Position numbers and translations under genes: made by a program
Source of the DNA: Oscillospiraceae bacterium
GTDB taxonomy: Bacteria; Bacillota; Clostridia; Oscillospirales; Oscillospiraceae
Reading direction: 5' to 3'
NCBI GenBank assembly: GCA_902793285.1
Contig: CADBCV010000024.1
Span: forward strand, 1-49,876
Length of the DNA stretch: 49,876 bases
Part shown: in pieces, positions 1-49,876 of the stretch
Position numbering within the stretch: position 1 is the first letter of the stretch
How the letters are laid out: each line of letters begins with the position of its first letter
Notes under the pieces: model-generated
Database searches by the model: none
The model's input: only the letters and a program-made list of their open reading frames with translations
What the model was told of the DNA's origin: nothing

Positions 1-202
1 TCCCCAGTTCTACTTCCGTACCACCGACGTGACCGGCGTCATCTCCCTGCCCGAAGGCGTTGAGATGTGCATGCCCGGCGACAACGTCGACATGGACGTG
101 GAGCTCATCACCCCCATCGCCATTGAGAAGGGCCTTCGCTTCGCTATCCGCGAGGGCGGCCGTACCGTCGGCTCCGGTGTTGTCATCGCCATCAACGAGT
201 AA
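1..202 (+). CDS. tuf: Elongation factor Tu, C-terminal fragment
   Basis: This is the last 66 codons of EF-Tu, the GTPase that delivers aminoacyl-tRNA to the ribosome; the rest lies upstream of the window. The reading frame begins at base 2 and ends with TAA at 200-202. The visible part is the domain III beta-barrel, including the family-typical stretches [16 protein letters not shown] and [15 protein letters not shown]. Codon use is strongly biased to C-ending codons, as expected for a highly expressed gene. It ends 27 bases before a perfect 11-bp hairpin. Identification is certain from the C-terminal signature. Confidence 0.97.
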
Positions 203-229
203 TTCTCAATCGAAACCCAATAACAAAAA

Positions 230-256
230 GGGGTTATCTCAAAATGAGATAACCCC
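230..256. terminator. Hairpin after tuf
   Basis: Perfect 11-bp inverted repeat (GGGGTTATCTC, 5-base loop, GAGATAACCCC). A run of five A precedes it, so the T-tract is on the minus strand; on the plus strand it is followed by TGCG rather than T. It probably still ends tuf transcription or protects the 3' end, but it is a canonical terminator only for minus-strand transcription. Confidence 0.6.
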
Positions 257-266
257 TGCGTAAAAT

Positions 267-352
267 GCCGTAGGGGCCGATGCCCTCATCGGCCCGCCGT
301 TTTCCGACATTGTGCTTGCTACGGCGGGTCGATCTGGGGATCGACCCCTGCG
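267..352. repeat. Two palindromic 'GTAGGGG' repeats
   Basis: Two neighbouring copies of a short palindromic family seen throughout this window: 267-300 (GCCGTAGGGGCCGATG, then CATCGGCCCGCCG) and 315-352 in the opposite orientation (CGGCGGGTCGATC, then GATCGACCCCTGCGG). The remaining bases of the gap 203-391 hold no gene; the ribosome binding site of the next gene (GAGAGGAG) lies at its end. Confidence 0.75.
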
Positions 353-391
353 GTCTGTTTTTTACATGATCTTGAAAGAGAGGAGAACGCT

Positions 392-1423
392 ATGGGTAAG
401 CGTGAGGCGTGGATCGACTCCTGCCGCTTCTTTGCGATCTTTGTCATCATGACGACGCATTATCTCGCCATGTTCCTGCCGGACGCCCTCCTGCTGTGGG
501 AGCGTATGCCGACCATGCTGCTGCTTGGCGGCCTGACCGGGAAGTTCTCCGTGGCGTTCTTCTTTGTGCTCCTCGGCTATTTCGCCTCAAAGCCTGTGCG
601 GTTTGCGTGGAAGGGGATCGCGCTCTACACCCTGCGGCGCTATCGCCAGCTCTGCTTCTTCGTGCTGGTGTCCACGCTCTGCTACCTCCTCGGAAGCTAC
701 GGCTGCGCCTGGATCTTCCACACGCCGGATGAAAACGTCCTGCGCGTGCTGTCCGACGGGCCGCGCTACAATCTCCTGTACGCCGTGCGCGACGCCTTCC
801 TCTTCGAGGAGAACTACAACGCCACGCTCTGGTGTATGCGTCAGCTTTTTGCCGCGAGTGTGCTGTGCCGTCTGCTGGGCTGCCTGCCCGAACACCTTGA
901 TCGGCGGCTTCGGATTCTAACCACGCTCCTGATCCTTTCCCTCTCAGCGCTCACGCGGAGCATGTGGGTCTGGGTCGGCGTCGGGGCTCTCGGCTTTACG
1001 CTGCGCCTCGTGCTGGAGAGTGATGCGTACCGCAGGCTCTGTGAGAAGCCGGCGGCGCTCGCTGCCCTGTTTTTCGCGGCGCTCTGCTGCATCAAGGCGC
1101 CGCTCCCGGAGGGGACGCTTCTGTATCTCCTCCAGGGCGTCGGGGCCCTGCTGCTTCTGCTGGCCCTCTTCGCGCTCAAGGGGGTGCAGCGCGCCTTTGC
1201 CGCGCGGCCTTTTCCCTGGCTTGGCAAACGATCCATGGGCCTCTTTGTGGTCCACACGCCCATCAATTGCTTGCTTGCGTCCTCGCTCTGCCCGATCTTG
1301 ATGGCGCATCTGCCGAAAGCTGCGGCTCTGATCCTGGGCTACTGCTTATCCCTCGCGCTCTCGATCACAGCGGCCTGGCTCCTGCACGGGGCCTATGCCA
1401 AAGGCGTCAGAGCAGCGGGATGA
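392..1423 (+). CDS. Acyltransferase-3 family integral membrane protein
   Basis: A 343-residue polytopic membrane protein with about ten hydrophobic segments. The start of the protein (REAWIDSCRFFAIFVIM followed by TTHY) matches the N-terminal Arg/His signature of acyltransferase family 3 (OafA/YrhL-like), enzymes that use acyl-CoA to O-acylate cell-surface sugars or peptidoglycan. Family length is usually 330-380 for the membrane domain alone, so no extra SGNH domain is present. The ATG follows GAGAGGAGAACGCT, a strong ribosome binding site. It stands alone; its 3' end overlaps the convergent LysM gene by 17 bases. The acceptor molecule cannot be read from sequence. No clear promoter was found upstream. 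Confidence 0.75.
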   Translation: MGKREAWIDSCRFFAIFVIMTTHYLAMFLPDALLLWERMPTMLLLGGLTGKFSVAFFFVLLGYFASKPVRFAWKGIALYTLRRYRQLCFFVLVSTLCYLLGSYGCAWIFHTPDENVLRVLSDGPRYNLLYAVRDAFLFEENYNATLWCMRQLFAASVLCRLLGCLPEHLDRRLRILTTLLILSLSALTRSMWVWVGVGALGFTLRLVLESDAYRRLCEKPAALAALFFAALCCIKAPLPEGTLLYLLQGVGALLLLLALFALKGVQRAFAARPFPWLGKRSMGLFVVHTPINCLLASSLCPILMAHLPKAAALILGYCLSLALSITAAWLLHGAYAKGVRAAG

Positions 1424-2072
1424 GCAGCTTGTCGCCCGCCTTGATGTCGGCGAAATCCGTGGTGTTGAAGGACTGGAGATTTGCGCGGTTCCCCTCAAAA
1501 TCCTGGCCGTAACGCAGGAACACGCTCTCAACGGCCTCGTCCTGCAGCATGGTGTGGGACATGACCGTGATATAGGTATTGGTGGTGAGATTCTTCTCCG
1601 TCGTCGGCAGGTACAGGAGATCGCCCGGGTACACAAGCTCCAGATTCCGGTCGGGGTTCAGCGCCTCGATCGCGTCCACATAGTCGTCGTACTTGAGACC
1701 CCAGAGCTTGTAGATGAACTTGACGGTGTCGCCCTTCTGGATCACATAGGGGATCACATAATACTCGATCCTGTCCTTGGAGGAGATGAGATGCGGCGCG
1801 GGGCCGACGATGTCGCCGATGGACTTCGGGATCTTGACGGTCTCCCCGATGGAGAGGGTGTCCATCTGCTTTTCGCGCGTCCAGCCGTTGAGCACCATGA
1901 CCACGTACTTGTCCGTGTCAAAGTCGCGCCCCCTCTCCTTGAGGAGCTTGCGGATCGTGTCGCCGGACTTGATGGTCACCTCGTCATAGTCCTCCGCGGC
2001 AAGGGAGGCCGCGGGCAGCAGCATAACAAACAGAACAGCGCAAAGCATCAGTGCAAGAAACCGTTTCAGCAT
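1407..2072 (-). CDS. Secreted LysM-domain protein
   Basis: A 221-residue protein with a Sec signal peptide (MLKR then a hydrophobic core ending PAASLAAED, cleavage probably after residue 25-26). Two LysM-like modules follow: residues ~30-85 (VTIKSGDTIRKLLKERG ... GETVKIPKS) and ~105-165 (YVIQKGDTVKFIYKLWG ... YPGDLLYLPT). A degenerate third copy lies near 170-221 (VMSHTMLQDEAVESVFLRYG ... IKAGDKLLIPLL). LysM modules bind N-acetylglucosamine in peptidoglycan, so the protein is likely exported and wall-associated. No catalytic domain is attached. AAAGGAGG lies 8 bases before the ATG, and a clear promoter lies at 2133-2161. Confidence 0.85.
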   Translation of the reverse strand: MLKRFLALMLCAVLFVMLLPAASLAAEDYDEVTIKSGDTIRKLLKERGRDFDTDKYVVMVLNGWTREKQMDTLSIGETVKIPKSIGDIVGPAPHLISSKDRIEYYVIPYVIQKGDTVKFIYKLWGLKYDDYVDAIEALNPDRNLELVYPGDLLYLPTTEKNLTTNTYITVMSHTMLQDEAVESVFLRYGQDFEGNRANLQSFNTTDFADIKAGDKLLIPLL

Positions 2073-2132
2073 AAAGATTGCCTCCTTTTGTACAGCGTCG
2101 GACTCGTCCGGCGCTGAAATTTTTACAGGGAT

Positions 2133-2161
2133 ATTTTAACAGATAAACAACATTATGTAAA
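2133..2161 (-). promoter_or_regulatory. Promoter of the LysM gene
   Basis: On the minus strand: -35 TTTACA (2156-2161), 17-base spacer, -10 TAAAAT (2133-2138). It lies about 60 bases upstream of the LysM start in a locally AT-rich stretch. Confidence 0.75.
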
Positions 2162-3130
2162 GCAAATTATAAATAAACTGCTGCCTCAAAACGATACTTT
2201 CGGCCTTGCCTTTGCAGAATATAGGATAATGACGCAGGGGCCTTTTGCCTTCCCCCTTGAGGGGAAGGTGGCATCCGGCGTCCCCCGCAAGCCGGATGAC
2301 GGATGAGGTGTCCGCGCTGCGTCTTCTACGGAGCTGGTCAGAAGCGGCGGGCTCCACCTCATCAGTCACAGCCTCGCGGGAGATCGGCTGTGACAGCTTC
2401 CCCTTGAGGGGAAGCCATTTCGCCCCGACCGTACCGTAGTGGATTTTAGCAGCCAAAACTACATGTCATTCTGAGGAGCGAAGCGACGAAGAATCCCGTA
2501 GACAAGCGGGAAGATTCTTCGCTTCGCGAACATGAGAGCTTCTTAGCGGCTTGCCGCTTAGAAGCTCTATGCCATTTAAGAGGATGACATGTGAAGTTCA
2601 AGCTGTTATAAGTTCCCACGGTGAGGACTGAACATCCCAGAGATGATAACTTGGCCACTGGGAATTACGGATTGCCACACCAGCGTGCGCGCTGGTTCGC
2701 AATGACGAAACCGGTACATGATACATAAATTTTGCCGCCTGTCCGTAGGGGAGGGGCTTGCCCCTCCCGCGCGGTGAGACCTACCCTTCACCTCTACGCC
2801 TGTGCGAAACCGTGAACCGGGGTGCGTACCGCCGGGCGGGGCAAGCCCCGCCCCTACGGAGATGGGCAAACCTGTGTTCCGGCACAGGCGTACCGTGTTG
2901 CGTGAATTTTACCACATTTCCGTAGGGGCGGATATTATCCGCCCGCGCGGGGAACAGGTTCGTTTATAGACGTATTTGGGCGAATTCGTAAAAAAAACGA
3001 ATTCGCCCAAAATTTGTATCATGTTTTTCTTCGTGCCGCGCGGGCGGCTGATAGCCGCCCCTACGGCACCGGAGGAACTTTTTTCATAGCCAATTTCATA
3101 CGTAAATGTCTGCTCTTATGGAAAAAAGTA
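2162..3130. repeat. Gene-free block of interspersed palindromic repeats
   Basis: About 1 kb with no credible gene. It holds in order: a CTTCCCCTTGAGGGGAAG-type element at 2248-2415 with both ends inverted; a TGTCATTCTGAGGAGCGAAG element at 2463-2592 whose ends (ATGTCAT and ATGACAT) are inverted; and four GTAGGGG-family palindromes at 2742-2774, 2830-2861, 2920-2952 and 3036-3066. Open frames here exist only because the repeats are GC-rich and lack stops; they have no ribosome binding sites and no protein-like composition. Confidence 0.8.
2976..3010. terminator. Perfect 14-bp hairpin, possible terminator of the VWA operon
   Basis: TTGGGCGAATTCGT and its complement flank a loop of seven A. On the minus strand the loop is T-rich and the hairpin lies 120 bases past the stop of the VWA gene. 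Neither flank has a strong T-tract. A half copy of the same element (ACGAATTCGCCCAAATT) recurs at 14213, so it may be a repeat that also works as a terminator. Confidence 0.5.
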
Positions 3131-4858
3131 TCAGTCCCGGCGCATTTCGCGCAGCAGCATGAGCAGCAGATCGCTCACGCCCTGGGCGAGCTGGTTTGCC
3201 TTCTGGATGCGCACATAGGCGTGGCCGTAGATGCGGTGCACGTTCTCGAGATGCGAGGTGTTCCCGTGAAACACGGCGCCGACGCGCACGCCGGTCTCGC
3301 GCAGGCGCTTCACCGCCTCCTGCGCGGAGCTGACCGCGGCCTCGCCCTCATACTCGCGCTCGAGCAGGAGACCCGCCGAGGGGAGGGGGGTGGAGTCGTT
3401 GGGGCTGCCGTCCGTGAGCACGAGCAGGATGCGCTGCCGCCCCAGGATCGCGGGGCTGTCGTCAAGGCGGCCCAGAGTCTCGACCGCGAGACCGTCGCGG
3501 TTCCAGCCGCCGGCAAAATAGCGCATCAGCCCCTCGCAGTCCGGCTGTCTCCAGTCCTTGAGGATCTCCAGCACCGTGTAGCTCCGGATGCTGCGAAAGG
3601 CGCAGACCCGCACCGGGATGTGGATCTTTTCAAGACTTTTGGCGATGATATAGCCCTCGGCCGCGAGCACCTCCTGCGAGTGCATACGCGACTGGGAGGC
3701 GTCCAGCAGCAGATCCACGCAGATCTCCGGCTCCGTCTCCTCCCCGTCCTTGAGGAAGACCATGGTGTCGTCCAGAACCGGGAGGCGGTAGGCGGCCTCC
3801 GGCCTGATCCTGCCCGCGCGGGCGGGCTCCGGCAGGTGCTTAAAATAGCTGGAAAAGATCGTCTCAATGCGCGTGGAGAGGGCGCGGATGCTGCCGGTGA
3901 TCATGGCGGCGTGCTCCGCGCGAAAGTCCATGTTGCGCTTCTTCTGCCGCTCGGCGCTCTCGCGCACCTCGAGCGCGTCCCTGTCGTGGGACTCCACCGG
4001 CTCTCCCTTCGTGACCCACAGGCGGCAGAGCCCGTCGTCCCCGATGCAGAGCTCGTTTTCGAGGATGCGCATCTCCTCCGGGGAAAGGCAGCAGCGGCCG
4101 AACACCTCCCGCACATAGGCTTCATCCTCCGGCCCGGGGCCGACGGCGCGGCCGAGCCCCGCGTGGCGCTGCTGGACGGCCTTGGGGTGGTCCCCCTCGC
4201 CGGTGCCGGCGCGCACCAGGAGACGGTCGCGGCGCTTGTGCTCCTTTCGGAGGAGGAGCTTTGCAAGGGGCGTGGCCCGGACATGCTTCTCGCCGGCCGA
4301 CCCGGGTGTGTAGCGGAAGAAGGTCTCGAGAAAGCTCCGCATCGCGTCGAGCACCCCGTCGGTGTCGAGCGAACCGGAGAAGAGCAGGGCCTCCGCCATG
4401 CGCTTTTCCCGCGGCGTCAAAAGGGGAGGGCGGCGCTTGCAGGCCAGAGCCCAGCGGTACTCCTGCTGGGTGAATACGGGCATACTCTGGTATTCCATCT
4501 GCTGGCGGGAGAGCTGCTGCTGCTCAAGGAAAAAGAGCGCGCCGCGCTCGCGCCGGAGGGAGGCGAGGATCGGGCGCTCCGGCAGCTCCTTTTCGTAGAC
4601 GCAGTTTTCAAGCCCGAGCCAGAGATAGTCGTCAAATTCGTCCGCGCGCCGGTCCCCTTCATAGCTCAGAAAGAAGTCCCAGAGCCGCGGCATGTCCAGC
4701 CACTTCTCGACGAGGCCCGCGACCATGTTGAAGTACTGGTCGGGGTGGCCGTTTGGGAAGAAGGCCATGAAGGGCGGGTCAAAATCATAGCGCCCGGCGG
4801 CGTTCCAGATGATGTTGCGGGCGCGGCGCGCGCTGCCCGTGTAGTTTTTCTTGATCAT
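3131..4858 (-). CDS. VWA (von Willebrand A) domain protein, MoxR partner
   Basis: A 575-residue soluble protein. The C-terminal third is a VWA domain with an intact metal-ion site: DASQS (DxSxS) near residue 375, a threonine region, and LTDGSPND near 475. The N-terminal 350 residues (starting IKKNYTGSARRARNIIWNA) are helical and charged and resemble the cobaltochelatase CobT/YehP-like VWA proteins. Such proteins work with the MoxR-type AAA ATPase encoded directly upstream, usually to remodel or insert metal into a client protein. The start ATG overlaps the ATPase stop by 4 bases (ATGA), so translation is coupled; no separate ribosome binding site is seen. It is the last gene of a three-gene operon. 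The client is unknown. Confidence 0.8.
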   Translation of the reverse strand: MIKKNYTGSARRARNIIWNAAGRYDFDPPFMAFFPNGHPDQYFNMVAGLVEKWLDMPRLWDFFLSYEGDRRADEFDDYLWLGLENCVYEKELPERPILASLRRERGALFFLEQQQLSRQQMEYQSMPVFTQQEYRWALACKRRPPLLTPREKRMAEALLFSGSLDTDGVLDAMRSFLETFFRYTPGSAGEKHVRATPLAKLLLRKEHKRRDRLLVRAGTGEGDHPKAVQQRHAGLGRAVGPGPEDEAYVREVFGRCCLSPEEMRILENELCIGDDGLCRLWVTKGEPVESHDRDALEVRESAERQKKRNMDFRAEHAAMITGSIRALSTRIETIFSSYFKHLPEPARAGRIRPEAAYRLPVLDDTMVFLKDGEETEPEICVDLLLDASQSRMHSQEVLAAEGYIIAKSLEKIHIPVRVCAFRSIRSYTVLEILKDWRQPDCEGLMRYFAGGWNRDGLAVETLGRLDDSPAILGRQRILLVLTDGSPNDSTPLPSAGLLLEREYEGEAAVSSAQEAVKRLRETGVRVGAVFHGNTSHLENVHRIYGHAYVRIQKANQLAQGVSDLLLMLLREMRRD

Positions 4859-5778
4859 GCCGGGAACACGTCGCCGCGTTTGAGATCGGTGGGGATGCGC
4901 GCCGCGATCACGTCGCGGATCAGGCCGCGCTCATAGGCGTCAAAGCTCTTGTTGACGATGCACATGTCGAGCGCGCTGCCGGAGGGGAGGCCCTGCTCCA
5001 TGAGGGCGATGGCGTCCAAGAGCCCGCGCAGGTCGAGAGCCGCGTCGGAGATTTCAGCGCTCTCAGCCTTGCGCTCGAGCTCCGCGTAGAGCTTGACAAG
5101 CTGGTCGCGGATCTTCACGCTGATTGTGGGGTAACGGCGGGAGATGAGCTTCTGCAGGTTCTCCTCGGTAATGACGGGCATGTCCAGCACGGCGAAGCGG
5201 GAGGTCAGCGCCTCGTTGAGATCGCGGGTGCCGGCGTAGCCGTAGTTCATCGTGGCGATAAAGCGGGTCTCGGGCCGGAGGTCGGTTTTCTCATAGCCCG
5301 GCACATCGAGACTCCGGCGAAAGTCCAGCGCCGCGTGCAGGACGGCGAGGGCCTCGTTTTTCGCCATGTTGATCTCGTCCAGGATGCCGAAGCCGCCGTT
5401 TGCCGCGCAGAGCCAGATGGGACCGGGGCGGAAGGAGACGCGGGTGCCGTCATAGGTGTCGGTGCCGACGAGATAGGAGGCGTCGGTATTGATGTGGAAG
5501 GAGACGTTCCAGACAGGCCGCCCGAACAGCGCGCCGAGATTTTCGCTCAGCACGTTTTTGCCGGTGGCCTTCGGGCCTGCGAGCAGGAGATTCTTCCCCG
5601 CGAGGATGGCCGCGAGGGCGAGCTCCCAGGTGTTTTTGCCGTAGTAGAAATATTCGGGGTCGGGGACACGGGCCTCGTTCTCGGGCTCGGTGGGGTATTT
5701 CTCCCGGAAGGCGCGCACGCCCGCGAGAAGGGCTTTGTCTACGCCCTCGGATTCCAGAAACTTGATAAGCTGATCCAT
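4855..5778 (-). CDS. MoxR-family AAA+ ATPase
   Basis: A 307-residue AAA+ ATPase of the MoxR/CbbQ type. Seen: P-loop region LLLAGPKATGKN near residue 65-76, Walker B GILDEINMA near 133-141, sensor-1 ATMNYGYAGTRDLNEAL near 177-193 followed by TSRF with the arginine finger. The P-loop is odd: the last position is Asn, where Ser or Thr normally coordinates magnesium. MoxR proteins are chaperone-like and pair with VWA proteins, and the VWA gene follows with a 4-base overlap. The start follows GAAAGAGGATAGACAG. A membrane protein gene precedes it by 17 bases. The function of the pair is not deducible; chaperoned maturation of a metalloenzyme or membrane complex is the usual role. Confidence 0.88.
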   Translation of the reverse strand: MDQLIKFLESEGVDKALLAGVRAFREKYPTEPENEARVPDPEYFYYGKNTWELALAAILAGKNLLLAGPKATGKNVLSENLGALFGRPVWNVSFHINTDASYLVGTDTYDGTRVSFRPGPIWLCAANGGFGILDEINMAKNEALAVLHAALDFRRSLDVPGYEKTDLRPETRFIATMNYGYAGTRDLNEALTSRFAVLDMPVITEENLQKLISRRYPTISVKIRDQLVKLYAELERKAESAEISDAALDLRGLLDAIALMEQGLPSGSALDMCIVNKSFDAYERGLIRDVIAARIPTDLKRGDVFPA

Positions 5779-5795
5779 CTGTCTATCCTCTTTCT

Positions 5796-6812
5796 TTATA
5801 TTTCGTCTTTATACTCGCACACAAGGAACAGGGGCTTGATCTTCACGACCTCGTCATACTCCTGCTGGGAGACCTTGACCGTGTTGTTCAGGGCCTTGAG
5901 CTCCTTTTTCATGACAGTGTACGCCTGCTGCGCGGATTTGGCCTTGCCCTCCCGCAGGGTGCGGATCATGCGGTCCAAAACCACGGGGTGGGCGTACTGG
6001 GCCGGGACCGGGAAGTCCGGCATTTCGGCGATGTAAGCGCGCATGTTCGAGAGCGCCTCGTCCCAGTCCTGCTGGCCGCGCTTTTTGCTGTTCCACTTGT
6101 TCGGCATCATGTTGCCGGAGAGCGCGAAGAAGAAGAGCGCGGCGCCGCCCAGCACAAAATAGGTGGCCGAGCTGCGGTGCAGCGTCAGGGCATAGAGACC
6201 GTAGGCGGCGCTCAAGATGCTGAGGAGGGTGAGCGCGATGCCCGCCACGCGGTAGCCGGGCTTGATGTTGTCCACGATGCGCTTCTGCTTTGCCACCGCG
6301 GCAAGGACGTTCGAGAGGGAGGGCCGCTGCTCCAGATAGACCCTGGCCTGGGTCAGCTCATGCACGGCCTCCTCCGCCTCGGGGGAGAGCTCCTTGAGAT
6401 AGCGCTTCTCGGCCTCGGCCTCCGCCTCGGCGAGCTTGCGTTCGGCCTTCACGCTGTGTGTGGGGATGTTCGGGTGCTCGGCCTCGACCGCGGCGAGGAG
6501 CCTGTCCACGTCCGCCTCGTGGCGGAAGCGGCTCTGCTTCTCCTTGCCGTTTCCGTACTGCACCACGAGATAGGCGAGCGCTCCGAAGGCGCCGCGGCCG
6601 GAGAAGCCGCCCTCGCTCATGGCGACGCGCTTAAAGACGCGCTTGACCTCTTTCCAGGGGATGTAAAAGCAGCGGTCGATGTAATTGGTGCCCATGTACA
6701 GGGCCTCCCTGCCGACACCGCAGGGGCCGAATTTGCGGCTGCCCTTTTTGTCGGCCTTCAAAACCTCCGGCGCAAGGGTCCTGCTGCCGATGGGGGAGGG
6801 GGTGATAAGCAT
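5796..6812 (-). CDS. Membrane protein with PH-like N-terminal domain, MoxR/VWA operon
   Basis: A 338-residue protein of unrecognised family. Residues ~35-110 look like a PH-type fold (MGTNYIDRCFYIPWKEVKRV, then LVVQYGNGKEKQSRF), as in bacterial PH-domain membrane proteins. Residues ~120-175 are an acidic coiled-coil-like helix (KAERKLAEAEAEAEKRYLKE). Two adjacent membrane segments lie at ~200-248, followed by a cytosolic helical tail of about 90 residues. GGAGGTATCTGTT precedes the ATG. It heads the operon with the MoxR and VWA genes and may be their membrane anchor or client; this is inference from position only. Confidence 0.6.
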   Translation of the reverse strand: MLITPSPIGSRTLAPEVLKADKKGSRKFGPCGVGREALYMGTNYIDRCFYIPWKEVKRVFKRVAMSEGGFSGRGAFGALAYLVVQYGNGKEKQSRFRHEADVDRLLAAVEAEHPNIPTHSVKAERKLAEAEAEAEKRYLKELSPEAEEAVHELTQARVYLEQRPSLSNVLAAVAKQKRIVDNIKPGYRVAGIALTLLSILSAAYGLYALTLHRSSATYFVLGGAALFFFALSGNMMPNKWNSKKRGQQDWDEALSNMRAYIAEMPDFPVPAQYAHPVVLDRMIRTLREGKAKSAQQAYTVMKKELKALNNTVKVSQQEYDEVVKIKPLFLVCEYKDEI

Positions 6813-6897
6813 AACAGATACCTCCGATTCTTTAACCTCAGCAAATAAAAGACTATGTGTGTTCTTTCATTTGCTCAAGCAAAGAAAATCCGTCCGT

Positions 6898-6926
6898 ATT
6901 ATAACAAAGAAGCGGGGCCTTGAAAA
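6898..6926 (-). promoter_or_regulatory. Weak promoter of the MoxR-VWA operon, inside the cstA terminator region
   Basis: A perfect -10 TATAAT (6898-6903, minus strand) lies 85 bases before the operon's first gene. At 17 bases the -35 would be TTTTCA (6921-6926), which sits inside the arm of the cstA terminator hairpin. The -10 is convincing and the -35 is poor. Confidence 0.45.
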
Positions 6927-6943
6927 GTGTTTTTCAAGGCCCC
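6914..6943 (-). terminator. Terminator of cstA
   Basis: A 13-bp stem (GGGGCCTTGAAAA and complement) with a 4-base loop, followed on the minus strand by GCTTCTTTGTT. It lies 37 bases past the cstA stop. Confidence 0.75.
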
Positions 6944-6979
6944 GGGTATTTATGTTCTGCGTTTACGCAAGGGCCGGAA

Positions 6980-8488
6980 TCAGGCGACCTTTGCGGCCTT
7001 CGCGGCGGCGTTCTTGGCCTTCGAGAGGAAGAGAGCCAGGCAGCAGGCGGCGAAGATCAGGCCGACAGGGTAACCGACAGCCTTGTTGTTCTTGAAGAAC
7101 GCGATCAGGCCCATGCACTCGCCGGCCATCATGAAGTAGGTGCAGGAGACCGCGCTCATGAAGGTGGCGGGGACGGCGCAGATCCAGTAGTTGCGCTTGT
7201 TCTGGGCCAGGTACATGGCGCCGGCCCACAGGACGATCATGGCGAGAGTCTGGTTGGACCAGGAGAAGTAACGCCAGATGACCTGGTAGTCGATGTAGGA
7301 GACCATCTTGGCAGCGCCGTCGACCATAACCTCATGCTTGAGGGTGTTGCCGAAGCCGAGGATGGCGCCGATGCCGAGCACGGGGATGCAGAGGAGCAGA
7401 CGGGTCTTCCAGTTGCCCATGTCGAGCTTGAACCAGTCAGCCAGGGTCAGACGGGCGGAACGGAAGGCGGTGTCGCCGGAGGTGATGGGGCAGGCGATGA
7501 CGCCCAGCATGGCGAGGATGATGCCGACCTTGCCCATGGTCTTGGTGCAGATATCGTAGACGGAGGTGGCGTTGCCGCCGCCCATCTCGGACAGACCGTC
7601 AACACCCAGCAGGGTGACACCGGCAGCGGCCCAGATCAGGGCGATGATGCCCTCGGCGACCATGGCGCCGTAGAACACGAAGTGGCCCTGGCGCTCGCTC
7701 TTGAGGCAGCGGGCCATCAGAGGAGACTGGGTGGCGTGGAAGCCGGAGATAGCGCCGCAGGCGACGGTGATGAACATGAAGGCCCAGATGGGGGTTCCCT
7801 TGGGGTGCATGTTATGGAAGTTGGAGAAGATCTCGGGGATGCCGCCGTGCTTCAGCGTGCCGAAGCAGACGCCGACAGCCATGATGATGAGGCAGATGCC
7901 GAAGAGGGGATAAATCTTGCCGATGACCTTGTCAACGGAGATGAAGGTCGCGATGAAGTAGTAGCAGAGGATGATCGCGAGCCAGAAGGCGGGGTTCACA
8001 ACGATACCGGAGGTGGCGCCGTTGTTCTTGAACAGGGTGACCAGCAGACCGGCGGGGCCGACGGCGAAGACGGTGCCGACCATGATGAGCAGGATGACGG
8101 AGAAGACGCGCATGACGTTCTTCATCGTGCTGCCGAGGTAGATGCCGGTGACCTCGGAGATGGAGGCGCCGTTGTTGCGCTCGGACAGCATACCGGCAAA
8201 GTAGTCATGCACGGCGCCGGCGAACACGGTGCCAAAGGTGATCCACAGGAAGACCACAGGTCCCCACATGGCGCCGGACAGAGCGCCGAAGATGGGGCCG
8301 AGACCGGCAATGTTCAGAAGCTGGATCATGAACAGCTTCCACTGGGGCAGGACGACATAGTCGATACCGTCGTTGATGGCGACGGCGGGCGTCTCACGGT
8401 CATCCGGATTGAACACGCTGTCTACATACTTGCCGTAGAACAGGTAGCCGCAAACCAAAACCGCCAGACACAGGAAAAAGCTAATCAT
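6980..8488 (-). CDS. cstA: CstA-family carbon starvation / pyruvate or peptide carrier
   Basis: A 502-residue integral membrane protein with about 13 hydrophobic segments. It matches the CstA/BtsT family: the N-terminal LFYGKYVDSVFNPDDRETPA, then NIAGLGPIFGALSGAMWGP and the VHDYFAGMLSERNNGASI motif. E. coli BtsT imports pyruvate with protons and CstA has been linked to peptide and pyruvate uptake. At about 500 residues it is the short Gram-positive form, lacking the C-terminal extension of the ~700-residue enterobacterial proteins. AGGAGGAAGAAAAA precedes the ATG. It has its own promoter (8556-8584) and terminator and is monocistronic. The exact substrate is uncertain. Confidence 0.88.
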   Translation of the reverse strand: MISFFLCLAVLVCGYLFYGKYVDSVFNPDDRETPAVAINDGIDYVVLPQWKLFMIQLLNIAGLGPIFGALSGAMWGPVVFLWITFGTVFAGAVHDYFAGMLSERNNGASISEVTGIYLGSTMKNVMRVFSVILLIMVGTVFAVGPAGLLVTLFKNNGATSGIVVNPAFWLAIILCYYFIATFISVDKVIGKIYPLFGICLIIMAVGVCFGTLKHGGIPEIFSNFHNMHPKGTPIWAFMFITVACGAISGFHATQSPLMARCLKSERQGHFVFYGAMVAEGIIALIWAAAGVTLLGVDGLSEMGGGNATSVYDICTKTMGKVGIILAMLGVIACPITSGDTAFRSARLTLADWFKLDMGNWKTRLLLCIPVLGIGAILGFGNTLKHEVMVDGAAKMVSYIDYQVIWRYFSWSNQTLAMIVLWAGAMYLAQNKRNYWICAVPATFMSAVSCTYFMMAGECMGLIAFFKNNKAVGYPVGLIFAACCLALFLSKAKNAAAKAAKVA

Positions 8489-8555
8489 TTTTTCTTCCTC
8501 CTATTAATAGAATTGTCGCGGGGGATTCATAGAATGTTCATATCCCTCTTGGCAC

Positions 8556-8584
8556 ATATTAGTACAATACTACAAAAAAATCAA
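8556..8584 (-). promoter_or_regulatory. Promoter of cstA
   Basis: Minus strand: -35 TTGATT (8579-8584), 17-base spacer, -10 TAATAT (8556-8561), giving a leader of about 60 bases. The rest of the gap to the divergent lipoprotein gene (8585-8821) is AT-rich and shows no further clear feature apart from that gene's ribosome binding site. Confidence 0.75.
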
Positions 8585-8821
8585 GTGTTATCTGCGCGGA
8601 TTTTGAAATATTTAATAAAATGGAAAATTATACATGTTTTTTGCCGCCCGGAAAGAGTTCAAAGAGGCTGATTTGACGGATCAGAACGCAAAAACTGGAA
8701 AATATGGGAAAGCGGGGAGACAATAATTATAAGCCACGCTTCTGCTTGAAAATGAAGGCGGGAACTTTTTCCGGGCACATTCGTCTATCCTCCCAGAATC
8801 TCACAGGAGGCATTATCCAAC

Positions 8822-9499
8822 ATGAAGCGTGATTTGACCATCATTGCCCTCCTCTTCTGCCTCGCCGGTCTCTGCGGCGGCTGCGGACAGAGGGCCGAAG
8901 CACAGAACCGGGAGACGCCCGCCGCTGTTGTCACGGACTATGCAGCAGCCTATGAGAGCGTCATTTCCCTCTATAGAACCGCCTATCGGGACGGACACAC
9001 CGACGGCGAATACGCCTGGCAGAACGGCCTGTCCGAGTATATCTCCTCCGCCGCGCACGTGGGCTATGCCCTCCGCGACCTGGACGGGGACGGTACGCCG
9101 GAGCTTCTCATCGCCGCCATGGGGGAGGGCGACCTGTCCGGCGGCGTGCTCTTTGAGCTCGACACCCTCTCGGACGGGGTGCCCGTGCAGCTTGCGTGCA
9201 GCTCCGCGCGAAACCGCTGGTACCTGCGCGCGGACAACACGATCCTGAACGAGGGCTCCGGCGGCGCGGGACACTCCGCCTTTGTTCTGAACCGCGTGGA
9301 GGGGGACCGTCTCGTCCCCGCAGAGGCTGTGATCACCTTCTTCGACAACAGCCCGGAGGACGGCTTTTATCACCAGGCGGGAGGCTGCAGCTATGAGCCC
9401 CGGCCCGAGGACACGGCCCTGGAGGAGCAGGTCTTCCACAGCTATGTCACCGCCTGGGAGAAGGAGAGGCTCGTACCGCCCCTGACCGAAATCATTTGA
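8822..9499 (+). CDS. Predicted lipoprotein with an acidic calcium-loop motif
   Basis: A 225-residue exported lipoprotein. The signal peptide (MKRDLTIIALLFCLAGLCGGC) ends in a lipobox with the lipidated Cys at residue 21. Near residue 87 is LRDLDGDGTPELLIA, a DxDGDGxxE loop as found in FG-GAP/VCBS and calcium-binding repeats. The rest has no recognised catalytic motif. CACAGGAGG lies 9-10 bases before the ATG. It is monocistronic, with a strong terminator at 9523-9562. Function unknown; membrane-anchored and extracellular by its signal. Confidence 0.75.
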   Translation: MKRDLTIIALLFCLAGLCGGCGQRAEAQNRETPAAVVTDYAAAYESVISLYRTAYRDGHTDGEYAWQNGLSEYISSAAHVGYALRDLDGDGTPELLIAAMGEGDLSGGVLFELDTLSDGVPVQLACSSARNRWYLRADNTILNEGSGGAGHSAFVLNRVEGDRLVPAEAVITFFDNSPEDGFYHQAGGCSYEPRPEDTALEEQVFHSYVTAWEKERLVPPLTEII

Positions 9500-9522
9500 T
9501 AGAACAGGCAAAATGTAAAGAC

Positions 9523-9562
9523 AAAGCGCTTGAAAGAGTTATTACTTCAAGCGCTTTTTTCT
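9523..9562 (+). terminator. Terminator of the lipoprotein gene
   Basis: AAGCGCTTGAA, 11-base loop, TTCAAGCGCTT and a T-run (9555-9560). Confidence 0.9.
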
Positions 9563-9637
9563 TATGGAAATCAACCAAATGTGTCCCGCTGCGATTGGTG
9601 AACATCCCTATTTTCAACGCGTGAACCTGTCAGGCAA

Positions 9638-9666
9638 TTGACAATCCCGGCGTTTTTTCTTACAAT
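9638..9666 (+). promoter_or_regulatory. Promoter of the 2-hydroxyacyl-CoA dehydratase operon
   Basis: Consensus -35 TTGACA (9638-9643), 17-base spacer, -10 TACAAT (9661-9666). The leader to the first ATG is about 87 bases. Confidence 0.85.
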
Positions 9667-9759
9667 ACAGATAACATCGGGGCGGAGTGATCCGCCTTTT
9701 CTGCTATGACCGTTTTTCAAAACCATGACCGACAGAAAGTGGGGGAGTGAACAAAAGAT

Positions 9760-10959
9760 ATGAGAGATCTGAAACATTTGACCTATTTTGAAAAGCTCCT
9801 GCAGGAGGCCAACAACGCGCTCGTCAAGCAGGCGAAGGAGGATGGGAAGATCTGCGTCGCCTACACCTGCGAGAACGTGCCGGAGCCGCTTCTGAACCTG
9901 GGGGACTGCGTCTCCATCCGCCTCACGGCCCCGAACACCGGTTCCATCGATATCGCGACCTATTATATGACAAACCTCCTCTGTGAGCCGAGCCGCGCCC
10001 TCCTGGAGCGCGCCATCGAGGGCGGCTTCAACTTCGCCGACTGCGTCATCACGCCGGACGGCTGCACCATGATGAACCGCGCCGTGGAGAATATGGAGCT
10101 GCTGCAGACCATGGGGAAGGGCAACCCGCGCTTTTTCCATGAGTACATGGAGATCGCCTTCAAGAACACCGAGAACGACGTGGACCTCGCGGTGCTCCAG
10201 TGCACGAACCACATCCTCAAGCCCCTGCGCGAAAACTACGGCGTGGACGTGTCGGACGAGGCCATCCGCAAATCCGTCGCGGCGCACAACCGCCTCTGCC
10301 GCGTCATCCGCGCGATCGGGGAATTTCGCAGGGAGGCAAAGCCCCGCATCACGGGGTATGAGTTCCATGTCCTCTGCCTTGCAAGCTACGTATGTCCCAA
10401 GTACCTCATCCTCGACAGGCTGGAGGAGACGCTCGAGGAGCTCAAGACCCGCGAGCCGGACGAAAAGCCCTGGCGCGCCCGCGTGCTCCTGGTCGGGTCC
10501 GAGGTGGACGATTCCGGCCTTATAAAGCTCATCGAGGAGCAGGGGGCCTTCGTCTGCTGCGACCGCTTCTGCTTCGGCTCCTACCCCGGCCGCACGGAGA
10601 TCGCCCTCAAGGACGGGGAGGACGCCCTGCGCCAGGTCTGCCGCCACTATATCCAAAACTGCCAGTGTCCGCGCATGATGAACCAGGAGAAGGTCTACGG
10701 GCGCAAGGCGTATGTGGCGGAGCTCGCGAAGGAATACCATGCCGACGGCATCATCTATGAGCAGGTCAAATTCTGCGACCCCTGGGCCTATGAGCGCACG
10801 CTCGGCTCGGCCATGCTTGCCAATGACTACGGCTACCCGGTCCTGTCCGTGGACCGGCCCTACAACATCGCCTCCTCCTCCGGCCAGATGCGCACGCGTG
10901 TCCAGGCTTTTGTGGAGAGCATTGAGATCAAAACCATACAGAGAGGTGGGAAAGCATGA
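9760..10959 (+). CDS. 2-hydroxyacyl-CoA dehydratase family subunit (HgdB/FldC-like)
   Basis: A 399-residue member of the 2-hydroxyglutaryl-CoA dehydratase D-component family, iron-sulfur proteins that eliminate water from (R)-2-hydroxyacyl-CoA by a ketyl-radical mechanism in amino-acid fermentation. Seen: AYTCENVPEPLLNLGD near residue 31-46, VITPDGCTMMNRAVENM near 94-110, the mid-domain LLVGSEVDDSGLIKLIEE near 247-264, and VKFCDPWAYE near 337-346. The cysteines at ~36, ~100 and ~340 are where the family places its 4Fe-4S ligands. Its stop overlaps the next start by 4 bases (ATGA), so the two subunits are coupled. No activator ATPase (HgdC type) gene is in the window, so activation must come from elsewhere. 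The substrate is not assignable. Confidence 0.85.
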   Translation: MRDLKHLTYFEKLLQEANNALVKQAKEDGKICVAYTCENVPEPLLNLGDCVSIRLTAPNTGSIDIATYYMTNLLCEPSRALLERAIEGGFNFADCVITPDGCTMMNRAVENMELLQTMGKGNPRFFHEYMEIAFKNTENDVDLAVLQCTNHILKPLRENYGVDVSDEAIRKSVAAHNRLCRVIRAIGEFRREAKPRITGYEFHVLCLASYVCPKYLILDRLEETLEELKTREPDEKPWRARVLLVGSEVDDSGLIKLIEEQGAFVCCDRFCFGSYPGRTEIALKDGEDALRQVCRHYIQNCQCPRMMNQEKVYGRKAYVAELAKEYHADGIIYEQVKFCDPWAYERTLGSAMLANDYGYPVLSVDRPYNIASSSGQMRTRVQAFVESIEIKTIQRGGKA

Positions 10960-12554
10960 AGACCGTCGAAAAAGTCGTGAACCCCTTTGAGCGCGCCGGC
11001 GAGCGGTCGCCCGGCAGGATCTATGACGAGAAGCTGAAGGTCCGCGCCCGCCGCGAGTGGCGCGGCGTGAAGGACACCTTCTACGATTACACCCGCTGGC
11101 TCTATCTCATGAGCGTGCTGGGCCGCTTCATCCTGGTCCCGCGCAATGTCAAGGGCTTTTTCCGCTACCGCTGGATGATGAGCTATCTCTTCGTGCCCCA
11201 CGGCATGGACAAGTTCACCATCGGCCTCCGGGACGAGGCGCTGCGCATCGCCCACACCTCCTTCAACTTCGTCATCGCGGACGTGACCCAGGCCATCGCC
11301 AACTGCTTCCGCGGCGACCGCCGGGTCGGAAACGACACGGCCTATTCCGACAAGTGCGTCATCACGGACGAAAACTCCATGGTCACCTTCATGATGGGCT
11401 TCGACACCAAAAAGGTCCACACCATCCTGCGCGAGGTGCCCACCATGTTCGCCTCCAACATCTTCCACCAGTTCAACGTCATGCACTATCTGGACATCGC
11501 CCAGCAGTACGGCATCCCCGGCGATGTCTGCCCCATGCCGGAGGCCGAGGCCGGCATCTCCATCGAGGATGATTTCTGCGTGCTCGGCTGCTGCGCCGTG
11601 CAGAACAACACCACCTGCGACGGCTCCCTCATGGGAAACGGCATCATTGCCAAGCGCCTCGAGCGGGAGTACGGCATCCCGACCTTCCAACTCGCAACGC
11701 CCCTGCGCCATAAGGAGCCGGACGTGCTGGACTACGCCGCCCAGGAGATCAAAAACGCCATCGCCTTTGTGGAGGAGCACACCGGCGAGCGCTGGAGCTG
11801 GGACACCTACTTTGCCGCGGCGAAGCGTGTGAACGACGCGACCCGCTGCCGCATCGCCCAGATGGAGATCAACTCCACGCCCTATCCGCAGTTTTTCGGC
11901 GCGGCCTTCTCCCTCTACAACGACACAAACTACATGGGCAACTCCGGCCGCAACGCGGACTTCGTGAAGATCGATCACAAGCTCTTAAAGCTCGCGGAGG
12001 AGGGCTACAAGGCAAAGCGCATGTACGCGAAGGAGTACCGGCACCGCGCCATCGTCTGGGGCGTGCAGCCGCAGTATGTGATCGACATGCTCTACTGGAT
12101 GGTCCAGTGCTGGGGCGTCGTCCCGCTGACCGACATGCTCTCTGTCATCAACACCGACATGATCGCCGAGGAGGACACCCCCGAGAACCGGGAGCAGGCG
12201 TACCGCGACATGGCCATGCTCAACATGGAGATGATCATGCGAAACCACACCCACGGCGGCTACAAGGTCCTGCTGGACGAGCTCTGGGATCTTTGCGAGA
12301 AGATGAACGCCGATGTCGTCATGATGTGGGAGCATATGTCCTGCAAGGCCCTCACCGGGATGCACGGCATGTTTGAGGAGCAGGGGCGCGAGCGCGGCAT
12401 CCATATCATGTGGGTCTCCCACGATCTCTGCGACCCGCGCGTCTTCACCCGCCAGGCCATCCGCGACCAGGTCAACAACTACATGCGCACCGTCATGCGC
12501 GAGGAGCCGCTCGACCCCTCGCTCGAGAATATCCCCGATAATGAAGCCTACTAA
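10956..12554 (+). CDS. 2-hydroxyacyl-CoA dehydratase family, long subunit
   Basis: A 532-residue protein of the same family, about 130 residues longer than the usual ~400; the extra part is mainly an N-terminal stretch (residues ~1-95). Family features seen: ASNIFHQFNVMHYLDIAQQ near 164-182, CVLGCCAVQNNTTCDG near 206-223 (Cys-rich), the helical middle and WVSHDLCDPR near 485-494. With the preceding gene it should form the heterodimeric dehydratase; the two are co-translated (ATGA overlap, with AGAGAGGTGGG before the ATG). Related benzoyl-CoA-reductase and lactoyl-CoA dehydratase pairs share this layout. It ends 12 bases before a small membrane-protein gene in the same operon. Confidence 0.82.
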   Translation: MKTVEKVVNPFERAGERSPGRIYDEKLKVRARREWRGVKDTFYDYTRWLYLMSVLGRFILVPRNVKGFFRYRWMMSYLFVPHGMDKFTIGLRDEALRIAHTSFNFVIADVTQAIANCFRGDRRVGNDTAYSDKCVITDENSMVTFMMGFDTKKVHTILREVPTMFASNIFHQFNVMHYLDIAQQYGIPGDVCPMPEAEAGISIEDDFCVLGCCAVQNNTTCDGSLMGNGIIAKRLEREYGIPTFQLATPLRHKEPDVLDYAAQEIKNAIAFVEEHTGERWSWDTYFAAAKRVNDATRCRIAQMEINSTPYPQFFGAAFSLYNDTNYMGNSGRNADFVKIDHKLLKLAEEGYKAKRMYAKEYRHRAIVWGVQPQYVIDMLYWMVQCWGVVPLTDMLSVINTDMIAEEDTPENREQAYRDMAMLNMEMIMRNHTHGGYKVLLDELWDLCEKMNADVVMMWEHMSCKALTGMHGMFEEQGRERGIHIMWVSHDLCDPRVFTRQAIRDQVNNYMRTVMREEPLDPSLENIPDNEAY

Positions 12555-12566
12555 GGAGATAGCGAT

Positions 12567-12737
12567 ATGAAAAACTTTTTACTGAGCCTTGCGGTCAAGC
12601 TCCTGCTGGTGGTGCTGGGCTTTTTCGCCGTGACCTTCACGGTCTATTTCTTCAATCTCGATATGAAGGCCACCGCGCTCCTCGCCCCCTGGCTTGAAAA
12701 GTGGTACGACCGTCTCGAGCGCAAGCAGTATATCTGA
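12567..12737 (+). CDS. 56-residue single-span membrane protein, dehydratase operon
   Basis: A small gene not obvious from length alone. Residues 1-30 (MKNFLLSLAVKLLLVVLGFF onward) form one membrane helix; the tail (ALLAPWLEKWYDRLERKQYI) is an amphipathic, charged helix. AAGGAGATAGCGAT precedes the ATG and the gap to the dehydratase stop is only 12 bases. A strong terminator follows at 12758, so it closes the operon. No family recognised. It could tether the dehydratase or an electron donor at the membrane; that is inference from position. Confidence 0.7.
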   Translation: MKNFLLSLAVKLLLVVLGFFAVTFTVYFFNLDMKATALLAPWLEKWYDRLERKQYI

Positions 12738-12757
12738 TCTCCCATACAGACGCATTG

Positions 12758-12786
12758 ACCGGAGGGCGGACGCCCTCCGGTTTCTT
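12758..12786 (+). terminator. Terminator of the dehydratase operon
   Basis: ACCGGAGGGC, 4-base loop, GCCCTCCGGT followed by TTCTT. Confidence 0.85.
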
Positions 12787-12811
12787 ATGTTTGTTATACT
12801 TTTAGCTTTGC

Positions 12812-12840
12812 TTGACAAGGCGGGACGGGCCGGGTATCAT
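12812..12840 (+). promoter_or_regulatory. Promoter of the EIIC-like gene
   Basis: -35 TTGACA (12812-12817), 17-base spacer, -10 TATCAT (12835-12840). Transcription would start near 12847, which falls before ATG 12871 and leaves little room for the upstream ATG at 12856. Confidence 0.85.
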
Positions 12841-12870
12841 AATTGCATCTTTTGAATGGGTGGGATCATC

Positions 12871-13944
12871 ATGGATCAATTCCGCGCCTTTTTGAAACGT
12901 AAAAACATCGTCTTCTCCGCCAAGCGCTACGGGATCGACGCCCTCGGCGCGATGGCGCAGGGGCTCTTCTGTTCGCTCCTCATCGGGACGATCATCAAAA
13001 CGCTCGGCACACAGCTCGGCGTGCAGATGCTGACGGATATCGGCGCTTACGCCATGGCGGTCTCCGGGCCGGCGATGGCGGTCGCGATCGGCTATGCCCT
13101 CCAGGCCTCGCCCATGGTGCTCTTCTCCCTCGCTGCGGTCGGCTGGGCCTCCAATGCCGAGGGCGGCGCGGGCGGCCCGCTCGCGGTGCTCATCATCGCC
13201 ATCATCGCGGCCGAGTGCGGCAAGGCCGTCAGCAAGGAGACCAAGGTGGACCTTCTCGTGACCCCCGCCGTGACCATCATGGTCGGCGTCGCGCTCGCAA
13301 AGCTCATCGCCCCGCCCATCGGGACGGCGGCCTCCGCCTTCGGCATCATGATCGACCGGGCTACCAAGCTCCAGCCCTTCTGGATGGGCATCGCGGTGTC
13401 GGTGCTCGTGGGCATCGCGCTCACGCTGCCGATCTCCTCGGCGGCCATCTGCTCGGTCTTGCAGCTCACGGGGCTTGCGGGCGGCGCGGCCGTCGCGGGC
13501 TGCTGCGCCCAGATGGTGGGCTTTGCCGTCATGAGCTTCAAAGAAAACCGCTGGGGCGGGCTTGTGTCCCAGGGGCTTGGCACCTCCATGCTCCAGATGC
13601 CGAACATCATCCGCAATGTGCGCGTCTGGATCGCGCCCATCGTCTGCTCTGCCATCACGGGGCCGCTCGCAACCTGCGTCTTTCACCTGGAGATGAACGG
13701 CGCGCCCATCAACTCCGGCATGGGCACCTGCGGTCTCTGCGGCCAGATCGGCGTCTGGACCGGCTGGGTCTCGCCGAGCGCCGAGGCTGTCGCCAAGGGC
13801 GCCGCCGCCATCGAGCCCACCGCCTTCGACTGGCTGGGCCTTGTGCTCATCTGCTTTGTGCTGCCGGCGGTCCTCTGCCCCGCCTTCAACGCCGTCTGCC
13901 GCAAGCTCGGCTGGGTCAAGGACGGCGACCTCACGCTCGCGTGA
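12871..13944 (+). CDS. EIIC-like membrane transporter (PTS_EIIC_2 family)
   Basis: A 357-residue polytopic membrane protein rich in Gly and Ala, with 8-10 hydrophobic segments. It matches the family annotated as 'PTS transporter subunit IIC' (PF13303 type): KNIVFSAKRYGIDALGAMAQ near the start, then LLIGTIIKTLG, and MNGAPINSGMGTCGLCGQIG near residue 275. No IIA or IIB gene and no phosphorylation-site domain is nearby, so it may act without the phosphotransferase system; members of this family have no settled function. I chose ATG 12871 because GGGTGGG lies 6 bases before it; ATG 12856 in the same frame has no ribosome binding site. Confidence 0.75.
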   Translation: MDQFRAFLKRKNIVFSAKRYGIDALGAMAQGLFCSLLIGTIIKTLGTQLGVQMLTDIGAYAMAVSGPAMAVAIGYALQASPMVLFSLAAVGWASNAEGGAGGPLAVLIIAIIAAECGKAVSKETKVDLLVTPAVTIMVGVALAKLIAPPIGTAASAFGIMIDRATKLQPFWMGIAVSVLVGIALTLPISSAAICSVLQLTGLAGGAAVAGCCAQMVGFAVMSFKENRWGGLVSQGLGTSMLQMPNIIRNVRVWIAPIVCSAITGPLATCVFHLEMNGAPINSGMGTCGLCGQIGVWTGWVSPSAEAVAKGAAAIEPTAFDWLGLVLICFVLPAVLCPAFNAVCRKLGWVKDGDLTLA

Positions 13945-14013
13945 TAAAAAACAGAAGGGACGGTGAAAAAGTCCCTCCGGCATCGTGGTACCCCGTAAAA
14001 CATAAATCTTTAT

Positions 14014-14203
14014 CTGTCATCCTGAGCGTTAGCGAAGGATCCCGTGGTTGGCTGCAATTGGGACGGGATTCTTCGTCGCTATGCTCCTCAGAATGACACT
14101 AACGAAATCTGTCATCCTGAGCGTTAGCGAAGGATCCCGTGGTTGGTTGCAATTGGGACGGGATTCTTCGTCGCTATGCTCCTCAGAATGACACGAACGA
14201 AAT
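14014..14203. repeat. Two tandem copies of a 95-bp TGTCATCCTGAGCG element
   Basis: Copies at 14014-14108 and 14109-14203 are nearly identical. Each unit starts TGTCATCCTGAGCGTTAGCG and ends CTCCTCAGAATGACA, an imperfect inverted repeat, so a transcript would fold into a long hairpin. Single copies or relatives are at 2463-2592 and 36228-36312. The rest of 13945-14293 holds a 6-bp stem (AGGGAC/GTCCCT near 13965) and no gene. Confidence 0.85.
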
Positions 14204-14293
14204 GAGTTTTTCACGAATTCGCCCAAATTCATCTATACATGATCCTGTTTTTCCGCCGGGCGGCCGGGGACGCCCGCCCCGGAAGAGAATGAA

Positions 14294-15475
14294 TTAACGG
14301 ATGATCCCCGGGTCCTGGAACACATCGAGCGCGGTCATCGCCATGGCGGCGGCCGCGATGGACATGGTCCTGTCGGCGAGGGGGCCGACGACGCCCTCTA
14401 AAAAGCGCTCCATGTGGGCGGCGACATCAGGCCCCAGACCGGTGGCGAGCTCACAGTAGGAGGTCGGCACGGCCTGGCTCACGTTGCCGAGGTCGGTGCT
14501 GCCGAAGCCGCCCTCCGCCCTCGTGGGCGCATCCTCCTCCACGCCGAGCGCCGCGAGATTTGCGCGCAGCGCCTCCTGCAGCGCGGGGTTTACCCGGAGA
14601 TCGTCATAGGGGTTTTCAAAATAGCGCCACTCCAGCTCCGCCCCGGTCATCAGGGCCGCGCCCCGGGCGACGTTCAGCACCCGCTCCCTGAGCTCGTTCA
14701 GATAGCTCCTGCGGCCGGCCCGGATGTAGAAGCGGCAGCGGGCAAAGTCCGGCACCACGTTGCAGGCGGCGCCCCCGTCGGTGATGATGCCGTGCATACG
14801 CACATCCGGCGTCACATGCTGGCGCAGGCAGTTGATGCCCGCAAAGCTGAGGTTCACCGCGTCGAGCGCGTTGATGCCCCGGTGGGGCTGCCCGGCGGCG
14901 TGGGCCGTCCGCCCGTGGAAGGTAAACTCGAGCGAATCCATGGCGAGGAACGTGAGCCGCTCCCCGCTTATGGTGGTGCCGTTACTGAGATGAAACTGCA
15001 GGGCCGCGTCCACATCCGCGTAGCCGCCGTTTCGCAGCACGTCGATCTTCCCGCCCGTGGTCTCCTCCGCGGGTGCGCCGATAAAGCTCAGGGTGCCGGA
15101 GAAAAGCTCCCTGCACCGCGCGAGCGCCGCGCACGCGCCATAGGAGGCGGCGGCGATCCAGTTGTGCCCGCAGGCGTGGGCCACCCGGTCGTGGTCCGGC
15201 CCGTAGCCGGGGAGGGCGTCGTACTCGCCGAGGAAGGCCACCGTCGGCCCCTCGCCGCATTGGAGATCGGCGCGCAGGGCGGTCTCCACCCCCGCGTAGG
15301 GGTACTGCACCGCAAAGCCCAGCTTGCCGAGCTCCTCCGCGAGATAACGCGAGCTTATAAATTCCCGGTTTCCCAGCTCCGCGTGGTCATAGATAAACTG
15401 CCCCACGCGCCGCATGTCGGGGAGGATCGCGCTGACGGCCTCCCGAAGACGCGCCTTTTGTTCGTTTCTCTCCAT
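14294..15475 (-). CDS. M20 family amidohydrolase (AbgB-like), under a lysine riboswitch
   Basis: A 393-residue zinc amidohydrolase. Metal-site motifs are present: GEYDALPGYG near residue 76-85, VAHACGHNW near 91-99, APAEETTGGK near 127-136 and FHGRTAHAAGQPHRGINALD near 179-198 in the dimerisation domain. The family cleaves N-acyl or peptide bonds (p-aminobenzoyl-glutamate, hippurate, N-acetyl-diaminopimelate). The leader carries a lysine riboswitch, so the substrate is probably an acylated or peptide form of lysine or diaminopimelate; that is inference. I chose ATG 15475 because GAGGTGAG lies just before it; the same frame is open further upstream but that part is the riboswitch terminator. 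Monocistronic. Confidence 0.88.
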   Translation of the reverse strand: MERNEQKARLREAVSAILPDMRRVGQFIYDHAELGNREFISSRYLAEELGKLGFAVQYPYAGVETALRADLQCGEGPTVAFLGEYDALPGYGPDHDRVAHACGHNWIAAASYGACAALARCRELFSGTLSFIGAPAEETTGGKIDVLRNGGYADVDAALQFHLSNGTTISGERLTFLAMDSLEFTFHGRTAHAAGQPHRGINALDAVNLSFAGINCLRQHVTPDVRMHGIITDGGAACNVVPDFARCRFYIRAGRRSYLNELRERVLNVARGAALMTGAELEWRYFENPYDDLRVNPALQEALRANLAALGVEEDAPTRAEGGFGSTDLGNVSQAVPTSYCELATGLGPDVAAHMERFLEGVVGPLADRTMSIAAAAMAMTALDVFQDPGIIR

Positions 15476-15498
15476 TGCACTCACCTCAATCTGAAAAT

Positions 15499-15532
15499 GC
15501 CCCGCAGACGCATACGAATACATCTGCGGGGC
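15499..15532 (-). terminator. Riboswitch expression-platform terminator
   Basis: A 10-bp stem (GCCCCGCAGA and complement) with a 14-base loop, followed on the minus strand by ATTTTC. It sits between the lysine aptamer and the ribosome binding site of the amidohydrolase gene. The T-tract is short, so termination may be partial. Confidence 0.7.
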
Positions 15533-15544
15533 CTTGTCTTCCCG

Positions 15545-15690
15545 GAGAGGATTCGCAGCGCTCCCCCCGGTTCTTTTCCTCCCGGGGGACAGTGACATGC
15601 CTGTTCGACATGCCCCCAGCCGCCTCGCGGCGACTTCGGCACGCTCGCCTTTCCCGCGCCGCGGTACTCATCGAGAATGCAACCTCTGCG
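15545..15690 (-). ncRNA. Lysine riboswitch (L-box) aptamer
   Basis: Read on the minus strand from 15690: GCAGAGGTTGCA opens the P1/P2 helices; then GAGTA (the conserved AGUA-type loop element), GGGAAAGGCGAGCGTGCCGA with the following AG (the conserved GAAAGG...GCCGAAG signature), a P3 helix around GCGA, a P4 helix with CTGGGGGCATG and CACTGTCCCCC, a P5 helix (CCGGGAGG and CCGGGG) and finally GGAGCGCTGCGAATCCTCT, whose CCTCT closes P1 with the opening AGAGG. Order and spacing match known lysine riboswitches such as that of Bacillus lysC. A terminator follows at 15499-15532. Lysine binding should reduce expression of the amidohydrolase gene. Confidence 0.87.
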
Positions 15691-15705
15691 TATCAAGCTG
15701 GGTCC

Positions 15706-15733
15706 AGTGTAGCACGGATCTGGAAAAAAACAA
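15706..15733 (-). promoter_or_regulatory. Promoter of the riboswitch-amidohydrolase transcript
   Basis: Minus strand: -35 TTGTTT (15728-15733), 16-base spacer, -10 TACACT (15706-15711). Transcription would start near 15699, about ten bases before the aptamer. Confidence 0.65.
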
Positions 15734-15850
15734 GGCTTTGATCCAAAAATTCTGCATATTTGGGCAATTGAGGAATAAAAATGCAGCCGCCGCGTATCTT
15801 CTTTGTTCAATCTGCCGATCCGGGCGGCCGGAGTTGCCACGCAAAAAGGC

Positions 15851-15879
15851 TGGACGCGGCGGCGCTTTGCGGCTATAAT
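15851..15879 (+). promoter_or_regulatory. Promoter of the phosphatase-ugpC operon
   Basis: Consensus -10 TATAAT (15874-15879); the -35 at 17 bases is TGGACG (15851-15856), which is weak. Confidence 0.6.
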
Positions 15880-15914
15880 GCAGGTATTGAAAAAACGCGA
15901 GAGGAGCGAAGACC

Positions 15915-16643
15915 TTGAAGCTCTTGATCATCCGGCACGCGGACCCGGACTATGAGCATGACAACCTGACCGAGACCGGCAAACGGGAGGCGGCCTGTCT
16001 CGCCGAACGCATCGCGCCCATGGAGATCCGGGATTATTTCGTCTCGCCTCTCGGGAGGGCGAGGGCCACCGCCGCCCCGACGCTGGAGCGGGCGGGGCGG
16101 ACAGCCCGGGTCTGCGACTGGCTGCGGGAGTTCGATATCCCGGTCATGCGCCCGGATCTCGAGGGGCCGAGCCGCGTGACCTGGGACTGGCTGCCCCAGG
16201 ACTGGCTGGCAGACCCGCGCCTTCTCTCGTATGACCGCTGGAGGGAGAACGAGATCATGCAGGCGGGCGGCGTGGGGGCGGCGTATGACCGCGTGACCGA
16301 GCGCTTTGACGCCCTGCTCGCCCGCTATGGCTATGTGCGCGACGGGCTCCTCTACCGCGCGGCGGAGCCGAACGAGGACACGCTCGTCTTCTTCTGCCAT
16401 CTGGGGAGCGGGTGCGTACTGATGAGCCATCTCATGAACTGCTCGCCCATGGTGCTCTGGCAGGGGACGGCGCTCGCCCCAAGCTCTGTCTCGGTCTTCG
16501 TGACGGAGGAGCGGCGGCCGGGGCGCGCCGCGTTTCGCGCGTCTTCCATCGGGGATGTGTCCCATCTCTACAAGGCGGGGCTGAAGCCGTCCTTTGCCGG
16601 GCGCTTCTGCGAGATTTACGGCAACGGGGACCGCGTGGACTGA
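15915..16643 (+). CDS. Histidine phosphatase family protein
   Basis: A 242-residue member of the phosphoglycerate-mutase-like histidine phosphatase family. It opens [12 protein letters not shown] (family RHG, here RHA) with the phosphorylated His at residue 8, followed by [16 protein letters not shown] and [11 protein letters not shown]. The second catalytic His is in FFCHLGSG near residue 160. The start is TTG, preceded by GAGGAG with 8 bases spacing; no ATG is possible near the conserved start. The next gene (ABC ATPase) starts 20 bases after its stop, so they form an operon. The substrate cannot be told; small-molecule phosphates are typical. Confidence 0.85.
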
Positions 16644-16663
16644 TTTGGATTCGGAGGGAGACT

Positions 16664-17845
16664 ATGGCAAGCGTCAGCTTTCACAATGTTAAAAAGATCT
16701 ACAGCTTCGGCAGCGTCGAGGAAAAGCGGCGGCTGAAACAGGCCGGCGGAGACGGGGCGAAGCGCAGCAATCTCCAGATCACGGACGAGGGGGTCGTCGC
16801 GGTGCAGAGCTTCAATCTGGACATCGCGGACAAGGAGTTCATCGTCCTGGTCGGCCCCTCCGGCTGCGGCAAATCCACCACCCTGCGCATGGTCGCGGGG
16901 CTGGAGGAGATTTCGGACGGGGAGCTCTATATCGACGGCAAGCTCATGAACTATGTGGACTCCAAGGAGCGCGACATCTCCATGGTCTTCCAGAACTATG
17001 CCCTCTTCCCGCACATGACCGTGTATGAGAACATGGCCTTCCCCCTCACGCTCCGGCACGAGCGGCGGGATGTCATCGACCAAAAGGTGCGGGAGGCCGC
17101 CCAGATCCTCGATATCACGGACTATCTCGACCGCAAGCCCAGGGCGCTCTCCGGCGGCCAGCGACAGCGCGTCGCCATCGGCCGGGCCATCGTGCGCGCG
17201 CCGAAGGTCATGCTCATGGACGAGCCGCTGAGTAACCTCGACGCCAAGCTCCGCAACGAGATGCGGGCCGAGATCATCAAGCTCAGAAAACGCATCAATA
17301 CGACCTTTATCTATGTCACCCATGACCAGACCGAGGCCATGACCCTGGGTGACCGCATCGTCATCATGAAGGACGGCTATATCCAGCAGATCGGCACCCC
17401 GCAGGAGGTCTTCAACCATCCGGCAAACCTCTTTGTGGCGAGCTTTATCGGCACGCCCGTCATGAACTTTTTTGACGCGATGCTCATCCGCGAGGGCGAG
17501 AGCTACAGTGTCGAGCTGGACGGCTGGCGCGTCCCCCTGAGCGAGGCGAAGCGCCGGAGACTCCTCGAGAAGGACGTGCAGGGCGGCCCCGTCACGCTCG
17601 GCGTCCGGCCGGAGCATATGCTCTTGTGGCAGGAGGGCGGGATCGAGGCCAGGGTCGATGTGCGGGAGATGATGGGCTCCTCGGTGCATCTGCACGTCAC
17701 CGCAGCCGGCAGGGAGGCCATCATCGTCGTCCAGCTCTACGATGCCGAGGACAGCTATGACAGCGGGGACACGGTGCGCTTTCGCTTTGCGGGAAGCTCC
17801 GCGCATGTGTTCGACAGGGAGAGCGGGCGAAACCTGGAGGGCTGA
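16664..17845 (+). CDS. ugpC: Sugar ABC transporter ATP-binding protein, UgpC/MsmK type
   Basis: A 393-residue ABC ATPase of the carbohydrate-uptake (CUT1) class. Seen: Walker [10 protein letters not shown] at residues 64-72, Q-loop [13 protein letters not shown], signature [14 protein letters not shown], Walker [14 protein letters not shown], and a C-terminal TOBE/regulatory region from ~290. Walker A usually starts near residue 36 here; about 27 extra residues lie between the first strand and the nucleotide core ([20 protein letters not shown]). GGAGGGAGACT precedes the ATG. No permease or binding protein is adjacent. Such orphan MsmK-type ATPases commonly serve several importers, and the importer at 42.5-45.7 kb lacks one. 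A terminator follows. Confidence 0.9.
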
Positions 17846-17863
17846 CAAATAATGGAAACACGA

Positions 17864-17907
17864 GACAGAGCAGCACAGAAGAGTCGCTGCTCTGTCGTTG
17901 CTTTTTG
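17864..17907 (+). terminator. Terminator of the phosphatase-ugpC operon
   Basis: GACAGAGCAGC, 11-base loop, GCTGCTCTGTC, then GTTGCTTTTT. Confidence 0.85.
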
Positions 17908-17926
17908 CAAAAATAGTGAAAAGTTA

Positions 17927-17955
17927 TTGCGAATCTCCTCGCCTTGTGGTAAAAT
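17927..17955 (+). promoter_or_regulatory. Promoter of the sugar transferase gene
   Basis: -35 TTGCGA (17927-17932), 17-base spacer, -10 TAAAAT (17950-17955); leader about 77 bases. Confidence 0.7.
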
Positions 17956-18038
17956 AAATCGGTTCAATTCCAAGCAGCTATGGCCCGCGTATCACACGGG
18001 CCATCCGAAAACCAGTAACCGGGAACGAGGGAACAGCA

Positions 18039-19463
18039 ATGATAATGAACACGGGGCGCGACAACAACGTATCGTCGCCCAAATTAAAAACGATCAAATA
18101 TGTGCACAGCATCGTCACGACGCTGATCTTTTTCGCCTTTTGGCTGCGCTTTCGCTATCCAAGCGGTGAATGGGAGCTGACACGCGCGTTTCGTTACAAC
18201 ATATTTGTTGCGCTTGGTTTTTTATTCCTGCTGAGCTGGTTCAACAGGACCTACAACTCCTATACGCTGGGGTACTTTCGGATTCGCCAGCTTGCGTTCT
18301 CCCAGACGCTGTCGGATATCTTCAGCACGGTGATCATTTACTTCTCGGTTTCCGTCGCCTGGCTTCATTTTCTGAACCCGCTGATTTTCTTCCCGATGCT
18401 CGTCGTCATGGCGGCGTGGAACTGCTTCTGGAGCTTTCACGCCAATCAGTATTATTACAAGCTGGTCAAAAACTACCGCACCGTGGTTGTCTATCGCAAC
18501 CAGAACGATCTGCGGCGCTTCGGCGATATCACCGGCAAGCCGATTGAGCGGCTCTTTAAGGTCGAAAAGTTTATTCAGTACAACGAACCCGACTACTTCG
18601 GCCTGGAGGATCAGATCCGGGGCTATGACGCGCTCTTCGTCGCGGGCGTGAACGCGACGCTGATGAACGGCCTGTGCAAATACTGTGCCGAGAACAATAT
18701 CCGCGGCTTCTTCCTGCCCCATGTGGGGGACGTTATCATGTGCGGCGCAACGCACATCAAATCCTTCACAACGCCTGTTCTCTCCGTGCGCCGTTCGACA
18801 AAAACGCTCGAGTATCTGGTCATCAAGCGCGCCTTTGATATTCTTGCCTCGTTCCTCGGCCTTGTGGTGCTGAGTCCCTTCTTCCTGCTGACGGCCATTC
18901 TGATCAAGGCATACGACCGCGGCCCGATCTTTTACAAGCAGGTCCGCCTCACGCAGGACGGCAGGGAGTTTAAGATCATCAAGTTCCGCTCGATGCGCGT
19001 TGACGCGGAGAAGGACGGCGTCGCGAGGCTTTCCACCGGCGACAGGGACCCGCGCATCACGCCGGTCGGCCACTTTATCCGCGCCTGCCGCCTGGACGAG
19101 CTGCCCCAGCTTATCAACATCCTGAAGGGCGACATGTCCATCGTCGGACCCCGGCCGGAGCGCCCGGAGATCGCGCGCGAGTATGAAAAATACCTGCCCG
19201 AGTTTAAGCTCCGCCTCCAGGTCAAGGCGGGCCTCACAGGCTACGCCCAGGTCTACGGGAAGTACAACACGAACCCCTACGAAAAGCTGGAGTTTGACCT
19301 CCTGTACATAAACCAGATGAACGTGTTGACGGATCTCGAGCTTATGTTCAACACGGTCCGCATCCTCTTCTCCAAGGAGAGCACCGAAGGCGCCGAGAGC
19401 GAAACCGCATGGCTCCGCGAGCAGGAGATGGACGGAGAGAAAGCGACTGCTGACATAAAATAA
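18039..19463 (+). CDS. Polyprenyl-phosphate sugar-1-phosphate transferase (WbaP/WcaJ type)
   Basis: A 474-residue membrane enzyme that moves a hexose-1-phosphate from a nucleotide sugar to undecaprenyl phosphate, the first step of exopolysaccharide or capsule synthesis. Four membrane segments occupy roughly residues 20-140. The middle (~145-255) is a Rossmann-like region, and a further hydrophobic segment (IKRAFDILASFLGLVVLSPF, ~264-284) precedes the catalytic domain. Catalytic motifs: FKIIKFRSMR near 309, RITPVGHFIRACRLDELPQL near 338-357, GDMSIVGPRPERPE near 363-376 and KAGLTGYAQV near 397. ATG follows GAGGGAACAGCA. The dTDP-rhamnose genes downstream suggest a rhamnose-containing surface polymer. 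Confidence 0.93.
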   Translation: MIMNTGRDNNVSSPKLKTIKYVHSIVTTLIFFAFWLRFRYPSGEWELTRAFRYNIFVALGFLFLLSWFNRTYNSYTLGYFRIRQLAFSQTLSDIFSTVIIYFSVSVAWLHFLNPLIFFPMLVVMAAWNCFWSFHANQYYYKLVKNYRTVVVYRNQNDLRRFGDITGKPIERLFKVEKFIQYNEPDYFGLEDQIRGYDALFVAGVNATLMNGLCKYCAENNIRGFFLPHVGDVIMCGATHIKSFTTPVLSVRRSTKTLEYLVIKRAFDILASFLGLVVLSPFFLLTAILIKAYDRGPIFYKQVRLTQDGREFKIIKFRSMRVDAEKDGVARLSTGDRDPRITPVGHFIRACRLDELPQLINILKGDMSIVGPRPERPEIAREYEKYLPEFKLRLQVKAGLTGYAQVYGKYNTNPYEKLEFDLLYINQMNVLTDLELMFNTVRILFSKESTEGAESETAWLREQEMDGEKATADIK

Positions 19464-19871
19464 TGTGTGCCGAGTGCGGCATCCTCACCTTTTACGAGAA
19501 AGCCTGCGCGCTGACAAGCGCCTGGATGGCGGGAACGCCGCTTGAGCCTGACCTGACAGCCTTGGAGGACTATGCCCTGAACGGCGGGGCCTTCGGAAAT
19601 GCGGAAAACAGCCTGGCTTCCAGGCAGAGAGAGCCGAGGCATCCGTTATCTGCTCGGCAGACTTTTTATGAAGCGTTCGCTTCTTGAGACGGAATATCCG
19701 GAGCTGAAGAAAAAACCCTATTTGCTGCCATGGTATCAGACCCGGCGGTGGATGAGACTGGCAAACCCGCGGAAGCGCAAAATGGTCAAAAATGAGATAA
19801 AGCGGATGCAGGCCATGAGCGCGGAGACAATCGATTCATTCGATAAACTTCTCACCAGTCTGGGGCTGTGA
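19463..19871 (+). pseudogene. Remnant of a nucleotidyltransferase family gene, frameshifted
   Basis: Two overlapping frames look like the C-terminal third of a single protein. Frame A (from 19463) reads FYEKACALTSAWMAGTPLE ... LEDYALNGGAFGNAEN; frame B (from about 19605 to TGA 19871) reads SRGIRYLLGRLFMKRSL ... YPELKKKPYLLPWYQTRRWM. Together they recall the end of the uncharacterised nucleotidyltransferase family (NTP_transf_5 type): a GGxxGxxEN segment, then RLF, then YPxLKKxPxLLP. The join lies near 19610-19630 and needs a frame change. The N-terminal catalytic part is missing; the preceding gene ends exactly where the remnant begins. A sequencing error could explain the frameshift but not the missing N-terminus. 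Confidence 0.65.
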
Positions 19872-19916
19872 TGGGCCAAAACAGGACAGGGAGCCGATCC
19901 AAGGCTTAGAAATCAG

Positions 19917-20849
19917 TTGAACATTTTCATTACAGGTATCACAGGGCAGCTCGGGTATGACTGCGCGCGGGAGCTTTTGCGGCGCGGATACACCGTCGCG
20001 GGCGCCTGCGGAAGAGCCTGCGGGGAGGGGACGATCTCGGTCTCCCGGCAGGGCGTCGAAGCGCGCATCCCCTGCATACAACTGGACATCACGGATGAAA
20101 AAGCCGTAAAAGAGGCGATCCAGACCCTCTGTCCGGACGTCATTCTCCACTGTGCGGCGTGGACCGCCGTGGATGCGGCGGAGGAGGAAGAGAACCGGGC
20201 AAAGGTCGACGCGGTCAACCACCTCGGCACGCGTTATATCGCGGAGGCGGCGGAGCGCGTGGGGGCAAAGCTCGTCTATATCTCCACGGACTACGTCTTC
20301 GGCGGCGTGGGCACAAGGCCCTGGCAGCCGGACGACCGTGATTTCGCGCCGCTCAACGTCTACGGCCGGAGCAAGCTGGACGGGGAGCTCGCGGTGCGGG
20401 CGCTCGTGAAGAAAGCCTTCATCGTGCGCATCGCCTGGGTGTTCGGCGCAAACGGCAAGAACTTTGTCAAAACGATGCTCAAGCTCGGAAAGACGCATGA
20501 CACTGTGCGTGTGGTGGACGATCAGATCGGCACGCCGACCTACACCGCGGACCTTGCAAGACTTTTGGCCGACATGATCGAGACGGAGAAATACGGGACT
20601 TACCACGCCACCAATGAGGGCGGCTACATCTCCTGGGCGGATTTTGCGGAGGAGATCTACAGGCAGGCGGGGATGCCGGTCCGGGTGGAGCGCGTGACCA
20701 CGGCGGAATACGGCCTGAGCAGGGCGGCCCGCCCCTTCAACAGCCGCCTGGACAAGTCCGCGCTCGGAAGGGCCGGGTTTGAACCGCTGCCCGACTGGCG
20801 GGACGCGCTGCGCAGATATCTCATCGAGATCGGCGAGATCGAGCAATAA
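19917..20849 (+). CDS. rmlD: dTDP-4-dehydrorhamnose reductase
   Basis: A 310-residue short-chain dehydrogenase-type enzyme that makes dTDP-L-rhamnose, the last step of that pathway. N-terminal nucleotide-binding motif TGITGQLGYDCARELLRRG, then the PDVILHCAAWTAVDAAE segment, STDYVFGG, and the catalytic VYGRSKLDGE (YxxxK) near residue 148. Length equals the family norm. The start is TTG and only a weak AAGG lies before it, so translation may be low; no in-frame ATG precedes the Rossmann motif. rmlC follows after 13 bases. rmlA and rmlB are absent from the window. Confidence 0.93.
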   Translation: MNIFITGITGQLGYDCARELLRRGYTVAGACGRACGEGTISVSRQGVEARIPCIQLDITDEKAVKEAIQTLCPDVILHCAAWTAVDAAEEEENRAKVDAVNHLGTRYIAEAAERVGAKLVYISTDYVFGGVGTRPWQPDDRDFAPLNVYGRSKLDGELAVRALVKKAFIVRIAWVFGANGKNFVKTMLKLGKTHDTVRVVDDQIGTPTYTADLARLLADMIETEKYGTYHATNEGGYISWADFAEEIYRQAGMPVRVERVTTAEYGLSRAARPFNSRLDKSALGRAGFEPLPDWRDALRRYLIEIGEIEQ

Positions 20850-20862
20850 CAGGAGAAAACAT

Positions 20863-21483
20863 ATGGGACAGATCAAGGTTAGCTATGACCTCGACGGCAT
20901 AGCGGGGCTGTGCACCATTGAATCGGCCGTCCACGGGGACAGCCGCGGCTATTTTATGGAGACCTTCAGCCAGAAAGACATGTACGAAGCGGGGCTCTAT
21001 TTCAGCTTCGTGCAGGATAACCAGTCCATGAGCGTCAAGGGTGTGCTGCGCGGCCTGCACTTTCAGAAGAACTTCCCGCAGACAAAGCTGGTGCGCGTCA
21101 TCAAGGGCACGGTCTATGATGTGGCCGTGGACCTGCGCCCCACCTCGCCGACCTACGGGAAATACCATGGGGAGATTCTCACAGCGGACAACCGCAAGCA
21201 GTATCTCATCCCCCGCGGCTTTGCCCATGGCTTCCTTGTCCTCTCGGACGAGGCGGAGTTTTGCTACAAGTGCGACGATTTTTACCACCCGAACGACGAG
21301 GGCGGCCTTGCCTGGAACGACCCGGAGATCGGCATTCACTGGCCGGGCATCGTGGGGGAGTACCGCGGCAGCGCCGACGCGGAGGGCTATACGCTCACGG
21401 ACGGGACCCCGCTGATCCTGTCTGAGAAGGACCGGAAGTGGCTCGGCATCCGGGAGACCTTCCGGCAGGCGTATCATCCATAA
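20863..21483 (+). CDS. rmlC: dTDP-4-dehydrorhamnose 3,5-epimerase
   Basis: A 206-residue cupin enzyme that epimerises dTDP-4-keto-6-deoxyglucose at C3 and C5, the step before RmlD. Seen: DSRGYFMETFSQ near residue 27-38, DNQSMSVKGVLRGLHFQ near 52-68 with the catalytic His, VYDVAVDLRPTSPTYGKY near 85-102, and IPRGFAHGFLVLSDEAEFCY near 118-137. The C-terminal DPEIGIHWP is typical. AACAGGAGAAAACAT precedes the ATG. Last gene of the polysaccharide cluster, followed by a strong hairpin. Confidence 0.95.
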   Translation: MGQIKVSYDLDGIAGLCTIESAVHGDSRGYFMETFSQKDMYEAGLYFSFVQDNQSMSVKGVLRGLHFQKNFPQTKLVRVIKGTVYDVAVDLRPTSPTYGKYHGEILTADNRKQYLIPRGFAHGFLVLSDEAEFCYKCDDFYHPNDEGGLAWNDPEIGIHWPGIVGEYRGSADAEGYTLTDGTPLILSEKDRKWLGIRETFRQAYHP

Positions 21484-21486
21484 CAG

Positions 21487-21517
21487 GAACGCGGCCCCGG
21501 TGATCGGGGCCGCGTTC
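21487..21517. terminator. Hairpin between convergent rmlC and pilC
   Basis: 13-bp perfect stem (GAACGCGGCCCCG and complement), 5-base loop. Neither side has a clear T-tract; the position between convergent genes supports a shared terminator. Confidence 0.6.
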
Positions 21518-21543
21518 CATATATATCCCATGTTTTCGGGCCG

Positions 21544-22761
21544 TTACATCGCGGCGTACATGCCGAACATGGCCATGTAGATGGCGATGACGATAAAGCC
21601 CGCGATACCGGCAAGGCCTACCAACAGCGCCGGTTCCAACTTTGCCAGGGCTGAGGCAATGGCCTGGTCGAGCTCCGCGTCATAGTAGCCTGCGATGGTG
21701 TGCAGGGTCTGTTCCATCTCGCCGGTCTCTTCCCCGACGGATACCATGTCCACCAGAATGTCGGGCATGAAGTCAGCCTCGCGCATACTGGCGCCGAGCG
21801 CGCGGCCCTCCTCCAGCTTGACGGAGAGCTTACCCACCTCGGTGCTCATGAAATAATTGCTCATGGTGCGGGCGGTGATGCCGATGGCGCGCACCAGGGG
21901 CAGGCCGGAAGCCAGCATGGTGGTCATGGTGTTGGCAAATTCACTTGCCGCATTGAGCTCCGCGATCTCGCCCAGCACAGGGAGCTTGAGCTGCCACTCG
22001 GCAAACTGCATACGCCCCTTCTCCGTGTTGCCGTAGACCTTGTAGAAGATCGTGAAGCCCGCAATGATGGCCAGCATGACCATCCAGTATTTCGCGAAGA
22101 AATTGGAGACCGCGATCAGAATCTGTGTGACCATCGGAAGCTCGGCGTCGTAGCTGTCGAAGATGGCCGTAAACGTCGGCACCACCTTCGCCATCAGCAC
22201 GATCACAACAATGACGGCGATCGCCAGCACGAAGAGCGGATAAGCCAGCGCGCCGCGCACCTTGGCGGCCATCTTCGCCTGTTTGTCGAAGTGCTCATGT
22301 ACGGTCTCAAACGCCTTGTCGAGATTGCCGCTCTGCTCACCGGCGGCGATGGTCTCCACAAACGTGGGGGGCAGGAGCTTTTCGCCGCGCTCGGCAAAGC
22401 TCTGGGAGATGGAGCGTCCGGCCTCCACGTCCTCCGCCACGTGGACAAGCATCCGGTGCAGGGGCTTGTCGCTGGTCTTGGCGGCGATGAGATGAACGGT
22501 GCGCGCGATGGGGATGCCCGCATTGAGGATAATGGCAAACTGGCTGCACATAACCGTGAAAGCCTTGTTGTTGAGCTTGTTGCCGCCGATCTCCATGGCG
22601 AGCAGACCGCCCTCGCCCTCGCCCTTCATCGGGGTCATCTTGAGGATGACGCTGTGGTTCTGCTTGATGCGGTCAACTGCGTCCATCTCGTTGAACGCCT
22701 CGATCACGCCGGAGACCTTCTGACCGTTTGCGGACAGGGCCTGGTATTTATAGGTAACCAA
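21544..22761 (-). CDS. pilC: Type IV pilus / type II secretion inner-membrane protein
   Basis: A 405-residue PilC/GspF platform protein. Two GspF domains, residues ~70-190 and ~270-395, each ending in membrane segments (ALAYPLFVLAIAVIVVIVLM near 168-187; WMVMLAIIAGFTIFYKV near 223). The first domain has FAIILNAGIPIARTVHLI and the second FANTMTTMLASGLPLVRAI; GEQSGNLDKAF and GEETGEMEQTL are the paired family motifs. The start is TTG preceded by AAGGAAG; the N-terminal VTYKYQALSANGQKVSG is the usual beginning of the family. Follows pilT by 55 bases on the same strand. It binds PilB and PilT in the cytoplasmic membrane. Confidence 0.93.
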   Translation of the reverse strand: MVTYKYQALSANGQKVSGVIEAFNEMDAVDRIKQNHSVILKMTPMKGEGEGGLLAMEIGGNKLNNKAFTVMCSQFAIILNAGIPIARTVHLIAAKTSDKPLHRMLVHVAEDVEAGRSISQSFAERGEKLLPPTFVETIAAGEQSGNLDKAFETVHEHFDKQAKMAAKVRGALAYPLFVLAIAVIVVIVLMAKVVPTFTAIFDSYDAELPMVTQILIAVSNFFAKYWMVMLAIIAGFTIFYKVYGNTEKGRMQFAEWQLKLPVLGEIAELNAASEFANTMTTMLASGLPLVRAIGITARTMSNYFMSTEVGKLSVKLEEGRALGASMREADFMPDILVDMVSVGEETGEMEQTLHTIAGYYDAELDQAIASALAKLEPALLVGLAGIAGFIVIAIYMAMFGMYAAM

Positions 22762-22816
22762 TTGCTGTCACTTCCTTTTCAAAGCCTTTCTTCCGTGGAG
22801 AGAAAAGCGGGAGTGC

Positions 22817-23869
22817 TTAAATCGCGTTTTTCTTGACGAACTCGCGGTCATGGGCGTACTGGAGGGCCATGTCGCGGGTGATCTGGCCGCCGCGGACGAG
22901 CCGCACAAGCGCCTGGTCCATCGTCTGCCCGCCGATTGCGGAGGAGGTCGCGATAGCGTTTGCGATCTGGGGGGTGTTGCCCGCGCGGATGAGGTTCCGG
23001 ATGCCGTCCGTGACGATCATCAGCTCGCACGCGAGGCAGCGCCCGCCGCCCTTCTTGGGGACGAGCTGCTGCGTCAGGACCGCCTGGAGACACATGGAGA
23101 GCTGGAGGCGGATCTGGGTCTGCATGGCCTCGGGGAAGACCTGGACGATACGGTCCACCGCGTCGGACGCGCTGCCGGTGTGCAGGGTGCCGAAGACGAG
23201 ATGGCCTGTCTCGGCGGCGGTGATGGCCGTTTCAATGGTGTCCTTGTCGCGCATCTCACCGATGAGGATGACGTTCGGGTCCTCGCGCAGACTCGCGCGC
23301 AGCCCGTCGGAGAAGCTGCGGGTGTCCTTGCCCACCTCGCGCTGGTTGATGGCGCAGAGATCCGGCTTGTACAGATACTCCACCGGGTCCTCGAGCGTGA
23401 CGATATGGGCCTTACGGTGATGGTTTACATAATCTATCATCGCCGCGAGACTCGTGGATTTGCCGGAGCCCGTCTCGCCGGTGACGAGGACGATGCCCTT
23501 GTGCTGGTTCGGCAGCTCCAGCGCGGCGGGGGGGAGACCCAGCTTGGTCAGATCCGGGATCTGATCGCGCAGCAGACGCAGCGCCACCGAGGGCACGCCC
23601 TGCTGCTTGAAGATATGGATACGGCAACGGCTGCCGGCGTAGCTGTTCGCGGCGTCCAGCTCGCCCACGCGCATGAATTCCTCGAACGCCTGATCGCTCC
23701 CCGCGAGATCGCGGGCAAGGCGCAGACACTCCTTTTCGTCCAGCACCTCGTCGCACATGTTTTCGATCTGGCCGTCCTTGCGGTATTTCGGCGGCAGATC
23801 GCAGATGATATGGATATCGGAGGCGCCGTCCTGCCGCGCCTGGGCAACCAGTTGTTCAATGGTAATCAT
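22817..23869 (-). CDS. pilT: Pilus retraction ATPase
   Basis: A 350-residue hexameric ATPase that depolymerises type IV pili. Walker A TGETGSGKST near residue 130, Asp box THIVTLEDPVEY-like segment (AHIVTLEDPVEYLY), AIRSE-like REDPNVILIGEMRD (Walker B) and the His box HTGSASDAVDRI. ATG 23869 follows GAGGGAGTTAACAGT; a TTG eight codons upstream is possible but has no ribosome binding site. Same-strand order pilB-pilT-pilC is interrupted by a small gene on the other strand. Its own promoter was not clear. Confidence 0.94.
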   Translation of the reverse strand: MITIEQLVAQARQDGASDIHIICDLPPKYRKDGQIENMCDEVLDEKECLRLARDLAGSDQAFEEFMRVGELDAANSYAGSRCRIHIFKQQGVPSVALRLLRDQIPDLTKLGLPPAALELPNQHKGIVLVTGETGSGKSTSLAAMIDYVNHHRKAHIVTLEDPVEYLYKPDLCAINQREVGKDTRSFSDGLRASLREDPNVILIGEMRDKDTIETAITAAETGHLVFGTLHTGSASDAVDRIVQVFPEAMQTQIRLQLSMCLQAVLTQQLVPKKGGGRCLACELMIVTDGIRNLIRAGNTPQIANAIATSSAIGGQTMDQALVRLVRGGQITRDMALQYAHDREFVKKNAI

Positions 23870-23932
23870 ACTGTTAACTCCCTCTTGCGCCAATAATTGG
23901 TGTTTTATAGCATTTTTTTACAATTTATTCGG

Positions 23933-23962
23933 TTGACAGCACGCGCGTAAATCCTTTATTAT
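23933..23962 (+). promoter_or_regulatory. Promoter of the small Cys-rich gene
   Basis: -35 TTGACA (23933-23938), 18-base spacer, -10 TATTAT (23957-23962). Confidence 0.7.
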
Positions 23963-24015
23963 ATGCGAAGGACAGAAAAAGATGCGCGCGCGATTATGCG
24001 GAAGCTTGTGACAAC

Positions 24016-24216
24016 ATGGCAAACATGAATTCGATCCGGGACACGATGGGCCACACGGTATGCAGACGCTGCATTGCGGAAAAATACGGCGTCGATCTCC
24101 AGCCGTCCGACTGTAAATACGGACTCTATCCCGAGCCCTGCGATGTCTGCAAAGAGATCCACAACATTGTGAAGGGCCTGACCGGCAGCGGAAAGCGAAA
24201 GCTCCTCTTCAAATGA
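24016..24216 (+). CDS. Small Cys-rich protein, possible zinc ribbon
   Basis: A 66-residue protein with two CxxC knuckles, CRRC (residues 16-19) and CDVC (42-45), plus Cys33, arranged like a zinc-binding ribbon. The tail is basic (GSGKRKLLFK). It lies on the plus strand between pilB and pilT, which are on the minus strand, and has its own promoter and a clean terminator, so it is an independent unit. The ribosome binding site is weak (GGAAGCTTG). No family recognised; possibly a nucleic-acid-binding regulator. Confidence 0.7.
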   Translation: MANMNSIRDTMGHTVCRRCIAEKYGVDLQPSDCKYGLYPEPCDVCKEIHNIVKGLTGSGKRKLLFK

Positions 24217-24222
24217 CCCACA

Positions 24223-24247
24223 CCCGCCTTTACGGCGGGCTTTTTTT
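24223..24247 (+). terminator. Terminator of the small Cys-rich gene
   Basis: CCCGCC, 5-base loop, GGCGGG followed by C and seven T. Confidence 0.92.
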
Positions 24248-24258
24248 ATGGGCGAGGG

Positions 24259-25971
24259 TCAATCGTCCTCGCTCACGACGCGCATCATCTCACTTGCGGT
24301 GGTGATGCCCTCGCGCACAAGGCGCATGGCGTTGTCGTGCAGGGAGACAAAGCCGTTCTCGGGCCGCTTGAGCTCCTGCTCGATCTCGCTGCGGCTGGCC
24401 CCGTCCGCGATCAGACGGCGCACGCGGGAGTTGATGACCAGCATCTCAAACACGGCGATACGCCCGCGATAGCCGGTGTCGAAGCAGCTCGGGCAGCCGG
24501 CGCCGCGGTAGAACTGCAGCCCCTCCTGCGGGGGCAGGCCGAGCTCGCTCAGCTCCTCGTCGTCGGGGGTATAGGCCGTGCGGCACTGGGGACAGATGCG
24601 GCGCACCAGGCGCTGGGAGATGACCCCGCGCAGGGCGCTCGCGACGAGATACGGCTCCACGCCGATATCCTCCAGACGCTCGATGGTGCCGACGGCGTCG
24701 TTCGTGTGGATGGTGGAGATGACGACGTGGCCCGTGATGGCCGAGCGCATGGCGATCTCCGCCGTCTCGCCGTCGCGGATCTCGCCCACGCCGATGATAT
24801 CCGGGTCCTGGCGCAGGATGGCGCGCAGGCCGTTTGCGAAGGTCATGCCGGTCTTCTCGTTGATGGGGACCTGGTTTACGCCGTCGATGTTGTATTCCAC
24901 GGGGTCCTCCAGCGTGACCATGTTGACCTCGGGCTTGTTGAGCTCGCCGATCATGGCGTACATGGTGGTGGACTTGCCGCTGCCGGTGGGGCCCACGATC
25001 AAAAGCACACCGCTGCGGCACTTGATCATCCTGTCAAAGGTCTCCATATCCTGCCCGCTCAGGCCGATGTTCTCTTTGTTGAGATTGCCGCCGGATTTAT
25101 CCAGCAGACGGGCCACGATCTTCTCGCCGTACACTGTCGGCAGCGTGGAGACACGCAGGTCGATGTCCTTTTCCTTCATGCGCACGTTGAAGCGGCCGTC
25201 CTGCGGGATGCGCCGCTCGGAGATATCGAGTCCGCTCATGATCTTGATACGGGAGATGACGGAGCTCTGCAGATCCTTCGGCACGTTGAGGATGGTGCGC
25301 ATCAGGCCGTCGATACGCATACGCACGACCATCTCGGTCTCGCGCGGCTCAAGGTGGATATCGCTCGCGCGTTCGGTGATGGCGCGCTCGATGATGGAGT
25401 TGACGAGGCGGATGGTGGGGGCGTTGTTGACCGTGTCGTCGATCTGGTTTGCGGCGAAGGAGAGGTCCTGCGCCTGCGCGTCATTGCCGCCCTGCCCGGC
25501 GGCCTCCCGCTTCATCTCCTCGATGGCGCGGGCCGCGCCCTCGTTCCCGTAGAGGACCTGGATCGCGCGCTCCACCATGGCGCTGTGGGACACCATGGGC
25601 ACCACCTTCTTGCGCACGGCCTTGCGCACCTCTTCGATCGCGTAGAAGTTGAGCGGGTCGCTCATGGCGAGGTAGAGCTCATCCTTCTTGATGCGCACCG
25701 GGACGACGGAGTACTGCTTGGCAATATTCTTCGGCACGACGGAGGCCAGCTCCGTCGGGATGTTGACCTTGCTGAGATCTATGTACTCAATGCCGAGCTG
25801 CATCTGCAGGGCCTCAATGAGCTGGTCTTCGGTAATGATGCCGTTTGCGATCAGCACCTCACCGAGACGGCCCTTCTGTGTTTTCTGCAGCTCAAGGCCG
25901 CGGTCGAGCTCCTCCTGGGTGATGGTCCCCGCGGCAAGCAGAAGTTCGCCAAGACGCCGATAAAAAGCCAT
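24259..25971 (-). CDS. pilB: Type IV pilus assembly ATPase
   Basis: A 570-residue PilB/GspE-type motor that drives pilus extension. N-terminal MshEN domain (residues ~1-150; RLGELLLAAGTITQEELDRG and RLGEVLIANGIITEDQLIEA), an N2 domain to ~310, then Walker A GPTGSGKSTT near 328, Asp box TLEDPVEYNI, Walker B DPDIIGVGEIRDGETAEIA, and His box HTNDAVGTIERL. The tetracysteine zinc site is present: CPQC near 465 and CPSC near 494. ATG follows AAAGGAGGAGTAGCC. First of the pil genes on this strand, with a consensus promoter at 26015-26043. No pilin, prepilin peptidase or PilMNO gene is in the window. Confidence 0.95.
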   Translation of the reverse strand: MAFYRRLGELLLAAGTITQEELDRGLELQKTQKGRLGEVLIANGIITEDQLIEALQMQLGIEYIDLSKVNIPTELASVVPKNIAKQYSVVPVRIKKDELYLAMSDPLNFYAIEEVRKAVRKKVVPMVSHSAMVERAIQVLYGNEGAARAIEEMKREAAGQGGNDAQAQDLSFAANQIDDTVNNAPTIRLVNSIIERAITERASDIHLEPRETEMVVRMRIDGLMRTILNVPKDLQSSVISRIKIMSGLDISERRIPQDGRFNVRMKEKDIDLRVSTLPTVYGEKIVARLLDKSGGNLNKENIGLSGQDMETFDRMIKCRSGVLLIVGPTGSGKSTTMYAMIGELNKPEVNMVTLEDPVEYNIDGVNQVPINEKTGMTFANGLRAILRQDPDIIGVGEIRDGETAEIAMRSAITGHVVISTIHTNDAVGTIERLEDIGVEPYLVASALRGVISQRLVRRICPQCRTAYTPDDEELSELGLPPQEGLQFYRGAGCPSCFDTGYRGRIAVFEMLVINSRVRRLIADGASRSEIEQELKRPENGFVSLHDNAMRLVREGITTASEMMRVVSEDD

Positions 25972-26014
25972 GGCTACTCCTCCTTTAAATCTTAGTCACT
26001 ATTTTGTAACCGCT

Positions 26015-26043
26015 ATTATACCATTTGTTCTTGCAAGATGCAA
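26015..26043 (-). promoter_or_regulatory. Promoter of pilB
   Basis: Minus strand: -35 TTGCAT (26038-26043), 17-base spacer, -10 TATAAT (26015-26020). Confidence 0.75.
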
Positions 26044-26083
26044 GAAGCACAGGCGTTTTTTCGTAAATTTTCATCCGCGCAGG

Positions 26084-26117
26084 AAAAAACGCCCCTGCTT
26101 TTCCGAAAAGCAGGGGC
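26084..26117 (-). terminator. Terminator of the bactofilin-like gene
   Basis: 12-bp stem (GCCCCTGCTTTT and complement) with a 3-base loop and a six-T tract on the minus strand. Confidence 0.92.
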
Positions 26118-26130
26118 GGGAAGGGAGAGC

Positions 26131-27252
26131 TCACGTGTTCGCCGCCGTCTCGGGGAGAGCGGGCGCTGCGCTGCGCTTTTTGCCGAAGAGGCGGGCGCAC
26201 ACACCCAGACCCAGCGGCGCGGAGACCAGTCTTGTCACCCCGGCCACATAGGGCAGCGCGGTCAGAATGCACCACAGCGCAAGGCCGATGGCAAGCTCCG
26301 CCCAGAAGTTGGCCTGCTTCTTCAAGGCCCTGCGCCAGAGCAGCGAGCCGAGGAAGAAGCCCAAAAACACCGGGGAAACCAGCAGCGCCGCGATGTAAAC
26401 CAGCAGCAGCACAAAGGCCGGGCGCAGGCCGAAGCCCGTGATCATCAGAATGATGGACGCCAGCGGCGCCGCGGCCAGGACCGCAAAGCCGATGCCGAAG
26501 GCGGCGGCATAGCTGCCGAAGCTCTTGCCGGCATACCGCGCGTCGATCCTCTCCCACAGCGGCGTGAGCCAGAGCAGGAAGTAGGCGATCAGCAGCAGGC
26601 CCACAAAGCCGAAGACCTTGCTTTTGAGCTTGGAGAGGGGCGACGGGGCGCTTTCCTGCGCCGCACTCTCACCGCTGTCCGCGCTCTTGTCCTCATAGGT
26701 CGCGGCGCTCTTGAGGAGCTCGGCAGGCGCGGTGATTTTGGCGCTGCTGTTGTAGCGCAGAGAGCCGCCGATTTTTGCCGTATCGGTGATCACGATCTCC
26801 TCCGCCGTGAGCAGGACGTTGCCGCCCACCTCGCCGTCGATGACGACGCTGCTGCCGCCGGCCGCCACGTCGCGGCCGACCGTCCCGCGGATCTCCACCG
26901 CGTTGCCCACGATGCAGAGGTCACGCGCGCAGCTTCCCAGGAAGCTGACGCTGTTGCCCGCCACGAAGGCGTCCGCGCTGTTCGCGCCGGAGTAGGTCAC
27001 CATATTGCCCGCCACGAAGGCGTACTCGCTGGAGCCGCCGGCGCTCACGGTGTTGCCGGCCTCAAAGAGGATGCCCTTGACGTTTGCGGTGCTGGTGGGG
27101 TTGGAGCCCGCGAGCAGGACTGTGGAGTCGTACTCGCCCGTCAGGGTCTCATCCTCGCCTGCGAAGACCACATCGGCGAAGGCCGCCGGCGCAAGCGAGA
27201 GACTCAGAATCAGAACAAGGAGAAGGCACGCCAGAACTTTTCGTGTATGCAT
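26131..27252 (-). CDS. Bactofilin-like exported protein with C-terminal membrane domain
   Basis: A 373-residue protein. Signal peptide MHTRKVLACLLLVLILSLSL ending AFADVV. Residues ~30-175 form a repetitive beta-helix-like stretch with regularly spaced phrases (AGNTVSAGGSS, AGNMVTYSGANS, AGNSVSFLGSC, VGNAVEIRGTVGRDVAAGG, IDGEVGGNVLL), resembling polymer-forming bactofilins but placed outside the cell. An acidic linker (~185-205) leads to a C-terminal domain with 4-5 membrane segments from ~212. This layout is known in uncharacterised 'polymer-forming cytoskeletal' proteins. GGGAGGTCGTGTT precedes the ATG. A consensus promoter lies 170 bases upstream. Function unknown; envelope location inferred. 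Confidence 0.75.
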   Translation of the reverse strand: MHTRKVLACLLLVLILSLSLAPAAFADVVFAGEDETLTGEYDSTVLLAGSNPTSTANVKGILFEAGNTVSAGGSSEYAFVAGNMVTYSGANSADAFVAGNSVSFLGSCARDLCIVGNAVEIRGTVGRDVAAGGSSVVIDGEVGGNVLLTAEEIVITDTAKIGGSLRYNSSAKITAPAELLKSAATYEDKSADSGESAAQESAPSPLSKLKSKVFGFVGLLLIAYFLLWLTPLWERIDARYAGKSFGSYAAAFGIGFAVLAAAPLASIILMITGFGLRPAFVLLLVYIAALLVSPVFLGFFLGSLLWRRALKKQANFWAELAIGLALWCILTALPYVAGVTRLVSAPLGLGVCARLFGKKRSAAPALPETAANT

Positions 27253-27424
27253 AACACGACCTCCCGGTTATTGTAAATTTGGCAAAAACAGTATAATACT
27301 ATTCCTTGATAAGAAGCTTTATTGGATTCCCGAGGAAAATTTGTGCCAGACAAGGCGAAGCCCGCAGAGCATAATGGAGATATATGGTCAAGCCGGGAAG
27401 ACTTAAAGATTTCTATCAAGGGAT

Positions 27425-27453
27425 AGTATAATACCGCTCCCCATAGCTGTCAA
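27425..27453 (-). promoter_or_regulatory. Promoter of the bactofilin-like gene
   Basis: Minus strand: consensus -35 TTGACA (27448-27453), 17-base spacer, -10 TATACT (27425-27430). It leaves an unusually long leader of about 166 bases (27253-27418) with short inverted segments (CTTGATAG/CTTATCAAG) but no riboswitch that I recognise. Confidence 0.82.
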
Positions 27454-27486
27454 GTGAGACGCCGCGACAAACCACGGCGACAAACA

Positions 27487-27514
27487 GGGGGGAATGCCGG
27501 CCGGCATTCCCCCC
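27487..27514 (-). terminator. Terminator hairpin after the HD-GYP gene
   Basis: A perfect 28-base palindrome (GGGGGGAATGCCGG and its complement) 10 bases past the stop; only a weak T-rich tail (TGTTTGT) on the minus strand. Confidence 0.65.
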
Positions 27515-27523
27515 TGCGCAGCT

Positions 27524-29638
27524 TCAGTATTCCGCATTGTTTTTGATCGTGGCCGCCTCCGCGATAGCGCGGGCGTCGTCCTCGCACGCAAAAAACATCT
27601 GCACGACCATCGGGTCAAAGTGGGTGCCGGACTCCTCGCGGATGATGTCAAGCGCCTTATCCACCGGGAAGCTGTCCTTGTAGCTGCGGCGGGAGACCAG
27701 GGCGTCGAACACGTCGGCCACCGCCATCACGCGGGCGGAGAGCGGGATATCCTCGCCCCGCAGCCCGTAGGGATAGCCCTTGCCGTCCCAGCGCTCGTGG
27801 TGGTAGACGGTGAGCTTTCTCGCCTCGTTGAGATAGAGGGAGGAGTCGTCCGCCACCTGCTCGATGGCGCTGTCGATGATCTCACCCCCGGCGATCGTGT
27901 GCTTTTTCATGATCTCAAACTCCTCCGGGGTGAGCTTGCCGGGCTTATTCAGCAGCGCGTCCGGCACCTGGATCTTGCCCACGTCATGCAGCGGGGCGCT
28001 GCTCACCACATCCCGGATGTAATCATCGTTGACGAGATCGGGGTACAGGCCCTGCTCCTGCATCTTCTTCAGGATAAGCTCCACATAGCTTGCGGTATTG
28101 CGCACATGGTTTCCGGTACACTTGTCGCGGCTCTCCACCATATCGGCCAAGACCATAATAAGCCCTCCCTGCAGACGGGTGATCTGCTCGTTCTTGCGCT
28201 GGATGCTGAGAATGCTGTCCACGACCTCCTTCGTGGTGGAGGAGATCGCCTGATACAGGTTTTCGATCTCGTCGCCCGTGCGGATATCCAGGGCCTCCAC
28301 CTGGGCAAGCCCCTCGCCGGTCAAGCTGTCCTTGCGCTTGGCAAAGGCCGTGGTCGCGGCGGCCATGGAGTTGATGGGGCGGATCAGGCTGTCCTCCGCG
28401 AGCTGGATGCCCAAAACCGTGACCAGCATCGAGAAGCCGAGGAAGAGGGAGATGATCTCCGCGAGGAACACAGTCGCCGTGGAGCGGATCTTCGGCATGG
28501 AGACATCGACGCCCACATAGCACTGGCACGTGTTTTCGGAATCGTATACCGGCAGGTACACGGTCAAAAGCCAGCCGTAGGTCTCGTTGGAGATGATGGG
28601 GTCGATCACCCCGCCCTCCAGCAGCACGGGCAGCACCTCCATGAACGCGTCGTCAAAGCCGATGATCTCGCCGGGATCGCTGCCGGGGCCGGCGGCGGTG
28701 TCGGGGTCGAACACCACATGGCACCCGTCCTCCCGGATCTGGTAGACATAGACGTAGTCGATGTTCTCCGCGCTCTCCACAATGCGGGCGAGGGCGGCCT
28801 CACTCTCGGCGTAGCCCGCGGCCGCGTCGCCCCGCTCGATAAACTCCGGCACGCGGTCGGCGTCAAAGGCCCCGGCCGCGATACGCGCCGCGCCATAGGC
28901 CATCTTCACGTTCTCCTCAATGATGGAATCGTTGAAAAGCGAGATCGTGATGCCCGTCACGGCGATCGCGACGACCAGCATGAGCCCCGTGACGAGCAGC
29001 ATCACCTTCGTGCGCAGCGACATCTGCCGCACCATGTCCTTGTCCGTGATGAGCGAGACGCGCTCCTTGTCGAAAAGCTCAAGCATGGGCTGCGGGATGA
29101 AGCGCAGGATGAGCAGCACCACGGCGAGCGAGATCCCCTTGTCCGCGAGATCCAGTATGAAATCGCCGAGGATTTGAGAAGTCAGAAGAGAAAAGCCGGC
29201 GTTCACAAAGCGCGCCGAGAGAGCACTGCCGGTATAAACAGAGCCGTTGAGAAACCAGGTCAGCAGCGAGCCGATCACGCCGCCGACAAAGGCGAGCGAG
29301 AAGAAGGGGAGCAGCACTTTGGGAAAGCGCATCAGATCGTGCCGCTGGGCGAAAAAGGTCGTCACCATGGCGAGCATGATGTTGATGGGGATGTAGTAGA
29401 TCGAGCTCAGATTCCAGAAACCCTTCAAAAGGTTCGTGGCAAAGCCGGTGATAACGCCCGGCAAGAATCCGCCCACCGCCGACGTCAGGATCGTGCCGAT
29501 GCTGTCCAGATACAGACTGAGCCCGGCCTTTGCGCTGAGATAGGAGACGACGATATTGACGCAGATCCCGACCGCGCAGAGCAGCGTGTGGTCCAGTACG
29601 CGCCTGTTTTTCCGGCTCAAAACGGCAGAAGAGTGCAT
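27524..29638 (-). CDS. Membrane HD-GYP phosphodiesterase sensor
   Basis: A 704-residue signalling protein. Residues ~10-185 hold 5-6 membrane segments that resemble an ECF-transporter S-component fold (LDSIGTILTSAVGGFLPGVI). A further membrane segment near 213-237 leads to an extracellular sensor domain (~240-395), a membrane segment and a HAMP-like linker (~400-490). The C-terminal HD-GYP domain has LHDVGKIQVPD near 555, HHERWDGKGYPYGL near 618 and the downstream SARVMAVADVFDAL. HD-GYP enzymes hydrolyse cyclic di-GMP. ATG 29638 was chosen because AAGGGG lies 9 bases before it; the frame extends to a TTG at 29671 without a ribosome binding site. A consensus-type promoter precedes it. The nearby pil genes are a plausible c-di-GMP target. 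Confidence 0.88.
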   Translation of the reverse strand: MHSSAVLSRKNRRVLDHTLLCAVGICVNIVVSYLSAKAGLSLYLDSIGTILTSAVGGFLPGVITGFATNLLKGFWNLSSIYYIPINIMLAMVTTFFAQRHDLMRFPKVLLPFFSLAFVGGVIGSLLTWFLNGSVYTGSALSARFVNAGFSLLTSQILGDFILDLADKGISLAVVLLILRFIPQPMLELFDKERVSLITDKDMVRQMSLRTKVMLLVTGLMLVVAIAVTGITISLFNDSIIEENVKMAYGAARIAAGAFDADRVPEFIERGDAAAGYAESEAALARIVESAENIDYVYVYQIREDGCHVVFDPDTAAGPGSDPGEIIGFDDAFMEVLPVLLEGGVIDPIISNETYGWLLTVYLPVYDSENTCQCYVGVDVSMPKIRSTATVFLAEIISLFLGFSMLVTVLGIQLAEDSLIRPINSMAAATTAFAKRKDSLTGEGLAQVEALDIRTGDEIENLYQAISSTTKEVVDSILSIQRKNEQITRLQGGLIMVLADMVESRDKCTGNHVRNTASYVELILKKMQEQGLYPDLVNDDYIRDVVSSAPLHDVGKIQVPDALLNKPGKLTPEEFEIMKKHTIAGGEIIDSAIEQVADDSSLYLNEARKLTVYHHERWDGKGYPYGLRGEDIPLSARVMAVADVFDALVSRRSYKDSFPVDKALDIIREESGTHFDPMVVQMFFACEDDARAIAEAATIKNNAEY

Positions 29639-29682
29639 GGTCATGTTCCCCTTATATAAGAAAATCCCCAAAAAGATAACTT

Positions 29683-29711
29683 AATGTACCATATACAGAA
29701 GATTATGTCAA
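29683..29711 (-). promoter_or_regulatory. Promoter of the HD-GYP gene
   Basis: Minus strand: -35 TTGACA (29706-29711), 17-base spacer, -10 TACATT (29683-29688). Confidence 0.65.
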
Positions 29712-29815
29712 TCAATCTTACGTCTTTTCTGACCTGGACGGAGAATTTTAAAAAAGGCTGTTTGTGAAGAATTCTTAAATATGGCTCCGTGTTCACAGAA
29801 ATGACACAAGCCCTG

Positions 29816-29824
29816 TGCTATGAT
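29816..29824 (+). promoter_or_regulatory. Possible extended -10 of the secreted repeat protein
   Basis: TGC followed by TATGAT (29819-29824); no acceptable -35. It lies 66 bases before the start codon. Confidence 0.35.
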
Positions 29825-29889
29825 ACGCGTGAAAGCGGAAGAACCCAACCCAAATATTAGGCGATCATATAGAAAAGGAGTTGTTTTTC

Positions 29890-31413
29890 ATGAAGTCAAA
29901 AAGCCTTGCCCATGTTCTGAGCATCCTGCTGGTCGCGGCGCTGCTGTGCGGGCTGTTCCCCGCGGCCTATGCCGAGGAGACCCGGGAGGACCCCGCCGCC
30001 GGCAGGACGGAGGCCGCGGCAGAGACGCCGGACCTCAGCCGGGAGGACACCATCCTTGCGTTCCTCAAGCTCGTCATGCGGGCCGAGACGGAGTCTGATC
30101 CCGTGGCTCGCGCGGCGCTCTGCAGGGAGGCCAAGGAGCTCTGGAACAGCTATCTGGAGACAGCGCCCGCCGGCAGCACCCAGTATGCCGACGAGCTGGA
30201 GCGCGACGCCCGCAAGCCGGAGCGTCAGGATCTGCTCTTTGACCTGATGCAGTACATCATGGCCGCGGAGACCGAGAACGACCCCGCCGCCCGCGCGAGC
30301 CTCTACCTGCAGGCGGACGCGATCTGGTATTCCTATCTTGACTTGGTGAACAGCGCGGCGGCCGAAGCCGAGAACAAACTGGACCCCGCGCAGGAGAAGG
30401 CCCTGCAGGATCTCCTGCTCGGCATGGCGGACCCCGACATGTCGCCCGAGGAGCAGGCGCGCTTCCTGGAGGAGGCCGGCAAGCTCTGGGATACCTACTA
30501 CGGCATGGTGATCGACGCCATGGAGGAAAACAAGCCCGCCCCCGCGGAGGCAGCGGAGCCCGAAACCCCGGCGGAGCCCGAGAAGCCTGAGACGCCCGAG
30601 ACGCCTGAGACGCCCGAGAAGCCTGAGACGCCCGAGACGCCTGAGACGCCCGAGACGCCTGCGGAGAGCGAGGAGCCTGACAGCGACAGCTTCTATGCCG
30701 ATAGCTGGAAGGAGCTGGAAGACATGCTCCACGGCATGATGGGCAGCTTCTCTCCCTTTTCCGAGGACATGGCGCCCTTCGGCTTCCCGAATCCCTGGAT
30801 CGACACCGACTGGCTGGAGCAGGCCATCCTCATCTCCGGCATCAAGCTCACGCCCCCCGAAAAGCAGGCCCTGCCCGAGGGCATGAAGCTCTTCGGCTAC
30901 TGCGCGATGAACGGCACCATTGAGGCCGACTACTCCGACGGGGACAATGAGCTCATGCTCCGCGCCTCCCTCATCGACGAGGGCTACACCCTCTCCGGCG
31001 ACTACAATGACTACTCCAAGGAGTGGACGGAGAAGTTCGGCGATGTGGAGGTGAGCTGCCTCGGCGACGGGAAGACCGTCAATGTGGCGAGCTGGCAGAG
31101 CGGCGATGTGGCCTTTGCCGTGACCATGGCCTGCGGGCTTGAGGGGCAGGGGCTCACGCTCGCGGAGCTGGAAGCCCTCGTGAAGGGGACCGCGGCCGAG
31201 CCCGTGCGGGACGGAAACCCCGGCGATATATACGCCGACAGGCGCGACGCCTTCGCAGACCCCTTCCGCCCCAATACGGAGAAGGAGGACGCGGCGACTG
31301 AGCCCGACACCCGGGACGCCGGACCCTCCCACGACACCGGCTCTGACAGAAAGCCCTCCTCCTTCGGCAGACGCCGCGCCTCCCAGTTCGATTTCGACAC
31401 GGCTATGAACTGA
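29890..31413 (+). CDS. Secreted protein with triple helical repeat and PETPE linker
   Basis: A 507-residue exported protein. Signal peptide residues 1-28 (ending PAAYAEE). Three homologous helical units follow: ~53-92 (FLKLVMRAETESDPVARAAL), ~113-155 (LMQYIMAAETENDPAARASL), and ~170-212 (LLGMADPDMSPEEQARFLEE), each ending in a W-x-x-Y phrase (LWNSYLE, IWYSYLD, LWDTYYG). Residues ~217-260 are a Pro/Glu/Thr linker of repeated PETPE and PEKPE units. The globular C-terminus (~300-430; MKLFGYCAMNGTIEADYSD) recalls DUF4367-like domains but I am not sure. A low-complexity polar tail ends the protein. AAAAGGAG lies 10 bases before ATG 29890. Function unknown; a surface or wall-spanning role is likely. 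Confidence 0.7.
   Translation: MKSKSLAHVLSILLVAALLCGLFPAAYAEETREDPAAGRTEAAAETPDLSREDTILAFLKLVMRAETESDPVARAALCREAKELWNSYLETAPAGSTQYADELERDARKPERQDLLFDLMQYIMAAETENDPAARASLYLQADAIWYSYLDLVNSAAAEAENKLDPAQEKALQDLLLGMADPDMSPEEQARFLEEAGKLWDTYYGMVIDAMEENKPAPAEAAEPETPAEPEKPETPETPETPEKPETPETPETPETPAESEEPDSDSFYADSWKELEDMLHGMMGSFSPFSEDMAPFGFPNPWIDTDWLEQAILISGIKLTPPEKQALPEGMKLFGYCAMNGTIEADYSDGDNELMLRASLIDEGYTLSGDYNDYSKEWTEKFGDVEVSCLGDGKTVNVASWQSGDVAFAVTMACGLEGQGLTLAELEALVKGTAAEPVRDGNPGDIYADRRDAFADPFRPNTEKEDAATEPDTRDAGPSHDTGSDRKPSSFGRRRASQFDFDTAMN
30571..30665 (+). repeat. In-frame 18-bp repeats coding PETPE/PEKPE
   Basis: About five copies of an 18-base unit built on GAGACGCCCGAGACGCCT, alternating ACG and AAG codons, inside the linker of the secreted repeat protein. 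Prone to copy-number change by slippage. Confidence 0.85.
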
Positions 31414-31428
31414 TACATTTTTCCATAA

Positions 31429-31480
31429 AAAAGCCTTGGGTGAAAACGTACACGCTGCGGATTTGCCCAAGGCTTTTCCT
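31429..31480 (+). terminator. Terminator of the secreted repeat protein gene
   Basis: AAAAGCCTTGGG and its complement around a 25-base loop, ending in TTTTCCT. Confidence 0.8.
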
Positions 31481-31499
31481 ATTTTCACATTTTCTCCGC

Positions 31500-31674
31500 C
31501 GGGCTGCCGAGGGCGTCAGCCCCTACGGCTTCTAAGCTCCCTTTCGAAAAGGGAGCTGTCAGCGAAGCTGACTGAGGGATCGATCCCTCCACCGCCTTCG
31601 GCGGTCCCCCTCCCTTTTTCCAAAGGGGGCTTAGAGGAACTCCGTAGGGGCGGGGCTTGCCCCGCCCGGCGGCA
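31500..31674. repeat. Cluster of three palindromic repeats
   Basis: A CCGAGGGCGTCAGCCCCTACGG copy near 31508-31530 (given in two parts: CCGAGGGCGTC and AGCCCCTACGG), a CTCCCTTTCGAAAAGGGAG element at about 31538-31635 that includes CCGCCTTCGGCGG, and a GTAGGGG palindrome at 31643-31674 (GTAGGGGCGGGGC, then GCCCCGCCC). No gene is present between 31414 and 31785. Confidence 0.75.
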
Positions 31675-31693
31675 TAGGGAGATCATTTAAAAT

Positions 31694-31740
31694 AATGTAC
31701 GGCGAAATCGTAGAATGATACGAAATCGCCGTACATTTTT
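31694..31740. terminator. Bidirectional terminator after the DUF4867 gene
   Basis: AATGTACGGCGA and its complement around a 20-base loop, followed by T-runs on both strands (TTTTT plus; TTATTTT minus). It is a second copy of the hairpin at 45794-45842, so the two ends of the sulfoquinovose region carry the same terminator element. Confidence 0.85.
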
Positions 31741-31785
31741 CCTGCCGCGGGGCTGGGAAAAACGTTTTTCGCAGCGTCTTTACAA

Positions 31786-32451
31786 TCAGATCTTCAGACT
31801 GAGATTCTCGCCGCTGATGCCGACGTAGGCGCCGTTTTCCGCCTGGGGGGAGTCGGGGTGGCAGAGCATCCACTTCCCGCGCATCCAGAGGAGCTTCTCT
31901 TCCCCGGGGGCGGCGGTGTTCACCTGCGGCAGGGCCTCGTTCACGCCCTTCTCGAGGACCACGAGGCAGTTGAAGCCCGCCTCCTGAATGCGGCAGGGCG
32001 CAAAGTGGAGCACGCCCGGGAAGACCTCCACCAGCGTCTCCGGCGGCAGATAGAAGCCCACGACCGAGGCGGCGTCCAGATGTCCGTCCCTGAGATCGCC
32101 CTGCAGCGCGAGCAGCAGCACCGCGCCCGTGGTGGAGTAGTTGACCTCGCTGCACTTGTGATACTCCATGGCGTTCATGGTATAGCCGCGCCCGTTGCAG
32201 AAGCCGGACTGGGTGGGCATCTCCCCGAAGGCGACGCGCCGGATATCCGCCATGCAGGGCACAGCCTCCAGCGCCTCCGCAGAGGCATAGTACACGTTCC
32301 CCTCGGCGGGGATGCCGGTGGTGTCCAGGGCCCTGGAGAGGGCCTCGTCCCGCCCGCCGAGCACGCGGCCGTAGGGGGCAAATTCCGGGTCCGTCACCGC
32401 GCAGAGCGGCAGACCGGGGTTCTTTTCACGAAGCATCTGTAAAAGATTCAC
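31786..32451 (-). CDS. DUF4867 family protein, sulfoquinovose cluster
   Basis: A 221-residue cytosolic protein, probably a cupin-like fold (MEYHKCSEVNYSTTGAVLLL, then GFYLPPETLVEVFPGVLHFA). I recognise it as the DUF4867 type, which occurs in Clostridia and Bacilli beside sugar-isomerase and sulfoquinovose genes; to my recollection it accompanies sulfoglycolytic clusters, where its role is unsettled (sugar isomerase or accessory). The start is GTG 32451, with GGAGGTATTCAAGC before it, overlapping the ROK gene stop as GTGA. An upstream extension of the frame exists but runs into the ROK gene. It is the last gene of the leftward operon. It could be a second candidate for the sulfoquinovose-sulfofructose isomerase. 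Confidence 0.7.
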   Translation of the reverse strand: MNLLQMLREKNPGLPLCAVTDPEFAPYGRVLGGRDEALSRALDTTGIPAEGNVYYASAEALEAVPCMADIRRVAFGEMPTQSGFCNGRGYTMNAMEYHKCSEVNYSTTGAVLLLALQGDLRDGHLDAASVVGFYLPPETLVEVFPGVLHFAPCRIQEAGFNCLVVLEKGVNEALPQVNTAAPGEEKLLWMRGKWMLCHPDSPQAENGAYVGISGENLSLKI

Positions 32452-33668
32452 GCTTGAATACCTCCGTTTTGAAAGAAATTCTGTACGGCAAGCAGGCACG
32501 CCGCCTTGTCCTCAAGCTGGTGGTTGAAGCGGCTTTTCTCAATGGTGACCGTGTGGCGCGCGTCCATCCCCTCGCGCATCTCGGTAAAGAAGCGGGCGAG
32601 GAAATAGTCGTTGTCGAACATCCTGCCGTAGAGGACGATCTTGCCCGGGTCGATGAGATAGATCACGGACTTGACCGCGCTGCCGAGGGCGTGCACGGCG
32701 GTGTCCACAATGGTGGCCGCGCCGTTGTCGCCGCTTGCCGCAGCGGTGAACACGTCGGAGAGAGTGGGACGGCCGCTCCCGCCGCCGCAGAGCTGCCAGA
32801 GCACGGGCGTCGCCTCCGGGGAGAGCCTGGCCCCGGCCTCCTCCAGAATGGCGGTGGGGGAGGCGATGGTCTCGAGACAGCCGCTCTTCCCGCAGGAGCA
32901 GGGCTTTCCGCCGCGCCGCACCACGGGGATGTGGCCGATCTCGGAGCACTGGAGCGTCACCCCGTGCCAGATCTGCCCGTCGATGGAGAGCGCCGCGCCG
33001 ATGCCGTCCACGCAGCGCAGGAAAAACTGGGAGCCGCCAGCCTCGTCCTTCGAGAGGAACATCTGCGCCGCGAGGAGCGAGCGCACATTGTTCGACAGGA
33101 TGCACCTGTACCCCGTGCGCGCCTCAAACATTTCGCAGAGGGGGATATCCGCCTCGGCAAAGGCGCCGAAGCTGTCGCTCACGCCGCGGCGGTTTGCGGC
33201 CGTGATGCCGCGCACCGCGATGCCGAGCCCGACGATGCGCTCATCCCGGAGACGGTATTCCCGTCGGAGCTCGAGAAGCCGCGCTGCGAGAGCGTCCACA
33301 GTCTCCTCCGCGGGCGCGCGCACCGGCAGGGGGATCGCCTCGGAGAAGATGACGCTCCCGTCAAGCCAGGTGGCCGAGAGAATGGCCTGCCGCAGATTCA
33401 GCAGTACGCCGAGGGCGCAGAAGGCGTGGGCGTTGAGCTCCACCAAAATCTCGCGCCGGCCGACGGAGCCGCTTGTGACGGCGCAGCCCTCGCGCAGAAG
33501 GCCCTCCTCCAGCATCTCGGCCACGATCTTGGTGATCGCGGGGGGCGTGAGCTTCATGGTCTCCGCAAGGCGCTTTCTCGACATGCTGCCCTTCTCGTGG
33601 AGGATGCGGAGCATCGCGCTGCGGTTGTTGCGCTTGACGCCCATCATGTTGTCGCCTTCAAAGGGCAC
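32448..33668 (-). CDS. ROK-family transcriptional repressor
   Basis: A 406-residue ROK regulator. N-terminal winged helix at ~10-75 (MLRILHEKGSMSRKRLAETM, recognition region LTPPAITKIVAEMLEEG), followed by the ROK sugar-binding fold: GLGIAVRGI near 147, the SEIGHIPV segment near 241 and the zinc motif CSCGKSGCLE near 256-265. Such proteins (XylR, NagC, Mlc) release DNA when a sugar binds. The start is GTG 33668 with GGAGGCTTTCCC; ATG 33647 is an alternative. It lies in the leftward operon, between the DMT transporter and the DUF4867 gene. Likely ligand: sulfoquinovose or a sulfo-sugar intermediate. Likely operators: the inverted repeats at 38134-38156 and 42496-42518. Confidence 0.88.
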   Translation of the reverse strand: MPFEGDNMMGVKRNNRSAMLRILHEKGSMSRKRLAETMKLTPPAITKIVAEMLEEGLLREGCAVTSGSVGRREILVELNAHAFCALGVLLNLRQAILSATWLDGSVIFSEAIPLPVRAPAEETVDALAARLLELRREYRLRDERIVGLGIAVRGITAANRRGVSDSFGAFAEADIPLCEMFEARTGYRCILSNNVRSLLAAQMFLSKDEAGGSQFFLRCVDGIGAALSIDGQIWHGVTLQCSEIGHIPVVRRGGKPCSCGKSGCLETIASPTAILEEAGARLSPEATPVLWQLCGGGSGRPTLSDVFTAAASGDNGAATIVDTAVHALGSAVKSVIYLIDPGKIVLYGRMFDNDYFLARFFTEMREGMDARHTVTIEKSRFNHQLEDKAACLLAVQNFFQNGGIQA

Positions 33669-33688
33669 GGGAAAGCCTCCTTCCGGGT

Positions 33689-34600
33689 TTAACGCGCGGG
33701 CCTGCCCGCGTGGTTGATGCGGCCGCGCTGCAAAATGACGGCGGCCCCGGCCAGCACCACAAGAATGCCGAGCAGCTTCTTCGTTGTCAGCTCCTCATGC
33801 AGGAAGAAGACGCCGATGAAGCAGCTCAAAACCGGCATCAAAAGCAGATAGAGCTTCACGAGCCAGACCTCAAAGTGCCGGAGATTGCGGTAGTAGAAGA
33901 AATAGATGCCCGTCTGGGCAAGTCCGCCGAGCGCGACCAGCCACCAGAAGCCGGGGATGCTGTTGAGAGCATCCGTCCTCAGATCGCCGGCGAATGCCGC
34001 GCTCGTGCCGAAGAGCAGCAGCACGACGAAATTATTATAGTAGGAGATCATGTCCGCGTCCTCGTGGTACTTCTCCTGGGCGGACTTGATGATGAAAGCG
34101 TTTGCGCTCACGCAGGCGGCGGAGAGGAGAAAGTACAGGTCCGTGACGTGCACCTCCATCCCGCCGAAGTCCACCCCCAGCACGAGCAGCACGCCGAAGA
34201 GCATGACCGCGGTGCCGACCCAGTCGGAGATGTAGAGCCGCTTGCGGTAGATGATCACCGTCGCGAGATTCACCATCAGCACGTCCGTCTTCAGAAGAGC
34301 CGTCCCGGTGGAGAGAGAGCCGTTCGCGTAGCCGAGGTTTGCAAACAGATCCAGCAGAAAGCCGAACACGCCGATGAGGACCAGGATGAAGACGGCCTTC
34401 CCCTGGTGGAAGAGCCTTGCAAAGCTCTTATCCAGGAGAAGCTGCACCGTGAGAAACACGAGCGCCGCCGTGCGCAGCAGAAAGCCCGCGAGGAGCGGAG
34501 AGCCCGTCGCGTCCACCACGATCTTGCTGACCGCGTAGTAGATCGACCAGGCGACCACCATCCCCGTGACCATCAGGGTGTATTTCAGATCCTCTCTCAT
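33689..34600 (-). CDS. DMT-superfamily (EamA-type) transporter, possible isethionate exporter
   Basis: A 303-residue protein with ten membrane segments in two EamA halves (residues ~8-140 and ~155-290); the second half has NAFIIKSAQEKYHE and the typical ending FFLHEELTTKKLLGILVVLAG. The family mostly exports small metabolites or amino-acid derivatives. ATG overlaps the preceding dehydrogenase stop by 4 bases. Within a pathway that should end in a C2 sulfonate (isethionate), it is the only candidate exporter in the operon. That assignment is inference from position. Confidence 0.8.
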   Translation of the reverse strand: MREDLKYTLMVTGMVVAWSIYYAVSKIVVDATGSPLLAGFLLRTAALVFLTVQLLLDKSFARLFHQGKAVFILVLIGVFGFLLDLFANLGYANGSLSTGTALLKTDVLMVNLATVIIYRKRLYISDWVGTAVMLFGVLLVLGVDFGGMEVHVTDLYFLLSAACVSANAFIIKSAQEKYHEDADMISYYNNFVVLLLFGTSAAFAGDLRTDALNSIPGFWWLVALGGLAQTGIYFFYYRNLRHFEVWLVKLYLLLMPVLSCFIGVFFLHEELTTKKLLGILVVLAGAAVILQRGRINHAGRPAR

Positions 34601-35694
34601 CGCAGCGCTTCAAACATCTCCCGGAGCTTTTCCTCCGTCATCTGGACGGGGTTGTTGTTCATAAGGGGGTGCGCCGCGCAGTCGCGGCAGAGCTTGTCAA
34701 GGTCCACCGCGCCGAGATCGCCGAGACGGGAGCGCAGCCCCGCCATCTCCTTGAAGGCGCGGATCTTTTCCGCAAGCTCCGCGGTGTCCCGGAGGCCGAC
34801 GGCCTGCGCCAGATACTCCAGGCGCGCGTCCGCGTTGATGCGCACAAAACTGTCCAGCGTGAAAGCGCAGGCCTCGCCGTGGGGCAGGTGGTAATCCTCG
34901 GACAGGGGATAGCTGCACGCGTGGCACGCCGCGGTCTTCGGCAGGGCAAAGCTCAGCCCGCCGAGCAGGGACGCGAGCGCCATCCTGCCGCGGGCTTCCC
35001 GGTTTGCGCCGTCGCGGTAGGCGGTCTCAAGGTTTGCGAGAATGAGGCGCACGGCCTCAATGGCCATGAGATCGGGGATGGGCTGGTGGTTTTTACTCCA
35101 GTAGCCCTCCAGCGCGTGGGCCATGGCGTCAAGGCCGGTGTTCATGGTGGTGCGCTGCGGCACGGACAGCATGAGCAGGGGATCGACGATGGCGGCCTTC
35201 GGCATGAAGGCGGGGTTATTGATGGTCTTCTTCTCCGTGATGTGGGACACGACGGAGACCTGGGTCACCTCGCTGCCGGTGCCGGCGGTGGTGGGCACCG
35301 CGATGATGGTGAGGCGCTCCGCGGGGAAGGGCCGCTCGCCGCGGTAGTACTCGATGGCCTCGTGCCCGTCGAGGGCGATGGCGGCGGCGAATTTCGCCGT
35401 GTCGATGGAGCTGCCGCCCCCGATGCCGATGACGGCGTCGGCCTTGTGCTCGCGCGCAAGGCGGGTGGTCTCAATCACGCCGGAGAGCTGGGGGTTCTGC
35501 TCCACGCCGCCGAAGACGGCGACGATGCGAGGCTCCTTTTCCATGAGCTCCTCGGCCGTCGGGGCAAAGTGCTTGCCGCAGGCGATGACGCAGCGGCTCA
35601 CCTGAAGCTCGTCCAGAACCTTGCCGAGCTCCTGGAACTTCCCCTCGCCGAAGAAGATCTTGACCGGCTGGGCGTAGATGAACTCATTTCCCAT
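34597..35694 (-). CDS. Iron-containing alcohol dehydrogenase, probable sulfoacetaldehyde reductase
   Basis: A 365-residue group III (iron-dependent) alcohol dehydrogenase. NAD-binding GGGSSIDTAKFAAAIA near residue 92-107, PTTAGTGSEVTQVSVV near 132-147, metal ligands in GLDAMAHALEGYW near 185-197 and DYHLPHGEACAF near 258-269. Fe-ADHs of this class include SarD of Bilophila and related enzymes that reduce sulfoacetaldehyde to isethionate with NADH. In this operon it would remove the end product of the transketolase steps and regenerate NAD. ATG 35694 overlaps the upstream isomerase gene by 11 bases, so translation is coupled; an upstream extension has no support. Substrate is inferred from the cluster. 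Confidence 0.8.
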   Translation of the reverse strand: MGNEFIYAQPVKIFFGEGKFQELGKVLDELQVSRCVIACGKHFAPTAEELMEKEPRIVAVFGGVEQNPQLSGVIETTRLAREHKADAVIGIGGGSSIDTAKFAAAIALDGHEAIEYYRGERPFPAERLTIIAVPTTAGTGSEVTQVSVVSHITEKKTINNPAFMPKAAIVDPLLMLSVPQRTTMNTGLDAMAHALEGYWSKNHQPIPDLMAIEAVRLILANLETAYRDGANREARGRMALASLLGGLSFALPKTAACHACSYPLSEDYHLPHGEACAFTLDSFVRINADARLEYLAQAVGLRDTAELAEKIRAFKEMAGLRSRLGDLGAVDLDKLCRDCAAHPLMNNNPVQMTEEKLREMFEALR

Positions 35695-36160
35695 AGCAGG
35701 CGTCCTCAATGGCGGCGACCTTGTCGGCGAACTTGTGCATGTTCTCCGCGCGCCAATCCTCCAGATCCTGGCACCAGTCGGTGGCGAGGAAGGTCTTCAC
35801 CATCTCGACGGCCATCTCGGGCCCGACGATCCAGCCGCCCATGCAGAGGACCTTGGCATTGTTGATGGCGCGGGCCATCTTCGCGGAGTAGACACCCTCG
35901 CACGCGACGGCGTGCACGCCCTTGTACTTGTTTGCCACAACGCTCATGCCGGCACCGGTGCCGCAGATCAGCACCGCGCGGTCATAGGTCCCGTCCTGCA
36001 CCAGGGGGGCGACCCTGGAGGCCACCTCGTAATAGGGGTGCACCTCGTCGAGCGTCACGGTGCCGAGATCGTCAAACTCCACGCCGGCCTCGGTGAGGTA
36101 GGCCCGGATGGCTTCCTTCGCGGAGAAGCCGGATTTATCACTGCCGATGGCGATTTTCAT
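35684..36160 (-). CDS. RpiB/LacA/LacB family sugar isomerase, probable 4-deoxy-4-sulfoerythrose isomerase
   Basis: A 158-residue isomerase of the ribose-5-phosphate isomerase B fold. Seen: MKIAIGSDKSGF at the start, DDLGTVTLDEVHPYYEVA near 31-48, and the active-site ICGTGAGMSVVANKYKGV near 65-82. The segment that reads HNDAN in phosphate-sugar RpiB enzymes is INNAK here, so a phosphate-sugar substrate is doubtful. The transketolase route of sulfoquinovose breakdown uses an RpiB-like enzyme (SqwI) to turn sulfo-erythrose into sulfo-erythrulose, which fits. TTGGAGGATATTTCCT precedes ATG 36160. A repeat separates it from the transketolase genes upstream. Confidence 0.78.
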   Translation of the reverse strand: MKIAIGSDKSGFSAKEAIRAYLTEAGVEFDDLGTVTLDEVHPYYEVASRVAPLVQDGTYDRAVLICGTGAGMSVVANKYKGVHAVACEGVYSAKMARAINNAKVLCMGGWIVGPEMAVEMVKTFLATDWCQDLEDWRAENMHKFADKVAAIEDACYGK

Positions 36161-36227
36161 AGGAAATATCCTCCAAATCATTGTCAGTTTTAAATGGCGT
36201 TCGTTTTTGCGATGTCATGAGATTGCT

Positions 36228-36312
36228 GTCATTCTGAGGAGCGCAGCGACGAAGAATCCCGAAAGTATTGCAGGCAATCATGAGATCCTTCGCTGACGCT
36301 CAGGATGACACG
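36228..36312. repeat. TGTCATTCTGAGGAG interspersed element
   Basis: One copy of the family at 2463 and 14014, with inverted ends (TGTCATTCTGAGGAGCGCAG and CGCTCAGGATGACA), inserted between the isomerase and transketolase genes of the leftward operon. Confidence 0.8.
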
Positions 36313-36316
36313 AACA

Positions 36317-36347
36317 TAAGGCCTCCCCCGATTGGGGAAGGCCCGTT
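36317..36347 (-). terminator. Hairpin after the transketolase pair
   Basis: AAGGCCTCCCC / GGGGAAGGCC stem with one mismatch. The T-run (TTTTTT) lies on the plus strand; on the minus strand the tail is only TTATGTT. It may lower rather than stop transcription into the isomerase gene. Confidence 0.5.
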
Positions 36348-36349
36348 TT

Positions 36350-37273
36350 TTACTTGAGCGCCGCGGCCTTCTTCGCGGCGGCGACGATATCCTCCGTGCG
36401 CATACCCAGCACCTCGCGCAGGTAGGGCATTTTGCCGACCTCGCCGAAGCGGTCCTGCACGCCGACGGCGACGGCGGGGATCTTCTCCTGGGCCAGGGCC
36501 TCGAGCACGGCGGAGTGCAGGCCGCCGATGACGTTGTGGTTCTCCACAGTCAGCACGGCGCCGGTCTTGCGGGCGGAGGCGATGACGGTCTCGCGGTCGA
36601 TGGGCTTGATGGTGTGCACGTTCACGACCTCGCAGTCGATGCCCTCAGCCGCGAGCTCCGCGGCGGCGTCGAGCACGTCCTTGGTCAGGAAACCGGACAC
36701 GAAGATCGTGAGATCCTTGCCCTCGCGCAGGGTGTCAGCCTTGAAGAGGTCGAACTTGTAGTCGGCGGGGAAGACGTCGGGCAGGGTCTTGCGGAAAAGG
36801 CGCATGTACACGGGGCCCTCGTAGGCGGCCAGAGCGGGCATGGCCGCGCGAAGCTGCACGGCGTCCACGGGCTCAAAGATGACCATGCCGGGGATGGAGC
36901 GGATGACGCCCACGTCCTCCATGCTCATGTGGGTGCCGCCGTTGAGCTCGGCCGAGATGCCGGGGTCGGTGCCGACGATTTTGACGTTCTGTTTGGCGTA
37001 GGAGATGGAGATCGCGATCTGGTCGCAGATGCGTCTCGTGGCGAAGGGCGTGAAGCTCTCGATCCAGGGCTTAAAGCCGTAGCTTGCAAGGCCGGCCGCG
37101 ATGGAGGCCATGTCCTGCTCGGCCACGCCGCAGTCAAACATCTGCTTCGGGAAGCGCTCATAGAGTTTGCGGGTGCCGCTGGCCTTGGAGAGGTCAGCGT
37201 CCAGGACGCACACGTGGCGGTCCTGCTCCATCATTTCAGCCAGGCATTCGGCGTAAACTGCTCTCATTTCCAT
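36350..37273 (-). CDS. Transketolase C-terminal subunit, sulfoquinovose cluster
   Basis: A 307-residue split-transketolase subunit holding the pyrimidine-binding and C-terminal domains. Seen: DADLSKASGTRKLYERFP near 24-41, the catalytic Glu in CGVAEQDMASIAAGLA near 48-63, and the C-terminal domain with GLHSAVLEALAQEKI near 264. Partner is the N-terminal subunit just upstream (gap 3 bases). The pair could be an ordinary transketolase, but in this cluster it matches the two-gene SqwG-SqwH enzyme that cleaves sulfofructose and then sulfo-erythrulose, passing two-carbon units to glyceraldehyde-3-phosphate. GGGGGAATAAAAA precedes the ATG and contains the partner's stop. Confidence 0.88.
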   Translation of the reverse strand: MEMRAVYAECLAEMMEQDRHVCVLDADLSKASGTRKLYERFPKQMFDCGVAEQDMASIAAGLASYGFKPWIESFTPFATRRICDQIAISISYAKQNVKIVGTDPGISAELNGGTHMSMEDVGVIRSIPGMVIFEPVDAVQLRAAMPALAAYEGPVYMRLFRKTLPDVFPADYKFDLFKADTLREGKDLTIFVSGFLTKDVLDAAAELAAEGIDCEVVNVHTIKPIDRETVIASARKTGAVLTVENHNVIGGLHSAVLEALAQEKIPAVAVGVQDRFGEVGKMPYLREVLGMRTEDIVAAAKKAAALK

Positions 37274-37276
37274 TTT

Positions 37277-38101
37277 TTATTCCCCCCTGATCTCCGCGAT
37301 GGCGGCCTTGGCCTGCTCTTCGTTGACGTTGGTGTTGTGGTTGCCCGCGCCGAGGTCGACGATCCACTGGACGCCGCAGCCCTTGAGCGTGTTGAGGATC
37401 ACCATGGTGGGCCTGCCGCTGCCGCGCATGGTCTTGGCCTCTTTGACGGCGGCGGAGACCTGCTCCACATCGTTGCCGTCCTTGACCTCGATCACGTTCC
37501 AGCCGAAGGCCCTCCACTTGTCGGCGAGGGGCGCGATGTCGTTGACCTCGGCGACGCTGCCGTCGATCTGCAGCTTGTTGTAGTCGGTGAAGCCGATGAG
37601 GTTGTCGAGCTTCTTCGCGGCGGCGAACATGGCGGCCTCCCAGATCTGGCCCTCCTGGCTCTCGCCGTCCCCGATGAGGGTGAAGATCGTGGCGCCGTCC
37701 TCCTCCATCTTGGAGCCGAGCGCAACGCCCACCGCGCAGGAGAAGCCCTGGCCGAGGGAGCCGGTGGTCATGTCGATGCCGGTGGTGCGGTTCATGTCGC
37801 AGTGGCTGGGCAGGTTCGTGCCGCCTTGGTTGAGGGTGAGCAGCTCCTTGCGGTCAAAGTAGCCGCGGTTTGCGAGCGTCGCGTACACCGCGGGGCCCGC
37901 GTGGCCCTTGGAGCAGACAAAGCGGTCGCGCCCGGGCATTTTGGGGTTTGCGGGGTCGATGTGCATCTCCTCAAAGTAGAGTACCGCGAGCAGCTCCGTC
38001 ACAGACAGGCAGCCGCCGATGTGCCCCACGCCTAGATGACCGATGCTGGTCATGATGTCGCAGCGGATATCCTTGCAGACTTCTTTCAGATCGTAGCTCA
38101 A
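37277..38101 (-). CDS. Transketolase N-terminal subunit, sulfoquinovose cluster
   Basis: A 274-residue thiamine-diphosphate-binding subunit. Seen: HLGVGHIGGCLSVTELL near 22-38 (family GHxGG), CSKGHAGPAVYATLANRG near 62-79, TTGSLGQGFSCAVGVALGSK near 115-134, and the ThDP/metal motif GDGESQEGQIWEA ... DYNKLQIDG near 146-178. Together with the downstream subunit it makes a full transketolase. The start is TTG 38101, with GGGAGGAAATCAAA before it. It is the first gene of the leftward operon; its promoter and a likely ROK operator lie at 38134-38189. Confidence 0.9.
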   Translation of the reverse strand: MSYDLKEVCKDIRCDIMTSIGHLGVGHIGGCLSVTELLAVLYFEEMHIDPANPKMPGRDRFVCSKGHAGPAVYATLANRGYFDRKELLTLNQGGTNLPSHCDMNRTTGIDMTTGSLGQGFSCAVGVALGSKMEEDGATIFTLIGDGESQEGQIWEAAMFAAAKKLDNLIGFTDYNKLQIDGSVAEVNDIAPLADKWRAFGWNVIEVKDGNDVEQVSAAVKEAKTMRGSGRPTMVILNTLKGCGVQWIVDLGAGNHNTNVNEEQAKAAIAEIRGE

Positions 38102-38133
38102 TTTGATTTCCTCCCAACAAGAAGAATATTGTC

Positions 38134-38156
38134 ATTGGTTAAAAGGTCTAACTAAT
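38134..38156. promoter_or_regulatory. Candidate ROK operator at the transketolase promoter
   Basis: A 23-bp inverted repeat: ATTGGTTA, 7-base spacer (AAAGGTC), TAACTAAT; 7 of 8 positions of the arms are complementary. It covers the predicted start of transcription of the leftward operon. The arms resemble the TTAGTT/AACTAA core of XylR-type ROK operators. A site of the same 8-7-8 layout is at 42496-42518. Confidence 0.65.
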
Positions 38157-38160
38157 GCAC

Positions 38161-38189
38161 AGTGTAGTCTCTGATATCCTCTTTGTCAA
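38161..38189 (-). promoter_or_regulatory. Promoter of the leftward sulfoquinovose operon
   Basis: Minus strand: -35 TTGACA (38184-38189), 17-base spacer, -10 TACACT (38161-38166). Start expected near 38154. Confidence 0.88.
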
Positions 38190-38230
38190 TAGGGAAAACA
38201 AAAAAACCGGGCCTTCTTTTCACGCAGACC

Positions 38231-38259
38231 TTGACATCTGTCCCCGGGCGGACTATGAT
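38231..38259 (+). promoter_or_regulatory. Promoter of the rightward sulfoquinovose operon
   Basis: -35 TTGACA (38231-38236), 17-base spacer, -10 TATGAT (38254-38259). A weaker inverted repeat (ATTATT at 38258 and AATAAT at 38274-38279) overlaps the -10 and the start and could be a diverged operator. Confidence 0.88.
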
Positions 38260-38311
38260 TATTCACGCTGTTAAATAATTTCCCTTTCAATAATTCGACA
38301 GGAGGATCAAC

Positions 38312-39685
38312 ATGAGCTTTACACCTGTTTATATTCCGGTGGGCGTCCCCACCTTCCATCTCGAGAGCGCCCAGGATCAGTTCGAGCGCTCCGTCAAGCT
38401 CCTGCGCGCGGTGGATGAGCGCTTCGTCGTCCCCGGGGAGATGCTGCTGAGTCTCGACAAGCTCCGCGATTACATGCAGGGGCTGCAGCCGGACCTCATC
38501 GTGTTCCAGAACCTGACCTTCGCAAACGCCGCCTACATGTCCGAGGTGCTGCGCCGCTTCGACTGCCCGGTCCTCCTCTGGACCCTGCGGGAGCCCGTCA
38601 TCGACGGGGGCCGCCTGCGCCTCAACTCCCTGACCGGGGCGTACTCGGCTGCCAACACCCTCCGCGCCTTTGACGACAGGCCCTTCTCCTACGTCTTCGG
38701 CGCGCCGGAGGAGGAAGAGACCGTCAAGGCCGTGAGGGCGAGCGTCGCCGCGGCCCGGGTGAAGAAAAACATGCGCTCTCTGCGCCTTGCCGCCGTGGGC
38801 CACACGCCCCAGGGCTTCGGCTTCGGCCGCGCGCTCGACAGCGAGCTCATGAGCACCTTCGGCGTGGAGCTTGAGGCCATCGAGGCGCGCGAGCTTATCG
38901 ACGAGGCCAAAAAGCTCACGGACGCGGAGCTTGCCGCCGCCGTCGCGGATACCGAGAAGGCCACCGCCGGGCTTGACAAGACGCCCGAGAACAATATCCT
39001 GGACCACGCCCGCCTTCTCAACGCCTACAGGAACTATGTGAAGACCCACAACATCGGGGCGCTGGCCTCCCGCTGCTGGCCCGATTTCTTCACCGCCTTC
39101 GGCACCCCGGTCTGCACGGTCCTCTCCATGCTCAATGACGAGGGGGTCGCCGCCGCCTGCGAGGCCGATATCTACGGGGCGCTGTCCATGTGGATCGGGA
39201 TGCAGCTCTCCGGCGAGCCTGTCTTCTTCGGCGACCCCGTTTCCCTCGACGAGGGGGAGAACACCGTCACCTTCTGGCACTGCGGCGCGGCCGCCTGTTC
39301 GCTCGCCCGGCACGATACCGGCGCTACAGTCGGCGTGCACCCCAACCGCAAGATCGGCCCCGCCATGGACTTCGGCTGCGAGGCTTTCCCCGAGGCCACC
39401 ATCTTCCGCATCGGGCGCGAGCCGGACGGCTCCTTCCGCTTCTTCATCGCGGAGGGCGAGGCGCTCGATAAGCCCAAGCAGTTCATCGGCACCTCCATCG
39501 TGGTCCGCACCTTCTGCGACAGCCGCGGCATGGTGGAGCAGAGCGTGCGCGACGGGTTCGAGCCCCACTTTGTCGTCATCAAGGGCCTGCACGCGAGAAC
39601 GCTCGAGACCCTTGCCGAGATGTACGGCTTTGATGTGTACCGCTACACGGTGGACGCCGGGCTCTGCCGCGGAAACGATCAATGA
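38312..39685 (+). CDS. FucI/AraA-fold sugar isomerase, probable sulfoquinovose isomerase
   Basis: A 457-residue protein of the L-fucose/L-arabinose isomerase-like family. N-terminal domain ~1-170 (DLIVFQNLTFANAAYMSEVL), then VKTHNIGALASRCWPDF near 245-261, the metal-binding EGVAAACEADIYGAL near 276-291 (Glu284), TFWHCGAAACSL near 320 and GLHARTLETLAEMYG near 428-442 with a His ligand. These enzymes interconvert aldoses and ketoses using Mn2+. In this operon the expected reaction is sulfoquinovose to sulfofructose. GACAGGAGGATCAAC precedes the ATG. Its stop overlaps the YesL-like gene by 4 bases. The sulfo-sugar substrate is inferred from context. Confidence 0.8.
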   Translation: MSFTPVYIPVGVPTFHLESAQDQFERSVKLLRAVDERFVVPGEMLLSLDKLRDYMQGLQPDLIVFQNLTFANAAYMSEVLRRFDCPVLLWTLREPVIDGGRLRLNSLTGAYSAANTLRAFDDRPFSYVFGAPEEEETVKAVRASVAAARVKKNMRSLRLAAVGHTPQGFGFGRALDSELMSTFGVELEAIEARELIDEAKKLTDAELAAAVADTEKATAGLDKTPENNILDHARLLNAYRNYVKTHNIGALASRCWPDFFTAFGTPVCTVLSMLNDEGVAAACEADIYGALSMWIGMQLSGEPVFFGDPVSLDEGENTVTFWHCGAAACSLARHDTGATVGVHPNRKIGPAMDFGCEAFPEATIFRIGREPDGSFRFFIAEGEALDKPKQFIGTSIVVRTFCDSRGMVEQSVRDGFEPHFVVIKGLHARTLETLAEMYGFDVYRYTVDAGLCRGNDQ

Positions 39686-40299
39686 AGGAGTCGAAGCTCC
39701 ACGCGGTACTCACGGCGCTCATCGACATCGTGTGGCTCGGCATCCTCTGGGCGCTCTGCTCCCTGCCCGTCATCACGCTGGGGGCCGCGTCCGCCGCGCT
39801 CTACTACAGCATGGTCAAGTGCGTGCGCCACGATTACCCGGAGCCGACCCACGCCTTCTTCCGCGCCTTTCGCATGAATTTCCGGGGGGCGACGCTTTTG
39901 TGGCTGGTCTTCCTCGCGGCGCTCTGCGTCGGCGTTCTGGACATCGTCGCCTTCTCGCGGATGGGCGTTGAGGCCGGGAGCTTTCTCCACGTCTTCTCCC
40001 GCGTCCTGCTGCTGCCGCTGCCGCTGCTCGCGGTCTGGAGCTTTGCCTATCTCTCGCGCTTTGACGATCCGGTGAAGACCGTCCTGCGCTTCGGGGTCTA
40101 TCTCGCGGTCCGAAACTGGCGGCAGAGCCTTCTGTTGCTCTTCGAGCTTGCGCTTGTGGCGCTCATCTCCTGGCTCCTGCCGCAGATCGCGCCCCTCCTG
40201 CCCGGGGCCCTCTGTCTTTTGATGAGCTTTTCGATCGAGCCCGCCCTGCGCGCCCTCTCCGCCGGCCAGGGCAGAGCCGACGACTGGTATAATGAATAA
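39682..40299 (+). CDS. YesL-like (DUF624) membrane protein
   Basis: A 205-residue protein with five membrane segments; opening WLGILWALCSLPVITLGAAS and YSMVKCVRHDYPEP are typical of the DUF624/YesL family, found beside sugar ABC importers and glycoside hydrolases in Bacillota. Biochemical role unknown. ATGA overlap with the isomerase gene and 12 bases to the sulfoquinovosidase gene show that all three are one transcript. Confidence 0.85.
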   Translation: MKESKLHAVLTALIDIVWLGILWALCSLPVITLGAASAALYYSMVKCVRHDYPEPTHAFFRAFRMNFRGATLLWLVFLAALCVGVLDIVAFSRMGVEAGSFLHVFSRVLLLPLPLLAVWSFAYLSRFDDPVKTVLRFGVYLAVRNWRQSLLLLFELALVALISWLLPQIAPLLPGALCLLMSFSIEPALRALSAGQGRADDWYNE

Positions 40300-40311
40300 G
40301 GAGTATCGACC

Positions 40312-42306
40312 ATGTTCCGATTTGATTATCCCGCAGAAGGCTCCTTCACCCTCACCCTTGACGGGCGGGTGATCCTCCGCCACAGCGGGGAGGAGCCTGC
40401 GCTTTTTCTCGGCCGCGGCCGGGAGGATATCCGCATGTTCCGCGGTAACTTCACCATCCGAGACCGCGTGGACGAGCGCCTTGCCCTCCGCTTTCTCGGC
40501 GCGGACGGCGACAGCCTCCGCTTCGGAAGCCCGGCGCTCGAGGGGGAGTACCGCCTGCGCTTTTTTGAGCAGGACGGGCTTCTCCATCTGGACGGCGCCT
40601 GTGAGGATACGCGCGTTAACCGCCTGTGGCTGCGCCTCGCGGCGGAGGCGGGCGAGCATGTGACCGGCGGGGGAGAGCAGTTTTCCGCCCTCGACCTGCG
40701 CGGGAAGCTCTACCCCATCTGGACGCGGGAGCAGGGCGTGGGCCGCAACAAGCTCACGGAGGTCACCCGCCTTGCCGACGCCCTGGACGGCAGCGGCGGC
40801 GATTACCACACCACCTTCTTCCCGCAGCCGACCTTCGTCTCCTCCCGCCTTTATTTTGCCCACCTTATGAACTATGAATATGCCGAGCTTGACTTCCGCG
40901 AGACAGGGTATCATGAAATCACCCTCTGGACCCCGGCGCTGCGCCTGGTCCTCGGCGCGGGCGAGGATTACCCGGCGCTTTTGGAGAAGCTCACGGGCCT
41001 TCTCGGGCGGCAGCCGAGACTTCCCGCCTGGGCGATGAAGGGCCTCTGGCTCGGCGTCCAGGGCGGCACGGTGCGCGCCTGCCGGATGGCGGAGCGCTGC
41101 CGCAAGGGCGGCGTGGACATCTCCGCCGTCTGGATTCAGGACTGGGAGGGCAAACGCGTCACCTCCTTCGGAAAGCGCCTCCAGTGGGACTGGCGCTGGA
41201 ACCGGGAGCTCTACCCGGAGCTTGACAAGCTCATCGCCGGGGACCCCTCGATGGCCTGGATGGGCTACATCAACCCCTACCTCGTGGAGGGCGGCGTCCT
41301 CTTCCGGGAGGCGGCGGAGCGCGGCTACTTTGTCAAACGCGCGGACGGCACGGACTATCTCTTTGACTTCGGTGAATACGACTGCGGCGTGGTGGACCTC
41401 ACCCTGCCCGCGGCCTTCGACTGGTACAAAAACGTTATCAAAACAAACCTCATCGGCCTCGGCTTCAAGGGCTGGATGGCGGACTTCGGCGAATACCTCC
41501 CGGCGGACGCGGTCTGCTGCGGCGGCAGCGGCCTTGCCCTCCACAACGCCTGGCCCATGCTCTGGGCAAAGTGCAACCGCGAGGCTGTGGAGGAGGCCGG
41601 CAAGCTCGGCGAGTGCGTATTCTTCATGCGCGCCGGGGCCGCCGGGAGCCAGCGCTGGGCGACGCTCATCTGGGCGGGGGACCAGTGCGTGGACTGGTCT
41701 GCGGACGACGGGCTTCCCTCCGTGGTCACGGCGGCCCTCACCCTCGGCATGAGCGGCTATGGCCTGCACACCTGCGACGCGGGCGGCTACACCACGCTCT
41801 TCCACCTGCACCGGGATGAGGAGCTTCTGCTGCGCTGGCTGGAATTCGCCTGCTTCACGCCCGTCATGCGCACGCATGAGGGGAACCGCCCCGACTCCAA
41901 TGTCCAGCTCTACGACAGCGAGCGCGTGATCGCGGCCTCGGCACGGCTGGTAAGTTTACATAATACGATTTTACCCTATCTCGAAGCCTGTGTGGAGGAA
42001 AACAGCGCGCGCGGCATCCCCGTGATGCGCCCCCTGTTCTTCGCGGAACCCGACGCGCCGGAGGCGTGGGACCGGGACCTCTTCAGCTATCTCCTGGGGC
42101 CGGATGTGCTGGTCGCCCCGGTGGTGGAGCCGGGCGCGGATACGCGCGCTCTCTGGCTGCCGGCGGGGGATTGGGTCCATCTCTGGAGCGGCGCGGTCTG
42201 TGCGGGCGGCCGCCATACGGTCGACGCGCCCCTCGGAAAGCCGCCGGTGTTCTATCGCGCAGGCTCGCCCTGGACCTCGCTCTTCGAGCGCCTGCGGGAG
42301 CGCTGA
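40312..42306 (+). CDS. yihQ: Sulfoquinovosidase, glycoside hydrolase family 31
   Basis: A 664-residue GH31 alpha-glycosidase that frees sulfoquinovose from sulfolipid glycosides. Compared from memory with E. coli YihQ, long blocks are near-identical in order and spacing: WIQDWEGKRVTSFGKR (residues 274-289), GWMADFGEYLP, RAGAAGSQRW, WAGDQCVDWS, CDAGGYTTLF and THEGNRP, ending GKPPVFYRA. Catalytic nucleophile Asp391 and acid/base Asp457 are present, and so are the sulfonate-pocket residues Gln276, Arg289, Trp292 and Tyr493 (Q288, R301, W304 and Y508 in YihQ). Ordinary alpha-glucosidases lack this set. No signal peptide, so intact glycoside must be imported. GGAGTATCGACC precedes the ATG. Confidence 0.95.
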   Translation: MFRFDYPAEGSFTLTLDGRVILRHSGEEPALFLGRGREDIRMFRGNFTIRDRVDERLALRFLGADGDSLRFGSPALEGEYRLRFFEQDGLLHLDGACEDTRVNRLWLRLAAEAGEHVTGGGEQFSALDLRGKLYPIWTREQGVGRNKLTEVTRLADALDGSGGDYHTTFFPQPTFVSSRLYFAHLMNYEYAELDFRETGYHEITLWTPALRLVLGAGEDYPALLEKLTGLLGRQPRLPAWAMKGLWLGVQGGTVRACRMAERCRKGGVDISAVWIQDWEGKRVTSFGKRLQWDWRWNRELYPELDKLIAGDPSMAWMGYINPYLVEGGVLFREAAERGYFVKRADGTDYLFDFGEYDCGVVDLTLPAAFDWYKNVIKTNLIGLGFKGWMADFGEYLPADAVCCGGSGLALHNAWPMLWAKCNREAVEEAGKLGECVFFMRAGAAGSQRWATLIWAGDQCVDWSADDGLPSVVTAALTLGMSGYGLHTCDAGGYTTLFHLHRDEELLLRWLEFACFTPVMRTHEGNRPDSNVQLYDSERVIAASARLVSLHNTILPYLEACVEENSARGIPVMRPLFFAEPDAPEAWDRDLFSYLLGPDVLVAPVVEPGADTRALWLPAGDWVHLWSGAVCAGGRHTVDAPLGKPPVFYRAGSPWTSLFERLRER

Positions 42307-42333
42307 GCGCGTTCAAATTCGTCAACATTCACA

Positions 42334-42372
42334 AAACGGCGACCCACATTTTGGCGGGCCGCCGTTTCCTTC
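42334..42372 (+). terminator. Terminator after the sulfoquinovosidase gene
   Basis: AAACGGCG, 18-base loop, CGCCGTTT then CCTTCG; moderate. It separates the enzyme operon from the ABC importer, which has its own promoter. Confidence 0.6.
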
Positions 42373-42429
42373 GTGCAAAAGCTACAAAAAGTCAAAGCGA
42401 AAATCTACAAGATCACGGGGGAAAAGGGC

Positions 42430-42458
42430 TTTACAAAGGGGGAGGGGGTCACTATAAT
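42430..42458 (+). promoter_or_regulatory. Promoter of the ABC importer operon
   Basis: -35 TTTACA (42430-42435), 17-base spacer, -10 TATAAT (42453-42458). Flanked by an 8-bp inverted pair, CTACAAGA (42405-42412) and TCTTGTAG (42462-42469). Confidence 0.85.
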
Positions 42459-42495
42459 GTTTCTTGTAGCTATCAAGGGCTTTTTTGTAAAAGCA

Positions 42496-42518
42496 ATTGA
42501 TTAAACCTGTTAATTAAA
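42496..42518. promoter_or_regulatory. Candidate ROK operator before the ABC importer
   Basis: ATTGATTA, 7-base spacer (AACCTGT), TAATTAAA. Same 8-7-8 layout as the site at 38134 and 7 of 8 bases equal in the left arm. It lies in the leader, between the start of transcription and the binding-protein gene. Confidence 0.55.
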
Positions 42519-42535
42519 ATCAAAGGAGAATGAAC

Positions 42536-43807
42536 ATGAAAAAAACCATCGCCCTGCTTCTGACGCTCGTCATGGTGTTCGGCCTGGTCGCCTCCATGCC
42601 CGCGTACGCTGACGACGAGATCGTCATCAACTTCCCCAGCATCTGGGTCGGCACCGACTCCAAGGCCGCCTACATGTCCCAGCTTATTGAGAACTTCAAC
42701 GCCGAGAACGCCGGCGCTATCAAGGTCGTCGTCGAAGAGCAGACCGACTATCAGGCCTACCGCGACAAGATCCGCACCACCATCACCACCGGCTCCGCGC
42801 CCGACATCTGCATCCTTGACACCACCTTCGACATCAAGGCGTATGCGGAATCCGGCAAGTTCATGGACCTGACCCCCTATCTGGACGAGGGCTGGGGCAA
42901 TGATTTTACCGACGGTGCGTTCGACGCCTGGAGTGTGGACGGCAAGGTCTCCATCCTCCCCTTTGAGAGTGCTGTCTTCACCCCCATCTACAATGCCAAA
43001 CTCCTCGCCGAGTGCGGCTGGGATCACTTCCCCGCCACCTATGACGAGTTCTTCCAGATGTGCAAGGACGTCAAGGCCAAGGGCTTCAACGCCATGGGCC
43101 AGATGGCCGGCGACAATGCCTGGTCCTCCATGCTCTGGTACTCCCTGATCGCGGAAGCCATCGGCGGCAAGGACGTCTATGCCGACGGGCTTGATAACCC
43201 CGCCTTCGTTGAGGCCGCCAAGGTCCTCAAGGAGATGTACAGCTACACCTTCGACGGCGCCGTCTCCGCTGCCGCCTCCGACGTGAACGGCCACTTCCTC
43301 GCCCGCGACACCGTCGTCTACCTCAACGGCCCCTGGTGGATCGCAAACTTCTACAAAGAAGATAACGCCGTTGACGGCGTCCTCCTCGCCGACGACTGCG
43401 AGGTCGCTGTGAATCCCACGTATGAAGGCGGCCTCGGCGAGGGCGGCCTCGTCACCACCGTGCAGGGCTTCCTGGCCGCTGCCAAGCAGAGCGACCCCGC
43501 AAAGGAAGAGGCGGTTGTGAAGTTCCTCAAGTACATCACCGATCCTCAGCACGTCTCTGAGCTCGCCCTCTCTTCCGGCGCCATGTTCTTCGTGAAGTAC
43601 ACCCCGTCCCCCGACACCTCCCTCATCTCCCAGAAGGTCACCGAGGTTGCGAACAACGCCGCCTTCACCGTCCTGCACGTGAACGGCGCCTTCCCGACCG
43701 CCTTCTCCACCGAGTTCCCCGCCGCGCTCTCCGCCCTGGTCCTTGGCCAGGTTGACGAGCAGGGCTTCGTCGATCAGCTCCAGACCGCCATCGAACTGGC
43801 CGAGTAA
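42536..43807 (+). CDS. ABC sugar-binding protein, probable sulfoquinovose/sulfoquinovosyl glycerol binder
   Basis: A 423-residue extracellular solute-binding protein of family 1 (CUT1 importers). Signal peptide MKKTIALLLTLVMVFGLVAS ending AYADDE; cleavage looks like ordinary signal peptidase I and no lipobox Cys is present, which is unusual for a Gram-positive binding protein. Typical features follow: VVVEEQTDYQAYRDKIRTTI near 62, SAPDICILDTTFDI near 85, and LDEGWGNDFTDGAF near 114. AAAGGAGAATGAAC precedes ATG 42536; the ATG two codons earlier overlaps that site. Has its own promoter and is followed by an internal terminator, which would make more binding protein than permease. Confidence 0.88.
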   Translation: MKKTIALLLTLVMVFGLVASMPAYADDEIVINFPSIWVGTDSKAAYMSQLIENFNAENAGAIKVVVEEQTDYQAYRDKIRTTITTGSAPDICILDTTFDIKAYAESGKFMDLTPYLDEGWGNDFTDGAFDAWSVDGKVSILPFESAVFTPIYNAKLLAECGWDHFPATYDEFFQMCKDVKAKGFNAMGQMAGDNAWSSMLWYSLIAEAIGGKDVYADGLDNPAFVEAAKVLKEMYSYTFDGAVSAAASDVNGHFLARDTVVYLNGPWWIANFYKEDNAVDGVLLADDCEVAVNPTYEGGLGEGGLVTTVQGFLAAAKQSDPAKEEAVVKFLKYITDPQHVSELALSSGAMFFVKYTPSPDTSLISQKVTEVANNAAFTVLHVNGAFPTAFSTEFPAALSALVLGQVDEQGFVDQLQTAIELAE

Positions 43808-43824
43808 TACGCCTGATCCGCTCT

Positions 43825-43858
43825 ACAGGCTGCGGTGAAAACCGCAGCCTGTTCTTTC
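43825..43858 (+). terminator. Internal terminator between binding protein and permeases
   Basis: Perfect 12-bp stem (ACAGGCTGCGGT and complement), GAAA tetraloop, then TCTTTCCT. Partial termination here would set the ratio of binding protein to permease. Confidence 0.85.
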
Positions 43859-43907
43859 CTCAATTGTGAAGCGTGTTCGCAATTGAACAGTATTAGGAGG
43901 TGGCTCA

Positions 43908-44828
43908 TTGAAACTGGAACGTTCTGACAGAGGACCGCTGCTGGCCTTCCTGCTGCCCGCGATCATCATGATGGTGGTCTTCTTTGTCATCCCTGTCATC
44001 TATGTCGTCGCGGTGAGCTTTCTGAAATGGAACGGCATCTCCGCGCCGATCGTCAGGGGCTTTCGCAACTATCTGCTGCTCTATAAGGACAAGGCTTTCG
44101 CCCGCTCCATCCTCAACAACGTGATCTGGGCGCTGGTGGCGGGCTTCATCCAGGTGCCGCTCGCCATGGTCATGGCGATCATTCTCTCCCGCAAGCCGAA
44201 GGGCTGGAAGTTCTTCCGCACGGTCTATTTCTTCCCCCAGGTCATCTCCGGCATTGCGCTCGCAACCCTGTGGCGCGCCATCTACAGCGCGGACACCGGC
44301 CTTCTGAACGGCCTTCTGCGCGCCATCGGTCTCGGGGACGCGGCGCGGGACTGGCTCGGCACCATAGAGACGGCCTTCCCGGCGGTGCTGATCTACTGGG
44401 TTTTTTACATCGGCTATTACATGGTCATCATGATGGCCGACATCACCACCATCGACACCTCCTATTATGAAGCGGCGGTCATCGACGGGGCCTCCGATTT
44501 CCAGCAGGCGATCTACATCACGATCCCGCTTATCAAGAGGACCTCGCTTCTCACCTGCATCACGCTTGCAAGCGTCATGGGCCTTCGGCAGTTCGAGCAG
44601 GTCTACATGCTCACAAACGGCGGCCCCGCGAACACCACGTCCACCATCGTTCTGTACATGTATAAAAAGATGCAGGACTCCAACTACGGCCTTGCCAGCG
44701 CCTCGGCGGTGATCCTCATCATCGTCGGCGTCATCTTCATCGTCACGATCCGCAAGCTCTTTGAGGGCCGCGGCGACAAGGCGGCGCAGCGCAAGGCGAT
44801 CAAAAAGGCAAGGAGGGCGCTGAAATGA
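43908..44828 (+). CDS. ABC sugar importer permease 1
   Basis: A 306-residue MalF/UgpA-type permease with six membrane segments (first at ~12-38: LLAFLLPAIIMMVVFFVIPV). The EAA loop that docks the ATPase is YYEAAVIDGASDFQQAIYIT near 186-205, followed by IPLIKRT. The start is TTG with TAGGAGGTGGCTCA before it. Its stop overlaps permease 2 by 4 bases (ATGA). Partner of the binding protein upstream; no ATPase gene follows. Confidence 0.92.
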   Translation: MKLERSDRGPLLAFLLPAIIMMVVFFVIPVIYVVAVSFLKWNGISAPIVRGFRNYLLLYKDKAFARSILNNVIWALVAGFIQVPLAMVMAIILSRKPKGWKFFRTVYFFPQVISGIALATLWRAIYSADTGLLNGLLRAIGLGDAARDWLGTIETAFPAVLIYWVFYIGYYMVIMMADITTIDTSYYEAAVIDGASDFQQAIYITIPLIKRTSLLTCITLASVMGLRQFEQVYMLTNGGPANTTSTIVLYMYKKMQDSNYGLASASAVILIIVGVIFIVTIRKLFEGRGDKAAQRKAIKKARRALK

Positions 44829-45685
44829 GTGAAAACAAGATCCATGCCCCCCTCCACGGGAAGGAGCTGATCCTCGCGATCCTGCGCTGGATCCTGATCA
44901 TCTTCTTCGCGGTCTACACGCTCTTTCCCCTCATCTGGCTGATCCTCTCCTCGCTCAAGACAAACTTTGAGTTTCAGGCCATGTCGCCCTTCGCCCTGCC
45001 CAAGGTGCCCCAGTGGCAGAACTATGTGAACGCGCTCAAGGTAGCGGGCCTCGGCCGGATGCTCTTAAACTCCGTGATCGTGGGCCTTGCCGCCACGGCG
45101 GTCAACGTCATCATCGCGAGCATGGGCGCCTACTGCATCTCCCGCTTCCGCTTCAAGGGGCGCGAGCGGATCTTCACGCTCTTCACGGCGGGCATCCTCG
45201 TCCCCCTGAACGCCCTCATGGTGCCGTACTTCGTCATCATCAACAAGCTCGGCCTCTACAACACCTACGGCGGCATGATCCTTCTCTACTGCGCCATCGG
45301 CATCCCCATGTCCACCTTCCTCATCCGCGGCCTCATGGACTCCGTGCCCATGGAGCTGGAGGAGGCGGCCTACATCGACGGCTGCGGCTTCTTCGGGCGC
45401 TTCTTCTATCTGATCCTGCCTCTGAGCCGCACGGGCATCGTCACCGCCGCGACCTTTGAGTTTCTGACCTGCTGGAACGAATTTGTCTTCGCAAACCTCA
45501 TCGTCTCCTCGGAGAAGCTCCGCACGGTCCAGGTCGGCATCCGCTACTTTACAAACCAGTTCTCGACGGACTATGTCTCCATGTACGCCGCCATCGTCAT
45601 CTCCATCATCCCCTCCATCCTGGGCTACATCCTCTTCCAGGAGCAGATCATCGCCGGCATGACGAGCGGCGCCGTCAAGGGATAA
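44825..45685 (+). CDS. ABC sugar importer permease 2
   Basis: A 286-residue MalG/UgpE-type permease with six membrane segments. EAA loop LEEAAYIDGCGFFGRFFYLI near 178-197, then LPLSRTGIV. FTAGILVPLNALMVPYFVII and the final LFQEQIIAGMTSGAVKG are typical of the family. AAGGAGGGCGCTGAA lies before the ATG. Last gene of the importer; a strong terminator follows at 45794. The ATPase must come from elsewhere, most simply the UgpC-type protein encoded at 16664-17845. Confidence 0.93.
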   Translation: MSENKIHAPLHGKELILAILRWILIIFFAVYTLFPLIWLILSSLKTNFEFQAMSPFALPKVPQWQNYVNALKVAGLGRMLLNSVIVGLAATAVNVIIASMGAYCISRFRFKGRERIFTLFTAGILVPLNALMVPYFVIINKLGLYNTYGGMILLYCAIGIPMSTFLIRGLMDSVPMELEEAAYIDGCGFFGRFFYLILPLSRTGIVTAATFEFLTCWNEFVFANLIVSSEKLRTVQVGIRYFTNQFSTDYVSMYAAIVISIIPSILGYILFQEQIIAGMTSGAVKG

Positions 45686-45699
45686 AGACAACGACAAAA

Positions 45700-45892
45700 A
45701 GGAAAAAGTCCCTCCGCCACCGTAGGGGCACCTCCCTTTTCGAAAGGGAGCTTAGAAAGAGGCTTGCTGACTTAACCCGATACCCATATATATAAATGTA
45801 CGGCGAAAACGTATCAGGATACGAAATCGCCGTACATTTTTTGCGTATTGAAGCATTTCTGCGCGCGGGCGGCTGATAGCCGCCCCTACGGT
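45700..45892. repeat. Palindromic repeats after the importer
   Basis: A CTCCCTTTTCGAAAGGGAG element at about 45732-45757 and a GTAGGGG-family palindrome at 45864-45892 (GCGGGCGGCTGATAG, then CCGCCCCTACGG, same sequence as the copy at 3036). GAAAAAGTCCCTCCG near 45702 also occurs at 13971. No gene lies between 45686 and 45923. Confidence 0.75.
45794..45842 (+). terminator. Terminator of the ABC importer operon
   Basis: AAATGTACGGCGA and its complement, with an inner CGTATC/GATACG stem and six T at the end. Same element as at 31694-31740. Confidence 0.92.
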
Positions 45893-45923
45893 GTGGTCGG
45901 ATTTTGCTACAGCCTCGCGCAAC

Positions 45924-46295
45924 TCAGAGCTCCGCGATGAGCTCGATCTCGCACAGGACGTTTTTCGGCAGCGTCTTCACCGCGACGCAGGAGCGGGCGG
46001 GCTTGCCGGTAAAGTATTTGGCATAAACCGCGTTGAAGGCGGCAAAGTCTCCCATATCCGCCAAAAAGCATACGGTCTTCACGACAGACTCAAAGCCGAG
46101 ACCGTTCTCCTTCAGAAGCTCCCCCAGGTTGCGGCAGCAGCGCTCGGCCTGCTGCTCGATGGTGGCGCCGTCAATGTCCCCCGTCTCGGGGATAATGGCG
46201 ATCTGCCCGGAGGTGAAGAGGAAGCCGTTCGCGGCGATGGCCTGGGAATAGGGCCCGATCGCGGCGGGGGCCCTCGGCGTGGATGTGACTTTCAT
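45924..46295 (-). CDS. ridA: RidA family enamine/imine deaminase
   Basis: A 123-residue RidA (YjgF/YER057c) protein that hydrolyses reactive enamines or imines released by pyridoxal enzymes. Typical features: IGPYSQAIAANGFLFTSGQI near residue 13-32, PETGDIDGATIEQQAERCC near 36, and the C-terminal RSCVAVKTLPKNVLCEIELI with the conserved Arg and Glu. AAAGGAGATTCTTTG precedes ATG 46295. It lies 67 bases downstream of the NhaC-type gene on the same strand. Confidence 0.93.
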   Translation of the reverse strand: MKVTSTPRAPAAIGPYSQAIAANGFLFTSGQIAIIPETGDIDGATIEQQAERCCRNLGELLKENGLGFESVVKTVCFLADMGDFAAFNAVYAKYFTGKPARSCVAVKTLPKNVLCEIELIAEL

Positions 46296-46362
46296 CAAAG
46301 AATCTCCTTTCTGTTTCTCCCTCCGGCAAATGCGCGCGGAGGGCCTGTGTTCATACTTGAGA

Positions 46363-47802
46363 TTACGCGCCCTTCGCGGCCTCGGACTCCGGGCAGTCAA
46401 GCTCCCAGTTCCAGGGGTTTTTGCGGATCACGCCGTCGGCAAAGGGGATGAAGATGGACAAAATCCCCACGGCACCGAGGATCCAGCAGTACCACATGCT
46501 GCCGATGAGACCGGCGGCCGTGAACACCTGCCCCGTGGAGGTGGCCGCGTTTGCCAGCGTCGCCGCCGCCACAAGCTGTGCGCCGTAGGGGATCACGCCC
46601 TGGAACACGCAGGAGAACACGTCCAGCAGGGAGGCGGTGCGGCGCGGGTCCACCCTGTAGGTGTGGGACACCTCGCGCGCCATGTCGCCCGCCACGATGA
46701 TGGCGACGGTGTTGTTCGCCGTGGCGCAGTCGCAGGCCGAGACCATCGCGGCAATGCCGATCTGGGCCGAGCGGCCGTTTTTCATCACGCCGCGCAGCTT
46801 GTCGATGATCCAGTTGATGCCGCCGTTTTTCGCGATGAGCTCGGACATGCCGCTCGAGAGGAAGGTGAGGAAATAGACCTCGTTCATGCCGACGACGCCG
46901 TTGAAGATCGCGTTCGCGAGCACCGAGATGCTCTCGGCGAGCACCGCGCCCCCACCCATGGGATTGCCCGCGGCGGCAGCGGCGGCAGCCTCGGCGGTGA
47001 CGCTCGGCACGCCGAAGATGAGGCCCACCGCGATGGCAAAGAAGATCCCGATCGTGAGCACAAGAAACACGTTCATCCCGCAGAGGGCGAGGATCAAAAC
47101 CGTGAGATAGGGCAGCACGAGGAAGAAGTTGAAGGAGCCCGCCTCCACCGGGGTGACGGTCTCGGGCCGGCCGAAGATCAGCAGCAAGACAATGGTGATG
47201 ATGGCGGCGGGCAGCGCGATGAGGAGGTTCACGCGGAACTTGTCGCGCATCTCCACGCGCTGGGAGCGGGTGGCGGCAATGGTGGTGTCGGAGATCATGG
47301 AGAGGTTATCGCCGAACATGCCGCCGCCGACGACTGCGGCGATGATGATGACGGGGGAGAGCCCGCCCTTCTCCGCGACGCCCACGGCCACGGGGATCAG
47401 CAGGTTGATGGTGCCCATGGAAGTGCCGGTGGCGGTGCCGAAGAAGGCGGCGATCATGAACATGCCGGCGGCAAGCAGGGACGGGGGCACGAGATGCAGG
47501 CCGAGATTCACGGTGGCGTCCTTTGCGCCGACGGCCCCGGCGACGCTCGCAAAGGCCCCGGCGAGGATGTAGATCACAAGCATCGTCAGCACATCCACGT
47601 TGCCTGCGCCTTTGGCGAAGGTGGCAAAGCGCTCGTTGATGCTCTCGCCGCTCATGATAAAGGCGACCACGGTGGCAAAGAGCATGGCCGTGACTGAGGG
47701 AAATTTGTAAAAATCGTGGTAGGCGATGCCGGCGCCGATGTACACGGCGATGAACACGAGGAAGGGGATCAGGGCAAGTCCGCTTTTTCTTTCGTACTTC
47801 AT
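46363..47802 (-). CDS. NhaC-family Na+/H+ antiporter
   Basis: A 479-residue membrane protein with about 12 hydrophobic segments. Family phrases: FGTATGTSMGTINLLIPVAV near 151-170, GGGMFGDNLSMISDTTIAAT near 188-207, and DCATANNTVAIIVAGDMA near 370-387. NhaC-type carriers exchange Na+ for H+ or for amino and organic acids. CAGGAGTGTATT precedes ATG 47802. A consensus promoter is at 47858-47886. RidA follows, a pairing that suggests amino-acid or amine exchange; substrate uncertain. Confidence 0.88.
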   Translation of the reverse strand: MKYERKSGLALIPFLVFIAVYIGAGIAYHDFYKFPSVTAMLFATVVAFIMSGESINERFATFAKGAGNVDVLTMLVIYILAGAFASVAGAVGAKDATVNLGLHLVPPSLLAAGMFMIAAFFGTATGTSMGTINLLIPVAVGVAEKGGLSPVIIIAAVVGGGMFGDNLSMISDTTIAATRSQRVEMRDKFRVNLLIALPAAIITIVLLLIFGRPETVTPVEAGSFNFFLVLPYLTVLILALCGMNVFLVLTIGIFFAIAVGLIFGVPSVTAEAAAAAAAGNPMGGGAVLAESISVLANAIFNGVVGMNEVYFLTFLSSGMSELIAKNGGINWIIDKLRGVMKNGRSAQIGIAAMVSACDCATANNTVAIIVAGDMAREVSHTYRVDPRRTASLLDVFSCVFQGVIPYGAQLVAAATLANAATSTGQVFTAAGLIGSMWYCWILGAVGILSIFIPFADGVIRKNPWNWELDCPESEAAKGA

Positions 47803-47857
47803 AATACACTCCTGTTTGGCTTCTCTCATTCTCCGCGGGTTTTGCGCCCGCCTTACT

Positions 47858-47886
47858 ATTATATACCACAACCCGGCTTTAGACAA
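47858..47886 (-). promoter_or_regulatory. Promoter of the NhaC-RidA operon
   Basis: Minus strand: -35 TTGTCT (47881-47886), 17-base spacer, -10 TATAAT (47858-47863). Confidence 0.75.
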
Positions 47887-47926
47887 GGGCGGCGCTGCTG
47901 TGCCGCGGAAAAAACATGGGAAATGG

Positions 47927-47956
47927 AAAACCCTCCCCGGAGAATCCCGGGAAGGG
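47927..47956 (-). terminator. Terminator of the polysaccharide deacetylase gene
   Basis: CCCTCCCCGG / CCGGGAAGGG stem with one mismatch, followed on the minus strand by TTTTCC. Confidence 0.75.
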
Positions 47957-47965
47957 CGTACACTT

Positions 47966-48730
47966 CTATTTCCGGCACTGTCTGCCGGCGCCGTCGATGA
48001 AAAAGTCCCCCTCCAGCAGGATCTCAGAGATGGGCACGATCTCATAGCCCTCCGCGAGCAGCGCCTCCAGGATCTCCGGCAGGGCCTCCGGCGTGTGCTC
48101 GGCGGCGTTGTGAAAGAGGACGATGCTGCCCGGCTGCACCCGGTCCAGAACGCGGCGGGAGATCTCCTGCGCGGAGATGCCCTTCCAGTCGAGACTGTCC
48201 ACATCCCACTGCACCGGCGTCATGCCGAGCGCGCGGACGGCCTTGATGACATGGTCGTCGTATTCCCCGTAGGGACAGCGGAAGAGCGTCGGGCGCACCC
48301 CGGTCACGGCCTCGATCTTGTCGTTGCATTTGGAGATGTCGCTTTTGATTTCCGCCGTGGTGAGCGAGGAAAAATGCGCGTGGCTGCTCGAGTGGTTCAT
48401 CACCTCATGCCCCGCGTCCGAGAGCGCCTGCACGGACTCCGGATATCGATCCACCCAGTCGCCCACCACAAAAAAGGTCACGGCGACGCCGTAGCCGCCG
48501 AGAATGTCAATCAGCGTCTGCGTGTCCTCATTGCCCCAGGCCGCGTCAAAGCTCAGCGCAACGCGCTTCTCATCCTGCTGCACACAGTAGACCGGCAGCT
48601 CGCGCCTGGATGCGGAGACGCCCACGAGCTTCGGCGTGTTGACCGCCCAGAAGATCAGCAGCACCGCCGCCACCATCGCAAGCGCCTGCAGCACCGCGCC
48701 GTGCCGGCGCAAAAGAGCCTTCCCTTGCAT
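47966..48730 (-). CDS. Membrane-anchored polysaccharide deacetylase (CE4, PdaB-like)
   Basis: A 254-residue CE4 family protein with one N-terminal membrane anchor (~17-37, LQALAMVAAVLLIFWAVN). NodB-domain motifs: SFDAAWGNEDT near 64-74 (second Asp of the usual DD pair replaced by Ala, as in sporulation-type PdaB/YlxY proteins), the zinc His motif NHSSSHAHF near 111-119, and RCPYGEYDD near 146-154. It would deacetylate peptidoglycan or a related glycan outside the cell; spore cortex is possible. ATG 48730 follows GAGGAGGGATGCGA. Monocistronic. Confidence 0.85.
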   Translation of the reverse strand: MQGKALLRRHGAVLQALAMVAAVLLIFWAVNTPKLVGVSASRRELPVYCVQQDEKRVALSFDAAWGNEDTQTLIDILGGYGVAVTFFVVGDWVDRYPESVQALSDAGHEVMNHSSSHAHFSSLTTAEIKSDISKCNDKIEAVTGVRPTLFRCPYGEYDDHVIKAVRALGMTPVQWDVDSLDWKGISAQEISRRVLDRVQPGSIVLFHNAAEHTPEALPEILEALLAEGYEIVPISEILLEGDFFIDGAGRQCRK

Positions 48731-48838
48731 TCGCATCCCTCCTCGCACACAGCATATGCGCCGTCGCCGGCGACTATCTCTCCCGGCGGGGGTGTCGGGG
48801 CAAAGAAGCAAACCTTTTCAAATATCGGAAAAATTAGC

Positions 48839-48867
48839 TTGACAAATTCAATGTTCTTTGCTATTAT
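48839..48867 (+). promoter_or_regulatory. Promoter of the tRNA operon
   Basis: -35 TTGACA (48839-48844), 17-base spacer, -10 TATTAT (48862-48867). Confidence 0.85.
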
Positions 48868-48923
48868 AACTAAGCGCTCAGGGGTCAGGTCGCTGGCCGA
48901 TACACGGGCGATGCCGGTAAGAT

Positions 48924-48999
48924 GCTGGTGTAGCTCAGTCGGTAGAGCAGCTGATTTGTAATCAGCAGGTCGGGGGTTCGAGTCCGTCCACCAGCTCCA
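48924..48999 (+). tRNA. tRNA-Thr (TGT)
   Basis: 76 bases including encoded CCA. Acceptor GCTGGTG pairs with CACCAGC; D arm GCTCAGTCGGTAGAGC; anticodon stem GCTGA/TCAGC with loop TTTGTAA, anticodon TGT; T arm with GGTTCGAGTCC. Confidence 0.96.
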
Positions 49000-49016
49000 A
49001 CGGCGCAACTTCATAT

Positions 49017-49101
49017 GGGGGAATTCCCGAGTGGCCAAAGGGGACAGACTGTAAATCTGCTGGCAATGCCTTCGGTGGTTCGAATCCACCTTCCCCCACC
49101 A
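49017..49101 (+). tRNA. tRNA-Tyr (GTA)
   Basis: 85 bases including CCA, with the long variable arm of class II tRNAs (TGGCAATGCCTTCG). Acceptor GGGGGAA pairs with TTCCCCC; anticodon stem CAGA/TCTG with loop CTGTAAA, anticodon GTA; T arm GGTGGTTCGAATCCACC. It follows tRNA-Thr after 17 bases and shares its promoter. Confidence 0.96.
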
Positions 49102-49110
49102 AAGCAAGAT

Positions 49111-49159
49111 AATCCGAACCACATCTTCTCAATCGGAGATGGGTTCGGATTTTGCTTTA
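49111..49159 (+). terminator. Terminator of the tRNA operon
   Basis: AATCCGAACC and GGTTCGGATT stem, extended by ATCT/AGAT, followed by TTGCTTT. The remaining bases to 49280 hold no recognisable feature. Confidence 0.85.
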
Positions 49160-49280
49160 TCATCGATGATTTCCAAACCAGCCGCAAACTACGCGCTGCG
49201 AGTATCACGAGGACTCCCAGACTATAGAGCTGCGCTATCCTGATTATTCGTTCACGTCAAATTTCAGGACAGCAGCAAGA

Positions 49281-49706
49281 TCACTTCGCACTGAGTGTGA
49301 TATTTCCGCTGGTCTTCTCCAGAACATTGACAAAGAGCGTGTATTCGCCCGGCTGAAGCGGATGTTCGGTTGTACCGGCGGAGTTCACCGTCACGTCCAG
49401 TGCGGGCGTTTCGTCTGTGTGCAGGATCTCGTCAAGGGAGGCATCCACGCCAGCAGGCTCATTATCCAGAAAGAGCTTAAACTGGACGGAGCCTTTGGAG
49501 AGGGCCGAGTCGATGACAAGCTGCTGACCATCGGCGACCGTGATGCCGGCACCGCCGACACCGCTGATCCCGGCTTTGTCCGCCGTAATGGTTATCGTAT
49601 TGTCATCATGCGGCACGACCTCCAGACTGGGTTTGCGGCTCCGGCAGCCAGTCAGCATGAGGACGGACAGAAAAGCAATGAGGATACATAAAAATCTTTT
49701 GCGCAT
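49281..49706 (-). CDS. Small predicted lipoprotein
   Basis: A 141-residue exported lipoprotein: signal peptide MRKRFLCILIAFLSVLMLTG with the lipidated Cys at residue 21 (LTGC). The mature part is mostly beta-strand in character (NTITITADKAGISG, LDVTVNSAGTTEHPLQPGEY, SGNITLSAK), like a small immunoglobulin-type domain. CAGGAGAAAAAACTA precedes the ATG. It lies after the EamA gene fragment on the same strand. Function unknown. Confidence 0.8.
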   Translation of the reverse strand: MRKRFLCILIAFLSVLMLTGCRSRKPSLEVVPHDDNTITITADKAGISGVGGAGITVADGQQLVIDSALSKGSVQFKLFLDNEPAGVDASLDEILHTDETPALDVTVNSAGTTEHPLQPGEYTLFVNVLEKTSGNITLSAK

Positions 49707-49791
49707 TAGTTTTTTCTCCTGTAAGTGCTCGTGCTGTTAAACTATCCAGCGAAATTGAGGTTTGAGCGGTCATAGATAAACTGGAATTTGT

Positions 49792-49876
49792 TTATAGAAC
49801 CATCAGCAATGTTCCGGCACCGATCAGGATGCAGCCAACCATTGACTTTGCAGTAAAATCTTCATGAAGAAAAATA
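49792..49876 (-). CDS. EamA/DMT-type transporter, C-terminal fragment
   Basis: The last 28 codons of a gene entering from the right edge. On the minus strand they read FLHEDFTAKSMVGCILIG and a final hydrophobic segment ending LLMVL, then TAA at 49792-49794. FLHEDFT is the usual start of the tenth membrane segment of EamA transporters (compare FLHEELT in the transporter at 33689). The gap to the lipoprotein gene is 85 bases. Confidence 0.75.
   Translation of the reverse strand, partial: IFLHEDFTAKSMVGCILIGAGTLLMVL

Follow-up and report, generated by a model that had tools for sequence, protein, structure and literature searches.

Sulfoquinovose (SQ), a constituent of leaf lipids, is an abundant sulfur sugar of plants. 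Its degradation fuels the production of sulfide in the gut and in the rumen. Several systems close to the locus analysed here have been described. Sulfo-transketolase (sulfo-TK) degradation in rumen Oscillospiraceae was published in 2026 for Ca. Limivicinus (PMC13219744), together with clusters of two Caproiciproducens and a Sphaerochaetaceae species. The legend shared by the four clusters covers YihQ, SftI, SqwGH, SqwI, SqwF, SqwE, SmoE, SmoFGH and SftX. The cluster of Faecalicatena sp. DSM22707, published in 2024, includes ABC, DMT and repressor genes (PMC11659671). DUF4867 was reported beside sulfo-TK genes in 2025, with 15 of the 127 members of its cluster in this context (PMC11968277). 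In Escherichia coli, YihQ (5aed; yih locus of NC_000913) works together with the importer YihO, the isomerase YihS and the sulfo-EMP route.

The present locus resembles the clusters of PMC13219744 as a sulfo-TK system in rumen Oscillospiraceae that leads to isethionate, here the predicted product. Unlike in this study, a ROK operator or SqwI residues do not appear in the passages seen of that paper. The bifurcated Faecalicatena cluster is another relative, and through it that of Clostridium sp. MSTE9. The Faecalicatena cluster has in common with the present locus an SQ isomerase, a split transketolase (TK), an SEu isomerase, a DMT permease, a three-gene ABC importer, a repressor and a candidate ‘SQ mutarotase’. 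Faecalicatena additionally encodes transaldolases, and its sulfoquinovosidase is of the NAD+-dependent type (PMC11659671); our locus has YihQ and no transaldolase. The preliminary description had considered the gene combination to be novel. This view was rejected, with the pathway, the DUF4867 context and the ABC, DMT and repressor genes already in print (PMC13219744, PMC11968277, PMC11659671).

Layout of the locus and pathway assignment

The window, that is, the whole stretch of 49,876 bp that was analysed, contained every gene named in the preliminary description. The genes form two divergent blocks between 31786 and 45685, one on the minus strand (31786-38101) and one on the plus strand (38312-45685; Table 1). 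The assignment of this region to sulfo-TK degradation of SQ, as first proposed, is well supported by residue, tree and synteny tests. With high confidence, the sequence can be read as a ROK-regulated sulfo-TK SQ locus of a rumen-type Oscillospiraceae bacterium. The SQ isomerase, the split SqwGH and SqwI are encoded within this one locus. The same set was present in 41/41 long relative loci, defined as those with at least 20 kb among 80 retrieved loci. The genome of the bacterium is 79.5% complete. The interspersed repeat between sqwI and sqwH had 54 further matches in this genome and folds (z=-2.7).

Table 1. Features of the sulfoquinovose locus and of the ATPase gene in the same window.
Feature	Position	Strand	Basis	Remark
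SftX / DUF4867 cupin metalloprotein	31786..32499	-	PF16161	start codon uncertain
ROK-family regulator (HTH + ROK domain)	32448..33668	-	PF00480, MarR HTH	
EamA/DMT transporter	33689..34600	-	PF00892	candidate isethionate exporter
Fe-alcohol dehydrogenase	34597..35709	-	PF00465	candidate sulfoacetaldehyde reductase SqwF
RpiB-type isomerase, SqwI	35684..36181	-	PF02502	sulfoerythrose isomerase
Interspersed repeat	36225..36314			sqwI/sqwH gap, outside pathway
Split transketolase C part, SqwH	36350..37273	-	PF02779, PF02780	
Split transketolase N part, SqwG	37277..38101	-	PF00456	
Candidate ROK operator	38135..38155		TTGGTTAA-N5-CTAACTAA	sqwG/sftI divergent promoter region
SQ isomerase SftI/SqvD (FucI/AraA type)	38312..39685	+	NF048012	
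YesL/DUF624, MusI-like membrane protein	39682..40299	+	PF04854	probable importer accessory
GH31 sulfoquinovosidase YihQ	40312..42306	+	NF007746, residues, clade	
Candidate ROK operator	42497..42517		TTGATTAA-N5-TTAATTAA	in front of SBP gene
CUT1 solute-binding protein (SBP)	42530..43807	+	PF13416, PF01547	
CUT1 permease (MalF-like)	43908..44828	+	PF00528	
CUT1 permease (MalG-like)	44825..45685	+	PF00528	
UgpC/MsmX-type ATPase	16412..17845	+	PF00005, OB_MalK, TOBE_2	true start probably near 16745

Core enzymes

The SQ isomerase covered nearly the whole NF048012 model, its sole NCBIfam match, with 401 bits and did not reach the curated cut-off of 700. It shared 62-91% identity with its relatives, and a PDB search gave no match. 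The model may be narrow, since the Faecalicatena isomerase is 65% identical to that of MSTE9 and 32% to that of SOS1 (PMC11659671).

SqwH is located in a 22-row clade of sulfo-locus transketolases (support 100/99). The clade excludes a second 22-row clade of split TKs from genomes of the family. The other split TK of the host, presumably of the pentose phosphate pathway and 36% identical to SqwH in the C part, is likewise outside it. Row L198 of the tree, labelled ‘other’, is the sulfo-locus TK of genome G036. In the divergent locus L032, the TK (46%) falls outside the main sulfo clade, and its nearest neighbour is the L200 TK, for which no sulfo-locus context is known.

SqwI differs from the RpiB of E. 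coli and of its own genome by H10K, H99I and R110W in 68/68 aligned sequences, and C66, N100 and R137 are kept. R133L was dropped from this signature, as the own RpiB has a glutamate at position 133. The substitutions remove the ring-opening histidine of RpiB. Its absence fits a substrate that is unable to close a ring: with a sulfonate on C4, the SqwI substrate cannot form a furanose. As a homologue of RpiB, SqwI is predicted to have adapted to an acyclic tetrose that carries a sulfonate, and its residue signature is new here. The protein scores above the cut-offs of two general RpiB models (NF004051, 136 of 135 bits; TIGR00689, 119.7 of 88.3 bits) and stays below the rpiB equivalog cut-off (125.9 of 138.65 bits).

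Passing these general models would also suit a locus for ordinary sugar phosphates (pentose or tetrose) in which a YihQ-like GH31 is present by coincidence, as would the best PDB relatives: RpiB for the RpiB-like protein and an ordinary split transketolase (6yaj) for the TK C part. Such a locus is very unlikely in view of the QQRWY residues of the GH31 enzyme, the SftI model as the single match of the isomerase, the invariant SqwI signature, the TK within the sulfo clade and a DUF4867 protein near that of the Bacillus megaterium sulfo-SFT locus.

This DUF4867 protein, SftX, scored 204.7 bits against PF16161 and matched PDB 9gyy with E=8e-45. It belongs to the same fold family as SftX-SqvB (9gyy) and has the same four metal ligands (PMC11968277). 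These ligands, E112, H114, E118 and H165 (2His-2Glu), were kept in 30/30 rows, including that of the window. The presence of SftX tracked neither CUT1 nor second-type GH31 nor canonical GH31 (p=1, 0.35 and 1, respectively), which points to SftX as a part of the pathway core.

Sulfoquinovosidase and an altered GH31 clade

The GH31 enzyme was described as having the complete YihQ residue set, and all seven residues are indeed present. They comprise Q262, Q288, R301, W304 and Y508 (QQRWY) and the catalytic aspartates D405 and D472 (E. coli numbering). The enzyme shares these residues and its clade with E. coli YihQ, which it matched in the PDB with E=7e-221. Its NF007746 score was 849 bits (cut-off 553). 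The model alone cannot separate sulfoquinovosidases, because an altered second GH31 type also passes it with 567.7-612.7 bits.

This second clade lacks the sulfonate-binding arginine and tyrosine: R301 is replaced by glutamine and Y508 by phenylalanine in 26/26 copies. In the relatives, a GPH symporter adjoins it. The clade was found in ten of the 300 sampled genomes of the family, all of them among the 16 with an SQ isomerase; a further copy in G290 (49%, RPQWP) falls inside this rumen clade and was left out of the ten. In G252, the second-clade gene sits on a contig distant from the SQ locus. A class-wide sample of 391 genomes gave matches to the second GH31 in seven (E<=1e-100) and to the SQ isomerase in five (E<=1e-60), with the own genome included in both counts. 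Among these GH31 copies from outside the family, QQQWF occurs in two of the three that G408 has, QQQWY in that of G521 and QQRWY in the other five; none of these joins the rumen QQQWF clade in the tree. The family itself includes G181, which has a QQQWY enzyme and no isomerase match, so a glutamine at position 301 is by itself not linked to SQ. A literature search for the motif names QQRWY and KERWY gave unrelated words alone among the matches listed. The GPH-symporter module and the GH31 clade without the sulfonate-binding residues are new here. Tentatively, the sulfo-TK core of rumen Oscillospiraceae could be a constant module that is combined with exchangeable front ends, either YesL, canonical YihQ and CUT1 or the GPH symporter and the second GH31. 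The second GH31 might then be another kind of SQ-linked glycosidase that reads the sulfonate in another way or takes another SQ-bearing substrate.

Transport

A binding protein and two permeases constitute a CUT1 ABC importer, with SQ glycosides as its presumed substrates. No SQ-glycerol binder was named among the best 60 of 62 PDB matches of the binding protein. YesL exceeded the Pfam cut-off for DUF624 and reached 92.7 bits against the MusI model NF052431, below the cut-off of 160. It tracks the CUT1 permeases in relatives (13/15, p=8e-8) and is a probable accessory of the importer. YesL is not named in the text consulted of PMC11659671, PMC13219744 and PMC11968277, and a literature search on YesL and MusI yielded no informative paper.

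The lack of an ATPase gene beside the importer was rejected as a puzzle: such an arrangement is usual for importers, and UgpC-type ATPases are encoded elsewhere in the genome. Five OB_MalK matches were present. Three ATPases were scored and two exceeded the UgpC cut-off of 432 in NF008653, with 441.2 bits for the ATPase in the window and 486.9 for that on contig C10; the third, on C2, had 426.9. No permease resembling those of the locus adjoins the two passing ATPases, nor was such a permease or binding protein found at 12000-24000 around the window ATPase. The importer is probably energised by a shared UgpC-type ATPase, for which the window ATPase is one candidate. The multitask ATPases MsmX and MsmK likewise serve CUT1 importers without their own ATPase from genes elsewhere (PMC7658222); in the present case, we infer the pairing.

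Predicted product and export

The Fe-alcohol dehydrogenase scored below the cut-off of every specific model of its family. The best NCBIfam model was PsrA, a phosphonate-linked Fe-alcohol dehydrogenase (212.6 of 423.7 bits), and the sulfoacetaldehyde reductase model SarD gave 169.8 of 700 bits. The gene lies beside the core in 39/41 long relative loci and the DMT transporter gene in 35/41. Fermentation of SQ to excreted isethionate is a probable outcome, and the DMT protein may perhaps export the product. The SqwE search revealed one TauE-family gene over the cut-off elsewhere in the genome (G000:C30).

Oxidation of sulfoacetaldehyde to sulfoacetate (SqwD/SqwKL variant) or a partial diversion by a transaldolase (bifurcated), in place of isethionate alone, is very unlikely. 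Both variants are in print, and the dehydrogenase is missing in two long relatives (L100 and L120). In the window, however, it is part of the block, and a CoA-acylating dehydrogenase, a CoA ligase or a transaldolase was not detected among the locus genes and the scanned neighbours.

A search of the own genome for IslA-type enzymes gave one marginal glycyl-radical family match with 23.8 bits (28.7 with in-frame neighbours; cut-off 24.3), so the bacterium may itself use isethionate further. The preliminary description had suggested sulfite-reducing gut bacteria such as Bilophila as the partners that isethionate feeds. The closest named loci are mostly from ruminant MAGs, and the partner reported in ruminants is Ca. 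Mailhella, not Bilophila (PMC13219744).

A candidate ROK operator

The ROK protein scored far below the cut-offs of the NagC and Mlc models. A 21-bp palindrome with the consensus TTRRTTAA-N5-YTAAYYAA occurred exactly twice in the window with at most one mismatch, each time in a promoter region of the locus, and not in 100 shuffles. With at most two mismatches, the 80 loci had 54 matches in the intergenic DNA between the divergent blocks (22.1 kb), 18 in the DNA before the SBP gene (3.6 kb) and 17 in the remaining 1,319 kb. The co-occurrence of regulator and site was counted in 45 loci of at least 17 kb with a readable divergent region: 26 had both, two had ROK without the site, 17 had neither and none had the site without ROK (p=1.6e-10, confounded by shared descent). 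Without the nine loci used to derive the palindrome, the respective numbers were 21, 1, 16 and 0. When short loci are counted as well, the divergent region is readable in 73, and 13 of these show the site but no ROK gene in the stretch covered.

Conservation of AT-rich sites close to promoters can also have other causes. The palindrome could belong to another regulator or be a promoter element while the ROK protein uses other DNA, consistent with its absence from two of the 28 long ROK-positive loci. Its absence from all 17 long ROK-negative loci makes this unlikely, and so does the position of the 17 remaining matches, which are all within ~200 bp of a locus gene end. The palindrome is probably the ROK operator, a candidate that is new here.

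Proposed pathway and implications

SQ glycosides would enter via the binding protein and the permease pair, with YesL as accessory and the shared ATPase as presumed energy source. The residues of YihQ predict that it frees SQ from the glycosides, and SftI would form sulfofructose. SqwGH would remove a C2 unit twice, yielding xylulose 5-phosphate; between the two cuts, SqwI would convert sulfoerythrose into sulfoerythrulose. The remaining sulfoacetaldehyde would be reduced to isethionate by the Fe-alcohol dehydrogenase and perhaps exported by the DMT protein. SftX would act on a core intermediate. The ROK protein probably represses the gene blocks from its two sites, and SQ or an SQ metabolite may lift the repression.

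The locus adds a member to the described rumen guild. If the exchangeable front ends are real, any tally of ‘yihQ’ would combine two activities. The altered GH31 clade offers a concrete target for enzyme studies. In uncultured genomes, true sulfo-TK loci and their regulation may be recognised by simple sequence tests that use the SqwI signature and the candidate ROK operator.

Locus organisation and host

The sulfoquinovose (SQ) locus is ordinary in kind and was rightly recognised in the preliminary description, whose gene list for the two blocks proved correct in every item. The blocks are divergent and separated by a 210-bp promoter region. The window is contig C24 of a draft assembly (2.36 Mb; completeness 79.5%).

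Features of the window, of related SQ-isomerase loci (L) and of another contig of the same genome (G000)
Feature	Position (strand)	Remarks
SQ locus	31786-45685	two gene blocks
Left block		split transketolase (N + C parts), RpiB-like isomerase, Fe-alcohol dehydrogenase, EamA/DMT transporter, ROK regulator, DUF4867
Right block		FucI/AraA-type isomerase, DUF624/YesL, GH31, solute-binding protein, two CUT1 permeases
Palindrome, ≤1 mismatch	38135-38155; 42497-42517
UgpC-type ATPase	16412-17845 (+), or from ~16745	between M20 peptidase and sugar transferase
Long ORF	29881-31413 (+)	adjoins locus; no Pfam match; proline/glutamate/threonine repeat
Long ORF	27494-29659 (+)	adjoins locus; no Pfam match
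Lysine riboswitch	15548-15696 (-)	85.9 bits; overlaps called start of M20 peptidase ORF
Interspersed repeat, ~85 bp	36225-36314; 14015-14098; 14110-14193	long hairpin as RNA (z=-2.7)
GPH symporter + second-type GH31	L104:12147-15572; L117:11380-15115	examples
TauE-family gene	G000:C30:23644-24351	away from locus; possible SqwE-type exporter

The interspersed repeat has 54 further matches across the genome, mostly 77-89% identical and several of them adjacent on some contigs.

Searching one genome per species with the isomerase alignment produced 582 pattern matches, of which 467 were relatives; the 80 best of these served as the locus set. Their titles name Clostridia, Clostridiales, Eubacteriales, Oscillospiraceae, Ruminococcaceae and a few Lachnospiraceae or Bacillota MAGs. 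Written sources are ruminant gut sites (goat, sheep, cattle, yak, water buffalo and roe deer), and many further loci carry RUG numbers, which we take to denote rumen uncultured genomes. The SQ isomerase is present in 16 of 300 sampled genomes of the family. Counting only the organism's own genome and those listed under its genus, four of six carry it.

The gene combination had been regarded as new, a claim that does not stand. The sulfo-transketolase pathway is already on record for the rumen Oscillospiraceae Ca. Limivicinus: according to PMC13219744, it was transcribed during SQ degradation by Ca. Limivicinus, Caproiciproducens and Sphaerochaetaceae in cow rumen, and isethionate was formed in cow-rumen microcosms. 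For the organism studied here we infer every reaction, with isethionate as the end product. The DMT protein would be an exporter.

Glycoside hydrolase, transketolase and synteny

The assignment is based on gene content, residue sets, clade membership and synteny, all read from the sequence. The GH31 enzyme, proposed to be a YihQ, matches E. coli YihQ with E=7e-221 and the YihQ model NF007746 with 849 bits (cut-off 553), a model which an altered second GH31 type also passes. In a tree of 41 rows it falls into a clade (100/94) with E. coli YihQ and all 18 rows with the residues Q262, Q288, R301, W304 and Y508 (QQRWY, E. coli numbering); the catalytic D405 and D472 are present. In the YihQ structures, Q288, R301, W304 and Y508 bind the sulfonate.

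A grouping of the transketolase with pentose-phosphate enzymes had been named as evidence that would speak against the pathway. The genome encodes a second split transketolase with 36% (C part) and 42% (N part) identity to that of the window. In the tree of the C part, SqwH (54 rows, with long branches and a bootstrap that had not settled flagged as warnings), the window, 20 further sulfo-locus rows and L198 form a clade of 22 rows (100/99), separate from this other transketolase and from a clade of 22 transketolases of family genomes. L198, marked as 'other' in this tree, is the transketolase adjoining the isomerase of genome G036. The nearest row outside the clade is L200, not known to be from a sulfo-locus. 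The sulfo-labelled transketolase (46%) of the divergent locus L032 (genome G275; SQ isomerase 63%) also lies outside; the SqwI of this locus still has the signature described below.

Synteny was counted in the 41 of the 80 loci that span at least 20 kb. The isomerase, SqwG, SqwH and SqwI were each encoded in 41/41, followed by the Fe-alcohol dehydrogenase (39), DMT transporter (35), ROK regulator (26), SftX (20), canonical GH31 (at least 45%; 19), YesL (15) and MalG-like CUT1 permease (at least 70%; 14). The sulfo-transketolase loci L100 and L120 are without Fe-alcohol dehydrogenase and DMT genes and are possibly a sulfoacetate variant.

SqwI and SftX

The RpiB-like isomerase SqwI was aligned in 68 rows, taken from the window, L032 and 66 of the 80 loci, with E. 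coli RpiB and the organism's own RpiB, about 41% identical to the window's protein, as references. All 68 rows have Lys at H10, Ile at H99 and Trp at R110, and all retain C66, N100 and R137. In RpiB, H99 opens the sugar ring and the Arg residues bind phosphate. In the proposed substrate, 4-deoxy-4-sulfoerythrose, the sulfonate occupies C4 and ring closure is impossible; loss of the ring-opening residue is therefore a prediction of this substrate. That the window's SqwI candidate still passes two general RpiB models counts against the sulfoerythrose reading. The accessible portions of the RpiB/SqwI literature yielded no description of these replacements.

In the DUF4867 protein, SftX, the four metal ligands of structure 9gyy are retained in 30/30 rows. 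In the long loci, SftX occurs independently of importer type and GH31 type. It is therefore more likely to act on the core, SQ or sulfofructose, than in uptake, in agreement with PMC11968277; the assays covered in its available text revealed no activity.

Importer

Neither block encodes an ATPase. The genome has five OB_MalK matches. The UgpC-type ATPase gene of the window lies about 25 kb from the importer; a second one on contig C10 is located beside an AraC regulator, near a GH65 gene. They score 441.2 and 486.9 with the UgpC model (cut-off 432), and the stretches fetched around them contained no window-like permease or solute-binding protein. We infer a pairing of the importer with an ATPase encoded elsewhere; shared ATPases of the UgpC/MsmX type are known (PMC7658222). 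Among the 60 PDB matches listed for the solute-binding protein, none was an SQ-glycerol binder by name.

YesL and the CUT1 permeases occur together in 13 of the 41 long loci, YesL alone in two, the permeases alone in one and neither in 25 (p=8e-8). This co-occurrence supports a role of YesL in the CUT1 importer.

A candidate ROK operator

An interrupted 21-bp palindrome, TTRRTTAA-N5-YTAAYYAA, was suggested by inspection of intergenic DNA from the window and from nine relatives. With at most one mismatch it has only two matches in the window and 0 in 100 shuffles. With at most two mismatches, the matches in the 80 loci number 54 for divergent intergenic DNA (22,105 bp), 18 for the DNA upstream of the solute-binding protein (3,566 bp) and 17 for the remaining 1,318,898 bp; each of these 17 lies about 200 bp or less from an end of a locus gene.

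The divergent region was readable in 73 loci, of which 34 have ROK gene and site, 24 neither, two the gene only and 13 the site only; these 13 are all shorter than 17 kb, and the ROK gene may sit beyond their end. The 45 loci of at least 17 kb comprise 26 with both, two with ROK only, 17 with neither and none with the site only. Without the nine relatives used in the derivation, the counts are 21, one, 16 and 0. The scan covered the window and the 80 loci, and p values for the association are weakened by shared descent. We propose the palindrome as a candidate ROK operator; an inducer of the regulation is presumed.

A second GH31 module in relatives

A different GH31, less than 45% identical to the window's, is encoded in 17 of the 41 long loci. 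R301 is replaced by Gln and Y508 by Phe in 26/26 rows of this second type; both residues are retained in the window's enzyme and 28/28 other rows. The second type has a clade of its own, into which one 49% copy with RPQWP also falls. Of 30 places with this GH31 (in 27 of the 80 loci and on three other contigs), 23 have a GPH symporter gene directly beside it in the same orientation.

The second type (at least 64%) is present in 10 of the 300 family genomes, all among the 16 with the SQ isomerase. Assuming independence, the probability of this co-occurrence is 5.7e-15 by genomes and 4.9e-9 by genera (7/106). In genome G252 the gene is located on a contig other than the isomerase's, well away from contig ends; for G004 and G062, an isomerase close to the edge of its contig precludes any statement on proximity. 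The assembled part of the organism's own genome contains no copy. The available portion of PMC13219744 reports two yihQ copies in some Ca. Limivicinus and several yihQ clades, with no mention found there of the R301 and Y508 replacements. The second GH31 module, the SqwI signature and the candidate ROK operator are the new leads from this locus.
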